42,109 nt of DNA from Kiritimatiellia bacterium (GTDB lineage: Bacteria > Verrucomicrobiota > Kiritimatiellia > CAIQIC01 > Lenti-01): positions 1 through 42,109 of the forward strand of contig JAFYAC010000004.1 of the NCBI GenBank assembly GCA_017540905.1. The letters are read 5' to 3'. Made by a program: the position numbers and the translations under genes. Within the stretch, counting starts at the first letter, position 1. Each line of letters opens with the position of its first letter. Positions 1 through 42,109 of the stretch are shown here, piece after piece. A model generated the notes under the pieces. It was not told the DNA's origin. It did not search any database and worked only from the letters and a program-made list of their open reading frames with translations.

Positions 1-12
1 GCAAGGCCCCTG

Positions 13-105
13 GTGGGGCGAGCCGTCCCCGGCGAGCCGGTGTGGAAGGGGGCAGGAGGTCTGGAAAACCGGCAAGAACGGCTCGGCGGGGACGCCTCGC
101 CCCAC
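13..105. repeat. REP-like inverted pair
   Basis: Positions 13-39 and 79-105 are inverted copies of a 27-base GC-rich sequence (25 of 27 match), beginning GTGGGGCGAG on the left. They could form one long stem with a 39-base loop. The style (paired GC-rich palindromes outside genes) matches the units at 8261-8373, 8484-8549, 13036-13055, 19685-19752 and 42006-42066. No coding sequence is apparent here. Confidence 0.7.
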
Positions 106-221
106 CATGCGCCTCGCGCGGGAATATGCAAGCTTGGATTTAATCCGCCCCGTGCACAAACCGGAGATGCGCCCTGTCCGGTTGTCCGGACCTTTTTGCA
201 CCCAGTGAAAACCACCGCGGA

Positions 222-732
222 TTTTCCAACCATTGGAAAAAAGTTTCCAACCATTGGAAAAAAGTTTGGTTCTTCGGGAATTATAGTGGATGGGGAGGAT
301 GGCCGAGAGAGCGTGGAGAGATAGTTGGAGAATGGAGGGCGCGCGAGCATTTGCCCCCCTCCGAGAGGGGGGTGCCGCCCGAAGGAAGATGGTTTATGGA
401 TTGCGAGTGCGGAGCGGAAGGAAAGTGCGGCGGGGGGAGTACTGCGGGTGGCCGTCGATGCATGCTTTCGCATGGTCCATCCGCAGAGAGATTGATTCTT
501 TTGTTGGCGCTGGGAAGGTGTGATTGCCGCGACGGCCGACCGCAGTACTCCCCCCGTCGCGGCCCCTGCCGCTTGTTTTTGCCATGCATCCGCCTTCCAT
601 TCATGGCCGCGCCACCCCCCTCTCGGAGGGGGGAGTGTCCTGTCGCCCTCCTTGTGCCTTGCATTCGTGGGATTCCAGAGGTGGTTCCACTATAATCCCC
701 GAAGAACCAAAAGTTTTCCAATCATTGGAAAA
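222..732. repeat. Nested ~510-bp inverted repeat, MITE-like
   Basis: Three arm pairs are arranged symmetrically about a centre near 490: 262-290 with 686-714 (26 of 29 match), 354-372 with 615-633 (19 of 19), and 431-457 with 530-556 (25 of 27). The outer edges carry the palindrome TTTTCCAA-N3-TTGGAAAA (222-240 and 244-260 on the left, 714-732 on the right). The 354-372 and 615-633 arms are also hairpins by themselves. No open frame in the element resembles a known protein. It looks like a non-autonomous mobile element or a long structured non-coding unit; which of the two cannot be told from one copy. No target-site duplication was recognised. The rest of 1-864 shows no gene. Confidence 0.75.
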
Positions 733-864
733 TCTCCCGTCCAGCCGCGAAGCCCCCTCCCCCCCTCCCGACCATGGTTGCAATTACGGAAAACATTGGC
801 ATTTTCACCGCATTCCACCCACATTCCCCCCCATGTACACTTTGCCCGCCGCCCCGCTTCCCCC

Positions 865-894
865 TTGACGCGTCCCCCCTGGTTGGCCTATCAA
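865..894 (+). promoter_or_regulatory. Promoter of the CHASE2 cyclase, leaderless type
   Basis: TTGACG at 865-870 and TATCAA at 889-894 are separated by 18 bases. The -10 ends 8 bases before the ATG at 903, so transcription is predicted to begin at or within two bases of the start codon. This argues against the in-frame ATG at 774, which lies upstream of the promoter. Confidence 0.65.
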
Positions 895-902
895 ATCGCC
901 CC

Positions 903-3047
903 ATGAAGAAATGCCTTTCCAGCCTCTTCGCCGCGCTCGCCGCGCTCGCCGTTGCCACCGTCCTCCACACCTCCGGCCTCGCCCGCTACTGGGAGTGGAC
1001 CCTCTCCGACTGGCGCGCCCGCGTGATGGCCAAACCCGCCCCGACCACCGACCTCGTGAAGCTCGTCCTCGTGGACCAGGCCAGCCTCGACTGGGCCTCG
1101 GCCGAGCAGGGCCTCCCCTGGCCCTGGCCGCGCGAAATGTACGCCGCCATCGTCGATTACCTCACCCGCTGCGGCGCCCGCGCCGTCGCCCTCGACATCC
1201 TCTTCACCGAGCCCTCCTCCTACGGCCCCGAAGACGACGACGCCCTCGCCGCCGCCCTCGCCCGCAACGGCCACGCCGTCGCCGCCGTGTTCCCCGGAAC
1301 CCAGCCCGGCCGCAACGACCGCTGGCCCGCCGCCGCCGAGCAGGCGAACCCGATGGACCTCGAAGGCGGCTTCGCGTCCCTCGACTCCCCTTCCGCCGTA
1401 TTCCCGGTGGACGCCTTGGCGGCTTCGGCGGCTTGGCTGGCCAGCGTCCGCGACCGACCGGACGGCGACGGCGTGTTCCGCCGCTCCATTCCCATGCGCA
1501 CCTTCGACGGTCGGCCCCTGCCATCCCTCGGAATGGCCTGCGCGCTCGCCGGGGAGAGTGGGCCGGCGACTGGCACAATCGTCGTACGCAGGGCCAAGCC
1601 CTGGCGCGAAGCACGCGCCCTCCTCCGCATCGGTTCCGGCTCCGCGCCGCTCGACGCCGACGGTTGCGCCCGCCTCCGCTTCCGCGGTCCCTCCGCCGTC
1701 CACGCCGCCTATTCCGCGGCGGCCGTCATCCAGTCGGAACTCTGCCTCCGCGAAGGCCTGGAGCCGCCCATCCCCGACGGCGAGGCGCTGTTCGGCGGCA
1801 AGTACGTCGTCGTCGGCTTCAGCGCGCCCGGCCTCAAGGACCTCCGCCGCACCCCCATGGGGGGCGACTCGCCCGGATGCGAACTCCACGCCACCCTCGT
1901 CGACAACTGGCTCTCCGGCGACTTCCTCCGCGATCCCCCCGCCGCCGCCGGATGGGCGTGGACCATTGTCCTCGCCATCTTCGCCGCGCTCGCGACCTCG
2001 GCCGCGCGCAACGGCCTTGAAAGCGCCGCCGTCTGGACGGTTTCCGGGCTGGCCCCCTTCGCGGCCGGGTTCGCCCTCTGGCGCTTCGCCGACCTCGAGT
2101 GGCCGATGGCGGTCCCCCTCGCGGCCGCCGTGTCCGCCCTCGGTATCGGCGCGATGCTCAACTACCTCGCCGAAGGCCGCCAGAAGCACTTCCTCAAGGG
2201 CGCCTTCCGCCGCTACCTCTCACCGGCCGTCGTCGAGCAGCTCATCCGCCATCCCGACCGCCTGCGCCTGGGCGGCGAGCGGCGCGAACTGACCATCTTC
2301 TTCTCCGACCTCCAGGGCTTCTCCTCCTTCTCCGAGCGCCTCTCCCCCGAGGACCTCACCCACCTGCTCAACGACTACCTCACCGACATGACCGACATCA
2401 TTCTCGAAGAAGGCGGTACCCTCGACAAGTACGAAGGCGACGCCATCATCGCCTTCTGGGGCGCCCCCATCGAGCAGCCCGACCACGCCGCGCGCGCCGT
2501 CCGCGCCGCCGTCCGCTGCCAGCGCCGCCTCGCCGGGCGCCGCGACGAATGGGCGCAGCGCTACGGCGCCGTCCTCAAGATGCGCGTCGGCATCAACACC
2601 GGCCCCGTCGTCGTCGGCAACATGGGCTCCAACCAGCGCTTCGACTACACCATCCTCGGCGACGCCGCCAACCTCGCCTCCCGCCTCGAAGGCGCGAACA
2701 AGGCCCTCGGCACCTACCTCATGATATCCGAAACCGCCTGGACCGCCACCGGCGGCGCCTTTCCCGGACGCGAACTCGGCGCCCTGCGCGTCGTCGGGCG
2801 CCACACCCCCGTGCGCGTGTGGGAAGCCACCGGCCTCCCCGGCGAGCCCCCGCCCCCCGACGCGGCCCCCTACGAAGCCGCGCTCGCCCTCGCCCGCGCC
2901 GGCGACTGGCCCGCCGCCGCCGCCGCATTCGCCGCCCTCGCCCCCGAGCCCGCCGCGCAGCACCACGCCGACCGCTGCGCCGCCCTGGCCGCGGAACACG
3001 CCGCGCCCGGCGCTTGGGACGCCATCTGGAACCTCACGCAGAAATGA
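903..3047 (+). CDS. CHASE2-domain class III adenylate/guanylate cyclase
   Basis: A 714-residue membrane-bound cyclase that should make cAMP (or cGMP) in response to a periplasmic signal. Order: N-terminal membrane segment (about 5-22), periplasmic CHASE2 sensor (about 35-340), three closely spaced helices (about 345-420), then the catalytic domain (about 455-640). All catalytic residues of class III cyclases are present: metal-binding D469 (FFSDLQGF) and D513 (KYEGD), base-contacting K509 and D581 (FDYT), and transition-state N590 and R594 (NLASR). The Lys/Asp pair favours ATP. An Ala-rich TPR-like tail follows (about 655-714). The ATG at 903 is chosen because the promoter lies at 865-894 and the hydrophobic signal begins there. 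The next gene starts 4 bases after its stop and encodes an MBL-fold hydrolase, suggesting joint control of a cyclic nucleotide. Confidence 0.93.
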   Translation: MKKCLSSLFAALAALAVATVLHTSGLARYWEWTLSDWRARVMAKPAPTTDLVKLVLVDQASLDWASAEQGLPWPWPREMYAAIVDYLTRCGARAVALDILFTEPSSYGPEDDDALAAALARNGHAVAAVFPGTQPGRNDRWPAAAEQANPMDLEGGFASLDSPSAVFPVDALAASAAWLASVRDRPDGDGVFRRSIPMRTFDGRPLPSLGMACALAGESGPATGTIVVRRAKPWREARALLRIGSGSAPLDADGCARLRFRGPSAVHAAYSAAAVIQSELCLREGLEPPIPDGEALFGGKYVVVGFSAPGLKDLRRTPMGGDSPGCELHATLVDNWLSGDFLRDPPAAAGWAWTIVLAIFAALATSAARNGLESAAVWTVSGLAPFAAGFALWRFADLEWPMAVPLAAAVSALGIGAMLNYLAEGRQKHFLKGAFRRYLSPAVVEQLIRHPDRLRLGGERRELTIFFSDLQGFSSFSERLSPEDLTHLLNDYLTDMTDIILEEGGTLDKYEGDAIIAFWGAPIEQPDHAARAVRAAVRCQRRLAGRRDEWAQRYGAVLKMRVGINTGPVVVGNMGSNQRFDYTILGDAANLASRLEGANKALGTYLMISETAWTATGGAFPGRELGALRVVGRHTPVRVWEATGLPGEPPPPDAAPYEAALALARAGDWPAAAAAFAALAPEPAAQHHADRCAALAAEHAAPGAWDAIWNLTQK

Positions 3048-3051
3048 TGCC

Positions 3052-3813
3052 ATGAAAACAACTCCCGGCGGCCTCCGCGGCTCCTTCCCCGTCCCCACCA
3101 CCGACCCCGTATCCGGGGCCACCATCTCCCTCCTCGTCGAATCCGCCGACGGCTCCAGCCAAATCCTCCTCGACGCCGGCACCGGCGTGCTCAACCTCCT
3201 TCCCCGCCTGCGCCCCGGCGCCCTCCTCGCGCTGACCCACTTCCACCTCGACCACCTCCTCGGCCTCCCGTTGCTCGTCCCCAGCGGCCTTTCCGGCATC
3301 CTCACCGCCCGCCCCGACGCCGCAACCATCCTCTCCCGCATCTACTCCCCGCCCGTCTGGCCCGTCCCCGCCTTCAACGCCCCCTTCGCCCTCGCCGCAC
3401 CCGGCAAACCGCACGTCCACGGCGCCCTCACCGTCGCGTTCCACCCCGTCGCCCACCCCGACGGATGCCACGCCATCCGCATCGACGAACCCGCCACCGG
3501 CGAAAGCCTCGTCCTGGCGACCGACATCGAATGGTCCCTCATGCCCCCCGCCGCCCGCGCCGCGTTCGCCGGCTTCGCGCACGGCGCCACCGACCTCTGG
3601 TTCGACTGCCATTTTTTCCCCTCCGAACTCCCTTCCCACCGTGGCTGGGGGCACAGCAGTTGGGAGGAGGCCGTGGACGCCGCCCGCCTGGCCTCCGCCA
3701 AATCCGTCCACCCCCTCCATTATTCCCCCCGCGCCACCGAAGCGGAAACCGGGGACCTCCGTGCCCGGTTCGCCGCCCCCACCCGACCTCCCGTCACCCC
3801 CTCGCGACCGTAA
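3052..3813 (+). CDS. MBL-fold metallo-hydrolase (possible cyclic-nucleotide phosphodiesterase)
   Basis: A 253-residue cytoplasmic protein of the metallo-beta-lactamase fold. The metal-binding signature THFHLDH is at 62-68 (H63, H65, D67, H68), a candidate Asp ligand is D158 (ATDIEW), and the C-terminal GHSSWEEA (200-207) with H223 in PLHYSP completes the pattern seen in MBL proteins encoded beside CHASE2 cyclases in other bacteria. That family is often annotated as RNase Z-like or cAMP phosphodiesterase-like; the substrate is not proven. It is translationally linked to the cyclase, whose stop lies 4 bases upstream. Hydrolysis of the cyclase product is an inference from context. The last 20 bases overlap the 3' end of comF on the other strand. 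Confidence 0.88.
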   Translation: MKTTPGGLRGSFPVPTTDPVSGATISLLVESADGSSQILLDAGTGVLNLLPRLRPGALLALTHFHLDHLLGLPLLVPSGLSGILTARPDAATILSRIYSPPVWPVPAFNAPFALAAPGKPHVHGALTVAFHPVAHPDGCHAIRIDEPATGESLVLATDIEWSLMPPAARAAFAGFAHGATDLWFDCHFFPSELPSHRGWGHSSWEEAVDAARLASAKSVHPLHYSPRATEAETGDLRARFAAPTRPPVTPSRP

Positions 3814-4513
3814 TCGCCATCACGTCGGCCGCCCCGGCCTTACGCAGCGCCTTCGCGCACTCGTTGAGCGTCGCCCCCGTCGTCATCACGTCGTCCACCA
3901 GGATGATTTTCCTGCCCGCCACGAACCGCTTGAACGGCACCGCAAACACCCCTTGAACGTTGCGCGCCCGCTGGGCCGCCGTCAGGTGCGTCTGCGTCCC
4001 CGTCTTCCGCACCCGCCACAGCCAGCCGCGGCGCACGGGAATCCCCGCGATCTTCGAGAGCACGCCCGCGACCAGCGAAGCCTGGTTGTAGGTCCGCTCC
4101 CAGCGCCTGGTCAGGTGCAGCGGCACCGGCACGATGGCATCCGCCCCGCCCGCGCCCTCCGGGCAGGTCGGCCACAGCGCCTCCAGCCAGCGCGCGATTT
4201 CCGGCAGCGCCCAGAACCCCGCATGGTACTTGAGGTTCCGGATGCACGGCCGCACCGGCCCCGCATAGCGCACCGCCGACCGGGCCCACGAAAACGCCGG
4301 ACCGTTCTTCCTGCACCACGCGCACACGTACTTCCCCGGAACCTCCCCCGCGACCGGGTCCCCGCAGATGCTGCAGAACGGCAGCTGCACCACCCGCACC
4401 CGCATCTGGCAGTCCGCGCACAGCGCCCCGTCGCCCACGCCGCGGGCCGGTCGGCCGCAGTCCGCGCACGTCCGCGGATAGACCAGGTCCGCCAGGGTCC
4501 GCAGCGGATTCAT
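3794..4513 (-). CDS. comF: ComF family phosphoribosyltransferase-like protein
   Basis: A 239-residue ComF/GntX protein. The N-terminal half carries four cysteine pairs of a double zinc finger (CADC at about 16, CADC at about 33, CSIC at about 47, CAWC at about 64). The C-terminal half is a type I phosphoribosyltransferase domain with the PRPP-binding loop VDDVMTTGAT at 206-215. In competent bacteria ComF is needed for uptake or processing of transforming DNA; in others its role is unclear. The start ATG overlaps the stop of the upstream DUF4230 gene by four bases (ATGA), so the two are translationally coupled. No other competence genes are in the window. Confidence 0.92.
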   Translation of the reverse strand: MNPLRTLADLVYPRTCADCGRPARGVGDGALCADCQMRVRVVQLPFCSICGDPVAGEVPGKYVCAWCRKNGPAFSWARSAVRYAGPVRPCIRNLKYHAGFWALPEIARWLEALWPTCPEGAGGADAIVPVPLHLTRRWERTYNQASLVAGVLSKIAGIPVRRGWLWRVRKTGTQTHLTAAQRARNVQGVFAVPFKRFVAGRKIILVDDVMTTGATLNECAKALRKAGAADVMAITVARG

Positions 4514-5223
4514 GCCTTCGCGGCGGCGTTGTCCGCGGCGGCCCCGCTGGCCTCGCCCGCGCGGCGCGGCTCCCCGTCCGGGAATTCGACCTCGACCGCT
4601 TCCGCCCCGAACCCCTTCGCCAGCATCTCCAGCGTCTGCCGCGCCGACGTGCGGACCTCGCCCCCCAGGCGCCGCGCCAGCGTGTCGGCCAACCCTTCCG
4701 CCTGCGACCGCGCCTCGTCCATGAGCCGGTTGCGGTCCTCCTCGCGGAACCCGCCCGGCAGCAGCTTGTTCACCACGTCCGGCAGGATGATCGGCAGCAG
4801 CTTCTCGTCCTGCTCGTCGTAGAACGTGATGTTCCGCACGTTCACGGCGTACGCGCACCGCGGCATCCGGATCTTGTACCGCCCCGGCCCCGCCTCCTCC
4901 ACCGCGAAGTCCGGATCCCGCAAATCGTACTGGAAATCGATGTCGAACTCGAAAATCATCGCCATCTTCCGCGACGTCACCAGCCATTCCAGGTAGCGTT
5001 TGCCCACGTTTCCCAGCGAGTGGTCCCGGGCCGTCACGATTTCCTTCGTCACCGCCTTGAACACCGACAGCACGCCGATGCTCCTCAGCTCCTCGATGGA
5101 CGCCGTCGCCCTGACCTCCATCGCGCTTTTCTTCCCGCCTCCCCGCCTCCACTTCCACAACAGCACCACCAGCCCCGCGCAAACCAACCCCCATACAAAA
5201 TTCGTCACGATCTGTTGCATCAT
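4510..5223 (-). CDS. DUF4230 domain membrane-anchored protein
   Basis: A 237-residue protein with one N-terminal membrane segment (about residues 5-23) followed by a soluble domain that matches the DUF4230 type: a SIEELRSIG start, a GNVGKRYLEWL stretch, then a beta-rich part (FEFDIDFQYDL) and a charged C-terminal helix. Its function is unknown. The start at 5223 is chosen over an in-frame ATG near 5397 because a promoter (TTGCGG-N18-TATAGT) lies at 5230-5259 and ends 6 bases before this ATG, and because the membrane segment begins there. It is the first gene of a two-gene unit with comF. Confidence 0.82.
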   Translation of the reverse strand: MMQQIVTNFVWGLVCAGLVVLLWKWRRGGGKKSAMEVRATASIEELRSIGVLSVFKAVTKEIVTARDHSLGNVGKRYLEWLVTSRKMAMIFEFDIDFQYDLRDPDFAVEEAGPGRYKIRMPRCAYAVNVRNITFYDEQDEKLLPIILPDVVNKLLPGGFREEDRNRLMDEARSQAEGLADTLARRLGGEVRTSARQTLEMLAKGFGAEAVEVEFPDGEPRRAGEASGAAADNAAAKA

Positions 5224-5229
5224 GCCCCC

Positions 5230-5259
5230 ACTATACCCCGCCCCCACCCCGCCCCGCAA
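5230..5259 (-). promoter_or_regulatory. Promoter of DUF4230-comF, leaderless type
   Basis: Read on the minus strand, TTGCGG (5259-5254) and TATAGT (5235-5230) are 18 bases apart, and the -10 ends 6 bases before the ATG at 5223. Confidence 0.6.
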
Positions 5260-5296
5260 GCCGCGATCTGCCCAAGTACCCCTTCCCAGCGGCGGT

Positions 5297-5361
5297 CGGA
5301 CGTCCTCGGACGTCCCCGGACCCGGCTCGGGATTTGACGTTTCGCGCGGCGGTGGTATCTT
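5297..5361 (+). promoter_or_regulatory. grpE promoter with upstream GGACGTCC repeats
   Basis: TTGACG at 5334-5339 and TATCTT at 5356-5361 are 16 bases apart. Just upstream, two 10-bp direct repeats (CGGACGTCCT and CGGACGTCCC, 5297-5316) each contain the palindrome GGACGTCC and may be an operator. They do not match the CIRCE element of HrcA. The leader to the grpE ATG is about 28 bases. Confidence 0.55.
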
Positions 5362-5395
5362 GTCGGGAAGCCAAGCGAATAAAACAGGTACCACC

Positions 5396-6025
5396 ATGAA
5401 TCCACTCTACCCCCAAGATCCCGAAACCGAAACCGAAGCCGAAGCCGACGTTCCCGGCGCCATCCCCGACGACGATCTCCGGGAAGACCCGGTTGCCGCT
5501 GAATCGGACGCGGAAAGCGCCATCCCGGAAGAAGCCGCCCCGGCCGAGGCCGCCGGCGAGGACGACGGGGAGCCGAACGACGCCCCCTCCCCGGAGGACG
5601 TGCTCAAGGACCGCCTGCTCCGCCTCCAGGCCGACTTCGACAACTACCGCAAGCGCATCGACCGCGAGCGCAAGGACTGGGCCGTCTTTGCCAACGAAAA
5701 GCTCCTGAAGGACCTGCTCCCCGCGCTGGACAACTTCGACCTCGGCCTGGCCAACGGCGAAAAGGCCGGCGCCCCCGCCGCCCTTCTCGAAGGCCTCCGC
5801 CTGGTCCAGGGCCAGTTCGAGTCCGCCCTCGCCAAGTCGGACATCACCCCCATCGACGCCGGCGGCCTGCCCTTCGATCCCAATCTCCACGAAGCCATCA
5901 CCCACATGCCTTCCGCGACCGTCCCCGAGGGAACCGTCATCGCCCAGACCCGCCGCGGCTGGAAGATGGGCGACAAGCTGCTCCGCGCCGCCCAGGTCGT
6001 CGTCTCCTCCGGCGAGCCGGCCTGA
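5396..6025 (+). CDS. grpE: Nucleotide exchange factor GrpE
   Basis: A 209-residue GrpE, the exchange factor that releases ADP from DnaK. Residues 1-65 are an acidic, disordered Glu/Ala/Pro-rich tail. The long dimerising helix starts near LKDRLLRLQADFDNYRKRIDRERKDW, and the C-terminal beta domain contains the family pattern FDPNLHEAI and VIAQTRRGWKMGDKLLRAAQVVVS. The ATG at 5396 follows the promoter at 5334-5361; the frame stays open further upstream, but that part lies before the promoter and has no family match. No dnaK, dnaJ or hrcA lies next to it in the window. Confidence 0.95.
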   Translation: MNPLYPQDPETETEAEADVPGAIPDDDLREDPVAAESDAESAIPEEAAPAEAAGEDDGEPNDAPSPEDVLKDRLLRLQADFDNYRKRIDRERKDWAVFANEKLLKDLLPALDNFDLGLANGEKAGAPAALLEGLRLVQGQFESALAKSDITPIDAGGLPFDPNLHEAITHMPSATVPEGTVIAQTRRGWKMGDKLLRAAQVVVSSGEPA

Positions 6026-6152
6026 TTCCCTTTCCCCATCCTCTCCCCGCTTTCCCCCGCTTCCCGCGGCACCGCGCGGCGCACACCCCTGAATTTTTCA
6101 AGTGCGCTCCGCGCCGAACTCGGCTATAAGATTCCACCCAAAGGAGTCGGCG

Positions 6153-6680
6153 ATGAAAACCATCCACTTTCTTCTCGGTTTGTTTCTGTATCTGGCCCTC
6201 GTGGCGCTCGGCCTCGGGTTGATCCTGGCCCACCAGTTCCCCGCGTCCGCGCACACGGCGCTGGACTGGACGTGCGGCCTCGCCCGCTGGCAGCACGTGC
6301 TGCTCGGCGCCGGACTGCTCCTCTGGCTCGCGCTCTACTTCGTCACCGGCCTCCCGCGCCGCCGCCCGCAGTTCATCCGCTTCGAGAACGAGACCGGCAG
6401 CATCAACGTCAGCACCGACGCCGTCCGCAAGTACATCGACGGCATCCGCTCCGACTTCGCCGCCCTCGCCTGGCTCAAGTCCGCCCTCCGCGTCCGCCGC
6501 GGCGCGCTCGAAGTCGGCATCGTCGTCGGCGTCAAGTCCGGCACCCAGATTCCCGAACTCTGCCGCATGATCCAGAAGCGCGTCGGCGAAGTCCTCGCCG
6601 AGCACCTCGGCACCTGCGACCTCGCCGGCATCGGCGTCGAAGTCAACGAAATCCGCCCGCGCAACGCCGCGGCCGACTGA
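6153..6680 (+). CDS. amaP: AmaP-like alkaline-shock response membrane anchor protein
   Basis: A 175-residue protein with two N-terminal membrane helices (about 4-27 and 46-65) followed by a cytoplasmic domain of the AmaP/Asp23-associated type (INVSTDAVRKYIDGI, then GVKSGTQIPELCRMIQKRVGEVL and a final IGVEVNEIRP strand). In Firmicutes AmaP anchors Asp23 to the membrane; no Asp23 (DUF322) partner gene is visible here. A clear AAGGAG site at 6141-6146 precedes the ATG at 6153, which favours this start over the ATG at 6102. It is followed by gmhA 19 bases downstream, so the two are probably cotranscribed. Confidence 0.8.
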   Translation: MKTIHFLLGLFLYLALVALGLGLILAHQFPASAHTALDWTCGLARWQHVLLGAGLLLWLALYFVTGLPRRRPQFIRFENETGSINVSTDAVRKYIDGIRSDFAALAWLKSALRVRRGALEVGIVVGVKSGTQIPELCRMIQKRVGEVLAEHLGTCDLAGIGVEVNEIRPRNAAAD

Positions 6681-6699
6681 CCGCCCCGGAGGCTCCGTG

Positions 6700-7275
6700 A
6701 TGGACTGGGACCGCTTTGCCGAAAGCCACCTCGACGTGGCCAACGAAGTCTTCACCCGCCTGCGCCCCGCCGTCGAGGCCGTCGCGGAGCGCATGGCCGA
6801 CCGCCTACGCGCCGGCGCCAAGATCCTCGCCTGCGGCAACGGCGGCAGCGCGGCCGACGCCCAGCACTTCGCGGCCGAGCTGGTGAACCGCTTCCTCCTC
6901 GAGCGCCGCCCCTACGCCGCGCTCGCCCTCACCACCGACTCCTCCGTCCTGACCTCCATCGCCAACGACTACCGCTACGACGAAGTCTTCTCCAAGCAGG
7001 TCGAAGCCCTCGGCCGCCCCGGCGACATCCTCCTCGCCATTTCCACCAGCGGCAACGCCCCGAACGTGTGCCTCGCCGCTGAAGCCGCGAAGAAGGCCGG
7101 CGTATGGAGCGTCGCCCTCACCGGCGGCGCCGGCGGCCGCCTCGCCGCCCTCGCCGACAAAACCCTCCGCGTCGCCTCCACCACCGTGACCGCCCGCATC
7201 CAGGAGGGCCACGAAATGATGATCCACGCCATCTGCCAGCTCGTCGAGGAGCGCCTCGCCTCCTCCAACGCCTGA
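6700..7275 (+). CDS. gmhA: Sedoheptulose-7-phosphate isomerase
   Basis: A 191-residue SIS-domain enzyme of the GmhA type, which converts sedoheptulose 7-phosphate to D-glycero-D-manno-heptose 7-phosphate, the first step to LPS core heptose. The phosphate-binding GNGGS (46-50) and STSGN (115-119) are present, as are residues at the positions of the Zn ligands of E. coli GmhA: H56, E60, Q168 and H176. A GGAGG site at 6688-6692 lies 7 bases before the ATG at 6700; an adjacent GTG at 6697 is an alternative. A sugar kinase follows 16 bases downstream. Confidence 0.92.
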   Translation: MDWDRFAESHLDVANEVFTRLRPAVEAVAERMADRLRAGAKILACGNGGSAADAQHFAAELVNRFLLERRPYAALALTTDSSVLTSIANDYRYDEVFSKQVEALGRPGDILLAISTSGNAPNVCLAAEAAKKAGVWSVALTGGAGGRLAALADKTLRVASTTVTARIQEGHEMMIHAICQLVEERLASSNA

Positions 7276-7291
7276 CCCAAGGAGCCCTCCC

Positions 7292-8224
7292 ATGACCGAA
7301 CCCTCCGCCCCCGCCCCCGCCCCCTCCGTCGTCGTCGTCGGCTCCATCGCCTTCGACACCGTCGAGACCCCGAAAGGCCGCCGCGAAAAACTCCAGGGCG
7401 GCTCCGCCAGCTATTCCGCCATCGCCTCCGCCCTCTTCGCGCCCACCGGACTCGTCGGCGTCGTCGGCGACGACTTCCCCGACGCCTACACCGCCGCCTA
7501 CGCCCGCGCCGGCATCGACCTCGCCGGCCTCGCGCGCGCCCCGGGCAAGACCTTCCACTGGGACGGCACCTACTCCGCCGACATGAACTCCCGCCGCACC
7601 AACTGCACCGAACTCAACGTCTTCGCCGACTTCTCCCCCGACCTCCCCGACTCCTACCGCACGGCCCCCTTCCTCTGCCTCGGCAACATCGCCCCGTCCC
7701 TCCAGGCGCGCGTCCTCGACCAGATGTCCTCCCGGCCCTTCACCATGCTCGACACCATGGAACTGTGGATCGACACCGCCCGCGCCGAACTCCTCGACGT
7801 CGTCAACCGCGTCGACCTCCTCACCGTCAACGAACACGAAGCCCGCGCCCTGACCGGCAAGACCTCCCTCCTCGAAGCCGCCCGGGCCATCCTGCGCCTC
7901 GGCCCCGCCTGGGCGCTGGTCAAAAAGGGCGAACACGGGGCCTTCCTGATGGGCCGCGACGGCGGCGACCCCGTACTCGTCCCCGCCTGGCCCCTCGAAG
8001 ACGTCACCGACCCCACCGGCGCCGGCGACACCTTCGCGGGCGCCCTCATCGGCTCCCTGGCCTCCGGCGGCGCCGTGGACCGCGAAGCCTTCCGCCGCGC
8101 CCTGCTCCGCGCCACCGTCGCCTCCTCCTGCACCTGCTCCGCCTTCGGCCTCGAAGGCCTCTCCGCCCTCACCCGCGCCGACCTCGACGCCCGCTCCGCC
8201 CGCTTCCGCTCCATGCTCCCCTAG
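7292..8224 (+). CDS. PfkB-family sugar kinase
   Basis: A 310-residue ribokinase/PfkB-type kinase. It has the N-terminal GG pair (36-37), NEHEA (180-184) and the ATP/catalytic motif PTGAGDTF at 241-248, where D246 is the likely catalytic base. It starts 16 bases after gmhA with an AAGGAG site, so the two are probably one operon. Heptose biosynthesis needs a heptose-7-phosphate kinase, and the kinase half of HldE belongs to this superfamily, so this gene could supply that step. That is inference from position; no HldE nucleotidyltransferase half is present and general PfkB kinases of unknown substrate are common. Confidence 0.88.
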   Translation: MTEPSAPAPAPSVVVVGSIAFDTVETPKGRREKLQGGSASYSAIASALFAPTGLVGVVGDDFPDAYTAAYARAGIDLAGLARAPGKTFHWDGTYSADMNSRRTNCTELNVFADFSPDLPDSYRTAPFLCLGNIAPSLQARVLDQMSSRPFTMLDTMELWIDTARAELLDVVNRVDLLTVNEHEARALTGKTSLLEAARAILRLGPAWALVKKGEHGAFLMGRDGGDPVLVPAWPLEDVTDPTGAGDTFAGALIGSLASGGAVDREAFRRALLRATVASSCTCSAFGLEGLSALTRADLDARSARFRSMLP

Positions 8225-8260
8225 TGCACCGTAAAGCTCATTCTTTCACATCTCTTTTGG

Positions 8261-8373
8261 GTAGGGCGGCGAGTCCCTTCGCCGCCGGGTGTCTGTCAAG
8301 CGCATGGACAGCTTCCCATTTGCCTTCTTTCCACGTACCTTTCGCACGGCGGGCAGGGGACTGCCCGCCCTAC
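8261..8373. repeat. REP-like hairpin doublet
   Basis: Two inverted GC-rich units, 8261-8286 (starting GTAGGGCGG) and 8348-8373 (ending CCGCCCTAC). Each is also a hairpin: GGCGGCGA pairs with TCGCCGCC in the first and GGGCAG with CTGCCC in the second. The stems differ between units but remain self-complementary, as expected of selected palindromes. It lies in the 448-base gap after the PfkB gene. Confidence 0.65.
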
Positions 8374-8483
8374 CCGGGCCCTGCAAAGACGAATGTTTTG
8401 ACTTTGCGCTGTACTCGGGCGGTTCAAGGAACAGAGAGGCTGCTGTCGATTGTGTCGCCCACCATGAACGATCTTCTCCATAG

Positions 8484-8549
8484 CGGACGCGCAGATGCGC
8501 GTCCCTCCCGGTGCGTTCTCCACGGGGAGGGTCGCGCTTCCGCGCGACC
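8484..8549. repeat. REP-like hairpin doublet
   Basis: Hairpins GGACGCGCAGATGCGCGTCC (8485-8504) and GTCGCGCTTCCGCGCGAC (8531-8548) are joined by CCTCCC and GGGAGG, giving a head-to-head pair. The first stem recurs with two changes at 13036-13055. Confidence 0.65.
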
Positions 8550-8638
8550 ATGCGGCTGGAAAGCCTCCGAAAAGCCACAGCATCTCCGCCTGCCCCCATC
8601 CACCATCCCGTCCACCCCCCTCCCCATGCCCCTCCCGT

Positions 8639-8665
8639 CCTTTGCGCCCTTTGTGTCCTTTGTGG
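8639..8665 (+). repeat. Three 9-bp tandem repeats (CCTTTGYGN)
   Basis: Three consecutive units CCTTTGCGC, CCTTTGTGT and CCTTTGTGG end 7 bases before the glycosyltransferase ATG at 8673. The same kind of short repeat (CACAAAGGA on the other strand) is a known dispersed intergenic sequence in many bacterial genomes. No Shine-Dalgarno sequence is present in this stretch. Confidence 0.6.
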
Positions 8666-8672
8666 CTGAAAC

Positions 8673-9812
8673 ATGACCCCCATGCCTTCCCCCCCCCTCC
8701 GCATCCTCTTCGTCAACCGCATGGCCTGCCTCGAACGCGGCGGCGGCGAAACCTTCGACCTCGAAATCTCCCGCTGCCTCGCCTCCATGGGCGTCCAAAT
8801 CACTTACCTCTCCGGCGCCCCCCTCTTCTCCGCGCCGCCCCTTCCCCTCCCCGACGCCACCTGCCTGCACACCCCCTGGCTCCGCCGCTTCCCCTGGGAC
8901 AAAGTCCGCGGCGGCTGGCGCGTCCGCCAGGCCGAATTCGACTGGTTCCAACGGCGCGCCGCCCGCTGGATCGCCCGCCGTCCCGGCTGCTGGGACGTCA
9001 TCCAGATCTGCGAACTCCCCGAACTCGTCTGCCACCTCAAGCGCGCCGCCTATCCCACCCCCCTCGTCATGCGCCTCACCGCGCCCAACTACTACGACCC
9101 GCACGGCGGCGTCGAAAAGGCCGACGCCCTCATTGCCAGCGGCACCAGCATCCAGAAAATGCGCGCCAACGGCCTGACCCGCGTCCACGACATCCCCAAC
9201 GCCGTCGATCCCGACCTCTTCAAGCCCCAACCCTCCGCCTTCCGCGCCGACCGCGCCATCCCGCCCACCGACACCGTCGCCGTCTACGCCGCCCGCTTCC
9301 AGGCCTTCAAGAACCACGACATGCTCCTGCGCGCCTTCGCCCTCCACCTGCGCGACTGCCCCGCCTCGCGGCTCGTCCTGGCGGGCGACGGCCCCCTGCG
9401 CCCCCGCTGCGAAGCCCTGGCCGCCGAACTCGGCATTGCGCCGCGCGTCCACTTCCTCGGCGCCGTCCCCTATCCCGAGCTCCCGGCCATACTCGCCGCC
9501 GCCGACCTGGCCGTCGTCTCCAGCGACTACGAATCCTTCTGCTTCTTCGCCATCGAAGCCATGGCCACGGCCCTCCCCGTCCTGACGACCGACTGCGGCT
9601 GGGTTCCCCGCCTCGTCGCCGACGGCGCCGGCCTCGTCACCCCCGTCTCCGACCCCGCCCCCTTCGCCGCCGCCTGGACCCGCCTCGCCACCGACGCCCC
9701 CCTCCGCCAACGCCTCGGCGCCACCGCCCGATCCCTCGTCCTCTCCCGCCACACCTGGACCTCCTCCGCCCAGAAACTCCTCGCCCTCTACCAATCCCTC
9801 CTCCCCCGCTGA
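8673..9812 (+). CDS. GT4-family glycosyltransferase
   Basis: A 379-residue GT-B fold glycosyltransferase of family 4. The N-terminal half has the GGGE acceptor loop (about 25-28). The C-terminal half holds the nucleotide-sugar part: YAARFQAFKNHDMLLRAF, LVLAGDGPLR, and the SSDYESFCFFAIEAMATALPVL stretch carrying the EX7E-type motif. The sugar and acceptor cannot be read from sequence; surface glycan or LPS work is likely given other genes in the window. The start is uncertain: ATG 8673 or ATG 8682, neither with a Shine-Dalgarno site. The gene stands alone between repeat-rich spacers. Confidence 0.9.
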   Translation: MTPMPSPPLRILFVNRMACLERGGGETFDLEISRCLASMGVQITYLSGAPLFSAPPLPLPDATCLHTPWLRRFPWDKVRGGWRVRQAEFDWFQRRAARWIARRPGCWDVIQICELPELVCHLKRAAYPTPLVMRLTAPNYYDPHGGVEKADALIASGTSIQKMRANGLTRVHDIPNAVDPDLFKPQPSAFRADRAIPPTDTVAVYAARFQAFKNHDMLLRAFALHLRDCPASRLVLAGDGPLRPRCEALAAELGIAPRVHFLGAVPYPELPAILAAADLAVVSSDYESFCFFAIEAMATALPVLTTDCGWVPRLVADGAGLVTPVSDPAPFAAAWTRLATDAPLRQRLGATARSLVLSRHTWTSSAQKLLALYQSLLPR

Positions 9813-9858
9813 GCCCTTTTTTTCCCCCCCCCGGTTCCGCACCCCCGCCAACCGCAAG

Positions 9859-9899
9859 TTTTCCAATGATTGGAAAATATTTTTCCAATGGTTGGAAAA
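9859..9899. repeat. Pair of TTTTCCAATNRTTGGAAAA palindromes
   Basis: Two 19-base palindromes, 9859-9877 and 9881-9899, 22 bases apart centre to centre. The same motif occurs at 222-240, 244-260 and 714-732. Here it sits between two converging genes, so it is not an ordinary promoter operator; a transcription-end, REP-like or mobile-element role is more likely. Confidence 0.7.
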
Positions 9900-10276
9900 C
9901 TTTTGCCGCGCCCACTGGGGGCGCGGGAGCCCCACCCGCGGGTCTTCCCCCATGCAAAACCCTTCAGAAAAGTCCACTTTTTCCATAATCTCACGCCAGC
10001 CCCCACCTCACCCGCCTCCCGCAACACTTCAGGAAAAACTTCCGCGTCACTTCCGGGGGTGCGGCATCCTGCCGCGCCCTTGCGCTGGACGGACGCGGTG
10101 CCCGTCCCAAAAGAATCCATCCGCTTCCCTTTCTCTCCCCTCCCGCACGGCCAATCCCCTCCCATTTCCTCCTGACAAACGTTTGCCGGGTGTTTCCGTC
10201 GCGCGAAGAAGAATCCTTGTTCTCGATTGGCGGACCGCCTGCGCCCCGGCATTGGGGATGGAGCGGCGGATGCCGC
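9900..10276. other. Non-coding spacer between convergent genes
   Basis: No gene is supported here. At 9978-9995 there is an 18-base sequence, TTTTTCCATAATCTCACG, that recurs with one change at 13191-13208 in another spacer. Confidence 0.5.
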
Positions 10277-11335
10277 CTACGGTTCCGTCCTGGCGTAAAA
10301 GCGGATGCGCCGGCCGCCCGTCTCGGGGTGCAGGAAGCCGGCGCGGACAAGGCCGGCACACCAGTTGATGATGGTCCGGTTCGTCACGCCCAAGGGCTTG
10401 GCAAGGTCCACCGGGGCGAAGCGGCGGATGCCTCCCGCCTCCAGGTGCGCGAGAAACGCCCGCTCGCGTTTCCCCAGGTGCGAGAGGGCGACGGCCCGGC
10501 GTTCCCCGTCCGAGGCCTCCGCGATGCGCAACGCCCCCGCCGCGTGGAGTTCCATCATGCGCGCGAAGTAGGCGAACCAGATTTCCGGGTGGGGGGGATT
10601 GTCGCGCCCGTCGTAGTAGAGCGCGGGGAGGCCCATCTGGAGGGAGCGGTAGTATTCGTCGGCGTCGTAGGCGAAGTATTCTTCCAGCGAGCCGATGCCC
10701 CCGAAACCATAGCCGTTCGCGCCGAGCACGAAATCGGAGAGCAGCCGCGCGGTCCGTCCGTTGCCGTCCTCGAAGGGGTGGATGGTCGCGATCTGGTAGT
10801 GCACGACGGCCGCCTTGATGACCGGATGGTCGTCGGATTCCGCCACGTAGGCGGCCAGTTCGTCCACGAGCCCTTCCACGTCCTTCGCTTCCGGGGGGAT
10901 GTATTCCACCTGCCGTGTCGCGTCGTCGTAGACCGCGAAAAGGACTCCCGGGGGCATGGGGCCGCGGAACCCGCGTTTTTCCGCGCTCTCCCCCCGCACA
11001 ACGATGCGTTGCGTCTCCAGGACCAGCCGTTTGGAAAACGGCCGTCCCTCCGCCACGGCCTTCTCCAGGAATCCCAGGGCATCGAAATAATTGCGGATTT
11101 CCTGCTCGGGTTTGAGGTAATGCCGGCGCGAGGACTCGACCGCCGCGTCCGCCTGGACCTCGTCCAGCGGGTTTCCCTCGATTTTGTTCGAGGCGTAGGA
11201 ACTCTTTTTCTTCGAACTTTTCCGCAACTTGCCAGCCATGGAGGGAGGCAAGCGGATTCCCCCGAACTGGCCCCTTGCCCGCTCGATGGCCAGCAGGCGG
11301 GCGAGGATTTCGTTGTTCAAGACGGATTTGATCAT
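10277..11335 (-). CDS. Fic domain protein, class II, with C-terminal winged helix
   Basis: A 352-residue Fic protein that should transfer AMP (or another nucleotide part) to a target protein. The core motif HPFEDGNGR is complete at 186-194 with catalytic H186. An N-terminal inhibitory helix of the S-x-x-x-E-G-N type is present (SNKIEGN, S49 and E53), which places it in class II, where the helix lies before the Fic core and E53 blocks ATP binding. The last ~70 residues look like a winged helix-turn-helix (VDLAKPLGVTNRTIINWCAGLVRAGFL). No antitoxin gene is next to it, as expected for a self-inhibited form. Its promoter (TAGGAT ending 6 bases before the ATG) contains direct repeats, so autoregulation is possible. 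Confidence 0.93.
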   Translation of the reverse strand: MIKSVLNNEILARLLAIERARGQFGGIRLPPSMAGKLRKSSKKKSSYASNKIEGNPLDEVQADAAVESSRRHYLKPEQEIRNYFDALGFLEKAVAEGRPFSKRLVLETQRIVVRGESAEKRGFRGPMPPGVLFAVYDDATRQVEYIPPEAKDVEGLVDELAAYVAESDDHPVIKAAVVHYQIATIHPFEDGNGRTARLLSDFVLGANGYGFGGIGSLEEYFAYDADEYYRSLQMGLPALYYDGRDNPPHPEIWFAYFARMMELHAAGALRIAEASDGERRAVALSHLGKRERAFLAHLEAGGIRRFAPVDLAKPLGVTNRTIINWCAGLVRAGFLHPETGGRRIRFYARTEP

Positions 11336-11341
11336 GTCGGT

Positions 11342-11396
11342 ATCCTACACCTTCCGACGGGAAATTTCACTATGATTTCCCTATTGTTTCACTATG
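11342..11396 (-). promoter_or_regulatory. Fic promoter with direct repeats
   Basis: On the minus strand GTGAAA (11370-11365) and TAGGAT (11347-11342) are 17 bases apart, and the -10 ends 6 bases before the ATG at 11335. The ten-base sequence CATAGTGAAA occurs at 11374-11365, overlapping the -35, and again at 11396-11387, exactly 22 bases (two helical turns) away. It is a candidate operator. From here to 11601 I see no gene. Confidence 0.5.
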
Positions 11397-11601
11397 TGTC
11401 GCAGCCCTGGGCATGGCGGGGGATATTCGTGCGGTAGAAGGCACGGAATTCGATGTCGAAAACACGACTTCATGCACGAAATCCACTCTTCAAAACAGAT
11501 TCTTTTTCACGGAAATCAATCGCAAGGAGAACAAGAAACCGGCAACGCCCCCCCCGCTACCGCCCCCACGTACCCTCCTCCCCTACGCCCCGCGCCCCGG
11601 T

Positions 11602-12948
11602 TCAGTCCACGAACACCTCGTCGAAGCCTGCCGCGTCCAGGCGCGCAAGGCACGCCGCCAACTCCCCGAGCGGCACATCCGCGTCCACCCGCAGCTCCAC
11701 CGGAGCGCGCTCCCCGTCCAGCACCTCCTCCAGCGACGACGCGACCGCCAGCACCGTCTCGTTCTCCGCCAGCCCCCATCCCCTCGCGGCCAGCTCCGAC
11801 GGCGCGAACGTCCGCAATTCGCCCGAAAGCCCCCCCTCCCGCGACAGCCGCAGGGCCCAGTACGGCGTTCCCGGCCGCAGATGCACATCGGGCGACCGCA
11901 CCGTCAGGACCCCCTCCGAATGCGGACGGAGGGAGTGCACCACCCCGCGCCGGATGGGCAGCACCCCCTCCGGCGTCCGGAAAAAATACCCGCCGTAATG
12001 CCGCATCAGCGCGCTGTACGGCATCGCCGCGTCCACCTCCGCCTCCGGGCCCGCCGCCAGCGGCACCACGAACACCTCCCGCCCGCCCGTCCACGGCAGG
12101 TCAGACCGCTTCCGCAGCGCGCGAGCCGAAGGCGAATCCCCCAGCCGCGTTCCGAACTCGTTCCGCCCGTCCGTCCAGAACCACAGCCACGCGTCCTCCC
12201 CGCCCACCTCCGGCCGCTCCACCCAGAGGTCGTACCACGCCAGCATCGCCGCATGCCGCCAACTGCGCACCGCCGGGAGCGGCTCCTGTCCCGACCACAA
12301 CCGCTGCCCCGCCCGCGGCGTCTGCCCGTCCCACGCCATGAACACCCAGAGCGCGACCGCCGCCGGCGCCAGCAGCAGCTTCCAGCCCAGCCGCCACCGC
12401 CGTCCGTCCAGCCACGCCGTCCACGCCGCCGTCAACACCCCCGCCAACGCCACCGTGGCCATCAGCACCCCCTCGTCGGCCACGCTCGAAGTATGCCACA
12501 CGTCCCTCCCTCCCATCACGGTGCCCACAATCCACAGCGCCCCGCAAGCCACCCCATACGGCGCGAAAAACCACATCGACCGGAGCGTCCTCTTCCCCCA
12601 GCCCGCCCCGTCCGGCGACTTCTTTCGCTCCGCCGCCAACCACAGCGTCAGCAGCCACGACGCCACGATCAGATACACCACCCCCACCAACGCCACCGAC
12701 GCATACATCGCCCCGCCGCCCTCATCCGTCCCCCCTTGAAGGAACGGCATCCACTCCGCGTGCGGACCCGCCTCCGCCGGAATCCACCCCGGACCCGGCC
12801 AAATCCCGGCCCGCCCGGCCCGTCCGGCTACCCAAGCCACCCCCATCAACAGTACAAGCGCCGCCAGCCCCCCGACCACCCCCAGCTTCACCAACCCGAC
12901 CGCCCGCCGCACCACCCCCGTCTCCTTCCGTTTTCCCGTCGCATTCAT
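11602..12948 (-). CDS. Five-helix membrane protein with ExbD-like C-terminus
   Basis: A 448-residue protein of unknown function. Five membrane helices are predicted at about 18-41, 81-105, 124-145, 159-180 and 188-206, followed by a ~240-residue extracytoplasmic part. The final ~50 residues (APVELRVDADVPLGEL, then ACLARLDAAGFDEVFVD) resemble the periplasmic domain of ExbD/TolR, which normally sits on a single-helix protein and couples proton flow to outer-membrane work. No exbB or tonB is adjacent. The start at 12948 is preferred over the in-frame ATG at 12969 because TTGACA-N17-CAGGAT ends 6 bases before it. Confidence 0.78.
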   Translation of the reverse strand: MNATGKRKETGVVRRAVGLVKLGVVGGLAALVLLMGVAWVAGRAGRAGIWPGPGWIPAEAGPHAEWMPFLQGGTDEGGGAMYASVALVGVVYLIVASWLLTLWLAAERKKSPDGAGWGKRTLRSMWFFAPYGVACGALWIVGTVMGGRDVWHTSSVADEGVLMATVALAGVLTAAWTAWLDGRRWRLGWKLLLAPAAVALWVFMAWDGQTPRAGQRLWSGQEPLPAVRSWRHAAMLAWYDLWVERPEVGGEDAWLWFWTDGRNEFGTRLGDSPSARALRKRSDLPWTGGREVFVVPLAAGPEAEVDAAMPYSALMRHYGGYFFRTPEGVLPIRRGVVHSLRPHSEGVLTVRSPDVHLRPGTPYWALRLSREGGLSGELRTFAPSELAARGWGLAENETVLAVASSLEEVLDGERAPVELRVDADVPLGELAACLARLDAAGFDEVFVD

Positions 12949-12954
12949 GGCCCC

Positions 12955-12983
12955 ATCCTGCCCATTCACCCGCCCCCTGTCAA
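12955..12983 (-). promoter_or_regulatory. Promoter of the ExbD-like membrane protein, leaderless type
   Basis: On the minus strand a consensus TTGACA (12983-12978) is followed after 17 bases by CAGGAT (12960-12955), ending 6 bases before the ATG at 12948. Confidence 0.6.
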
Positions 12984-13035
12984 TTCCCGCCCGCTCTCCG
13001 ATTCAGCCCACGACCACCTTGTCACCCACCGCCGC

Positions 13036-13055
13036 GGACGCGCGGAAGCGCGTCC
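13036..13055. repeat. REP-like hairpin
   Basis: GGACGCGCGGAAGCGCGTCC is a GC-rich hairpin nearly identical to the one at 8485-8504 and, like it, is followed by CCTCCC. The surrounding spacer 12984-13297 has no supported gene; it also holds the second copy of TTTTTCCATAATCTCGCG at 13191-13208. Confidence 0.65.
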
Positions 13056-13297
13056 CTCCCCGCGGAGAGCGAAAGAATCGCACTCCCGCGCAAGCATGTG
13101 CTTGGGGTGTTCCGTTCTCCCGGGAGGGGCTGTCGGGCATCTTGCGCATTCATGGGGGGATGATGGGATGAAATCAGGAAAAATGCGTGATTTTTCCATA
13201 ATCTCGCGTAAGGGTTTGCGCGGCATGCGGCGAGGAGGTGCGAGTGGACGCTTGGACGTTCTTTCCTGGGCGTCCGCTACGGGGAATGGCCGGAAAA

Positions 13298-13939
13298 TCA
13301 ATCCTCGACGGGTCCGAGGGCGGCGATGCGGGACATGACCAGGGCGGCGGCGGCTTCGTATGCGCCTTTTTCCGGCATGGCCGCCTGGATTTCCTCCGGC
13401 GTGATGGCTTCGCCGACGCGCACGCTGATGCGGGAACGGCGGAGGCGGCCGGAACCCTTCGGCATCGCCTCGTAGGTCCCGAAAATCCGCGCCGGAACCA
13501 CCGGTGCGCCGCTCTTGGCGATCAGGAAACCGATGCCGCCCTTCGCCTGCTTGATCTGCCCGTCCGGCGAGCGCGTCCCTTCGGGGAAGAGCGCGACGAG
13601 GTCCCCGCCCTTGAGCGAGGAAATCGCCGTGCGCAGCGCCGCCAGGTCGCCGCGCGTGCGGTCCAGGGCGATCAGCCCCACGCGCGGGAAGAACCAGCGT
13701 GCGAAGGGATTGGAGTACAGCGTGTCCCTCGCCATGAAGCGCACGTTGCGGTTGGGCGACACCATGGCCAGCACCGGCGGATCGAGGAAGCTGCAGTGGT
13801 TCGCCGCCAGCACGACGGGCCCTTTCCACGGGATGTTTCCGGTCCCGCGGATTTCAATCCGGTAGACCCAGCGCAGGAACCACCAGACCAGGCGCCTGGC
13901 CGTCCAGTACAGGGCGGGTGAAAAGCGTGGCTCGCTCAT
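13298..13939 (-). CDS. plsC: 1-acyl-sn-glycerol-3-phosphate acyltransferase
   Basis: A 213-residue PlsC-type acyltransferase that adds the second acyl chain in phospholipid synthesis at the inner membrane. The catalytic H-x4-D motif is NHCSFLD (H48, D53), and the phosphate-binding FPEGTRS is at 118-124. An N-terminal hydrophobic stretch (about 11-26) likely anchors it. It begins 23 bases after cmk and is the last gene of the aroF-tyrA-aroA-cmk-plsC operon. Confidence 0.92.
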   Translation of the reverse strand: MSEPRFSPALYWTARRLVWWFLRWVYRIEIRGTGNIPWKGPVVLAANHCSFLDPPVLAMVSPNRNVRFMARDTLYSNPFARWFFPRVGLIALDRTRGDLAALRTAISSLKGGDLVALFPEGTRSPDGQIKQAKGGIGFLIAKSGAPVVPARIFGTYEAMPKGSGRLRRSRISVRVGEAITPEEIQAAMPEKGAYEAAAALVMSRIAALGPVED

Positions 13940-13962
13940 GGCGGAGGCGGCATGGCCGCCGC

Positions 13963-14646
13963 TCAGACCACTCCCGCGGCCTTGAGGTCGCCGACGATGG
14001 TGTCCACGACTTGCTCGATGGTCATGCCGGTGCTGTTGATGATCTTGGCGCCGAGGGCGATCTGCAAGGGGGAGGTGGCGCGGTTGGAATCCTTCTGGTC
14101 GCGCGCCTTGAGGGCGTCGAGGACCTTGGTGACGTCGCTGTTGCCTTCGCGCTGGGCGAGTTCGGCGTGGCGCCGCCGGGCGCGCTCGGCCGGGTCGGCG
14201 TCGAGGTAGTACTTGAAGGGCGAGTCGGGGAACACGACGGTCCCGATGTCGCGCCCTTCCATGACGAGGTTGCCGAACTTGGTCATCTGTCGCAGCTTGT
14301 CCACGATGAACACGCGCACCGGCTGCTGGGCCGCGATGTCGGCGACGTGCGCGCGGACGGCTTCGCCGCGGATTTCCATTCCGGGGTCTTCGCCGTCGAT
14401 GAGGTAGCCGACGGCTTCGCCGTTGCAGGTCAGCTCGAATTTCATCCGGATGAGGAGATTGGTGACGGACTGCGTGTCCTTGGGATCGATGCCTTCCCTG
14501 AGGCATTTCCACGTCACGCCGCGGTACAGCGCGCCGGAATCGACGTAAATCCACCCCACGGCGGCGGCGGTGCGGCGGGAGACGGTGGACTTGCCGGAGG
14601 CGGACGGACCGTCCACGGCGACGACGAGGGTGTTTTGCTTATTCAA
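13963..14646 (-). CDS. cmk: Cytidylate kinase
   Basis: A 227-residue CMP/dCMP kinase. The P-loop GPSASGKST is at 13-21, DSGALYRG is at about 36-43, and the family pattern MEGRDIGTVVFPDSPFKYYLDADPAERARRR holds the nucleotide-binding and lid arginines. Its start overlaps the end of aroA by 8 bases, so translation is coupled. The pairing of cmk with aroA is common in bacteria. Confidence 0.96.
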   Translation of the reverse strand: MNKQNTLVVAVDGPSASGKSTVSRRTAAAVGWIYVDSGALYRGVTWKCLREGIDPKDTQSVTNLLIRMKFELTCNGEAVGYLIDGEDPGMEIRGEAVRAHVADIAAQQPVRVFIVDKLRQMTKFGNLVMEGRDIGTVVFPDSPFKYYLDADPAERARRRHAELAQREGNSDVTKVLDALKARDQKDSNRATSPLQIALGAKIINSTGMTIEQVVDTIVGDLKAAGVV

Positions 14647-15958
14647 CGTTGACTCCTAATTGTTGCAGTTGGTTCCAGAACTCGGGGTATGAAGTGTCCA
14701 CGCACGCAACGTTCCCGATGACCGCCGGCGCGTCCGAAAAAATCGCAAGGATGGCCATGCTCATGGCCACCCGGTGGTCCCCGTGGGTGCGGACCGCCCG
14801 TGTCGGCGAAATCCGCGACGGCCCCTCGATGACCAGCCCGTCCTCCAGCTCCCGCACGCACACGCCGAAGCTCGACAGGTTGTCGGCCATCACCGCGATG
14901 CGGTCGGATTCCTTGACGCGCAGCTCCGAGGCATCGCGGATCGCGGTACGCCCGGTCGCCAGCGCCCCCAGCACCGCGACGAGCGGCAGCTCATCGATGA
15001 GGTTCGGGATTTCCTCCCCGCGCACCTCGGTGCCCTTCAGCGCCGCGCCCCGCACCGTCACGTTCCCGTACACCTCGGGGTCGGCCGCGAGCGACGTGCG
15101 CTCCACTTCCACCTCCGCCCCCATGCGCCGCAGCACGTCCAGCAGCGCCGTGCGCCGCCGGTTGAGCCCAATGCCCTCCGCCCGCAACTCGCATCCCGGG
15201 ATGGCCGCCGCCGCCGCCAGCCAGTAGGCCGCCGACGAGAAATCGCCCGGCACCACGTACGGCCGCGCCAGGAACTTCGGCCCCTTCGGCCCGTAGCCCT
15301 GCACCGAAATGTTCTGCCCGTCCACCTTCAGCGGCGCCCCCACGGCCCGCAACATCCGTTCCGTGTGGTCGCGGGTCGGGACCGGCTCGACAACCGTCGT
15401 GGTCCCCTCCGCGTAGAGTCCCGCGAGGATGCAGCAGCTCTTCACCTGCGCGCTGTTGACCGGCAGGCAGTACTCGATCCCGTGCAGCGCCCCGCCCCGG
15501 ATCGTCATCGGCGCCGTGCCCGCCTCCGTCAAATCGATCTTCGCCCCCATCCGCTCCAGCGGCTCCCGGATTCTCCCCATCGGACGCCCGTTCAGCGACT
15601 CGTCCCCCGTCAGCGTCACCGTGATCGGCGACCCCGCGCAAAGCCCCGCCAGGAGCCGCATCCCCGTCCCCGAGTTCCCCACGTCCAGCGGCCCCGCCGG
15701 TTCGAGCATCTTCCCGCCCGTCCCCTGCACGTTGAGCACCCCGTCCTCCTCGAACCAGGAGCGCGCCCCGAAGGCCTCCATCGCCTTGAGCGTGTTCAGG
15801 CAGTCCTCCGCCTGGAGGAAGCCGTGGATGGTGCTCACCCCCGACGATATGCCCGCCAACAGCGCCGTGCGGTGCGAGATGCTCTTGTCGCCGGGCACCC
15901 GCACCACGCCGCCGGTGAAGCCGCCGGGATGGACGATTTTGCTCTGTGTCTGGATCAT
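14639..15958 (-). CDS. aroA: 3-phosphoshikimate 1-carboxyvinyltransferase (EPSP synthase)
   Basis: A 439-residue EPSP synthase, the sixth step of the shikimate pathway, joining shikimate 3-phosphate and phosphoenolpyruvate. Substrate-binding residues are visible: GDKSISHR (K25, S26, R30), NSGTGMRLLAG, and ELRVKESDRI in the C-terminal domain, then HGDHRVAMSMA. Length is normal for the family. The ATG at 15958 overlaps the tyrA stop by four bases (ATGA). The frame stays open further upstream, but that region is tyrA sequence in another frame. Confidence 0.97.
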   Translation of the reverse strand: MIQTQSKIVHPGGFTGGVVRVPGDKSISHRTALLAGISSGVSTIHGFLQAEDCLNTLKAMEAFGARSWFEEDGVLNVQGTGGKMLEPAGPLDVGNSGTGMRLLAGLCAGSPITVTLTGDESLNGRPMGRIREPLERMGAKIDLTEAGTAPMTIRGGALHGIEYCLPVNSAQVKSCCILAGLYAEGTTTVVEPVPTRDHTERMLRAVGAPLKVDGQNISVQGYGPKGPKFLARPYVVPGDFSSAAYWLAAAAAIPGCELRAEGIGLNRRRTALLDVLRRMGAEVEVERTSLAADPEVYGNVTVRGAALKGTEVRGEEIPNLIDELPLVAVLGALATGRTAIRDASELRVKESDRIAVMADNLSSFGVCVRELEDGLVIEGPSRISPTRAVRTHGDHRVAMSMAILAIFSDAPAVIGNVACVDTSYPEFWNQLQQLGVNVE

Positions 15959-16860
15959 GTTGGACCTGCTGCGGGTTTCCTGGTCCCCCCGCCGGGGGCC
16001 GATTGGCCCTCCAGCAAGGCGGCACGGGCCGACCTGGCCCGCTCCAGGAAGCGGGTCCAGGAGACCGAGTCTCCCGATTGGATGTCCCTGTATAGCGCAT
16101 CCAGCTCGTCTTTGAAAGCCCGCAATTCGGTTTCGATGGCCTCGCGGTTCGTGGCGAGGATGTCCCGCCACATCTGGATCGACCCCGCCGCCAGCCGCGT
16201 CGAGTCGCAAAACCCCGGCCCGCAGAACATACCGACCTCGCCCGCCCGGTTCCGCCCGATTGTCCCCGCCAGCGCCGCCGACACCAAGTGCGGAAGGTGG
16301 CTCGTCCTCGCCAGCAGCCGGTCATGGTCCTCCGGCGCCATCCGCACCGTGGCCGACCCCGCCGCCCGCCACAGCGCCTCCACCCGGCGCACCGCTTCCT
16401 CCGGAACCCCCTCCACCGGCGTCACCACCGTGCGCCGCCCCATGAACAAATCCGCCCGCGCCGCCCCGCCCCCCTGCTTCTCCGACCCCGCCACCGGATG
16501 GCTCCCCACCAGCCACATCCCCGGATGCCGCTCCGCCGCCCGGCGGCAGAACACCCCCTTCGTGCTCCCCATGTCCGTGACCACCGCCCCCTCCTCCAGC
16601 GACCCCGCGATGGCGTCCGCGAACTCCAGGTTCGCCAGCACCGGCGCCGCCAGCACCACCATCGACGCCCCGGCCACCGCCTCCGCCGGCGATGCCGCCA
16701 CGGCATCCACCGCCCCCCGCTCCAGCGCCGTGCGCGCATTGGCCGGCGAGTGGTTGTACCCGACCACCCGCACCCCCAGCCCCTTCAGCGCCAGCGCCAG
16801 CGACGTCCCCATCAGCCCCAGCCCCAGAATGGCCACGCTCTTCTCTTGGAATTCACTCAT
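15955..16860 (-). CDS. tyrA: Prephenate dehydrogenase
   Basis: A 301-residue NAD(P)-dependent prephenate dehydrogenase leading to tyrosine. The Rossmann motif GLGLMG is at 13-18, TDMGSTKG follows the NAD-binding half, and the active-site SHPVAGSEKQG holds the family histidine. The helical C-terminal domain contains RTSHLPHLVSAAL. There is no chorismate mutase or ACT domain. A GGAG site precedes the ATG at 16860. The spacer between it and aroF carries four 10-bp TGCA repeats (16904-16943). Confidence 0.94.
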   Translation of the reverse strand: MSEFQEKSVAILGLGLMGTSLALALKGLGVRVVGYNHSPANARTALERGAVDAVAASPAEAVAGASMVVLAAPVLANLEFADAIAGSLEEGAVVTDMGSTKGVFCRRAAERHPGMWLVGSHPVAGSEKQGGGAARADLFMGRRTVVTPVEGVPEEAVRRVEALWRAAGSATVRMAPEDHDRLLARTSHLPHLVSAALAGTIGRNRAGEVGMFCGPGFCDSTRLAAGSIQMWRDILATNREAIETELRAFKDELDALYRDIQSGDSVSWTRFLERARSARAALLEGQSAPGGGTRKPAAGPT

Positions 16861-16903
16861 TGCCGGATTTCTCCGTGTGGGGCGCGGCTGCGGCCGCGCC
16901 AGA

Positions 16904-16943
16904 CGATTGCAATCGATTGCAGTCGCGTGCAGTCGATTGCAAC
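16904..16943 (-). repeat. Array of four 10-bp TGCA-centred repeats
   Basis: Read on the minus strand the units are GTTGCAATCG, ACTGCACGCG, ACTGCAATCG and ATTGCAATCG, with a strict 10-base period. The array lies in the aroF-tyrA spacer, ending 43 bases before the tyrA ATG. A matching four-unit array is at 20270-20309. CGATTGCAATCG is itself a perfect 12-base palindrome. Confidence 0.85.
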
Positions 16944-16958
16944 CGAAACGACCGTTCC

Positions 16959-17996
16959 TCACGCCAGCGACCGCCCCACCGCCCGCGCCACCTTCTCCAC
17001 CCCTTCCATCATCTCCTTGAAATGCCTGGGCGTCAGCGACTGCCCTCCGTCAGACACCGCCTGCGCCGGCTCCGGGTGGACCTCCACGATCAGCCCGTCC
17101 GCCCCGGCGGCGACCGCTGCCAGCGCCATCGGCGCCACCAAATCCCAGTGCCCCACCCCGTGGCTCGGATCCACCACCACGGGCAGGTGGCTCTCCCGCT
17201 TCAGCACCGGCACCGCGCTCAAGTCCAGCGTGTTGCGCGTGAACTTCTCGAACGTCCGGATGCCGCGCTCGCACAAAATCACCTGTTCGTTCCCCGCGTT
17301 CAGCACGTATTCCGCACTCATCAGCAGCTCCTCCAGCGTGTTCGCGAGCCCCCGCTTGAGCATCACCGGCTTTTTGCACTGCCCCAGCGCCTTGAGCAGC
17401 GCGAAATTCTGCATGTTGCGGGCCCCCACCTGGATGAGGTCCACGAACTCCGAGAACATCTCCACGTCCCGGGCGTCCATCACCTCCGTCACGATGGGCA
17501 GCCCCACGACCGACCGCTGCTCCGCCAGGTACTTCAGCCCCTCCACCCCGAGCCCCTGGAACGAATACGGCGACGTCCGTGGCTTGAACGCCCCCCCGCG
17601 CAGCATCCGCGCTCCCGCCTCCTTGAGGTACGCCCCCAGGGACAGCAGCATCTCGCGCGACTCCACCGCGCACGGCCCGGCCATGACCACCACCCCGCTT
17701 CCGCCGATTTCCAGCCCCCGGTCCCCTCCCCTCACCGGCGGAATCGAAACCACCGTCCGCTCCCCCCTGAACGCCATGCTGGCGCGCTTGTACGGCTTGC
17801 CGACCGGCATCACGTCCTCCACCCCGGGCAGCATGCGGAACGCGCCGGGGTCCGCCTTGGACACGTCCCCGATCAACCCGATGACGGTCTTGCTCTCGCC
17901 GCGGAACACGTGCGCCTTCAGCCCGTACGAGGCAATCTTCTCCTCCACCGCCGCGATCCTGTCCTCGCCGGTCCGTTCTTTCATCACGATGATCAT
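16959..17996 (-). CDS. aroF: 3-deoxy-7-phosphoheptulonate synthase, type I-beta
   Basis: A 345-residue DAHP synthase, the first step of the shikimate pathway. Residues 1-70 (MIIVMKERTGEDRIAAVEEKI) form the ferredoxin-like regulatory domain found in the I-beta group of Thermotoga type, used for feedback control. The catalytic barrel carries MAGPCAVES, LRGGAFKPRTSPYSFQG, QVGARNMQNF, and DPSHGVGH near the C-terminus. A GGAG site lies 8 bases before the ATG at 17996 and a promoter is at 18042-18070. It heads the aromatic operon. Confidence 0.96.
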   Translation of the reverse strand: MIIVMKERTGEDRIAAVEEKIASYGLKAHVFRGESKTVIGLIGDVSKADPGAFRMLPGVEDVMPVGKPYKRASMAFRGERTVVSIPPVRGGDRGLEIGGSGVVVMAGPCAVESREMLLSLGAYLKEAGARMLRGGAFKPRTSPYSFQGLGVEGLKYLAEQRSVVGLPIVTEVMDARDVEMFSEFVDLIQVGARNMQNFALLKALGQCKKPVMLKRGLANTLEELLMSAEYVLNAGNEQVILCERGIRTFEKFTRNTLDLSAVPVLKRESHLPVVVDPSHGVGHWDLVAPMALAAVAAGADGLIVEVHPEPAQAVSDGGQSLTPRHFKEMMEGVEKVARAVGRSLA

Positions 17997-18041
17997 ACGT
18001 CAAACTCCATTCCGCCGGCATCCCCGGCCAAACACCCGCGC

Positions 18042-18070
18042 ACAATACCCTCCCCCCCGCCTCCCCGCAA
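18042..18070 (-). promoter_or_regulatory. Promoter of the aroF operon
   Basis: On the minus strand TTGCGG (18070-18065) and TATTGT (18047-18042) are 17 bases apart, giving a leader of about 40 bases with a Shine-Dalgarno site. No attenuator or leader peptide was seen. Confidence 0.55.
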
Positions 18071-18144
18071 TTCAAATTGCACCCTCCAGCGGGAATCGCC
18101 CGCGCCCCCGGCACGTGCCGGTTCCCGCCGGCCGGAATCCGGGC

Positions 18145-18173
18145 TTGACGGCTAACGATCGTTAGCCTATACG
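18145..18173 (+). promoter_or_regulatory. GNAT-TetR promoter with perfect palindromic operator
   Basis: TTGACG (18145-18150) and TATACG (18168-18173) are 17 bases apart. The spacer is filled by the perfect 18-base palindrome GGCTAACGATCGTTAGCC (18150-18167). A regulator bound there would block RNA polymerase. The TetR gene at 18991 in the same operon is the obvious candidate. Confidence 0.85.
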
Positions 18174-18226
18174 CTTGGGCCATGGCAACACGCCCGCACC
18201 GTGCGGGACAGGAAAGGCGGCTATGG

Positions 18227-18994
18227 ATGGACATCCGGCTTGAAGAACCGCGCGACTGGCGCGCGGCGGAAGAACTGACGCGGGAAGCGTTCTGGAACGT
18301 CTACCGCCCGGGCTGCACCGAGCATTACGTCCTCCACCGCTACCGGAGCGATCCCGCCTTCATCCCCGGACTCGACTTCGTGATGGAGGACAGGGACGGC
18401 CGCCTCGCCGGCCACGTGATGTTCTCCAGGGCCGAACTGCTCCTTGGCGACGGCTCCAAGTTCCCCATGTGGACCTTCGGCCCCATCGGCATCCGCCCCG
18501 ACCTCAAACGGCGGGGACTGGGGCTCCGCCTGCTCCTGCACGCCCTGGACGCGGCCCGGACCCTGGGCGTCGGGGCGCTTTGCATGGAAGGCAACATCGC
18601 CTTCTACCGCCATGCCGGGTTCGGCCTCGCGAGCCGGATTGGCCTCCACTACCACTCCGCGCCCCCCGGGGCGGAAGTGCCCTATTTCCTCGCCCGGGAA
18701 CTCCGTCCGGGCTACCTCGCGGGCATCGAAGGCACCTACCACCCCCCGCGCGGCTACTTCGTCGCCGAAGAGGATCCCGCCGGATTCGCCGCCTTCGACG
18801 CCACGTTCCCGGCAAAAACCAAAGCCTTCCGCCCGGGCCAGCTTCCCCAGTTCTGCCGCCGATGCGGCGCCCCTTTGCGCGCCGACGCCGATTGCGGGCT
18901 CCAGCCCGGCGGCGGCATCGATTATTCCCTCTGCCGCGGCTGCTCCGCAACCGTCCCCGTCTCCCGCGAAAGCCCGCCGCAGCAGCAGGCATGA
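18227..18994 (+). CDS. GNAT N-acetyltransferase with C-terminal zinc ribbon
   Basis: A 255-residue acetyltransferase. The GNAT fold spans about 1-150, with the acetyl-CoA loop RRGLGLRLL at 95-103 and the EGNIAFYRHAGF stretch at 121-132. The C-terminal ~45 residues carry two Cys pairs (CRRC and CRGC), a zinc-ribbon-like end not usual in GNATs. The substrate is unknown. An AGGAAAGG site precedes the ATG at 18227. An alternative ATG at 18182 lies 8 bases after the -10 and would give a leaderless 270-residue form. Its stop overlaps the TetR start (ATGA), and both are probably controlled by the operator at 18150-18167. Confidence 0.87.
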   Translation: MDIRLEEPRDWRAAEELTREAFWNVYRPGCTEHYVLHRYRSDPAFIPGLDFVMEDRDGRLAGHVMFSRAELLLGDGSKFPMWTFGPIGIRPDLKRRGLGLRLLLHALDAARTLGVGALCMEGNIAFYRHAGFGLASRIGLHYHSAPPGAEVPYFLARELRPGYLAGIEGTYHPPRGYFVAEEDPAGFAAFDATFPAKTKAFRPGQLPQFCRRCGAPLRADADCGLQPGGGIDYSLCRGCSATVPVSRESPPQQQA

Positions 18995-19665
18995 CGACAC
19001 CACCCGCCATGCCCCCCGCTCCTCCAACCACCAAGGAGCGCATCTTGCGCGCCGCCCTCGAACTCTTCGCCCGCGACGGCTACGACGGCGTCGGCATGCA
19101 GCGAATCGCCAAGGCCATCGGCATCAAGGCCCCGTCGATTTACAAGCACTACAAAGGCAAGCGCGACATCTTCGAAGGCATCCTCCGCCGCATGGAAGAA
19201 CTCGACGCCGAAGCCGCGGCCGCCTGCAACCTGCCGGTCGCCCCTCCTGGCAAGGACCCCGCCGCCTACGCCCGCTCCTCCGCGGCCGACCTGGTCGCCT
19301 TCGCCCGCCGCCAATTCCGGTTCTGGACCGGGGACCCCTTTGCTTCGGCCTTCCGCCGCATGCTCACGGTCGAGCAATTCCGTTCCCCCCGGATGTCCGC
19401 CCTCTACCGCGCCTATCTAGGTGCCGGCCCCCTCGAGTACGTCACGGCCCTTCTCGGCTCGCGGGAAGCCGCCCTGGCCTTCTACGCCCCCATGCACCTC
19501 CTCTACGCCGTCCACGACTCCCCCGGGGGCCGCCAGGCCGCCAAACGTCTGTTGGACGCCCACTTGACCGCCTGGTCGCGCGGATGCACGTCCCGGTCCG
19601 CACCCCGCGGGGAGAAACGCCCGTCCGCGCGCCCCCGGCGGCAAGGAACGCTCAGAACGGATTGA
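18991..19665 (+). CDS. TetR-family transcriptional regulator
   Basis: A 224-residue TetR regulator. The N-terminal DNA-binding domain is at about 14-62, with helix-turn-helix MQRIAKAIGIKAPSIYKHYKGK (36-57), typical of the family. The C-terminal ligand domain is unlike any I can name, and the last 30 residues are basic and low complexity. It is cotranscribed with the GNAT gene (four-base overlap) and likely represses the operon through the palindrome at 18150-18167. The inducing ligand may be the GNAT substrate; that is a guess from context. Confidence 0.92.
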   Translation: MTTPPAMPPAPPTTKERILRAALELFARDGYDGVGMQRIAKAIGIKAPSIYKHYKGKRDIFEGILRRMEELDAEAAAACNLPVAPPGKDPAAYARSSAADLVAFARRQFRFWTGDPFASAFRRMLTVEQFRSPRMSALYRAYLGAGPLEYVTALLGSREAALAFYAPMHLLYAVHDSPGGRQAAKRLLDAHLTAWSRGCTSRSAPRGEKRPSARPRRQGTLRTD

Positions 19666-19684
19666 GAAATCCTGTGGCGGATCT

Positions 19685-19752
19685 GGGAGGTGCGGCTTCC
19701 AGCCGCGTCATGGACCCTTGGACATCCGGCGCGGCTGAAAGCCGCACCTCCC
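19685..19752. repeat. REP-like inverted repeat
   Basis: 19685-19707 and 19730-19752 are inverted copies (22 of 23 match), beginning GGGAGGTGCGGC on the left, with a 22-base loop. It lies between the converging tetR and yqeY genes and could act as a bidirectional transcription end. Confidence 0.75.
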
Positions 19753-19809
19753 AAAAAGCGGATGCACGCTCCCTTGAACCGCCCCTCGCCGTAGACAACG
19801 GACTGAAAA

Positions 19810-20250
19810 TCAGGAAAGCAGCCCCTGCAGGATCTGGCTGACCGTCTTGCCGTCGGCGCGGTGGGCGATCCGGGGCTTGAGGGCGGCCATGAGCTTGCCC
19901 ATTTCCTTCTTGGAGGTGATGCCGGTGGAGGCCATCGTTTCGCGGGCGAGGGCTTCGATTTCTTCGCGGGAGAGCGGCGCGGGGAGGTAGCGCTTGAAGA
20001 GGTCCATTTCGGCCTGTTCTTTCGCCGCCAGTTCGGGGCGGCCGCCCTTTTCGTAGAGGGAGATGGCGTCGGCGCGCTGCTTGACCGCTTTCTCCAGGCA
20101 GGCCAGGACGGCGTCGTCCGTCAGGTCTTTCCCGGCGTTGACGGTGGCGTCCTTGATTTGCGCGTGGATGCCGCGGAGGGCCGTCAGGGCGGCCGCGTCC
20201 TTGTTCTTCATGGCGGTCTTGATGTCGGAGAGGATGGTGTCGATGATCAT
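19810..20250 (-). CDS. yqeY: GatB/YqeY domain protein
   Basis: A 146-residue YqeY protein, an all-helical domain also found at the C-terminus of the GatB amidotransferase subunit. The family pattern is clear: an N-terminal helix IIDTILSDIKTAMKNKDAAALTALRGI, then SLYEKGGRPELAAKEQAEMDLFKRYLP and MGKLMAALKPRIAHRADGKTVSQIL. It is thought to help tRNA-dependent amidation or tRNA binding, but its separate role is not settled. The ATG at 20250 has no Shine-Dalgarno site; four 10-bp TGCA repeats lie 19 bases upstream. Confidence 0.94.
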   Translation of the reverse strand: MIIDTILSDIKTAMKNKDAAALTALRGIHAQIKDATVNAGKDLTDDAVLACLEKAVKQRADAISLYEKGGRPELAAKEQAEMDLFKRYLPAPLSREEIEALARETMASTGITSKKEMGKLMAALKPRIAHRADGKTVSQILQGLLS

Positions 20251-20269
20251 GGGGGGATTTCTTTCTTTT

Positions 20270-20309
20270 CGAGTGCAATCGAGTGCAGTCGAGTGCAGTC
20301 GATTGCAAT
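20270..20309 (-). repeat. Array of four 10-bp TGCA-centred repeats
   Basis: On the minus strand the units are ATTGCAATCG, ACTGCACTCG, ACTGCACTCG and ATTGCACTCG, with no spacer. Number, period, strand and unit order match the array at 16904-16943. It lies between the stop of the 851-residue secreted protein (20318) and the yqeY ATG (20250). Confidence 0.85.
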
Positions 20310-20317
20310 CGGGGGGG

Positions 20318-22873
20318 TCAGGGGGCCGCGGGCAGGCTCAGTGGGAAGCCCGCGGGGTCGAGTTCGGCGGCGGTCTTGGAGCGGAGGGTGGCGGTGGAGG
20401 CTTCGGGGTCGCTGCTCACCCACTCCATGGACCAGGTGCCGGTCTGGCCGGAGGGCGAGGTCATGGTGCCGGACATGAATTTGTCGTTCCAGCGGGCGCC
20501 GCGGTAGATGGCGGAGGCGCCGTCCCATTTCTCGCGGGTCTCGAAGCGGACGGTCTTGCCGTTGAGGTGCCAGTCCCACCAGTAGTCGTTGGGCGAGGTG
20601 TCGTGCATCGAGCCGTCGGCGTAGATGCGCGCGGCGTAGGCGCACGCCTTCGCCCCTTCCCACTGGTACAGGAACCGCCAGGTGCCGACCAGGCCCTCCA
20701 CCGGCGCGTCGGCCGCGAGGGTCACGCGCGCCGTGGCGCTGATTTCGCCGTAGCCGTTCCGGACCGTGACGGTGTAGTCGCCGGCGGTCGCTTCGGCGGC
20801 GGTCATGGTCATGAAGGTGTCGCGCCGCCCGGTGTCCACGCCGTTGTGGTACCACGTGTAGCGCAGCGGCGGCGTGCCCTTGGCCAGCGCGGAGAGCATG
20901 ACGGTTTCGCCGGCCTTCGCCTCGTAGTCGAAGGGTTTGGACGCGAAGCTCGGCGGCGTGTTCGTCCCCTCGATGCGCAGGAGTTCCTTGCGCAGCGGCG
21001 AGAAGGTCTTGTGCGGCGGCGTCCCCCAGTCGTCGCTCCAGATTGTGGACGCGAGACCGATCTCGGCATTGAACCCGGCGTACGCGGTCATGAGGTAGTA
21101 GAAGTCCGGCGCCTGGAGGTTCTGCCCGCGCACGTAGCCCGCCGCGTTGGCTTCCAGGTAGGGCTCGACCCACCCGTAGGCGCCGATGAGGCTGTAGACC
21201 TTGACGGTCAGCTCGGGCTTGATGGAGGCGCGCACGCCGGCGCTGCCCACGACTTCGTAGGTGAAGTTGGTGCGGGTGATGACCCAGCCGGTGTTGCCGC
21301 TGCCGATCTGCTTCCACTGGTCGTCGGTGAGGCGCCAGCGGAAGTCGAGCGCGCGGGAGATGTCGATGGTGGCCTTGACGCTGGCGTTGGTGGCCTGCGC
21401 CTGCACGGAAAGCTCGACGGGCACCTCGACGCGGATGTCCACCCACACGGGCACGGGGCCGATGGTGCCGGCGAAGGTCTTCTTCACGTCGGCGATGGTC
21501 TTGCTCCAGGTGTTGCTGTAGGCGGCGTTGGTGGTGGCGGCGAGCTCGGGATGCAGGTAGACGTGGACATTGCCGTTGACCGCGAGGTCGCAGCTGTTGA
21601 ATTTGCGCTTGAGGATGCCGAAGTCGGCCGCGACGGAGAACCCGGCGCCGACGTCCCACTCGCCGAGGTCGCCCACGAACTCCAGCGGCACCTGGGCGGG
21701 AATCTTGGCGTTGAGCCAGTCGGACTTGAGGACGCCGTTGGTCGAGAAGCTCTTCGCCGTGGAGCCGCCGATGCGCGGGCGGACCAGCCGCCGCCGGGAC
21801 TGTGCGGAGACGGGTTCGCCTTCGCCGTTGTCCACGACGTCGTACTCGGTCCATTCGCCGTCGTCGCTGCTGAAGCTGCCGCCCACGAAGAAGTCCGCCA
21901 GCGTGGCTTCCTCGGTCGTCGCCGTGATGGTGCCGTCCGCAGGCTCGCCCAGCGCGGCGATCCGGCGGTAGAAGATGTTGTTTTCGTCGTCGCTGGCCCA
22001 CAGCTGGCCGACGGCGAGCAGTTCGTACGCGTTGCCGGTGTAGGCGAAGACGAGGGTGTCGTCGGTGGTTCCGGTGATTTCGAGCGTGTCGGTTCCCGCC
22101 GCCCGGCTGGCCGCGATGGACTTCGCCGCGGGGCCGGGGGTATCGGACACTTTCTCGACCAGTTCGTCGACGCTTTCTTCGCCCGCGCCGATGACGAGGA
22201 ACGGCACCACCTGCGGCTCGTCCGATTTGACGGTCGCGGCTTCGCTCGCCAGCACCAGCAGCGACTGCTCGCTGCTGGCGACGTTGCCCTTCGTGTCGGT
22301 GGCCGTAGCCCATACGTCCACGGTCTCGCCCGCCGCGCCGATGGGCCCGTCGGGGGTGTACGTCAGCACGCCGTCCGCCCACGTCACGTCAGCATCGCCG
22401 TAGGCGTGGCGGACGCCGCCGACGTAGATGGCGAGACTGTTGTCCGCGACCACGCCGCTTTCGTCGGCGATCCGCACGGAGATGGACGCCTGGTCCACGG
22501 GCACGGAGACGGCGTCCTTGGCGGGCGAGACGTACTCGATGGTCGGCCCTTCGCGGTCCACCTTCTCGACGCGGTAGAACATGATGTCGTTGGTGAGCGC
22601 GACGGTTTCTTCGAGCGTCCAGCTCGTGATGGGCGTGACGAAGCCCGACGCCGCCTCCCACTCCGCGTTGGTGTCCACCAGCGAAGGCGTGGAATAGACC
22701 CGGTACGCCGCGTTGGGCGCGCCGGGGTCGCCCAGCCAGTTCAGGGTGACGCCGCTGCCGTCCGCGGTGGGCGTGGCGGAATCGATGGGGGTGGTGTCCT
22801 GCGCGAAGGCCTGCGCCGCGAGCGCGACCGCCGCGGCAACCGTCACCGTACGAAACACGTTGGAGAACTTCAT
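20318..22873 (-). CDS. Secreted multidomain Ig-like protein
   Basis: An 851-residue secreted protein of unknown function. It begins with a signal peptide (1-24, cut after AQAFA). Residues about 27-107 form a beta module of the YRVYSTPSL...MFYRVEKV type; about 108-210 look like a bacterial Ig-like domain (GPTIEYVSPAKDAVSVPVDQ). A large beta-rich middle (about 230-640) has no family I recognise. An Ig-like domain (about 645-745, SKPFDYEAKAGETVMLSALAKG) follows, and a ~100-residue C-terminal domain (GTWRFLYQWEG) resembles small lipocalin-like barrels. An AAGGAG site precedes the ATG, and the upstream lipase gene ends 13 bases away, so they share an operon. Confidence 0.85.
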   Translation of the reverse strand: MKFSNVFRTVTVAAAVALAAQAFAQDTTPIDSATPTADGSGVTLNWLGDPGAPNAAYRVYSTPSLVDTNAEWEAASGFVTPITSWTLEETVALTNDIMFYRVEKVDREGPTIEYVSPAKDAVSVPVDQASISVRIADESGVVADNSLAIYVGGVRHAYGDADVTWADGVLTYTPDGPIGAAGETVDVWATATDTKGNVASSEQSLLVLASEAATVKSDEPQVVPFLVIGAGEESVDELVEKVSDTPGPAAKSIAASRAAGTDTLEITGTTDDTLVFAYTGNAYELLAVGQLWASDDENNIFYRRIAALGEPADGTITATTEEATLADFFVGGSFSSDDGEWTEYDVVDNGEGEPVSAQSRRRLVRPRIGGSTAKSFSTNGVLKSDWLNAKIPAQVPLEFVGDLGEWDVGAGFSVAADFGILKRKFNSCDLAVNGNVHVYLHPELAATTNAAYSNTWSKTIADVKKTFAGTIGPVPVWVDIRVEVPVELSVQAQATNASVKATIDISRALDFRWRLTDDQWKQIGSGNTGWVITRTNFTYEVVGSAGVRASIKPELTVKVYSLIGAYGWVEPYLEANAAGYVRGQNLQAPDFYYLMTAYAGFNAEIGLASTIWSDDWGTPPHKTFSPLRKELLRIEGTNTPPSFASKPFDYEAKAGETVMLSALAKGTPPLRYTWYHNGVDTGRRDTFMTMTAAEATAGDYTVTVRNGYGEISATARVTLAADAPVEGLVGTWRFLYQWEGAKACAYAARIYADGSMHDTSPNDYWWDWHLNGKTVRFETREKWDGASAIYRGARWNDKFMSGTMTSPSGQTGTWSMEWVSSDPEASTATLRSKTAAELDPAGFPLSLPAAP

Positions 22874-22886
22874 GGTCCGCTCCTTT

Positions 22887-25800
22887 CTATTCCGCCGCCA
22901 GCACCGTCCAGAACTTCGCCGGGCCGTCGAGCGGCACCGTCGCCTCGGTCCCCTCCACGCGTTCGAGGAAGGTGAACCCTTCGGCCAGGTTCGTCGAAAC
23001 GTAGATGTCGTACCGCCGCACCGCGCGCGCGCCGTCCGGCGCCGCGTCCTCCCACGCGGTCTTCACACCGCCCGCGCCGTCGCCTTCCACCGCGACGATG
23101 CGCACGCCGCAGGCGGCGGACATCGCGGCGAGGGTCTCGGCATCGACCAACACGTCGGCGGGCGGGGTCGCGGAGGCGAGGACTTCGAGGTCGAAGGTCG
23201 CCTCGGTCCAGAGCCCCTGCGCGTCGGTGGCGCGCACGCGGATGCGCCGCACCGCGGCGTCGGCGGCCCGGAAGGACGCCGCCGCGCGCACGGTCGCGCC
23301 GCTCAGCTCGACGAGCGCGTTGTCGTCCGCGCCTTCGCCGTCCGCCAGCGAGTACGTCACCTCGTCGCCCGCGTCGGCGTCGACCGCGCTCAGCAACCCG
23401 ATGTAGGCGCCGACGGCGTTGTTCTCGCGGATGGACCGGCTGCTCAGCGAGATGGCGCTCGGCGCGCTCGCCGCGGCGGTGCGCCCGCTCGCCTCGACCC
23501 ACGCCGAGGCGTGGCCCCAGGCGTCGACGGAGCGGACGTGGACGTAGTAGGCCGTGTTCATGTCCAGCCCCTTCGCCGTCGCGCTGGCCGTGGCTTCCTC
23601 CTCGACCGCGTCCGCCAGCGGCGCCGGTACGGGTTCGAGCGCGATGGCGGTCTCCGCGCCGTAGTCCGGCGCGGACTTGCCGACGGTCTGCAGCGTGACG
23701 TTGCGGACGCCGTTGCCGTATCCGCTCCAGAGGCTGCTGGTCGTCGCGTCGGGGACGCCCAGTTCCAGCGCCACGCCGTCCACCAGCGCGACCGCGGGCA
23801 GGTCGATGTGGAGATAATTGTTGTTGTTGATGTAGATGCTGTTGGTGGTGACCCGTCCAGCCTCGGTCCAGCTGCCGCCCGGCACCTTGTAGTACAGCAC
23901 GATGGGCTTGCCCGTCTCGCCGTTGTCGCCGCCGCGCGTGCGCGCCACGAAACGCAGGGTCGCACTTTCGCAGCCGGAGAGGTCGAGCGCCGGCGACTGG
24001 ATGCCCGGCGCGGGCGCGACCACCAGCCCGTGGTAGTCCCAGTCGGTGTTGGTCGTCGCGCAAATCCAGTTGCTGGAGACCTGCACGTGGTTCGCGCTGT
24101 AGAACCAGCCGCTCTTGTTCGCGCTGCCGCTGAGGTTCACGTTCGGCACCGACTCGAGATCCTTCGGCGTCCCCGCCGCCACCACCGGCGTGAGCTGGAC
24201 CTCGAAGTGGTCCACCAGCCCCGGGTCGGTCCACGTCGCGGTCAGTTCCGTCGAGCTGGCCGTCGCGACGGAGAGGCCGGTCGGGGCGGGGACGGTGTCT
24301 TCGGTCTTGCGGTGGCCGTAGCCGACATCGACCCACTCGCCGTTCACATTGGCGCGCACGTGCCACCAGTACGGGGTGTCCGCGGGGAGGTTCTGGACCT
24401 GGATGTTCGTCACGTTGACGTACCGCGGATAGCCTTCCAGGTGCACGTTCGCGTCCGCGAACTCGCCCTGGCCGTAGAGGCTGGCCGTCGCCGTCGTCAC
24501 GTACGGCCCGCGCTGGTAGCTGTCGCGCCAGGCGTTCGGCGCTTCCAGCTTGAAAGCGACCGTGGCCGCGCCCTCGGGCATGAAGACGAGGTCGCCCCAG
24601 TAATTCGTTTCCCCGCCGTCGCCCGTCGCCTTCGACTGGTTGTAGCCGATGAACTGCCACTCGCCGCCGTCCACGCGGTAGTAGGCGTCCACGCGCGACA
24701 CCGCCGCGGTGCCCTTGCCGTTCCAGTTGGCGTTCTGGAAGTCGATGGCCACCGCCGACGCGCCCAGCAGCGGCAGGTCCTTCGTGACCAGCGCCATGCC
24801 GTTCGTGCCGAACAGGGCGTGTGCGTTCGTCGTGCCGTAGGTGAACCAGCAGGGAGAAGTCTTGACGCTCCCGCTGGTCGTCGTCGTCGCCCCGCCCGGC
24901 GCCTCGTAGCGCCAGTACTGGCCCGCGAGGAACTGGTTCGTGCCGAGCGACCGGTTCGGCGTCGTGTAGATGGAATCCGTCGAGCCCGCCGACACGTCCA
25001 CTTCGTAGTAGTCCGCCCCCGGCACCGCCGCCCACGACAGGTTGAGCCACGCGTCGCCCGTCTCCTGCGCGGGCGTGCGCTCGTCCACGTCGATGACGTC
25101 GATGGTGAACGCCTCGTCGGTGTAGGCTCCGTTGCCGTCGCTCGCCCGGATGCGGCAGAAATGCTGCGGATATTGCTCGTAGTCGAACACCTGCGCCGTC
25201 TTGAGCTTGTTGCCCTCGATGGAGAAGCAGGCGTTGCCCGTGTCCCCGTCGCCCGCCACCAGCGCGTACGTCAGCGCGTCGCCGTCCTCGTCGTAGGCGC
25301 TCAACGTGCCCACCACCGTCCCGATGGGCGCGTTCTCCTCCACGCTCGCGTTGCTGAGCGACAGCCCGCTCGGCGCGTGGTTGCTCTCCGACGCCGTCAG
25401 GTAGGTGCCGCTCACCTGGCGCGTCACGGCCTTGGTCGCCGTGAACGTCACGTCCTTGGGCTTGGTGTACTCGCTGATGCTCTTGAAATTCACCGTGTAG
25501 CTGCGCCCCGGAACCAGCGCCGGCAGCCGCACGCCCGTGCGCTGCCACGGACTCGTCTCGCCCGTCACGTTGTCCACCAGCCGCCACGCCGCGCCCGCCG
25601 ACACCGCGGCGGCCGGCTGGCAGTAGCCGCGCACCTGCGTGAGCAGCACCGCCTTCACCGCGTCCATCGTCACCGGCACGTCGAGGTAGCTCGCGTGGTC
25701 CACCTGCTGGCCGTCCATGGCGTTGAGGTTGAACTTCGCCGCCGTCGGGTGCGCGTTGCGGTCGCTGGCCTTCGCGCAGGAGAGCGAGTCGCTCATCAGC

Positions 25801-27524
25801 GCGGAAATCAGCGGGACCAGCCCGTCGTTGTCGCCCACGCCGGTGCCGTCGGCGTAGCTCATGGAGCGGTAGATCTTCGTCGCGACCCAAAGCCCCAGGT
25901 GGTCGGTGCTGACCTCGCTCGCGGCCGCCTTGGTCCAGCTCGGGCGCAGGTTGTCGCCGATCTGGTTCGTCGAACTGCCGCCGAAGAGCACGCACTTGTT
26001 GTCGGCCGACTTGCTGCGCATCCCGGCCCAGCCCGTGAAGGGGTCTTTCAGGCTCGCCCGCATCAGGTCCGTCCGGTACGAGTCGCCCATCTTCCCGATC
26101 GCCTCCTCGGTCAGCGCCGCCGCCGGGATCTCGTTCGTCGCGTACCACGCCAGATCGAAGCACCCCGCCGTGTTGTTGTGCAGGTTGAACGTGTTGTAGA
26201 TGCTGGAGACGAACCAGCTGTTGTCGTCCGGCCCCGAGTACTTGATCCACGTCGGGTTCGCCCCCTGCGCCCCGAGGTGCGGGCTGCCGAGCGTGACGAG
26301 GCGGTGGACCTTCGCCGCGAACTGCGTGTTGACGTTCATCGCGTAGCGGCTCACCAGCCCGCCCATGCTGTGGGCCATGACGACCACCTGCCGGCCCTCG
26401 AACTCCGGATGCCGGGTGTAGAAATTGTTGAGGAAGTTCGCGAACCGCACGCCGTTCGTGCTGATGTTGTCGCGCGAGTCGTACACGTAGCGGTAGACGC
26501 GGAACATGCTCGAAAGCGGCGACTGGTTGAAGTAGCCCAGCGGCGCGTTCGTGTCCGCGTTCATCCACCCGTACCAGTAGTTCAGCGTGTTCGGCTTCGC
26601 GTCGCCGCTCATCCCGTGGACCAGGATGATCGGGATCCGGTCGTCCGTCAGCGCCACCTTCCCGCTCGACGCCCCGCGCAGGCCGGGGTCGCTCGTGCTC
26701 TCGTTGTCATAGTAGAAATCGTTCTTCGCGCTCCCGTAGCTCGGCGCCATCCGGTCGTTGCTGACCAGCAGCATCACGCCGTCCGCCTCGCCGCTGTCCC
26801 CCTCGCAGCTGTACGCCCCCTCGGTCGCGCTCGCCTTGAAATAGTACTTGCCCGACGCCCACGACGCCTTCATCGTCCGGTTGAAGAAATACATCCCGCC
26901 CGAATACTGCACCGTCGTCGTGTACGTCCCCACCTGGCTGTCGAACCCCGTCTTCGACTGCCACACCTCCAGCGTCACCGTCCGCCCCGCCGCCAGGTTC
27001 GCGCACTCGCCGTAGACCGACACCCAGTCGTTGCTCGAGACATCCAGCGGCTGCAGCCACTTCAGGTCCGAGAACGCCGGCTGGCCCTGCACCGTGAACT
27101 TCACGCTCTTCGAGTTGTTGCTCTCGTTGCTCTCCGAGATCGCCCCCCCGCCGTCCGCCACGCACGTGATGTAGTAGATGCCCGGCGTCGTGCTTGCGGG
27201 GATCGTCCAGCTCAGCGTGTCCGGCTCCTCCTCGCCCTTGTCGATGCCGTTGACCTCCTGGTAGTTCGGCGTCGCGCCCGAGCCGATCTTCTGCGCCCGG
27301 GGATTGCTGGCGGTCCCCCAGTAATAATACACGTCGCAGTACTTCCACCAGCCCGTCGCGTCCCCGTTGTTGCGCGTCACGCTGTCGATCGTGATCTTCG
27401 TGCCCGGGATCGCCTTGTTCGTCGAAAGCGAAATCGACGAAATCACCAAATCCGGCGCCGCCCACGCCGCCGCCGCCAGCCCCCAGAACGCCCCCGCCGC
27501 CAGAACCTTCGCGAATTTCTTCAT
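22887..27524 (-). CDS. Giant secreted lipase/esterase with CARDB, cadherin and FN3-like modules
   Basis: A 1545-residue secreted protein. Signal peptide 1-22; CARDB-like adhesion domain about 24-147; a beta domain to about 260; then an alpha/beta hydrolase of triacylglycerol-lipase type (about 295-625). The oxyanion segment VHGMSG is at 302-307, the nucleophile elbow AHSMGG at 384-389 (S386), D567 (NDGLVP) is the likely acid and H610 (VDHASY) the likely base. Downstream are a cadherin-like domain (about 720-820, EENAPIGTVVGTLSAYDEDGD), FN3-like repeats, a second cadherin-like domain near 1360-1450 (RENNAVGAYIGLLSAVDADAGD) and a final beta module like that in the neighbouring protein. GGAGG precedes the ATG at 27524. 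It probably acts on ester substrates at the cell surface; the substrate is not known. Confidence 0.88.
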   Translation of the reverse strand: MKKFAKVLAAGAFWGLAAAAWAAPDLVISSISLSTNKAIPGTKITIDSVTRNNGDATGWWKYCDVYYYWGTASNPRAQKIGSGATPNYQEVNGIDKGEEEPDTLSWTIPASTTPGIYYITCVADGGGAISESNESNNSKSVKFTVQGQPAFSDLKWLQPLDVSSNDWVSVYGECANLAAGRTVTLEVWQSKTGFDSQVGTYTTTVQYSGGMYFFNRTMKASWASGKYYFKASATEGAYSCEGDSGEADGVMLLVSNDRMAPSYGSAKNDFYYDNESTSDPGLRGASSGKVALTDDRIPIILVHGMSGDAKPNTLNYWYGWMNADTNAPLGYFNQSPLSSMFRVYRYVYDSRDNISTNGVRFANFLNNFYTRHPEFEGRQVVVMAHSMGGLVSRYAMNVNTQFAAKVHRLVTLGSPHLGAQGANPTWIKYSGPDDNSWFVSSIYNTFNLHNNTAGCFDLAWYATNEIPAAALTEEAIGKMGDSYRTDLMRASLKDPFTGWAGMRSKSADNKCVLFGGSSTNQIGDNLRPSWTKAAASEVSTDHLGLWVATKIYRSMSYADGTGVGDNDGLVPLISALMSDSLSCAKASDRNAHPTAAKFNLNAMDGQQVDHASYLDVPVTMDAVKAVLLTQVRGYCQPAAAVSAGAAWRLVDNVTGETSPWQRTGVRLPALVPGRSYTVNFKSISEYTKPKDVTFTATKAVTRQVSGTYLTASESNHAPSGLSLSNASVEENAPIGTVVGTLSAYDEDGDALTYALVAGDGDTGNACFSIEGNKLKTAQVFDYEQYPQHFCRIRASDGNGAYTDEAFTIDVIDVDERTPAQETGDAWLNLSWAAVPGADYYEVDVSAGSTDSIYTTPNRSLGTNQFLAGQYWRYEAPGGATTTTSGSVKTSPCWFTYGTTNAHALFGTNGMALVTKDLPLLGASAVAIDFQNANWNGKGTAAVSRVDAYYRVDGGEWQFIGYNQSKATGDGGETNYWGDLVFMPEGAATVAFKLEAPNAWRDSYQRGPYVTTATASLYGQGEFADANVHLEGYPRYVNVTNIQVQNLPADTPYWWHVRANVNGEWVDVGYGHRKTEDTVPAPTGLSVATASSTELTATWTDPGLVDHFEVQLTPVVAAGTPKDLESVPNVNLSGSANKSGWFYSANHVQVSSNWICATTNTDWDYHGLVVAPAPGIQSPALDLSGCESATLRFVARTRGGDNGETGKPIVLYYKVPGGSWTEAGRVTTNSIYINNNNYLHIDLPAVALVDGVALELGVPDATTSSLWSGYGNGVRNVTLQTVGKSAPDYGAETAIALEPVPAPLADAVEEEATASATAKGLDMNTAYYVHVRSVDAWGHASAWVEASGRTAAASAPSAISLSSRSIRENNAVGAYIGLLSAVDADAGDEVTYSLADGEGADDNALVELSGATVRAAASFRAADAAVRRIRVRATDAQGLWTEATFDLEVLASATPPADVLVDAETLAAMSAACGVRIVAVEGDGAGGVKTAWEDAAPDGARAVRRYDIYVSTNLAEGFTFLERVEGTEATVPLDGPAKFWTVLAAE

Positions 27525-27573
27525 CGTCAAACCTCCGTCAACAAACCCACCGCAACTTTTCACTCTTCACTTT

Positions 27574-28266
27574 TCACTCCGCAGCGCGGACCGCCGCCTT
27601 CCGCTGCGCCTGCCGCACCCGGGACGCCGCCGCGCCCCAGCGGGCCTTCGCCGCCGCCGCCGCTTCCGCGTCGGCCTCTTCCGACAGCTTCTTCAAATCA
27701 TCCGGCAGCACCTCCCGCTCCGCCTCGGCGGCCGCCTTGCGCGCCGCCGCCGCCTTCTTCAGCGCCGCCAGCTTCCCGCCCCCGCGCGCCCCCGCCGGTG
27801 CCGGCGCCGCATACCGGATGTCCCCCGCTCCCAAGCGAACAGCCTCCCCCCTCCATCCATCCTTCGTCCCCTCCTGGTACCAGTCCGCCAGCCCGCGGAA
27901 ATGCCGGAAAACCAGCGAATCCGTGTCATGGCCCCCCGTCACGATGGTCGCGGTCGAGCCATACAACTCCGACTCCCCGTCGTCCCCGACTTCCCCATCC
28001 GCGACGGCCGCCCGCACGGCCCCCGCCTCCGCATACCGCGACCCATCCAGCGCGAACACGAACCCCCACGCCGCGACGCCGCCCTCCCCGTCCCGGACCG
28101 CCACCGCATCCGCCGGAACCCACCCCTCCCCCGGAAACGCCTTTTCAACCCCCTCCGCCGCAACCGCTTGCGCCACATCCTGCCCGATCTGCGCCCCCCA
28201 AGCCACCCCGCACGCCAACACCGCCCCCACCAAGGCCAACGTTCCAATGTTCCGTTTCGTGCTCAT
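27574..28266 (-). CDS. Secreted protein of unknown function
   Basis: A 230-residue protein with a signal peptide (about 1-24, ending GVAWGAQ). The middle (GWVPADAVAVRDGEGGVAAWGFVFALDGSRY) resembles the small propeptide or PepSY-like folds that accompany secreted hydrolases, but I cannot assign a family. The C-terminal ~60 residues are a charged Ala/Arg/Lys/Glu helix, probably a coiled coil. GGAGG lies before the ATG at 28266. It is the first gene of a three-gene unit with the lipase (49 bases downstream) and the Ig protein, so it may serve folding, inhibition or export of the lipase; that is inference. Confidence 0.72.
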   Translation of the reverse strand: MSTKRNIGTLALVGAVLACGVAWGAQIGQDVAQAVAAEGVEKAFPGEGWVPADAVAVRDGEGGVAAWGFVFALDGSRYAEAGAVRAAVADGEVGDDGESELYGSTATIVTGGHDTDSLVFRHFRGLADWYQEGTKDGWRGEAVRLGAGDIRYAAPAPAGARGGGKLAALKKAAAARKAAAEAEREVLPDDLKKLSEEADAEAAAAAKARWGAAASRVRQAQRKAAVRAAE

Positions 28267-28460
28267 ACTACCTCCATCTTTCGTGTTACGACATTTTCCC
28301 ACACCTCCCCTCCCCTGCCAAGCCCAAAAAATGCCCAAATTCCATTATGGGGTGTGGTCGAAACGTGCAATGTGGGAGGAGAAGCCTGTGTTGGGCATGT
28401 GAATCGTGCGAAGCTCTTTTTCCCCTCCTGGAAGGGTCTCGAGATTCGTGAAAAATCTTC

Positions 28461-28489
28461 TTGTGTGCCTCCCCTCCTTCCACTATATT
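28461..28489 (+). promoter_or_regulatory. tRNA-Gly promoter
   Basis: TTGTGT (28461-28466) and TATATT (28484-28489) are 17 bases apart, ending 17 bases before the mature tRNA 5' end at 28507. Confidence 0.65.
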
Positions 28490-28506
28490 GGCGGCATCAT
28501 TGGATT

Positions 28507-28581
<75 letters not shown>

Positions 28582-28663
28582 CGTTTCCACGCTGGTTTTC
28601 GGGGCTTTTTTTTCTCGCCCACCTTACCCTTTTCGCTTCTCCCTTGTCTCTTTCCGTCCGGGC

Positions 28664-28692
28664 TTGCATCGGAACACCGGTTCATCTATCTT
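28664..28692 (+). promoter_or_regulatory. Radical SAM gene promoter, leaderless type
   Basis: TTGCAT (28664-28669) and TATCTT (28687-28692) are 17 bases apart. The -10 ends 7 bases before the ATG at 28700. Confidence 0.65.
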
Positions 28693-28699
28693 CCTGCCG

Positions 28700-29842
28700 A
28701 TGCCATTCCTCCAGTCAGCCCCCACCCTCCGGCAGAAGCTCGAGACGCTCGCCGCGGACGCGCAGTACGATCTCTCCTGCGCCTGCGGCACCACGCCCGA
28801 CGACCACCGCCGCCGCGCGCCCGACGACCGCTGGCTCTACCCCGTCACCCTCCAGGGCGGCGGCCGGGGCCTGATGTTCAAGACGCTCCTCTCCAACGCC
28901 TGCACCAACGACTGCCGCTACTGCCCCCTCCGGGCCGGGCACGACGCCGTCCGCCGCTGCGCCCTCTCCCCAGAGGAAACCGTCCGCGCCTTCATGCCCT
29001 ACTGGAACTCCGGCCGCGTACTCGGCATCTTCCTGACGAGCGGCGTCCCGTCCACTCCCGACGCCGCGATGGACCGCCTGATCGCCACCGCCGAAATCCT
29101 GCGCCGCCGCGAGCGCTTCCGCGGCGTCCTGCACCTGAAAATCATCCCCGGCGCCTCCGATGCCGCGATCGAGCGGGCGGTGCAGCTGGCCTCGACCGTG
29201 TCGCTGAACATCGAGACCGCCGGCGAGAGCCACTTCGCCAAGCTCTCCTCCCGCAAGGACTACCTCCGCTCCGTCATCGCGCCCCTCAAGCGCATCGCGG
29301 CGCTGACCGCGCCCGGAACGCCCCGCGCCCGCGTCAAGGCAACCACGCAGTTCGTGGTGGGCGCATCGGACGAAACCGACCGCGAGATTGTCCGCTACAT
29401 GGGCGGCCTCTACGACCGCCTCCGCCTGCACCGCATCTATTTCTCCGCCTACCAGCGCGGCCTCGGCGAGCCCTCCCTCCCCGGAGAAACCTCGCCCGCG
29501 ACCAACGCCGACCTGCTGCTCCGCGAGCACCGCCTCTACCAGACCGACTTCCTCCTGCGCAAATACGGCTTCGGCGCCGGCGAAATCGGTTTCGGGCCCG
29601 ACGGCAACCTCCCGCTCGACGCCGATCCCAAGGAAGCCTGGGCCCGCGCCCATCCCGAACGTTTCCCGGTGCGCCTGCGCACGGCGACCCGCGACGAGCT
29701 CCTCCGCGTCCCCGGACTCGGCCCCCTTGCCGTCAAACGCCTCCTCGCCGCCCGCCGCGCGGGCACCTGCCTGCGGCCTGACGCCCTCCCCCTCCGCCGC
29801 GACCTCGCCGCAAAGGCCCGCCCCTGGCTCGCCGCGGACTGA
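28700..29842 (+). CDS. Radical SAM protein, DNA modification/repair type
   Basis: A 380-residue radical SAM enzyme. The [4Fe-4S] motif C-x3-C-x2-C is C68, C72, C75 (NACTNDCRYCPLR). The surrounding sequence, GIFLTSGV, LHLKIIPGASDAAIERAVQLASTVSLNIETAGESHFAKLSSRKD, matches the family named putative DNA modification/repair radical SAM protein. A C-terminal helix-hairpin-helix (LLRVPGLGPLAVKRLLAARR) suggests nucleic acid binding. The partner gene commonly found beside this family, a DNA metabolism protein with a uracil-DNA-glycosylase-like part, is not here. The ATG at 28700 fits the promoter at 28664-28692. Confidence 0.9.
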   Translation: MPFLQSAPTLRQKLETLAADAQYDLSCACGTTPDDHRRRAPDDRWLYPVTLQGGGRGLMFKTLLSNACTNDCRYCPLRAGHDAVRRCALSPEETVRAFMPYWNSGRVLGIFLTSGVPSTPDAAMDRLIATAEILRRRERFRGVLHLKIIPGASDAAIERAVQLASTVSLNIETAGESHFAKLSSRKDYLRSVIAPLKRIAALTAPGTPRARVKATTQFVVGASDETDREIVRYMGGLYDRLRLHRIYFSAYQRGLGEPSLPGETSPATNADLLLREHRLYQTDFLLRKYGFGAGEIGFGPDGNLPLDADPKEAWARAHPERFPVRLRTATRDELLRVPGLGPLAVKRLLAARRAGTCLRPDALPLRRDLAAKARPWLAAD

Positions 29843-29858
29843 ACCGGGCGCGGCGGCG

Positions 29859-30908
29859 TCAACCCCGTTCCGCGGCCGCTTCCAGTTCCGCGACGCGCTT
29901 GGCGAGCGCCTTCAGCTGTTCCTTGAGCTTCGGGAGGGCATTCACCATGGCAACCTGCTTGCCGAACTCCAAGCGCGGGATGGCCGGGGACCCAAGATAG
30001 ACCTGTCCGCCGGGCAAGCTCTTCGGCACGCCGGCCTGGGCGCCCACGACCGTGTCGTCGCCAAGCTTCAGGTGTCCGGCGAGGCCGGCCTGCCCCGCGC
30101 AGATCACGCGCTTGCCGAGCGTGCAGGTGCCGGCCATGCCCGATTGGGCGCACATCACGGAGTTTTCGCCGATGACGCAGTTGTGGGCGATCTGGACGAG
30201 GTTGTCGATCTTGGTTCCGCGCCCCACCCGCGTCTCGCCGAAGCGCGCGCGGTCGATGGTGGTGTTCGCGCCGACTTCCACGTCGTCCTCGAGCACCACG
30301 ATGCCCAGCTGCGGAATCTTGGTCCGAACGCCCCGCGCGTCCACGTCGTAGCCGAAGCCGTCGGCCCCGATGGCGGCCCCGCCGTGCAGGATCACGCGGT
30401 CCCCGAGCCGGCAGTGTTCGCGCACCATCGCGAACGGGTACAGCAGGCACCCCTTGCCCAGCACCGCGCCGTGGCCGACGTAGGTCTGCGGATACAGCAC
30501 CGTCCCGTCCCCGATTTCCGCCCCCGCCTCCACCACCGCGAACGGCCCCACGGACACGTCCTTGCCCAGCTTGGCGTCCGGCGAGACCCATGCGTGCGGA
30601 TCGATGCCCTTCGGCCGCTCCGGCGTCTTCGGCGCGAACATCAGGCACGCGGCGACGAACGCCTTCCCCACGTCGGCCGTGCGCAGCAGCGCCGGATGCG
30701 TCGCCCCGAGGTCCGCCCCTTCCGGAACCAGCACGGCGGACGCACCGCACGCCGCCGCCGCCGCGTAGTACTTGGGACCGCCCGCGAACGCCAACTGGCC
30801 TTCGCGCGCCCCTTCCAGGTCCGCCACGCCGCGCAGGGGCAGCGACGGATCGCCCTCCAGCACCGCACCCAGCCGTTCCGCAAGTTCGCCCGCCGTGATT
30901 TCCGTCAT
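29859..30908 (-). CDS. lpxD: UDP-3-O-acylglucosamine N-acyltransferase
   Basis: A 349-residue LpxD, the third step of lipid A synthesis, adding an N-linked hydroxyacyl chain from acyl-ACP. The N-terminal uridine-binding domain (1-100, EITAGELAERLG) is followed by a left-handed beta helix of hexapeptide repeats (about 105-320). The catalytic histidine is H242 in VQIAHNCVIG. The C-terminal helix (KLKEQLKALAKRVAELEAAAERG) makes the usual trimer coil. GGAG precedes the ATG at 30908. It lies 82 bases after skp, the normal order for outer-membrane genes. Confidence 0.96.
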   Translation of the reverse strand: MTEITAGELAERLGAVLEGDPSLPLRGVADLEGAREGQLAFAGGPKYYAAAAACGASAVLVPEGADLGATHPALLRTADVGKAFVAACLMFAPKTPERPKGIDPHAWVSPDAKLGKDVSVGPFAVVEAGAEIGDGTVLYPQTYVGHGAVLGKGCLLYPFAMVREHCRLGDRVILHGGAAIGADGFGYDVDARGVRTKIPQLGIVVLEDDVEVGANTTIDRARFGETRVGRGTKIDNLVQIAHNCVIGENSVMCAQSGMAGTCTLGKRVICAGQAGLAGHLKLGDDTVVGAQAGVPKSLPGGQVYLGSPAIPRLEFGKQVAMVNALPKLKEQLKALAKRVAELEAAAERG

Positions 30909-30990
30909 GACCGCTGCTCCTTCGCCGCGCGCGCCGGACGGCCGCCCGGCTTGCCAACTGACCCTGTCCGCCACTCCTGCCGGGAACCGG

Positions 30991-31572
30991 CTATTCCTGC
31001 TTCGCTTCGCCCGGCAGTTTCCCGCCGATGCGTTCCACGATGGCCGCCGTCACGTCCAGCTCCTCGTCCGCGTACACCGCGAGCGGCACCGCGTTCATGG
31101 TCAGCCCGGAGACGTCGAAGATCATCGCGTACCCTTCTTCCTGGGCGAACGCCTTCACGGCGGCCATCAGCTCGTCCACGATGCCCTGACGGGTCTTCAT
31201 CAGCTGGTCGCGCAGCTGCTTCAGGCGGGTTTCCTGGGTGCGGCGGATGCGCAGCTGCAGCTCCTGCAACTCCGTGAGCTTGTCTTCCGCCTCGAGCTTC
31301 TTCTGCATGCGGGCCGTCTCGCTGAGCATCGGGGTGTTGGCCGCTTCCTTCAGCTTCTGCGCCTCGTCCTGCAGGGCCTTGGCCTCGCCGGCCATCTTTT
31401 CCATGTCGGCCTTGATGCGCACTTCGGCGGCCTTGAGGCCTTCCTCGGCCTTCTGGGTCTTCGGGTGCGACTGGAACACCTTGTCCAAATCGACCGTGGC
31501 GATGCGCAACTCCGCCGCCGCCGTCCAGGCAAACGCCAATGCAAGCGCGGCTGCAATCAAACTCTTTTTCAT
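30991..31572 (-). CDS. skp: OmpH/Skp-like periplasmic chaperone
   Basis: A 193-residue exported chaperone that carries unfolded outer-membrane proteins across the periplasm. The signal peptide is 1-20 (MKKSLIAAALALAFAWTAAA). The mature protein starts with the Skp pattern ELRIATVDLDKVFQSHPKTQKAEEGL, continues as a long charged coiled coil (about 40-120) and returns to a beta/helix cap near YAMIFDVSGLTMNAVPLAVYADEELDVT. An AAGGAAG site precedes the ATG at 31572. No bamA is found upstream; the neighbour there is divergent. Confidence 0.93.
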   Translation of the reverse strand: MKKSLIAAALALAFAWTAAAELRIATVDLDKVFQSHPKTQKAEEGLKAAEVRIKADMEKMAGEAKALQDEAQKLKEAANTPMLSETARMQKKLEAEDKLTELQELQLRIRRTQETRLKQLRDQLMKTRQGIVDELMAAVKAFAQEEGYAMIFDVSGLTMNAVPLAVYADEELDVTAAIVERIGGKLPGEAKQE

Positions 31573-31695
31573 CGTGGCCTTCTTCCTTGTTCGCGCCGGG
31601 ACCTTTCCCCGCGCGTGTTCTTTCGTCCTATTCAACCACAGCCCGCCCCCCACTGCACGCAAAATTTCCGTCCGGGGCGCCGCCGGGTTCCCGTG

Positions 31696-31724
31696 TTGCA
31701 TCCCGTCCCGGGGTGGGGCATAGT
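31696..31724 (+). promoter_or_regulatory. Mutarotase promoter, leaderless type
   Basis: TTGCAT (31696-31701) and CATAGT (31719-31724) are 17 bases apart. The -10 ends 7 bases before the ATG at 31732. Confidence 0.6.
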
Positions 31725-31731
31725 AGGCCGC

Positions 31732-32688
31732 ATGCACGAGCAAGCGACAGCCCCCGCCCCGGACACCGTCCGGCAAAGCACGGAACTCTCGCGCCATGCC
31801 GCCATTCCGGACCGCGTCGCGTTCCTCCCGTCGCCCTTGGGCCCGCTGGCCCGCCTGTCGGCGCCGGGCGGCACGGCCACCGTGGCGTTGTTGGGGGCAC
31901 AGACGCTGTCGTGGCGCCCCTCCGGCGGCGAAGAAGTCCTGTTCCGGCCCTCCGCCCCCTTGTCCGCCCCGGCGACCGGCGAGGAAATCCACGGCGGGAT
32001 TCCCGTCTGCTGGCCGTGGTTCGGCCGGATGGGACCGCCGGATTCCCTTCCGCACGGGCTCGCCCGCTACCTCCCCTTCGCCGTGGATTCCGCCTCTGCC
32101 ACCGCGGAACGGACGGAGCTGCGCCTCTCGCTCGCCTCTCCCCCGGAAGGCTTTCCCGCCTTCCCCCATCCTTTCCGACTGGAAGTCCGGGTATCGCTCG
32201 GGGCCGTGCTCAAACTGTCCCTCCGCGCCGCGAATGCGGGCCGGGAAGCGTTTGCCGTCACCGCCGGCTTCCATCCTTACCTGCGGGTTTCGGATGCGGA
32301 TTCCGTCCTGCTGGACGGTTTCGACGGGGCCCCATACCTCGATTGGCACCCCGGGGCCGACGGACGGGAGCCGCAGGCCGTCCAGTCCGGCCCCTACCGC
32401 CCCGAGCCCGGCAGCCGCGTGTTTGCCGTTCCGCGGGCGTCCTGCCGCCTGCTCGATCCGGGGCTCCGCCGGGTGGTGTACCTCGAAGCGCGGGGCCATT
32501 CGCGCTGGTGCGTCTGGCGGTCGTCTCCCATTCCGGAAGGCACGTCCCGCGGCAACCTGCGTCCGGGGGATGTACGCGCCTTCGCGTGCGCCGAACCCGT
32601 GGTGTTTCCCCGGTGCGATGCCATCCTCCTCCGGCCGGGCGAATCCCATACCATGCACCTGGCCCTGCGCGCGGAGGCCATGCCATGA
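31732..32688 (+). CDS. D-hexose-6-phosphate mutarotase (YeaD-like)
   Basis: A 318-residue enzyme of the aldose 1-epimerase superfamily, YeaD branch, which interconverts the alpha and beta forms of glucose 6-phosphate. Family motifs are GGIPVCWPWFG at 88-98, HGLAR at 108-112 and AGFHPYLRVSD with a probable catalytic histidine near 180. The C-terminal ...VYLEARGHSRWCVWRS and PGES strands complete the fold. The start at 31732 follows a leaderless-type promoter. Its stop overlaps the start of the flavoprotein gene by four bases. Confidence 0.92.
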   Translation: MHEQATAPAPDTVRQSTELSRHAAIPDRVAFLPSPLGPLARLSAPGGTATVALLGAQTLSWRPSGGEEVLFRPSAPLSAPATGEEIHGGIPVCWPWFGRMGPPDSLPHGLARYLPFAVDSASATAERTELRLSLASPPEGFPAFPHPFRLEVRVSLGAVLKLSLRAANAGREAFAVTAGFHPYLRVSDADSVLLDGFDGAPYLDWHPGADGREPQAVQSGPYRPEPGSRVFAVPRASCRLLDPGLRRVVYLEARGHSRWCVWRSSPIPEGTSRGNLRPGDVRAFACAEPVVFPRCDAILLRPGESHTMHLALRAEAMP

Positions 32689-33737
32689 CGGCAACTCCCG
32701 TGCAACTCGCCATCGTCGGCGGCGGCGCCGCGGGGCTCTTCGCGGCCGCCACGGCCCGCCACCGCGGCGTGGAGTGCATCCTGGTCGAACGAAAGGCCCG
32801 CGTCGGCACGAAGATGCTGATGACCGCCAACGGCCGCTGCAATTTCACCAAGGACCTGTCCGCCGCCCGCATGCTCCAGGACCTCGGGGAACCCGTCGCC
32901 TCGTTCGCGCGCACCGCCGTCGAAGCCTGCCCGCCCGCGGCCATCGCCGGGGCTTTGCGCGACTGCGGCCTGCGCATCCGGCGCATGGAGGACGGACGCC
33001 TCTTCCCGGCCAGCGGCAAGGCCGCCGACGTGGTGCACGTCTTCGGCGACATCCTGCGCGACGGCGAAGTCCCGCTCCTGGCGAACGCCCCCGTCGCCGC
33101 CCTGCGGCCGGAGGGCGGTGCCTTCTCCCTGGAATTCCGCGGGTTTTCCCTGCTCGCCCGCAACGTGCTCGTCGCCACCGGGGGGCTCTCCTTCCCGAAA
33201 ACCGGCTCCGTCGGCGATGGACACGCGTTCGCCCGCTCGCTGGGCCTGCGCGTCGAACCCTGCCGGCCCGGCCTCGTCGGCTACAACGCCCCTCCCTGCG
33301 GCTGGCCGCCCCGCCTGGCCGGATGCCGCTTCGAGACCGGCGCGTCCGCCGCGGTGCTGGTGGAGGGCCGCGAATGTTTCCGTTGCGGTGGCGAGGTCGA
33401 ATTCGAACCCCGCTGCGTTTCCGGCGCCGCCGTCTACAACTGTTCCCGCTGGGTCGCCCGCCACGCCCCGCGCTCTTTCAGCCTGTGCCTGTCCACGCCG
33501 GACGGAGGGTTGCGGCTCGACGATCCCTCCCCCCGCCCCCTCAAGGAGGCCATCGTCACGGTCGGCGGCGTCTCTCTTTCCGAGGTGGATCCCGCCACCA
33601 TGCGCGCGCGCAAAATCCCCGGACTCTACTTCGCCGGCGAGGTGCTGGACATCGACGGCCCCACCGGCGGCTACAACCTCTCCCTCGCCTTCGCCACCGC
33701 CGCCCTCGCGGTGGACTCCGTCGCCCGCTCCCCGTAG
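32685..33737 (+). CDS. HI0933/YhiN-family flavoprotein
   Basis: A 350-residue NAD(P)/FAD-dependent oxidoreductase of the HI0933 family, whose reaction is mostly unknown (BaiN is one member). The FAD-binding GGGAAG is at 12-17, the family block GTKMLMTANGRCNFT at 41-55, the second FAD contact FPKTGSVGDGHAFA near 180, and the C-terminal YFAGEVLDIDGPTGGYNLSLAFATA block at about 313-337. At about 350 residues it is shorter than the usual ~400, so the inserted middle domain is reduced. It is translationally coupled to the mutarotase gene by overlap. Confidence 0.9.
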   Translation: MTATPVQLAIVGGGAAGLFAAATARHRGVECILVERKARVGTKMLMTANGRCNFTKDLSAARMLQDLGEPVASFARTAVEACPPAAIAGALRDCGLRIRRMEDGRLFPASGKAADVVHVFGDILRDGEVPLLANAPVAALRPEGGAFSLEFRGFSLLARNVLVATGGLSFPKTGSVGDGHAFARSLGLRVEPCRPGLVGYNAPPCGWPPRLAGCRFETGASAAVLVEGRECFRCGGEVEFEPRCVSGAAVYNCSRWVARHAPRSFSLCLSTPDGGLRLDDPSPRPLKEAIVTVGGVSLSEVDPATMRARKIPGLYFAGEVLDIDGPTGGYNLSLAFATAALAVDSVARSP

Positions 33738-33822
33738 GGCAGCCCACGCAACGGCAGCAAGTGCCCTTTTTCCGGGACCGCCAATCTCCGCAACGTGTAC
33801 CGCCCCTTCCCCTCCCCCCGCA

Positions 33823-35823
33823 TCACTCCACCCGCACTTCCAGCGCCGCCAGCCGTCCCGGGCCCTGCACGCCCGCGAACTCCAGCTCGTTCCGCCCGCC
33901 CCCGAACGTCTCCTCGAACACCTGCGTGCTGATTTCCCCAGGACGGAACCGCATCAACTCGCCCCGCCCCGCCCTTACCGTCGCCTCCCCGCCCACCGCG
34001 GTGCCCGTCACCAGCACCCGGCACTTCTTTTTCTCCAGCCCCGCCGGCCTCCACACCTCGACCACGCCCTTTTCGTCGCCCAGAATCCGGTAATCCCTGA
34101 AATCCCCCTGCTGCCAAGGTTTGAAAAGCTTCCAACCACCGCCGAAGAACACTGCCGCCGGCGCGCAGCGGGCGAACTGCTTCGCCGCCGCCTCTTCGTG
34201 GGTGTCCCAGAAGATTTCCACTTCGACGCGGCTCGGGTTCAAGTAGAACTCTTCCATGGGCGCGAAGCCCGTCTTTGCCAGCCGCAGCCCCGCCGCGTTC
34301 GTCACGACCGACCGGTGCGCGAACCATTTTTCCGGCCACGTCCACACCCCCATCCGGTCGGCGTGGTTGCGCGAGAGCCGGATGAACGCCTGCGCCCCAT
34401 TCTGCTCGAAGAAGCGTTTTGTCACGCCCCTCCAGTCGTTCGCCACGTACTGTTCGTACGGCTCGTCCGGCACGGTGAAGCCCACATTCACCTTCTCCGG
34501 CGCGTACAGCGCCATCTCGTTCCACGGCTCCAGCCACCGGTCCACGATGGCCACATCCCCCTCCGCCAGGTTCCCGTCCAACCACGCCCGCAGCGCATGG
34601 TACGGCGTCGGCTTCCCCTCCACCCGCGTCACCTCCCACGCCGGCCACGCCAGCACGGCGGCCAGCCCCGCCGCCGTCGCCGCGAGGCCAATCGCGCGTT
34701 TCCGGCCGCCCAGCCGCTCCCAGGCGGCCGCCAGCACGGCGCTGCACCACACGATCCAGATGGGCGTGGCAACCGCGAAATACGTCCATTTCGCAACCCC
34801 GTTTCCGATGATGGCGATCGACGTCGCCGAGACCGCGATCGCCCCCCACGCGCCCCAGCCCAGCCGTGCCAGGCCCGGGTCTTGCGCATCCCGTTCGGAG
34901 CGATGGCACCAACCAATCCAGATGGCGGCCGCGACGACGGCCACGAGGGCCGCGACGCCGAACCAGCCTCCGCCCGTCACGACGGCGACGGCCCGCGACA
35001 GCACCCATCCCGCGGGATTACCGGTATGGTGGCCCACGCCCGTGTTCGCGTTGTGGACCTCCTGGAGCGCCCGCAGCACCCATCGCAACGTCCCAGCCAG
35101 CAGTCCCAGGGCCACGGCTGACGTGAATACCAAATGCCGCGTCCGGGCCTTGCCGGAGAGTCCCCGCCAGCCTGCAACGGCGATCCATGCGCCCGCGGCG
35201 GCCGTGACCGCCCATCCAGACATGTGGCAGAGACAGGTGCCCTGGGCCGCCAGATACCACTCTGCATACCGCCACCATCCCGCCGCATGCCCTGCCGCCA
35301 ACCCTCCGGCCAAATCCACTGTCCGCAACGCCATCCACGCGGCAAACAGCATTGCCGGTGCGTAATAGTAGGCTTCGCGCGATTGGTACACGGCGAACGG
35401 CAGCAATCCCAGCCAAACCGCGCACAGCGCCCCGGCCGCCGCCCCACGTCGGCGCCACGCCCAGGCCGCGCACAGCAGCAACGTCGCCATCCCGGCCACC
35501 GCGAACGGCTCGCGGACGGTACGGATGTCCACCTCCCGCCCCAGCCAGCCGCACCACAGTGCCGGGATGCCGTCCACAAACGGAATCTGGTTCAGCCACG
35601 GCGGATTCTGCCACAGTTCGATGGCTACGGCCGGCCCCCGCTCCGCGTAGCGCAGCTGGTTGATTTCGTCCGACCGCGTCGCCGACCGTTCCAAGTGGGT
35701 TCCCCGCAACCAGCAACCGGCGGCAACCGCCAGCACGGCAACGGCGAGCCATCCCCACCATGCGGTCGTCCCGTGCCCGCCTGCCATTCCCCCGCCAACC
35801 GCCTGCATGTCTTTCGTGTCCAC
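33823..35823 (-). CDS. GT-C membrane glycosyltransferase (GT39/ArnT-like)
   Basis: A 666-residue polytopic protein with about 11 membrane helices in residues 20-380 followed by a ~270-residue soluble C-terminal part. After the first helix comes RSDEINQLRY with the acidic pair D52-E53, the catalytic signature of GT-C enzymes such as the PMT/ArnT families that take sugar from a polyprenyl phosphate donor. Its target is unknown. The start is GTG at 35823 with a GGAG site at 35830-35833; an ATG at 35808 is an alternative. It is divergent from the GT2 gene and lies among other glycan genes, which supports cell-surface glycosylation. Confidence 0.85.
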   Translation of the reverse strand: MDTKDMQAVGGGMAGGHGTTAWWGWLAVAVLAVAAGCWLRGTHLERSATRSDEINQLRYAERGPAVAIELWQNPPWLNQIPFVDGIPALWCGWLGREVDIRTVREPFAVAGMATLLLCAAWAWRRRGAAAGALCAVWLGLLPFAVYQSREAYYYAPAMLFAAWMALRTVDLAGGLAAGHAAGWWRYAEWYLAAQGTCLCHMSGWAVTAAAGAWIAVAGWRGLSGKARTRHLVFTSAVALGLLAGTLRWVLRALQEVHNANTGVGHHTGNPAGWVLSRAVAVVTGGGWFGVAALVAVVAAAIWIGWCHRSERDAQDPGLARLGWGAWGAIAVSATSIAIIGNGVAKWTYFAVATPIWIVWCSAVLAAAWERLGGRKRAIGLAATAAGLAAVLAWPAWEVTRVEGKPTPYHALRAWLDGNLAEGDVAIVDRWLEPWNEMALYAPEKVNVGFTVPDEPYEQYVANDWRGVTKRFFEQNGAQAFIRLSRNHADRMGVWTWPEKWFAHRSVVTNAAGLRLAKTGFAPMEEFYLNPSRVEVEIFWDTHEEAAAKQFARCAPAAVFFGGGWKLFKPWQQGDFRDYRILGDEKGVVEVWRPAGLEKKKCRVLVTGTAVGGEATVRAGRGELMRFRPGEISTQVFEETFGGGRNELEFAGVQGPGRLAALEVRVE

Positions 35824-35922
35824 GTTCGCTCCAGTCGTTTCCCGTTTATCCTATTCCATCCCCGTTCCTGTCCAGTCCAATCCGCGCCGGGCCGGAAAAT
35901 GTTTCCCGCCGTGCGGGAGCGC

Positions 35923-35951
35923 TTGCCATCATCCTACCCATGCGCTATTTT
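35923..35951 (+). promoter_or_regulatory. GT2-epimerase promoter
   Basis: TTGCCA (35923-35928) and TATTTT (35946-35951) are 17 bases apart. This lies downstream of an in-frame ATG at 35940, so the ATG at 35964 (12 bases after the -10) is the likely start, with a leader of only a few bases. Confidence 0.55.
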
Positions 35952-35963
35952 CTGCCAATACGC

Positions 35964-37061
35964 ATGCAACCAGATTTCCAGCCGCCACCCGTTCCTTCCC
36001 CCCCCCCGGATTCCCCTGCGGGAATCCCAGTCACCGCCGTCATTCCCGCATACCGTTGTGCGGCCACTCTCCCGCCGGTCCTCGACGCCCTTCTCGCCCA
36101 GAGCATGCCAGCGGCGCGCATCATCGTGGTGGACGACGCCTCTCCAGACGATTTGGAACAACGGCTCGCCCCCTATGCCGGGCGCATCGAGGTCATCCGG
36201 CATCCCTCGAATTGCGGACTTGCCCGTTCCTACAACGATGGCTTCCGGCTGGTTTCCACGCCCTTCGTCATGACCCTCCACAGCGACTGCATCCTCGAGC
36301 CCGGCTACCTGGGACACCTCTGGACGGCCCTGCGCGACCATCCGGATTGGGCCGTGGCCACGGGACAGTACGTCTTTCCCGACATCGACAGGATGTCCCC
36401 GACCGACCGCCTGTATCTTGCCCTCAATCTCATCCCCCGCACCCCGATCTATGCCGCCGGCGAAACTGGAACCGTGTCTTTCATCGAAGGGAAGGCGGAC
36501 TTGTTCCGCACGGACTGCCTCCGCAAAACCAGTTTCTTCGACGAAAGCTATGTCCTGACCAGCGAAGACCAGGACATCTCGGCGAAATTCCGGGCCAACG
36601 GCTGGAAACTGGGCGTCGTCGGGGCGGCCCATTTCCGGTCCGCGTTCGGCGGCACCCAGGATTCGGTGCGCAAGGTCCTCCGCAAACAGCGCACCTATGC
36701 CCGCGGCCAGGCCCTCCTTGTGCTGCGCCACGGCAGCCACATCTTCGCCGTTTCCAACGCCAACCGGAACGCCAGGGCCTTCCACCGACTGGTGCAGCTT
36801 GTCATGGCCGTTCTGGGCTTTTTCCTGCTGGCATCGGCCCTGGTGGCCGCCTCGTGCGGGGCCTTCCCCCTTGCCGCCCTGTTGGGCGGCGCACTGGCCG
36901 TCGTCCTGCTGCTCCGCTGGATTTCCTACCTTTGGATCTGCCGTTGGCTTCCCTGCCGCGAACGTCCGTCCGCCGCGGCCCTCGGTTGTTTCGCCGATGC
37001 CTGTTATGCGCTTGGCGCCGTCGAAGGGCTTTGCAAAGGGGCTTTCCGCGGCAAGGCGTGA
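35964..37061 (+). CDS. GT2-family glycosyltransferase
   Basis: A 365-residue family 2 glycosyltransferase. The GT-A domain has VTAVIPAYRC, VVDDASPDD, the metal-binding HSDC in place of DxD, and the SEDQDIS stretch with the catalytic Asp near residue 190. A QRTYARG block follows. Two C-terminal helices (about 270-320) attach it to the inner membrane. The sugar and acceptor are not readable. It lies 24 bases upstream of an SDR epimerase with an AAGGAG site, so both are one unit and the epimerase may make its nucleotide sugar. Confidence 0.9.
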   Translation: MQPDFQPPPVPSPPPDSPAGIPVTAVIPAYRCAATLPPVLDALLAQSMPAARIIVVDDASPDDLEQRLAPYAGRIEVIRHPSNCGLARSYNDGFRLVSTPFVMTLHSDCILEPGYLGHLWTALRDHPDWAVATGQYVFPDIDRMSPTDRLYLALNLIPRTPIYAAGETGTVSFIEGKADLFRTDCLRKTSFFDESYVLTSEDQDISAKFRANGWKLGVVGAAHFRSAFGGTQDSVRKVLRKQRTYARGQALLVLRHGSHIFAVSNANRNARAFHRLVQLVMAVLGFFLLASALVAASCGAFPLAALLGGALAVVLLLRWISYLWICRWLPCRERPSAAALGCFADACYALGAVEGLCKGAFRGKA

Positions 37062-37085
37062 ATCCGTGAAAACAAGGAGACATCC

Positions 37086-38102
37086 ATGAAAGCGTTGGTT
37101 ACGGGTGGCGCGGGCTTCATCGGCTCGCACGTCGCGGACGAATTCCTCCGCCGGAACTTCGAGACGACCGTCCTCGACGACCTGTCGGGTGGGTTCCGGG
37201 AAAACGTCCCCGCCGGCGCGCGCTTCGTCGAGGGCTCCGTCAACGACGACGCCCTCGTCGAACGGCTGTTCGCGGAAGAGAAGTACGACGTGGTCTTCCA
37301 CCTCGCGGCCTATGCCGCCGAGGGCCTGAGCCATTTCATCCGGCGTTTCAACTACACCAACAACCTCGTCGGCTCCGCCACCATCATCAATGCCGCCGTC
37401 CGCCATCCCGTGCGCGTTTTCGGCTTCACGTCCTCGATTGCCGTGTACGGCGCGAACCAGGTTCCCATGCGCGAGGACGTCCAGCCCGCCCCCGAGGATC
37501 CCTACGGCATCGCCAAGTACGCCGTCGAACTCGACCTCGCGGCCGCCCACCGCCTCTTCGGACTCGACAGCGTCGTCTTCCGCCCCCACAACGTCTACGG
37601 CGAACGCCAGAACATCGGCGACCGCTACCGCAACGTCATCGGCATCTTCATGAGCCAGCTCATGCGCGGCGACCCGCTGACCGTCTTCGGCGACGGCGAA
37701 CAGCAGCGCGCCTTCTCCCACATCTCCGACGTCGCCCCCGTGATGGTTTCGGCCCTGCTCTCGGAAAACTGCCGGAACGAGGTCTTCAACGTCGGCGCCT
37801 CCACCCCCTACAGCGTCAACCAGCTCATCCGCGAAATCGCCGATGCCTTCGGCGTCGAGCCCCGCGTCACCTACCTCCCCGCCCGCAACGAAGTCAAGGT
37901 TGCCTACTCCTCCCACGACAAGATCCGCAACGCCGTCCCGTGCCCCGATCCTCTGCCCCTCCGCGAAGGCATCCGCCGGATGGCCGAATGGGCCCGCGCC
38001 CACGGGCCCCGCAAGGGTGACGTGTTCTCCTCCGTGGAAGTCTGGAACAACATGCCCCCCTTCTGGCGTCAGGAACTCGCCGAGGCCGGCATGGCGCCGT
38101 AA
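37086..38102 (+). CDS. NAD-dependent epimerase/dehydratase (GalE-like extended SDR)
   Basis: A 338-residue extended short-chain dehydrogenase. The NAD motif GGAGFIG is at 7-13, the catalytic Tyr-Lys is in DPYGIAKYAVEL (about 138-149) and TSSIAVYG supplies the Ser/Thr. The substrate-binding half contains RPHNVYGERQN and DGEQQRAFSHISD. Close relatives act on UDP-glucose, UDP-GlcNAc or their uronates; the exact sugar cannot be fixed. It follows the GT2 gene in one operon. The convergent LamG gene ends 36 bases beyond its stop. Confidence 0.92.
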   Translation: MKALVTGGAGFIGSHVADEFLRRNFETTVLDDLSGGFRENVPAGARFVEGSVNDDALVERLFAEEKYDVVFHLAAYAAEGLSHFIRRFNYTNNLVGSATIINAAVRHPVRVFGFTSSIAVYGANQVPMREDVQPAPEDPYGIAKYAVELDLAAAHRLFGLDSVVFRPHNVYGERQNIGDRYRNVIGIFMSQLMRGDPLTVFGDGEQQRAFSHISDVAPVMVSALLSENCRNEVFNVGASTPYSVNQLIREIADAFGVEPRVTYLPARNEVKVAYSSHDKIRNAVPCPDPLPLREGIRRMAEWARAHGPRKGDVFSSVEVWNNMPPFWRQELAEAGMAP

Positions 38103-38138
38103 TCGGGGACGCCCCGCGATTGGGAGCTCCTTCCGCCT

Positions 38139-39146
38139 TCAGCGTCCTGCGTCCGTCCCCCGATGCCCATCGGCGGAATGGCGCTCGATGAGCCGTTGGA
38201 GCGCATCCAGATACTCCGGGCTCGCGGCACGGTCGCGGCGCCCCTGCAACACCAGTTCGCGCAGCTCGGAAAGGATCCTCTCCCCGTCCTGGGACGGATT
38301 CTGCCATGCCGGGAAGATGCGGGACGGACCGACCGACCGGGGTGACGGCACTGCGGGGGGCACATTGCATTCGGGGCGTGCGACACCGGGACAACGCGCC
38401 TTCTCGCGGTACAGGCGGGCGACCTGACCGCCGTCGAGGGCTTCCGGCCAGATGCGCAGGTCGGCCAGATCGAAGTCCCCGTAACAAGACAGCGGCAAAG
38501 CCGCGTGGTCGCGGAATCCGATCAGCAAATCGGTCTCCGCGCAATGTTCGAGGGTGCAGGGAAGGGCATCCCCTCCGACGGGCACTCCGTCCAGATAGAG
38601 CCACGCGCCCTTCGGCCCGAGCACCATCGCGGCGTGGTGCCATAGGTCCGGTGCAAGCGCCACGGACGAAACCACGCGCCGGTGCCCGCCGCGCGGCGAG
38701 GAGAAGTTGGCGTGCAGGGTGTGGTCCGTGAACAACTCCAGAGCATAGTCCTCGTTGTCGTGGTACGACGTGTTGCGCTTGAAAACGATGGCACCCGGCT
38801 CCTCCGCGTTGGAACCCGCACGGGCGCGGATCCAAACCGCGACGGTGATGGCGTCCGGCTCCAGCGAAGCCGAGCGCGGCACGCGGATGCAATCGTCGCG
38901 TCCGTCCAAGCGCACCGCCCGGCCCTTCTTCCCGATGCCCGCCACGAACTCGGGATTTCCGCCAAGCCTGCCATCGTTGCGCCTTCCTCCCGAATCCCGG
39001 ACGAAATTCCTGTTCCCGCACCCGGAAAAGTCGTACTGCAGGACCGGGGCCGGGATTGGAATGTCCGCCACAGGCGGCTGCGCGCCCCCCGCCAGGGCGG
39101 CAATACACAGAAACGCGAAAAACAGGAGGTTGGTGGACCTTTTCAT
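38139..39146 (-). CDS. Secreted LamG/concanavalin A-like domain protein
   Basis: A 335-residue protein with a signal peptide (1-22, MKRSTNLLFFAFLCIAALAGGA). Residues about 35-255 form a LamG-type jelly roll (YDFSGCGNRNFVRDSGGRRNDGRL, KGRAVRLDGRDDCIRVP, AITVAVWIRA, LWHHAAMVLG, GAWLYLDGVPV, FDLADLRIWPEAL), a fold used for carbohydrate or protein binding. A Pro/Arg-rich link and a short helical end follow; no enzyme domain is seen. It starts 3 bases after the stop of the DPM1-like transferase and is probably cotranscribed with it. Confidence 0.88.
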   Translation of the reverse strand: MKRSTNLLFFAFLCIAALAGGAQPPVADIPIPAPVLQYDFSGCGNRNFVRDSGGRRNDGRLGGNPEFVAGIGKKGRAVRLDGRDDCIRVPRSASLEPDAITVAVWIRARAGSNAEEPGAIVFKRNTSYHDNEDYALELFTDHTLHANFSSPRGGHRRVVSSVALAPDLWHHAAMVLGPKGAWLYLDGVPVGGDALPCTLEHCAETDLLIGFRDHAALPLSCYGDFDLADLRIWPEALDGGQVARLYREKARCPGVARPECNVPPAVPSPRSVGPSRIFPAWQNPSQDGERILSELRELVLQGRRDRAASPEYLDALQRLIERHSADGHRGTDAGR

Positions 39147-39149
39147 GTG

Positions 39150-40100
39150 TCAGCCATTCTTTTCCTCGGCGGTGTCCTCGGAGACCAGGTACAGCGGCCG
39201 CCCCTTCCCCTCCTCGTAGATGCGGCTGACGTACTGCCCCAGCACCCCGATGCACACCAGCTGCGCGCCGCCCAGGAACACCATCGCCGTGACGGTCGAC
39301 GCCCACCCCTTCTCCAGCGACTCGGGATGGAAAAAGACCTGCCAGAACACATACACCGCCAGCCACACCGCCACCAGGCACACCGCCATGCCGAAGTGCG
39401 TGATCCAGCGCAGCGGCATCGCCGAGAAGGACGCGATGGCGTCGAACGCCAGCTTCGCGCTCTTCCACACGGGGTACTTCGTCTCGCCGGCGAAGCGCGC
39501 GGCCCGGTCGTACTGCACCGCGGCCTGCTTGTAGCCCACCCAGCACGTCAACCCGCGCATGAAGCGGTGCAGCTCGCGCATTTCCTTGAGCGCGTCCACC
39601 ACGCGGCGGCTCACCAGGCGGAAATCCCCCGCATCCATCGGCACGTCGACCTGCGCCATCTTGTGGAAGACCCGGTAGAAGCTGGCGGCGAGGAACTTCT
39701 TCATCCACGTCTCGCCCTCGCGGCTGCGGCGCACGGCGTACACCACGTCGGCGCCGCCCTCCCAGGCGGCGATCAGCTCGGGGATGACCTCCGGCGGGTC
39801 CTGCAAGTCGGCGTCCATGACGACGACCGCGTCGCCGACGGCGCGGTCCAGCCCCGCCGTGATGGCGAACTGGTGGCCGAAGTTGCGCGAGAGCCGGACC
39901 ACGCGCAGGTGCGGCTCCTCGCGGGTCTTGGCGACGGCCCACTCCGCGCTGCCGTCCGTGGACCCGTCGTCCACCAGCAGCAGCTCCCAATCCTCCGCGC
40001 GCGCGGCGAACACGGCCGACACCCGCGACACCAGCTCCGGCAACGATTCCTTCTCGTTCAGGAACGGCACGACCACCGAGATTTTCTTAGCGTTTTTCAT
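39150..40100 (-). CDS. DPM1-like polyprenyl-phosphate glycosyltransferase (GtrB/ArnC type)
   Basis: A 316-residue family 2 enzyme that moves a sugar from a nucleotide to undecaprenyl phosphate on the inner membrane face. Motifs: SVVVPFLNEKESL (about 8-20), LLLVDDGSTDGS, VVMDADLQDPPE with the metal-binding DAD, and DAGDFRLVSRRVVDAL. Two C-terminal helices (about 226-250 and 262-285) match the GtrB/ArnC architecture. The product would be a donor for a GT-C enzyme such as the one at 33823. The start at 40100 is chosen because the promoter TTGAAC-N17-TAGGGA ends 7 bases before it; an ATG at 40136 falls inside the -35. Confidence 0.94.
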   Translation of the reverse strand: MKNAKKISVVVPFLNEKESLPELVSRVSAVFAARAEDWELLLVDDGSTDGSAEWAVAKTREEPHLRVVRLSRNFGHQFAITAGLDRAVGDAVVVMDADLQDPPEVIPELIAAWEGGADVVYAVRRSREGETWMKKFLAASFYRVFHKMAQVDVPMDAGDFRLVSRRVVDALKEMRELHRFMRGLTCWVGYKQAAVQYDRAARFAGETKYPVWKSAKLAFDAIASFSAMPLRWITHFGMAVCLVAVWLAVYVFWQVFFHPESLEKGWASTVTAMVFLGGAQLVCIGVLGQYVSRIYEEGKGRPLYLVSEDTAEEKNG

Positions 40101-40107
40101 GTCCCGT

Positions 40108-40136
40108 TCCCTACCACATCCCCCGCTCCCGTTCAA
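40108..40136 (-). promoter_or_regulatory. Promoter of the DPM1-like gene, leaderless type
   Basis: On the minus strand TTGAAC (40136-40131) and TAGGGA (40113-40108) are 17 bases apart, the latter ending 7 bases before the ATG at 40100. Confidence 0.6.
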
Positions 40137-40161
40137 TCTTTTCGCTTTTCGCGGTCACTGC

Positions 40162-40190
40162 TTGCCACGCCCTTTTCCCTCCGCTAGACT
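40162..40190 (+). promoter_or_regulatory. ABC permease promoter
   Basis: TTGCCA (40162-40167) and TAGACT (40185-40190) are 17 bases apart. The ATG at 40244 is about 47 bases beyond the predicted start, with no clear Shine-Dalgarno site. Confidence 0.5.
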
Positions 40191-40243
40191 CTCTTTTTGT
40201 CCATCCCCGATGGGCCTGTTTTGATTGCAACCCATTCCGCCCC

Positions 40244-41971
40244 ATGCCCCTCCTTTCCAAAGTCGGCCGCAAAAGCTTCCGCACCCGCCTTCTGGTGGCG
40301 CTCCTCTATGCGCTTCTCCTCGCGGGCGCCGTCGCCATGCTCTACCCCCTCGGCCTCATGCTCGCCGGCTCCACCCAGTCCGTCGCCGACCTCCACGAGA
40401 ACCGCCTGGTTCCCCGCTTCCTGGTCTCCGACGAAGCCCTCTGGCAAAAGTACCTCGAAGCTCTCTTCAACGAATCCCTCGACGCCCTGAACATCGCCTT
40501 CCGCACCGACTACCCCTCCTTCAACGCCATTCCCCTTCCCCCTCCCGGCGCCGCGCCCCACGCCGAATGGCTCCCCGCCTACCACCGCTTCCTCCAAGAC
40601 ACCCCCCTCCCGCCCACCTCCATCACCCTCGGCCACTACTGGGCCCCGCAGGCGGGCGCCTTCCCCGCGGCCCTGCGCGCCTTCCGCCGCCACCTCCGCG
40701 AAAAATACGGCACCCTCGACGCCCTCAACGCCGCCCTCCGCACCGATTTCGACGCCTGGTACAACGTCTTCGTCCAGCCGCCCGCCTACCTCTTCCCCCA
40801 CGCCCTTCCCCACGCCACGCCCCTCGCCGACGCCCTCGACGCCTACAAATCCACCGCCCCCGACTGGCAGAAAACCCTCCTCTCCCCCGAAGGCTTTTAC
40901 ATCAAACTCTACCTCAAGCCCCGATACGGCCGCGACATCGCCTCCTACAACGCCGCCCACGGAACCACCCACCCCTCCTGGGACACCGTCACCCTCCCCC
41001 CCACCTGCCCCGACCCCTCCGCCACCCCCGAAGAATCCGCCGACTGGCAAGACTTCACCACCCGCGCCCTCAACCCCCTCTGGCTATCCCCCCCATCCCC
41101 TTCCCAAGAATCCCATCGATCCCAAGAATCCCATTCCCCACCCACCCTCTCCACCCCCGACCTCCAATTCCGCGCTTGGCTTTTGCTCCACCCTGACGCC
41201 CTTCCTCAAAATCTCCCCCCATCCGCCATCGCCACCGCCCCCCTCCCGCAATTCGCGCACCACGCCGACCTTTTCCGTCAACACATCCCCGCACTCCGCC
41301 GCGAATTCCTCCTGCGCAACTACCGCACCGTCCTCGACTACCTCCTCTTCCACGGCCGCGGCATCCTCAACACCGTCATCTACTGCATCCTGGCCGTCCT
41401 CGTCGCCCTCCTGGTGAACCCATTGGCCGCCTACGCCCTCTCCCGCGGCAACCTCCGCCACTCCACCCAGATCCTCTTCTTCCTGATGCTGACCATGGCC
41501 TTCCCCCACATGGTCACCCAGATCCCGGTCTTCCTCCTCCTCCGCGAATTCGGCCTGCTGAACACCTTCGCCGCGCTGATCCTCCCCGGTGCCGCGAGCG
41601 GCTATTCCATCTTCCTCCTGAAAGGCTTCTTCGACTCCCTTCCCCGCGACCTCTACGAATCCGCGCAGCTCGACGGCGCCGGCGAATGGACCCTTTTCTG
41701 GCACATCACCATGCGCCTATCGACACCGATCCTCTCCGTCATCGCCCTGCAGGCCTTCACATTGGCCTACGCCAACTTCATGTACGCCCTGCTCATCTGC
41801 CAATCCCCGAAGATGTGGACCCTGATGGTCTGGCTCTACCAGCTCCAGCAGCGCACCGGCCCCGGCGTCGTGCAGGCGTCCCTCATCCTCGCCGCCCTGC
41901 CAACCCTCCTCGTCTTCCTCGCCTGCCAGCGCGTCCTCCTCCGCGGCATCGTCGTCCCCATCGAGAAATAG
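40244..41971 (+). CDS. MalG-like ABC transporter permease with large insertion
   Basis: A 575-residue inner-membrane permease of the MetI (carbohydrate uptake) type, about twice the usual 280. The first helix is at about 16-40. A ~330-residue extracytoplasmic insertion (about 45-370) follows, rich in Tyr, Trp and Pro, with a ~55-residue pattern that may be repeated (HENRLVPRF...ALFNESLDALNIAFRTDYPSFN and LREKYGTLDALNAALRTDFDAWYN). The normal core resumes at about 372 (GILNTVIY), and the EAA loop that contacts the ATPase is LYESAQLDGAGEWTLFWHITMRLSTPI at about 470-496. The partner permease, binding protein and ATPase are not in the window. The insertion also contains an 18-bp tandem repeat. 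Confidence 0.9.
   Translation: MPLLSKVGRKSFRTRLLVALLYALLLAGAVAMLYPLGLMLAGSTQSVADLHENRLVPRFLVSDEALWQKYLEALFNESLDALNIAFRTDYPSFNAIPLPPPGAAPHAEWLPAYHRFLQDTPLPPTSITLGHYWAPQAGAFPAALRAFRRHLREKYGTLDALNAALRTDFDAWYNVFVQPPAYLFPHALPHATPLADALDAYKSTAPDWQKTLLSPEGFYIKLYLKPRYGRDIASYNAAHGTTHPSWDTVTLPPTCPDPSATPEESADWQDFTTRALNPLWLSPPSPSQESHRSQESHSPPTLSTPDLQFRAWLLLHPDALPQNLPPSAIATAPLPQFAHHADLFRQHIPALRREFLLRNYRTVLDYLLFHGRGILNTVIYCILAVLVALLVNPLAAYALSRGNLRHSTQILFFLMLTMAFPHMVTQIPVFLLLREFGLLNTFAALILPGAASGYSIFLLKGFFDSLPRDLYESAQLDGAGEWTLFWHITMRLSTPILSVIALQAFTLAYANFMYALLICQSPKMWTLMVWLYQLQQRTGPGVVQASLILAALPTLLVFLACQRVLLRGIVVPIEK
41102..41137 (+). repeat. Two 18-bp tandem repeats inside the permease gene
   Basis: 41102-41119 and 41120-41137 share their first 15 bases (TCCCAAGAATCCCAT). 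In frame they encode SQESHR-SQESHS, within the extracytoplasmic insertion. On the other strand they read as repeated TGGGATTCT words, like dispersed repeats normally found between genes. Confidence 0.65.
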
Positions 41972-42005
41972 AGCGGTTTAAGAAATGCTGTAGCCGTTTC
42001 GGGAG

Positions 42006-42066
42006 GGCCGCGCTTTGTCGCGGCCGTGTGCAAGGACGAAAAACCAGGCCCGGACGAAGCCGGGCC
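42006..42066. repeat. REP-like hairpin doublet
   Basis: Hairpins GGCCGCGCTTTGTCGCGGCC (42006-42025) and GGCCCGGACGAAGCCGGGCC (42047-42066) face each other and are flanked by GGGAGG and CCTCCC. It follows the permease gene; the rest of 41972-42109 shows no gene. Confidence 0.7.
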
Positions 42067-42109
42067 CTCCCCGGCTTGCGACTACACTTTTTCTTAATTT
42101 GCTCTAGCC

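Follow-up and report, generated by a model that had tools for sequence, protein, structure and literature searches.

Leaderless transcription starts have been measured within the Verrucomicrobiota by Cappable-seq in Akkermansia muciniphila, where 10% of confident start sites were leaderless, lying at annotated gene starts (Ettwiller et al., 2016; PMC4782308). A wider survey found TA-led leaderless genes in 207 of 953 bacterial genomes, marked by a Pribnow-like box some 10 bp ahead of the start codon; operon-proximal genes can be of this kind, whereas distal ones need a Shine-Dalgarno (SD) site (Zheng et al., 2011; PMC3160421); its main text holds no occurrence of Verrucomicrobi, Opitutus, Akkermansia, Chlamydi or Planctomyc. 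In Deinococcus-Thermus, a -10 box a few bases ahead of the ORF is described as driving leaderless expression of about 30% of ORFs and as depending weakly on the rest of the promoter (Zhong et al., 2025; PMC12340547), and the main text of that report does not contain Verrucomicrobi. Leaderless genes are also predicted in many bacteria by GeneMarkS-2 (as summarised in PMC9581028).

Here we analyse a 42,109-nucleotide stretch of DNA (the window) from one MAG (84% complete; 3.5-Mb genome, G000) of an uncultured relative of Verrucomicrobia. No 16S rRNA match was found within the MAG, and taxonomy was based on an rpoB tree of 20 named loci selected from 80 matches listed, among which closer relatives may be missing; with L063 and L098 excluded (stop in translation), the tree holds 19 rows including the genome of the window. 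An Akkermansiaceae row falls in another supported clade. Four features of the TA-led class are found here: a -10 box centred some 10 bp ahead of the start codon more often than in shuffled sequence, no SD site, confinement to operon-first genes, and the same geometry in orthologues. As with the share of start sites in A. muciniphila, about 10% of first genes are involved, although in that organism 5' ends were measured and here promoter geometry was read from sequence. Unlike in Deinococcus-Thermus, a TTG -35 box at 17-18 bases is the rule. The sequence-only reading of the window knew of no description of such genes for this lineage, which holds for the narrow lineage in the literature searched but not, given Akkermansia, for the phylum.

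Promoters abutting start codons in the window

Seven -35/-10 pairs had been proposed, the two boxes 17-18 bases apart and the -10 box 6-8 bases short of the start codon. All seven are present, and each ATG begins a long frame. The two near cases, a GT2 gene and an alternative ATG of a GNAT gene, are present too (Table 1). For the GT2 gene, an mRNA leader of a few bases would be expected. The ExbD-like protein has no Pfam or NCBIfam match at E 0.001 and keeps the name it was given by the sequence-only reading.

Table 1. Promoter elements and a putative operator in the window (positions in parentheses).
Feature	Positions	Strand	-35	Spacer (bases)	-10	Bases to ATG
CHASE2-adenylate/guanylate cyclase promoter	865..902	+	TTGACG (865-870)	18	TATCAA (889-894)	8 (903)
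DUF4230 gene promoter	5224..5259	-	TTGCGG (5254-5259)	18	TATAGT (5230-5235)	6 (5223)
Fic gene putative promoter	11336..11370	-	GTGAAA (11365-11370)	17	TAGGAT (11342-11347)	6 (11335)
ExbD-like gene promoter	12949..12983	-	TTGACA (12978-12983)	17	CAGGAT (12955-12960)	6 (12948)
GNAT gene promoter	18145..18181	+	TTGACG (18145-18150)	17	TATACG (18168-18173)	8 (alternative ATG, 18182)
Radical SAM repair gene promoter	28664..28699	+	TTGCAT (28664-28669)	17	TATCTT (28687-28692)	7 (28700)
Putative LexA-type box GAACACCGGTTC (GAAC-N4-GTTC), inside the radical SAM promoter spacer, between -35 and -10	28672..28683	+
Aldose epimerase (mutarotase) promoter	31696..31731	+	TTGCAT (31696-31701)	17	CATAGT (31719-31724)	7 (31732)
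GT2 gene near case	35923..35963	+	TTGCCA (35923-35928)	17	TATTTT (35946-35951)	12 (35964)
GT2/DPM1-like transferase promoter	40101..40136	-	TTGAAC (40131-40136)	17	TAGGGA (40108-40113)	7 (40100)

A strict pattern, TTGNNN-N17/18-YANNNT-N6/7/8-ATG, occurs six times in the window, versus a mean of 0.53 and a maximum of 3 in 60 dinucleotide shuffles. Four occurrences belong to the radical SAM, mutarotase, ExbD-like and DUF4230 genes; the other two, at 833 and 14306, open just 11 and 33 codons. Three genes miss this pattern: the cyclase (TATCAA), DPM1-like (TAGGGA) and Fic (GTGAAA) genes. With a scored promoter model, 14 of 378 window ATGs that open at least 100 codons (overlapping spurious frames included) pass at 5-9 bases, versus 3 of 353 that open fewer than 40.

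The start corrections drawn from this arrangement stand in part. Upstream in-frame ATGs are removed from the cyclase (129 bases upstream), DUF4230 (174 bases) and GT2 genes (35940 and 35760, the former with a weaker promoter-like score of 8.0 at 7 bases), but the ExbD-like and DPM1-like genes have only a GTG and a TTG, respectively, in frame upstream, so that two of the five corrections are not borne out. SD sites had been ascribed to genes inside operons and to aroF and skp. Internal genes do show an SD peak, as do many other first genes an SD site, and the skp site is strong (9.3 bits), but that of aroF is only moderate (4.6 bits); the promoter score of aroF is borderline (7.1 at 7 bases).

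Distance between -10 boxes and start codons across the genome

The sequence-only reading had proposed a genome-wide distance-peak test. It was run on a 704-kb sample of 60 stretches, about one fifth of the genome, either with starts picked blind to upstream sequence or with no gene calls at all, and a peak was found at 6-8 bases, centred on 7. The gene set comprised 546 called genes, 518 of which were kept (60 bases upstream and the start inside the stretch); exclusion of 36 at stretch edges left 318 operon-first and 164 internal genes. The two-box pattern (TTG-N3, a spacer of 16-19 bases, and YANNNT with 6-8 bases left to the start codon) precedes 31 of the 318 first genes and none of the internal ones. 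Counted at 5-9 bases, it precedes 33 first genes, versus a mean of 0.97 and a maximum of 6 in 300 shuffles. Spacers of 17 or 18 bases account for 31 cases, any other spacer for 0-3. TANNNT by itself lies 6-8 bases ahead of 15 of 257 first genes, with 0-4 at other single distances and none among the 164 internal genes, and the scored model finds at 6-8 bases 0-1 of those internal genes and 1 of 46 in the congener G090 at most cut-offs.

The share of operon-first genes concerned is about one tenth by the two-box pattern and perhaps up to 18% by a free mixture model. As the latter over-fits, assigning many genes to promoter classes even when the data are shuffled (five shuffles), its figure is an upper guess only; it was set aside as an estimate of the leaderless fraction, and the distance peak alone was used.

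Across the whole genome, TTGACN{17,19}TANNNTN{5,9}ATG occurs 28 times, versus none for the reversed-pattern control and five with the ATG placed at 25-29 bases. When no gene caller is used, 66 ATGs lie 6-8 bases past promoter-like sites (18 at 6, 40 at 7 and 8 at 8), versus 13.8 from composition; because ATG counts are phased by reading frame (same-phase distances average 4.8, 9.7 and 4.3), a fairer expectation is about 19. Among other distances, ATG counts rise as high as 17 at 10 bases and 14 at 19, for which no promoter meaning is known. ATG is the top enriched trinucleotide at 6-8 bases in this genome and falls outside the top five at 16-18 and 26-28.

Two sequence features of the leaderless-like genes lend weaker support. 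Of 32 such genes, 30 lack an SD core (AGGA, GGAG or GAGG at -15 to -4), versus 158 among the 285 remaining first genes (p 7e-6), a difference that is partly built in since the -10 box occupies the SD position. A pyrimidine precedes the start codon in 30 of 32, versus 91 of 121 SD-led genes (p 0.026), matching the YR start-site expectation.

Conservation in relatives and alternative readings

When the scored model, trained on G000 only, was applied to G090, 12 of 99 first genes scored at 6-8 bases (best other bin, 5), versus 0.55-1.65 in shuffles at the four cut-offs tried; the 12 include the radical SAM orthologue, whose stretch was chosen deliberately. Across 244 kb of G090, matches of at least 55% identity were found only for the cyclase, its neighbour and the radical SAM gene, and orthologues were therefore sought gene by gene. 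A separate phylum survey was tallied over 145 rows. The orthologue set covers six of the seven genes and holds 54 non-own rows: 28 have a scoring promoter at 5-9 bases and 3 have one at other distances, with no score or no aligned ATG in the remaining 23. By gene, conservation of the geometry is strong for three and genus-level or weak for three.

The geometry is conserved in 11 of 11 radical SAM orthologues, in three of four ExbD-like orthologues, and, at 6-9 bases, in nine of 11 DPM1-like orthologues examined, these being drawn from the best 12 of 20 matched loci (L187-L198, own included; the weaker L199-L206 were left out). The mutarotase gene of G090 carries TTGCCA-18-CATAGT-6-ATG. The cyclase gene of that congener retains TTG-18-TATGGT-6-ATG despite differing surrounding sequence. 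No scoring promoter precedes 10 of the 12 cyclase orthologues. For DUF4230, two congeners retain TTGCGG-18-TATAGT-6 with the ATG one codon further downstream; that the 6-base distance stays while the start shifts was counted as support for the leaderless geometry. Outside the genus, DUF4230 lies mostly behind SD-like leaders, and together with the cyclase orthologues this makes the trait genus-level at most for both genes.

These data must be weighed against other readings of the same promoters. Starts might be mixed, with mRNAs led by 1-5 bases or 5' ends scattered over several positions, and with promoters further upstream adding leadered transcripts. The distances of 8-9 bases in most scoring DPM1-like orthologues and of 12 in the GT2 gene fit this proposal, whereas the sharpness of the caller-free peak does not, and we judge it unlikely.

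The hexamers TAGGAT, CAGGAT and TAGGGA hold AGGA or AGGG at SD spacing, a point the sequence-only reading did not mention, and could be SD sites of normal leadered genes. Their SD scores are 5.6 (DPM1-like), 3.8 (ExbD-like) and 0.7 bits (Fic). The DPM1-like and ExbD-like genes nevertheless also carry a TTG -35 box at 17 bases, and relatives lose the AGGA core while keeping the -10 box: TATGAT in two DPM1-like orthologues, which lack an SD core, and TAGCAT in a third, and TAGAAT in one of the three ExbD-like orthologues that retain TTGACA. The radical SAM, mutarotase and DUF4230 -10 boxes contain no SD core at all. Genome-wide, the peak persists when hexamers holding AGG, GGA or GAG are removed (at 6-8 bases it counts 39 of the 354 genes that are first or lie at a contig edge, versus 8-19 in seven other three-base bins, with no -35 required). 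An SD-only origin of these boxes is accordingly very improbable, and was judged unlikely for the ExbD-like and DPM1-like genes on the strength of their orthologues. The Fic gene is excepted: it has only GTGAAA as a -35 box, and the AGGA in its TAGGAT may be an SD site, which leaves its assignment ambiguous.

It is just as improbable that the promoters are real and the starts wrong, with translation from a downstream start and leaders of at least 20 bases. In the ExbD-like gene, AAGGAG precedes the 12th codon, a GTG, and may mark an internal SD start. Of 32 leaderless-like genes, four have an in-frame start further downstream behind an SD site, yet this rate is near that of SD-led (10 of 121) and other first genes (15 of 129). 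The coding signal of the first ten codons is weaker in leaderless-like than in SD-led genes (0.14 versus 0.36; upstream DNA, -0.47), and some leaderless-like starts may hence be wrong. Against a general shift, a downstream start would not need the ATG that is enriched at 6-8 bases, and radical SAM orthologues (70-93% identity) align from residue 1-4 with an ATG there in all 12 loci. That AT-rich hexamers near ATGs were simply picked by eye with a free choice of start is next to impossible, for although several starts had been shifted and two of six strict window matches open no real gene, the controls on blind starts or without gene calls refute it at genome level.

We therefore consider it highly probable that a minority of operon-first genes carry sigma-70-type promoters abutting the start codon and produce the leaderless mRNAs predicted from them. 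Statistics and evolutionary conservation uphold this interpretation of the window, qualified by the ambiguous Fic gene, the possible internal start of the ExbD-like gene and the two failed start corrections.

Predicted initiation mode and operators within promoter spacers

Transcription by RNA polymerase normally begins a few bases past the -10 box. In an ordinary sigma-70-type promoter with only 6-8 bases, most often 7, between the -10 box and the start codon, the first transcribed base would be the A of the AUG or one no more than a couple of bases away. The resulting mRNA would have neither leader nor SD site, and its 5'-terminal AUG would be engaged by ribosomes carrying initiator tRNA. 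Operon-internal genes have SD sites, as do many of the other first genes.

Two promoter spacers contain candidate operators. The GAAC-N4-GTTC motif of the putative LexA-type box is present in 11 of 12 radical SAM loci, own included, and also upstream of recA in G090. Six copies occur in the 60 G000 stretches versus 5.7 expected from composition, so single sites carry no meaning without conservation. The GNAT promoter contains a perfect palindrome, GGCTAACGATCGTTAGCC, at 18150-18167. We give about even chances to a broader proposal, in which leaderless initiation, far from being a local peculiarity, arose long ago and is widespread on the Verrucomicrobiota side of the PVC bacteria, and genes such as DUF4230 and the cyclase switch between leaderless and SD-led forms upon promoter replacement. 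Under that proposal, the LexA-type box and the GNAT palindrome would sit inside the spacer because regulatory sites have no leader in which to lie.

On the promoter evidence, the leaderless architecture is real and conserved, a known bacterial strategy in a little-studied branch. This deep, uncultured part of the Verrucomicrobiota would thereby join the bacteria that mix leaderless and SD initiation, with start-codon choices that SD-based gene finders could overlook, and its orthologous promoter sets may allow leader gain and loss to be traced inside one family.

Promoter position in the window and across the genome

The sequence-only reading had described promoters at seven genes whose -10 box ends 6-8 bases before the ATG, and all seven sites are present as described. 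Promoters in this position are confined to first genes and conserved in relatives. Six of the seven products are named by Pfam (CHASE2 plus cyclase domain, DUF4230, Fic, radical SAM, aldose epimerase, and GT2); searches of Pfam and NCBIfam gave no match for the ExbD-like protein. In NCBIfam the radical SAM protein comes closest to TIGR03916, a family of putative radical SAM proteins of DNA modification/repair, but its score lies below the family cut-off (239.7 of 343.5 bits). Within the window, the strict pattern TTGNNN-N17/18-YANNNT-N6/7/8-ATG marks 6 ATGs versus 0.53 in shuffles, and four of the six belong to these genes.

The reading had also suggested looking genome-wide for a peak in the distance from -10 box to start, and the peak at 6-8 bases is present in the roughly one fifth of the genome analyzed (546 gene calls in 704 kb, the window plus 60 stretches). 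Genes were called with a simple hexamer model blind to sequence upstream of starts. First genes (n = 318) follow a gene on the opposite strand, or one on the same strand at least 30 bases away, and internal genes (n = 164) lie less than 30 bases from the preceding gene; 36 genes at stretch edges were excluded from both classes. TANNNT shows a peak at 6-8 bases upstream of the start that is restricted to first genes, with 15 of 257 in a stricter set that omits gaps of 30-79 bases. When TTG and a 16-19 base spacer are added to YANNNT, 31 of 318 first genes versus 0 of 164 internal genes match at 6-8 bases (p = 2e-6), the remaining three-base bins hold 0-5 each, and spacers are mostly of 17 (21 cases) and 18 bases (10). 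The strong form TTGACN{17,19}TANNNTN{5,9}ATG has 28 matches in the whole genome, its reversed form 0, and a version with the ATG moved to 25-29 bases 5.

The same distance stands out independently of gene calls. Among trinucleotides following promoter-like sites, ATG is prominent at 6-8 bases (66 versus 13.8 expected). This caller-free count carries a reading-frame phase, so each distance was compared with others of its own phase: ATG occurs 40 times at 7 bases (mean 9.7 elsewhere, maximum 17), 18 times at 6 (mean 4.8) and 8 times at 8 (mean 4.3). Counts from this genome and its relatives share the three-base phase and rise again at 10, 19, 22 and 25 bases; these secondary highs probably stem from promoter-like matches within coding frames.

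Shine-Dalgarno (SD) sequence was considered, as three of the seven -10 boxes contain AGGA or AGGG. With AGGA-type hexamers removed genome-wide, the 6-8 peak remains (39 of 354; other bins 8-19). An SD core lies at -15 to -4 in 2 of 32 leaderless-like genes versus 127 of 285 other first genes, a comparison in which a -10 box in the same place leaves little space for an SD.

Conservation in relatives and across the phylum

Applied to 244 kb of the congener G090, a promoter model trained on the window's genome scores a site at 6-8 bases for 12 of 99 first genes, one of them the radical SAM orthologue known before the test; the next-highest bin holds 5, shuffles yield 0.55-1.65 across four cut-offs, and internal genes 1 of 46. 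Without the model, ATG is the top trinucleotide at 6-8 bases in this sample (18 versus 4.1) and second at 26-28 (9 versus 4.1), the latter as expected of leadered genes.

Orthologues of six of the seven genes (all but Fic) were collected from 18 family genomes; because the rows share ancestry and the training set includes window genes, the following tallies are counts and not independent trials. For radical SAM, the -35, 17-base spacer, -10 and 6-7 bases to the ATG are conserved in 11 of 11. Nine of 11 examined DPM1-like orthologues score, at 6-9 bases, and the remaining two share this layout but reach only 5.8 and 6.7 against a cut-off of 7. Among the -10 boxes of the DPM1-like set are TATGAT (two) and TAGCAT (one), in which the AGGA core is gone. 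Three of four ExbD-like orthologues score, one with TAGAAT, as does one of two for mutarotase, the remaining one in each case lacking an aligned ATG. DUF4230 (orthologues L210-L224) scores in 2 of 14, both within the genus; outside it, 11 of 12 have GAGGT or AAGGA a few bases ahead of the start, and 3 of 12 score a promoter 26-40 bases off, a pattern of leaderless-like and SD-like upstream regions that suggests promoter replacement. Two of 12 cyclase orthologues score: one comes from within the genus, though its flanking sequence differs, and one, from outside it, has a poor -35. The scored model finds no promoter in the other 10.

Surveyed at 5-9 versus 25-29 bases in 145 genomes, the strong pattern totals 3934 versus 2835, with ratios only loosely comparable because the 25-29 control includes real leadered promoters, base composition varies by genome, and the reversed-pattern control in some genomes reaches the count itself. 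The window's genome gives 28 versus 5, 38 others of its class 951 versus 638, and family f23 (15 genomes, one genus) 859 versus 457; several families lie near or below 1 (f27, 325 versus 363; f24, 33 versus 44). The trait looks widespread yet uneven across the phylum.

Local elements

Local sequence elements and a neighboring gene in the window
Feature	Position	Location or strand	Status
LexA-type palindrome GAACACCGGTTC (GAAC-N4-GTTC)	28672-28683	radical SAM promoter, -35/-10 spacer	
Perfect palindrome GGCTAACGATCGTTAGCC	18150-18167	between GNAT gene -35 and -10	
TetR-family gene	19009-19665	after GNAT gene	
Repeated palindromic elements CCAA(C/T)CATTGGAAAA	about 200-780	non-coding, before cyclase gene	
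Inverted block pair around GAGTACTGCGG	about 200-780	same non-coding stretch	
ExbD-like internal start: AAGGAG, six bases, GTG (12th codon)	12913-12927	-	possible

GAAC-N4-GTTC is the LexA box of Gram-positive bacteria; 11 of the 12 loci for the radical SAM gene carry it, and it also lies upstream of recA in the congener (L180). The published Verrucomicrobia LexA motif reportedly differs. Only two called genes per sample (window's genome and congener) have the box within 60 bases, and its total in the window's genome is the number predicted by composition; the case for a LexA box therefore rests on conservation and recA. Excerpts of PMC8565304 describe a uracil-DNA-glycosylase-based repair system under SOS control in Verrucomicrobia, which fits the radical SAM protein of the window.

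The GNAT palindrome looks like a candidate autoregulatory operator. An element in locus L002, TTGGAAAA, resembles those upstream of the cyclase gene. The ExbD-like AAGGAG is conserved in three orthologues, where the GTG is the 13th codon.

Placement and expected mode of initiation

The window is the entire contig C33 (68% G+C) of a 3.5 Mb MAG in 178 contigs, 84% complete. An rpoB tree with 19 rows, one of them the window's genome, joins that genome to L062, an uncultured bacterium, and L071, a Lentisphaerae MAG, at support 100/99; a separate clade (100/99) comprises the rows that carry the names Verrucomicrobia, Akkermansiaceae, Chthoniobacterales and Spartobacteria, and a MAG labelled Paceibacterota (L070) lies beside both without a resolved branching order. 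Judged from these groupings, the genome is a member of the Verrucomicrobiota/Lentisphaerae group and probably falls outside the class of Akkermansia.

Leaderless genes are established in bacteria. Zheng 2011 (PMC3160421) detected them in 207 of 953 bacterial genomes, the excerpts not naming Verrucomicrobia, and excerpts of Ettwiller 2016 (PMC4782308) give 10% of start sites in Akkermansia muciniphila as leaderless, by measurement. The -10/ORF layout is described for Deinococcus-Thermus in the portion seen of Zhong 2025 (PMC12340547), and that of PMC10783764 calls two Verrucomicrobia SD-scarce. No further leaderless report for Verrucomicrobia and its genera, Lentisphaerae or Kiritimatiella was noticed among the matches listed, in a search that left most subscription literature outside.

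From the promoter position we infer that transcription would start at the AUG and translation would initiate on leaderless mRNA. At the radical SAM gene, a putative LexA repressor on the spacer box would directly block such a leaderless promoter.
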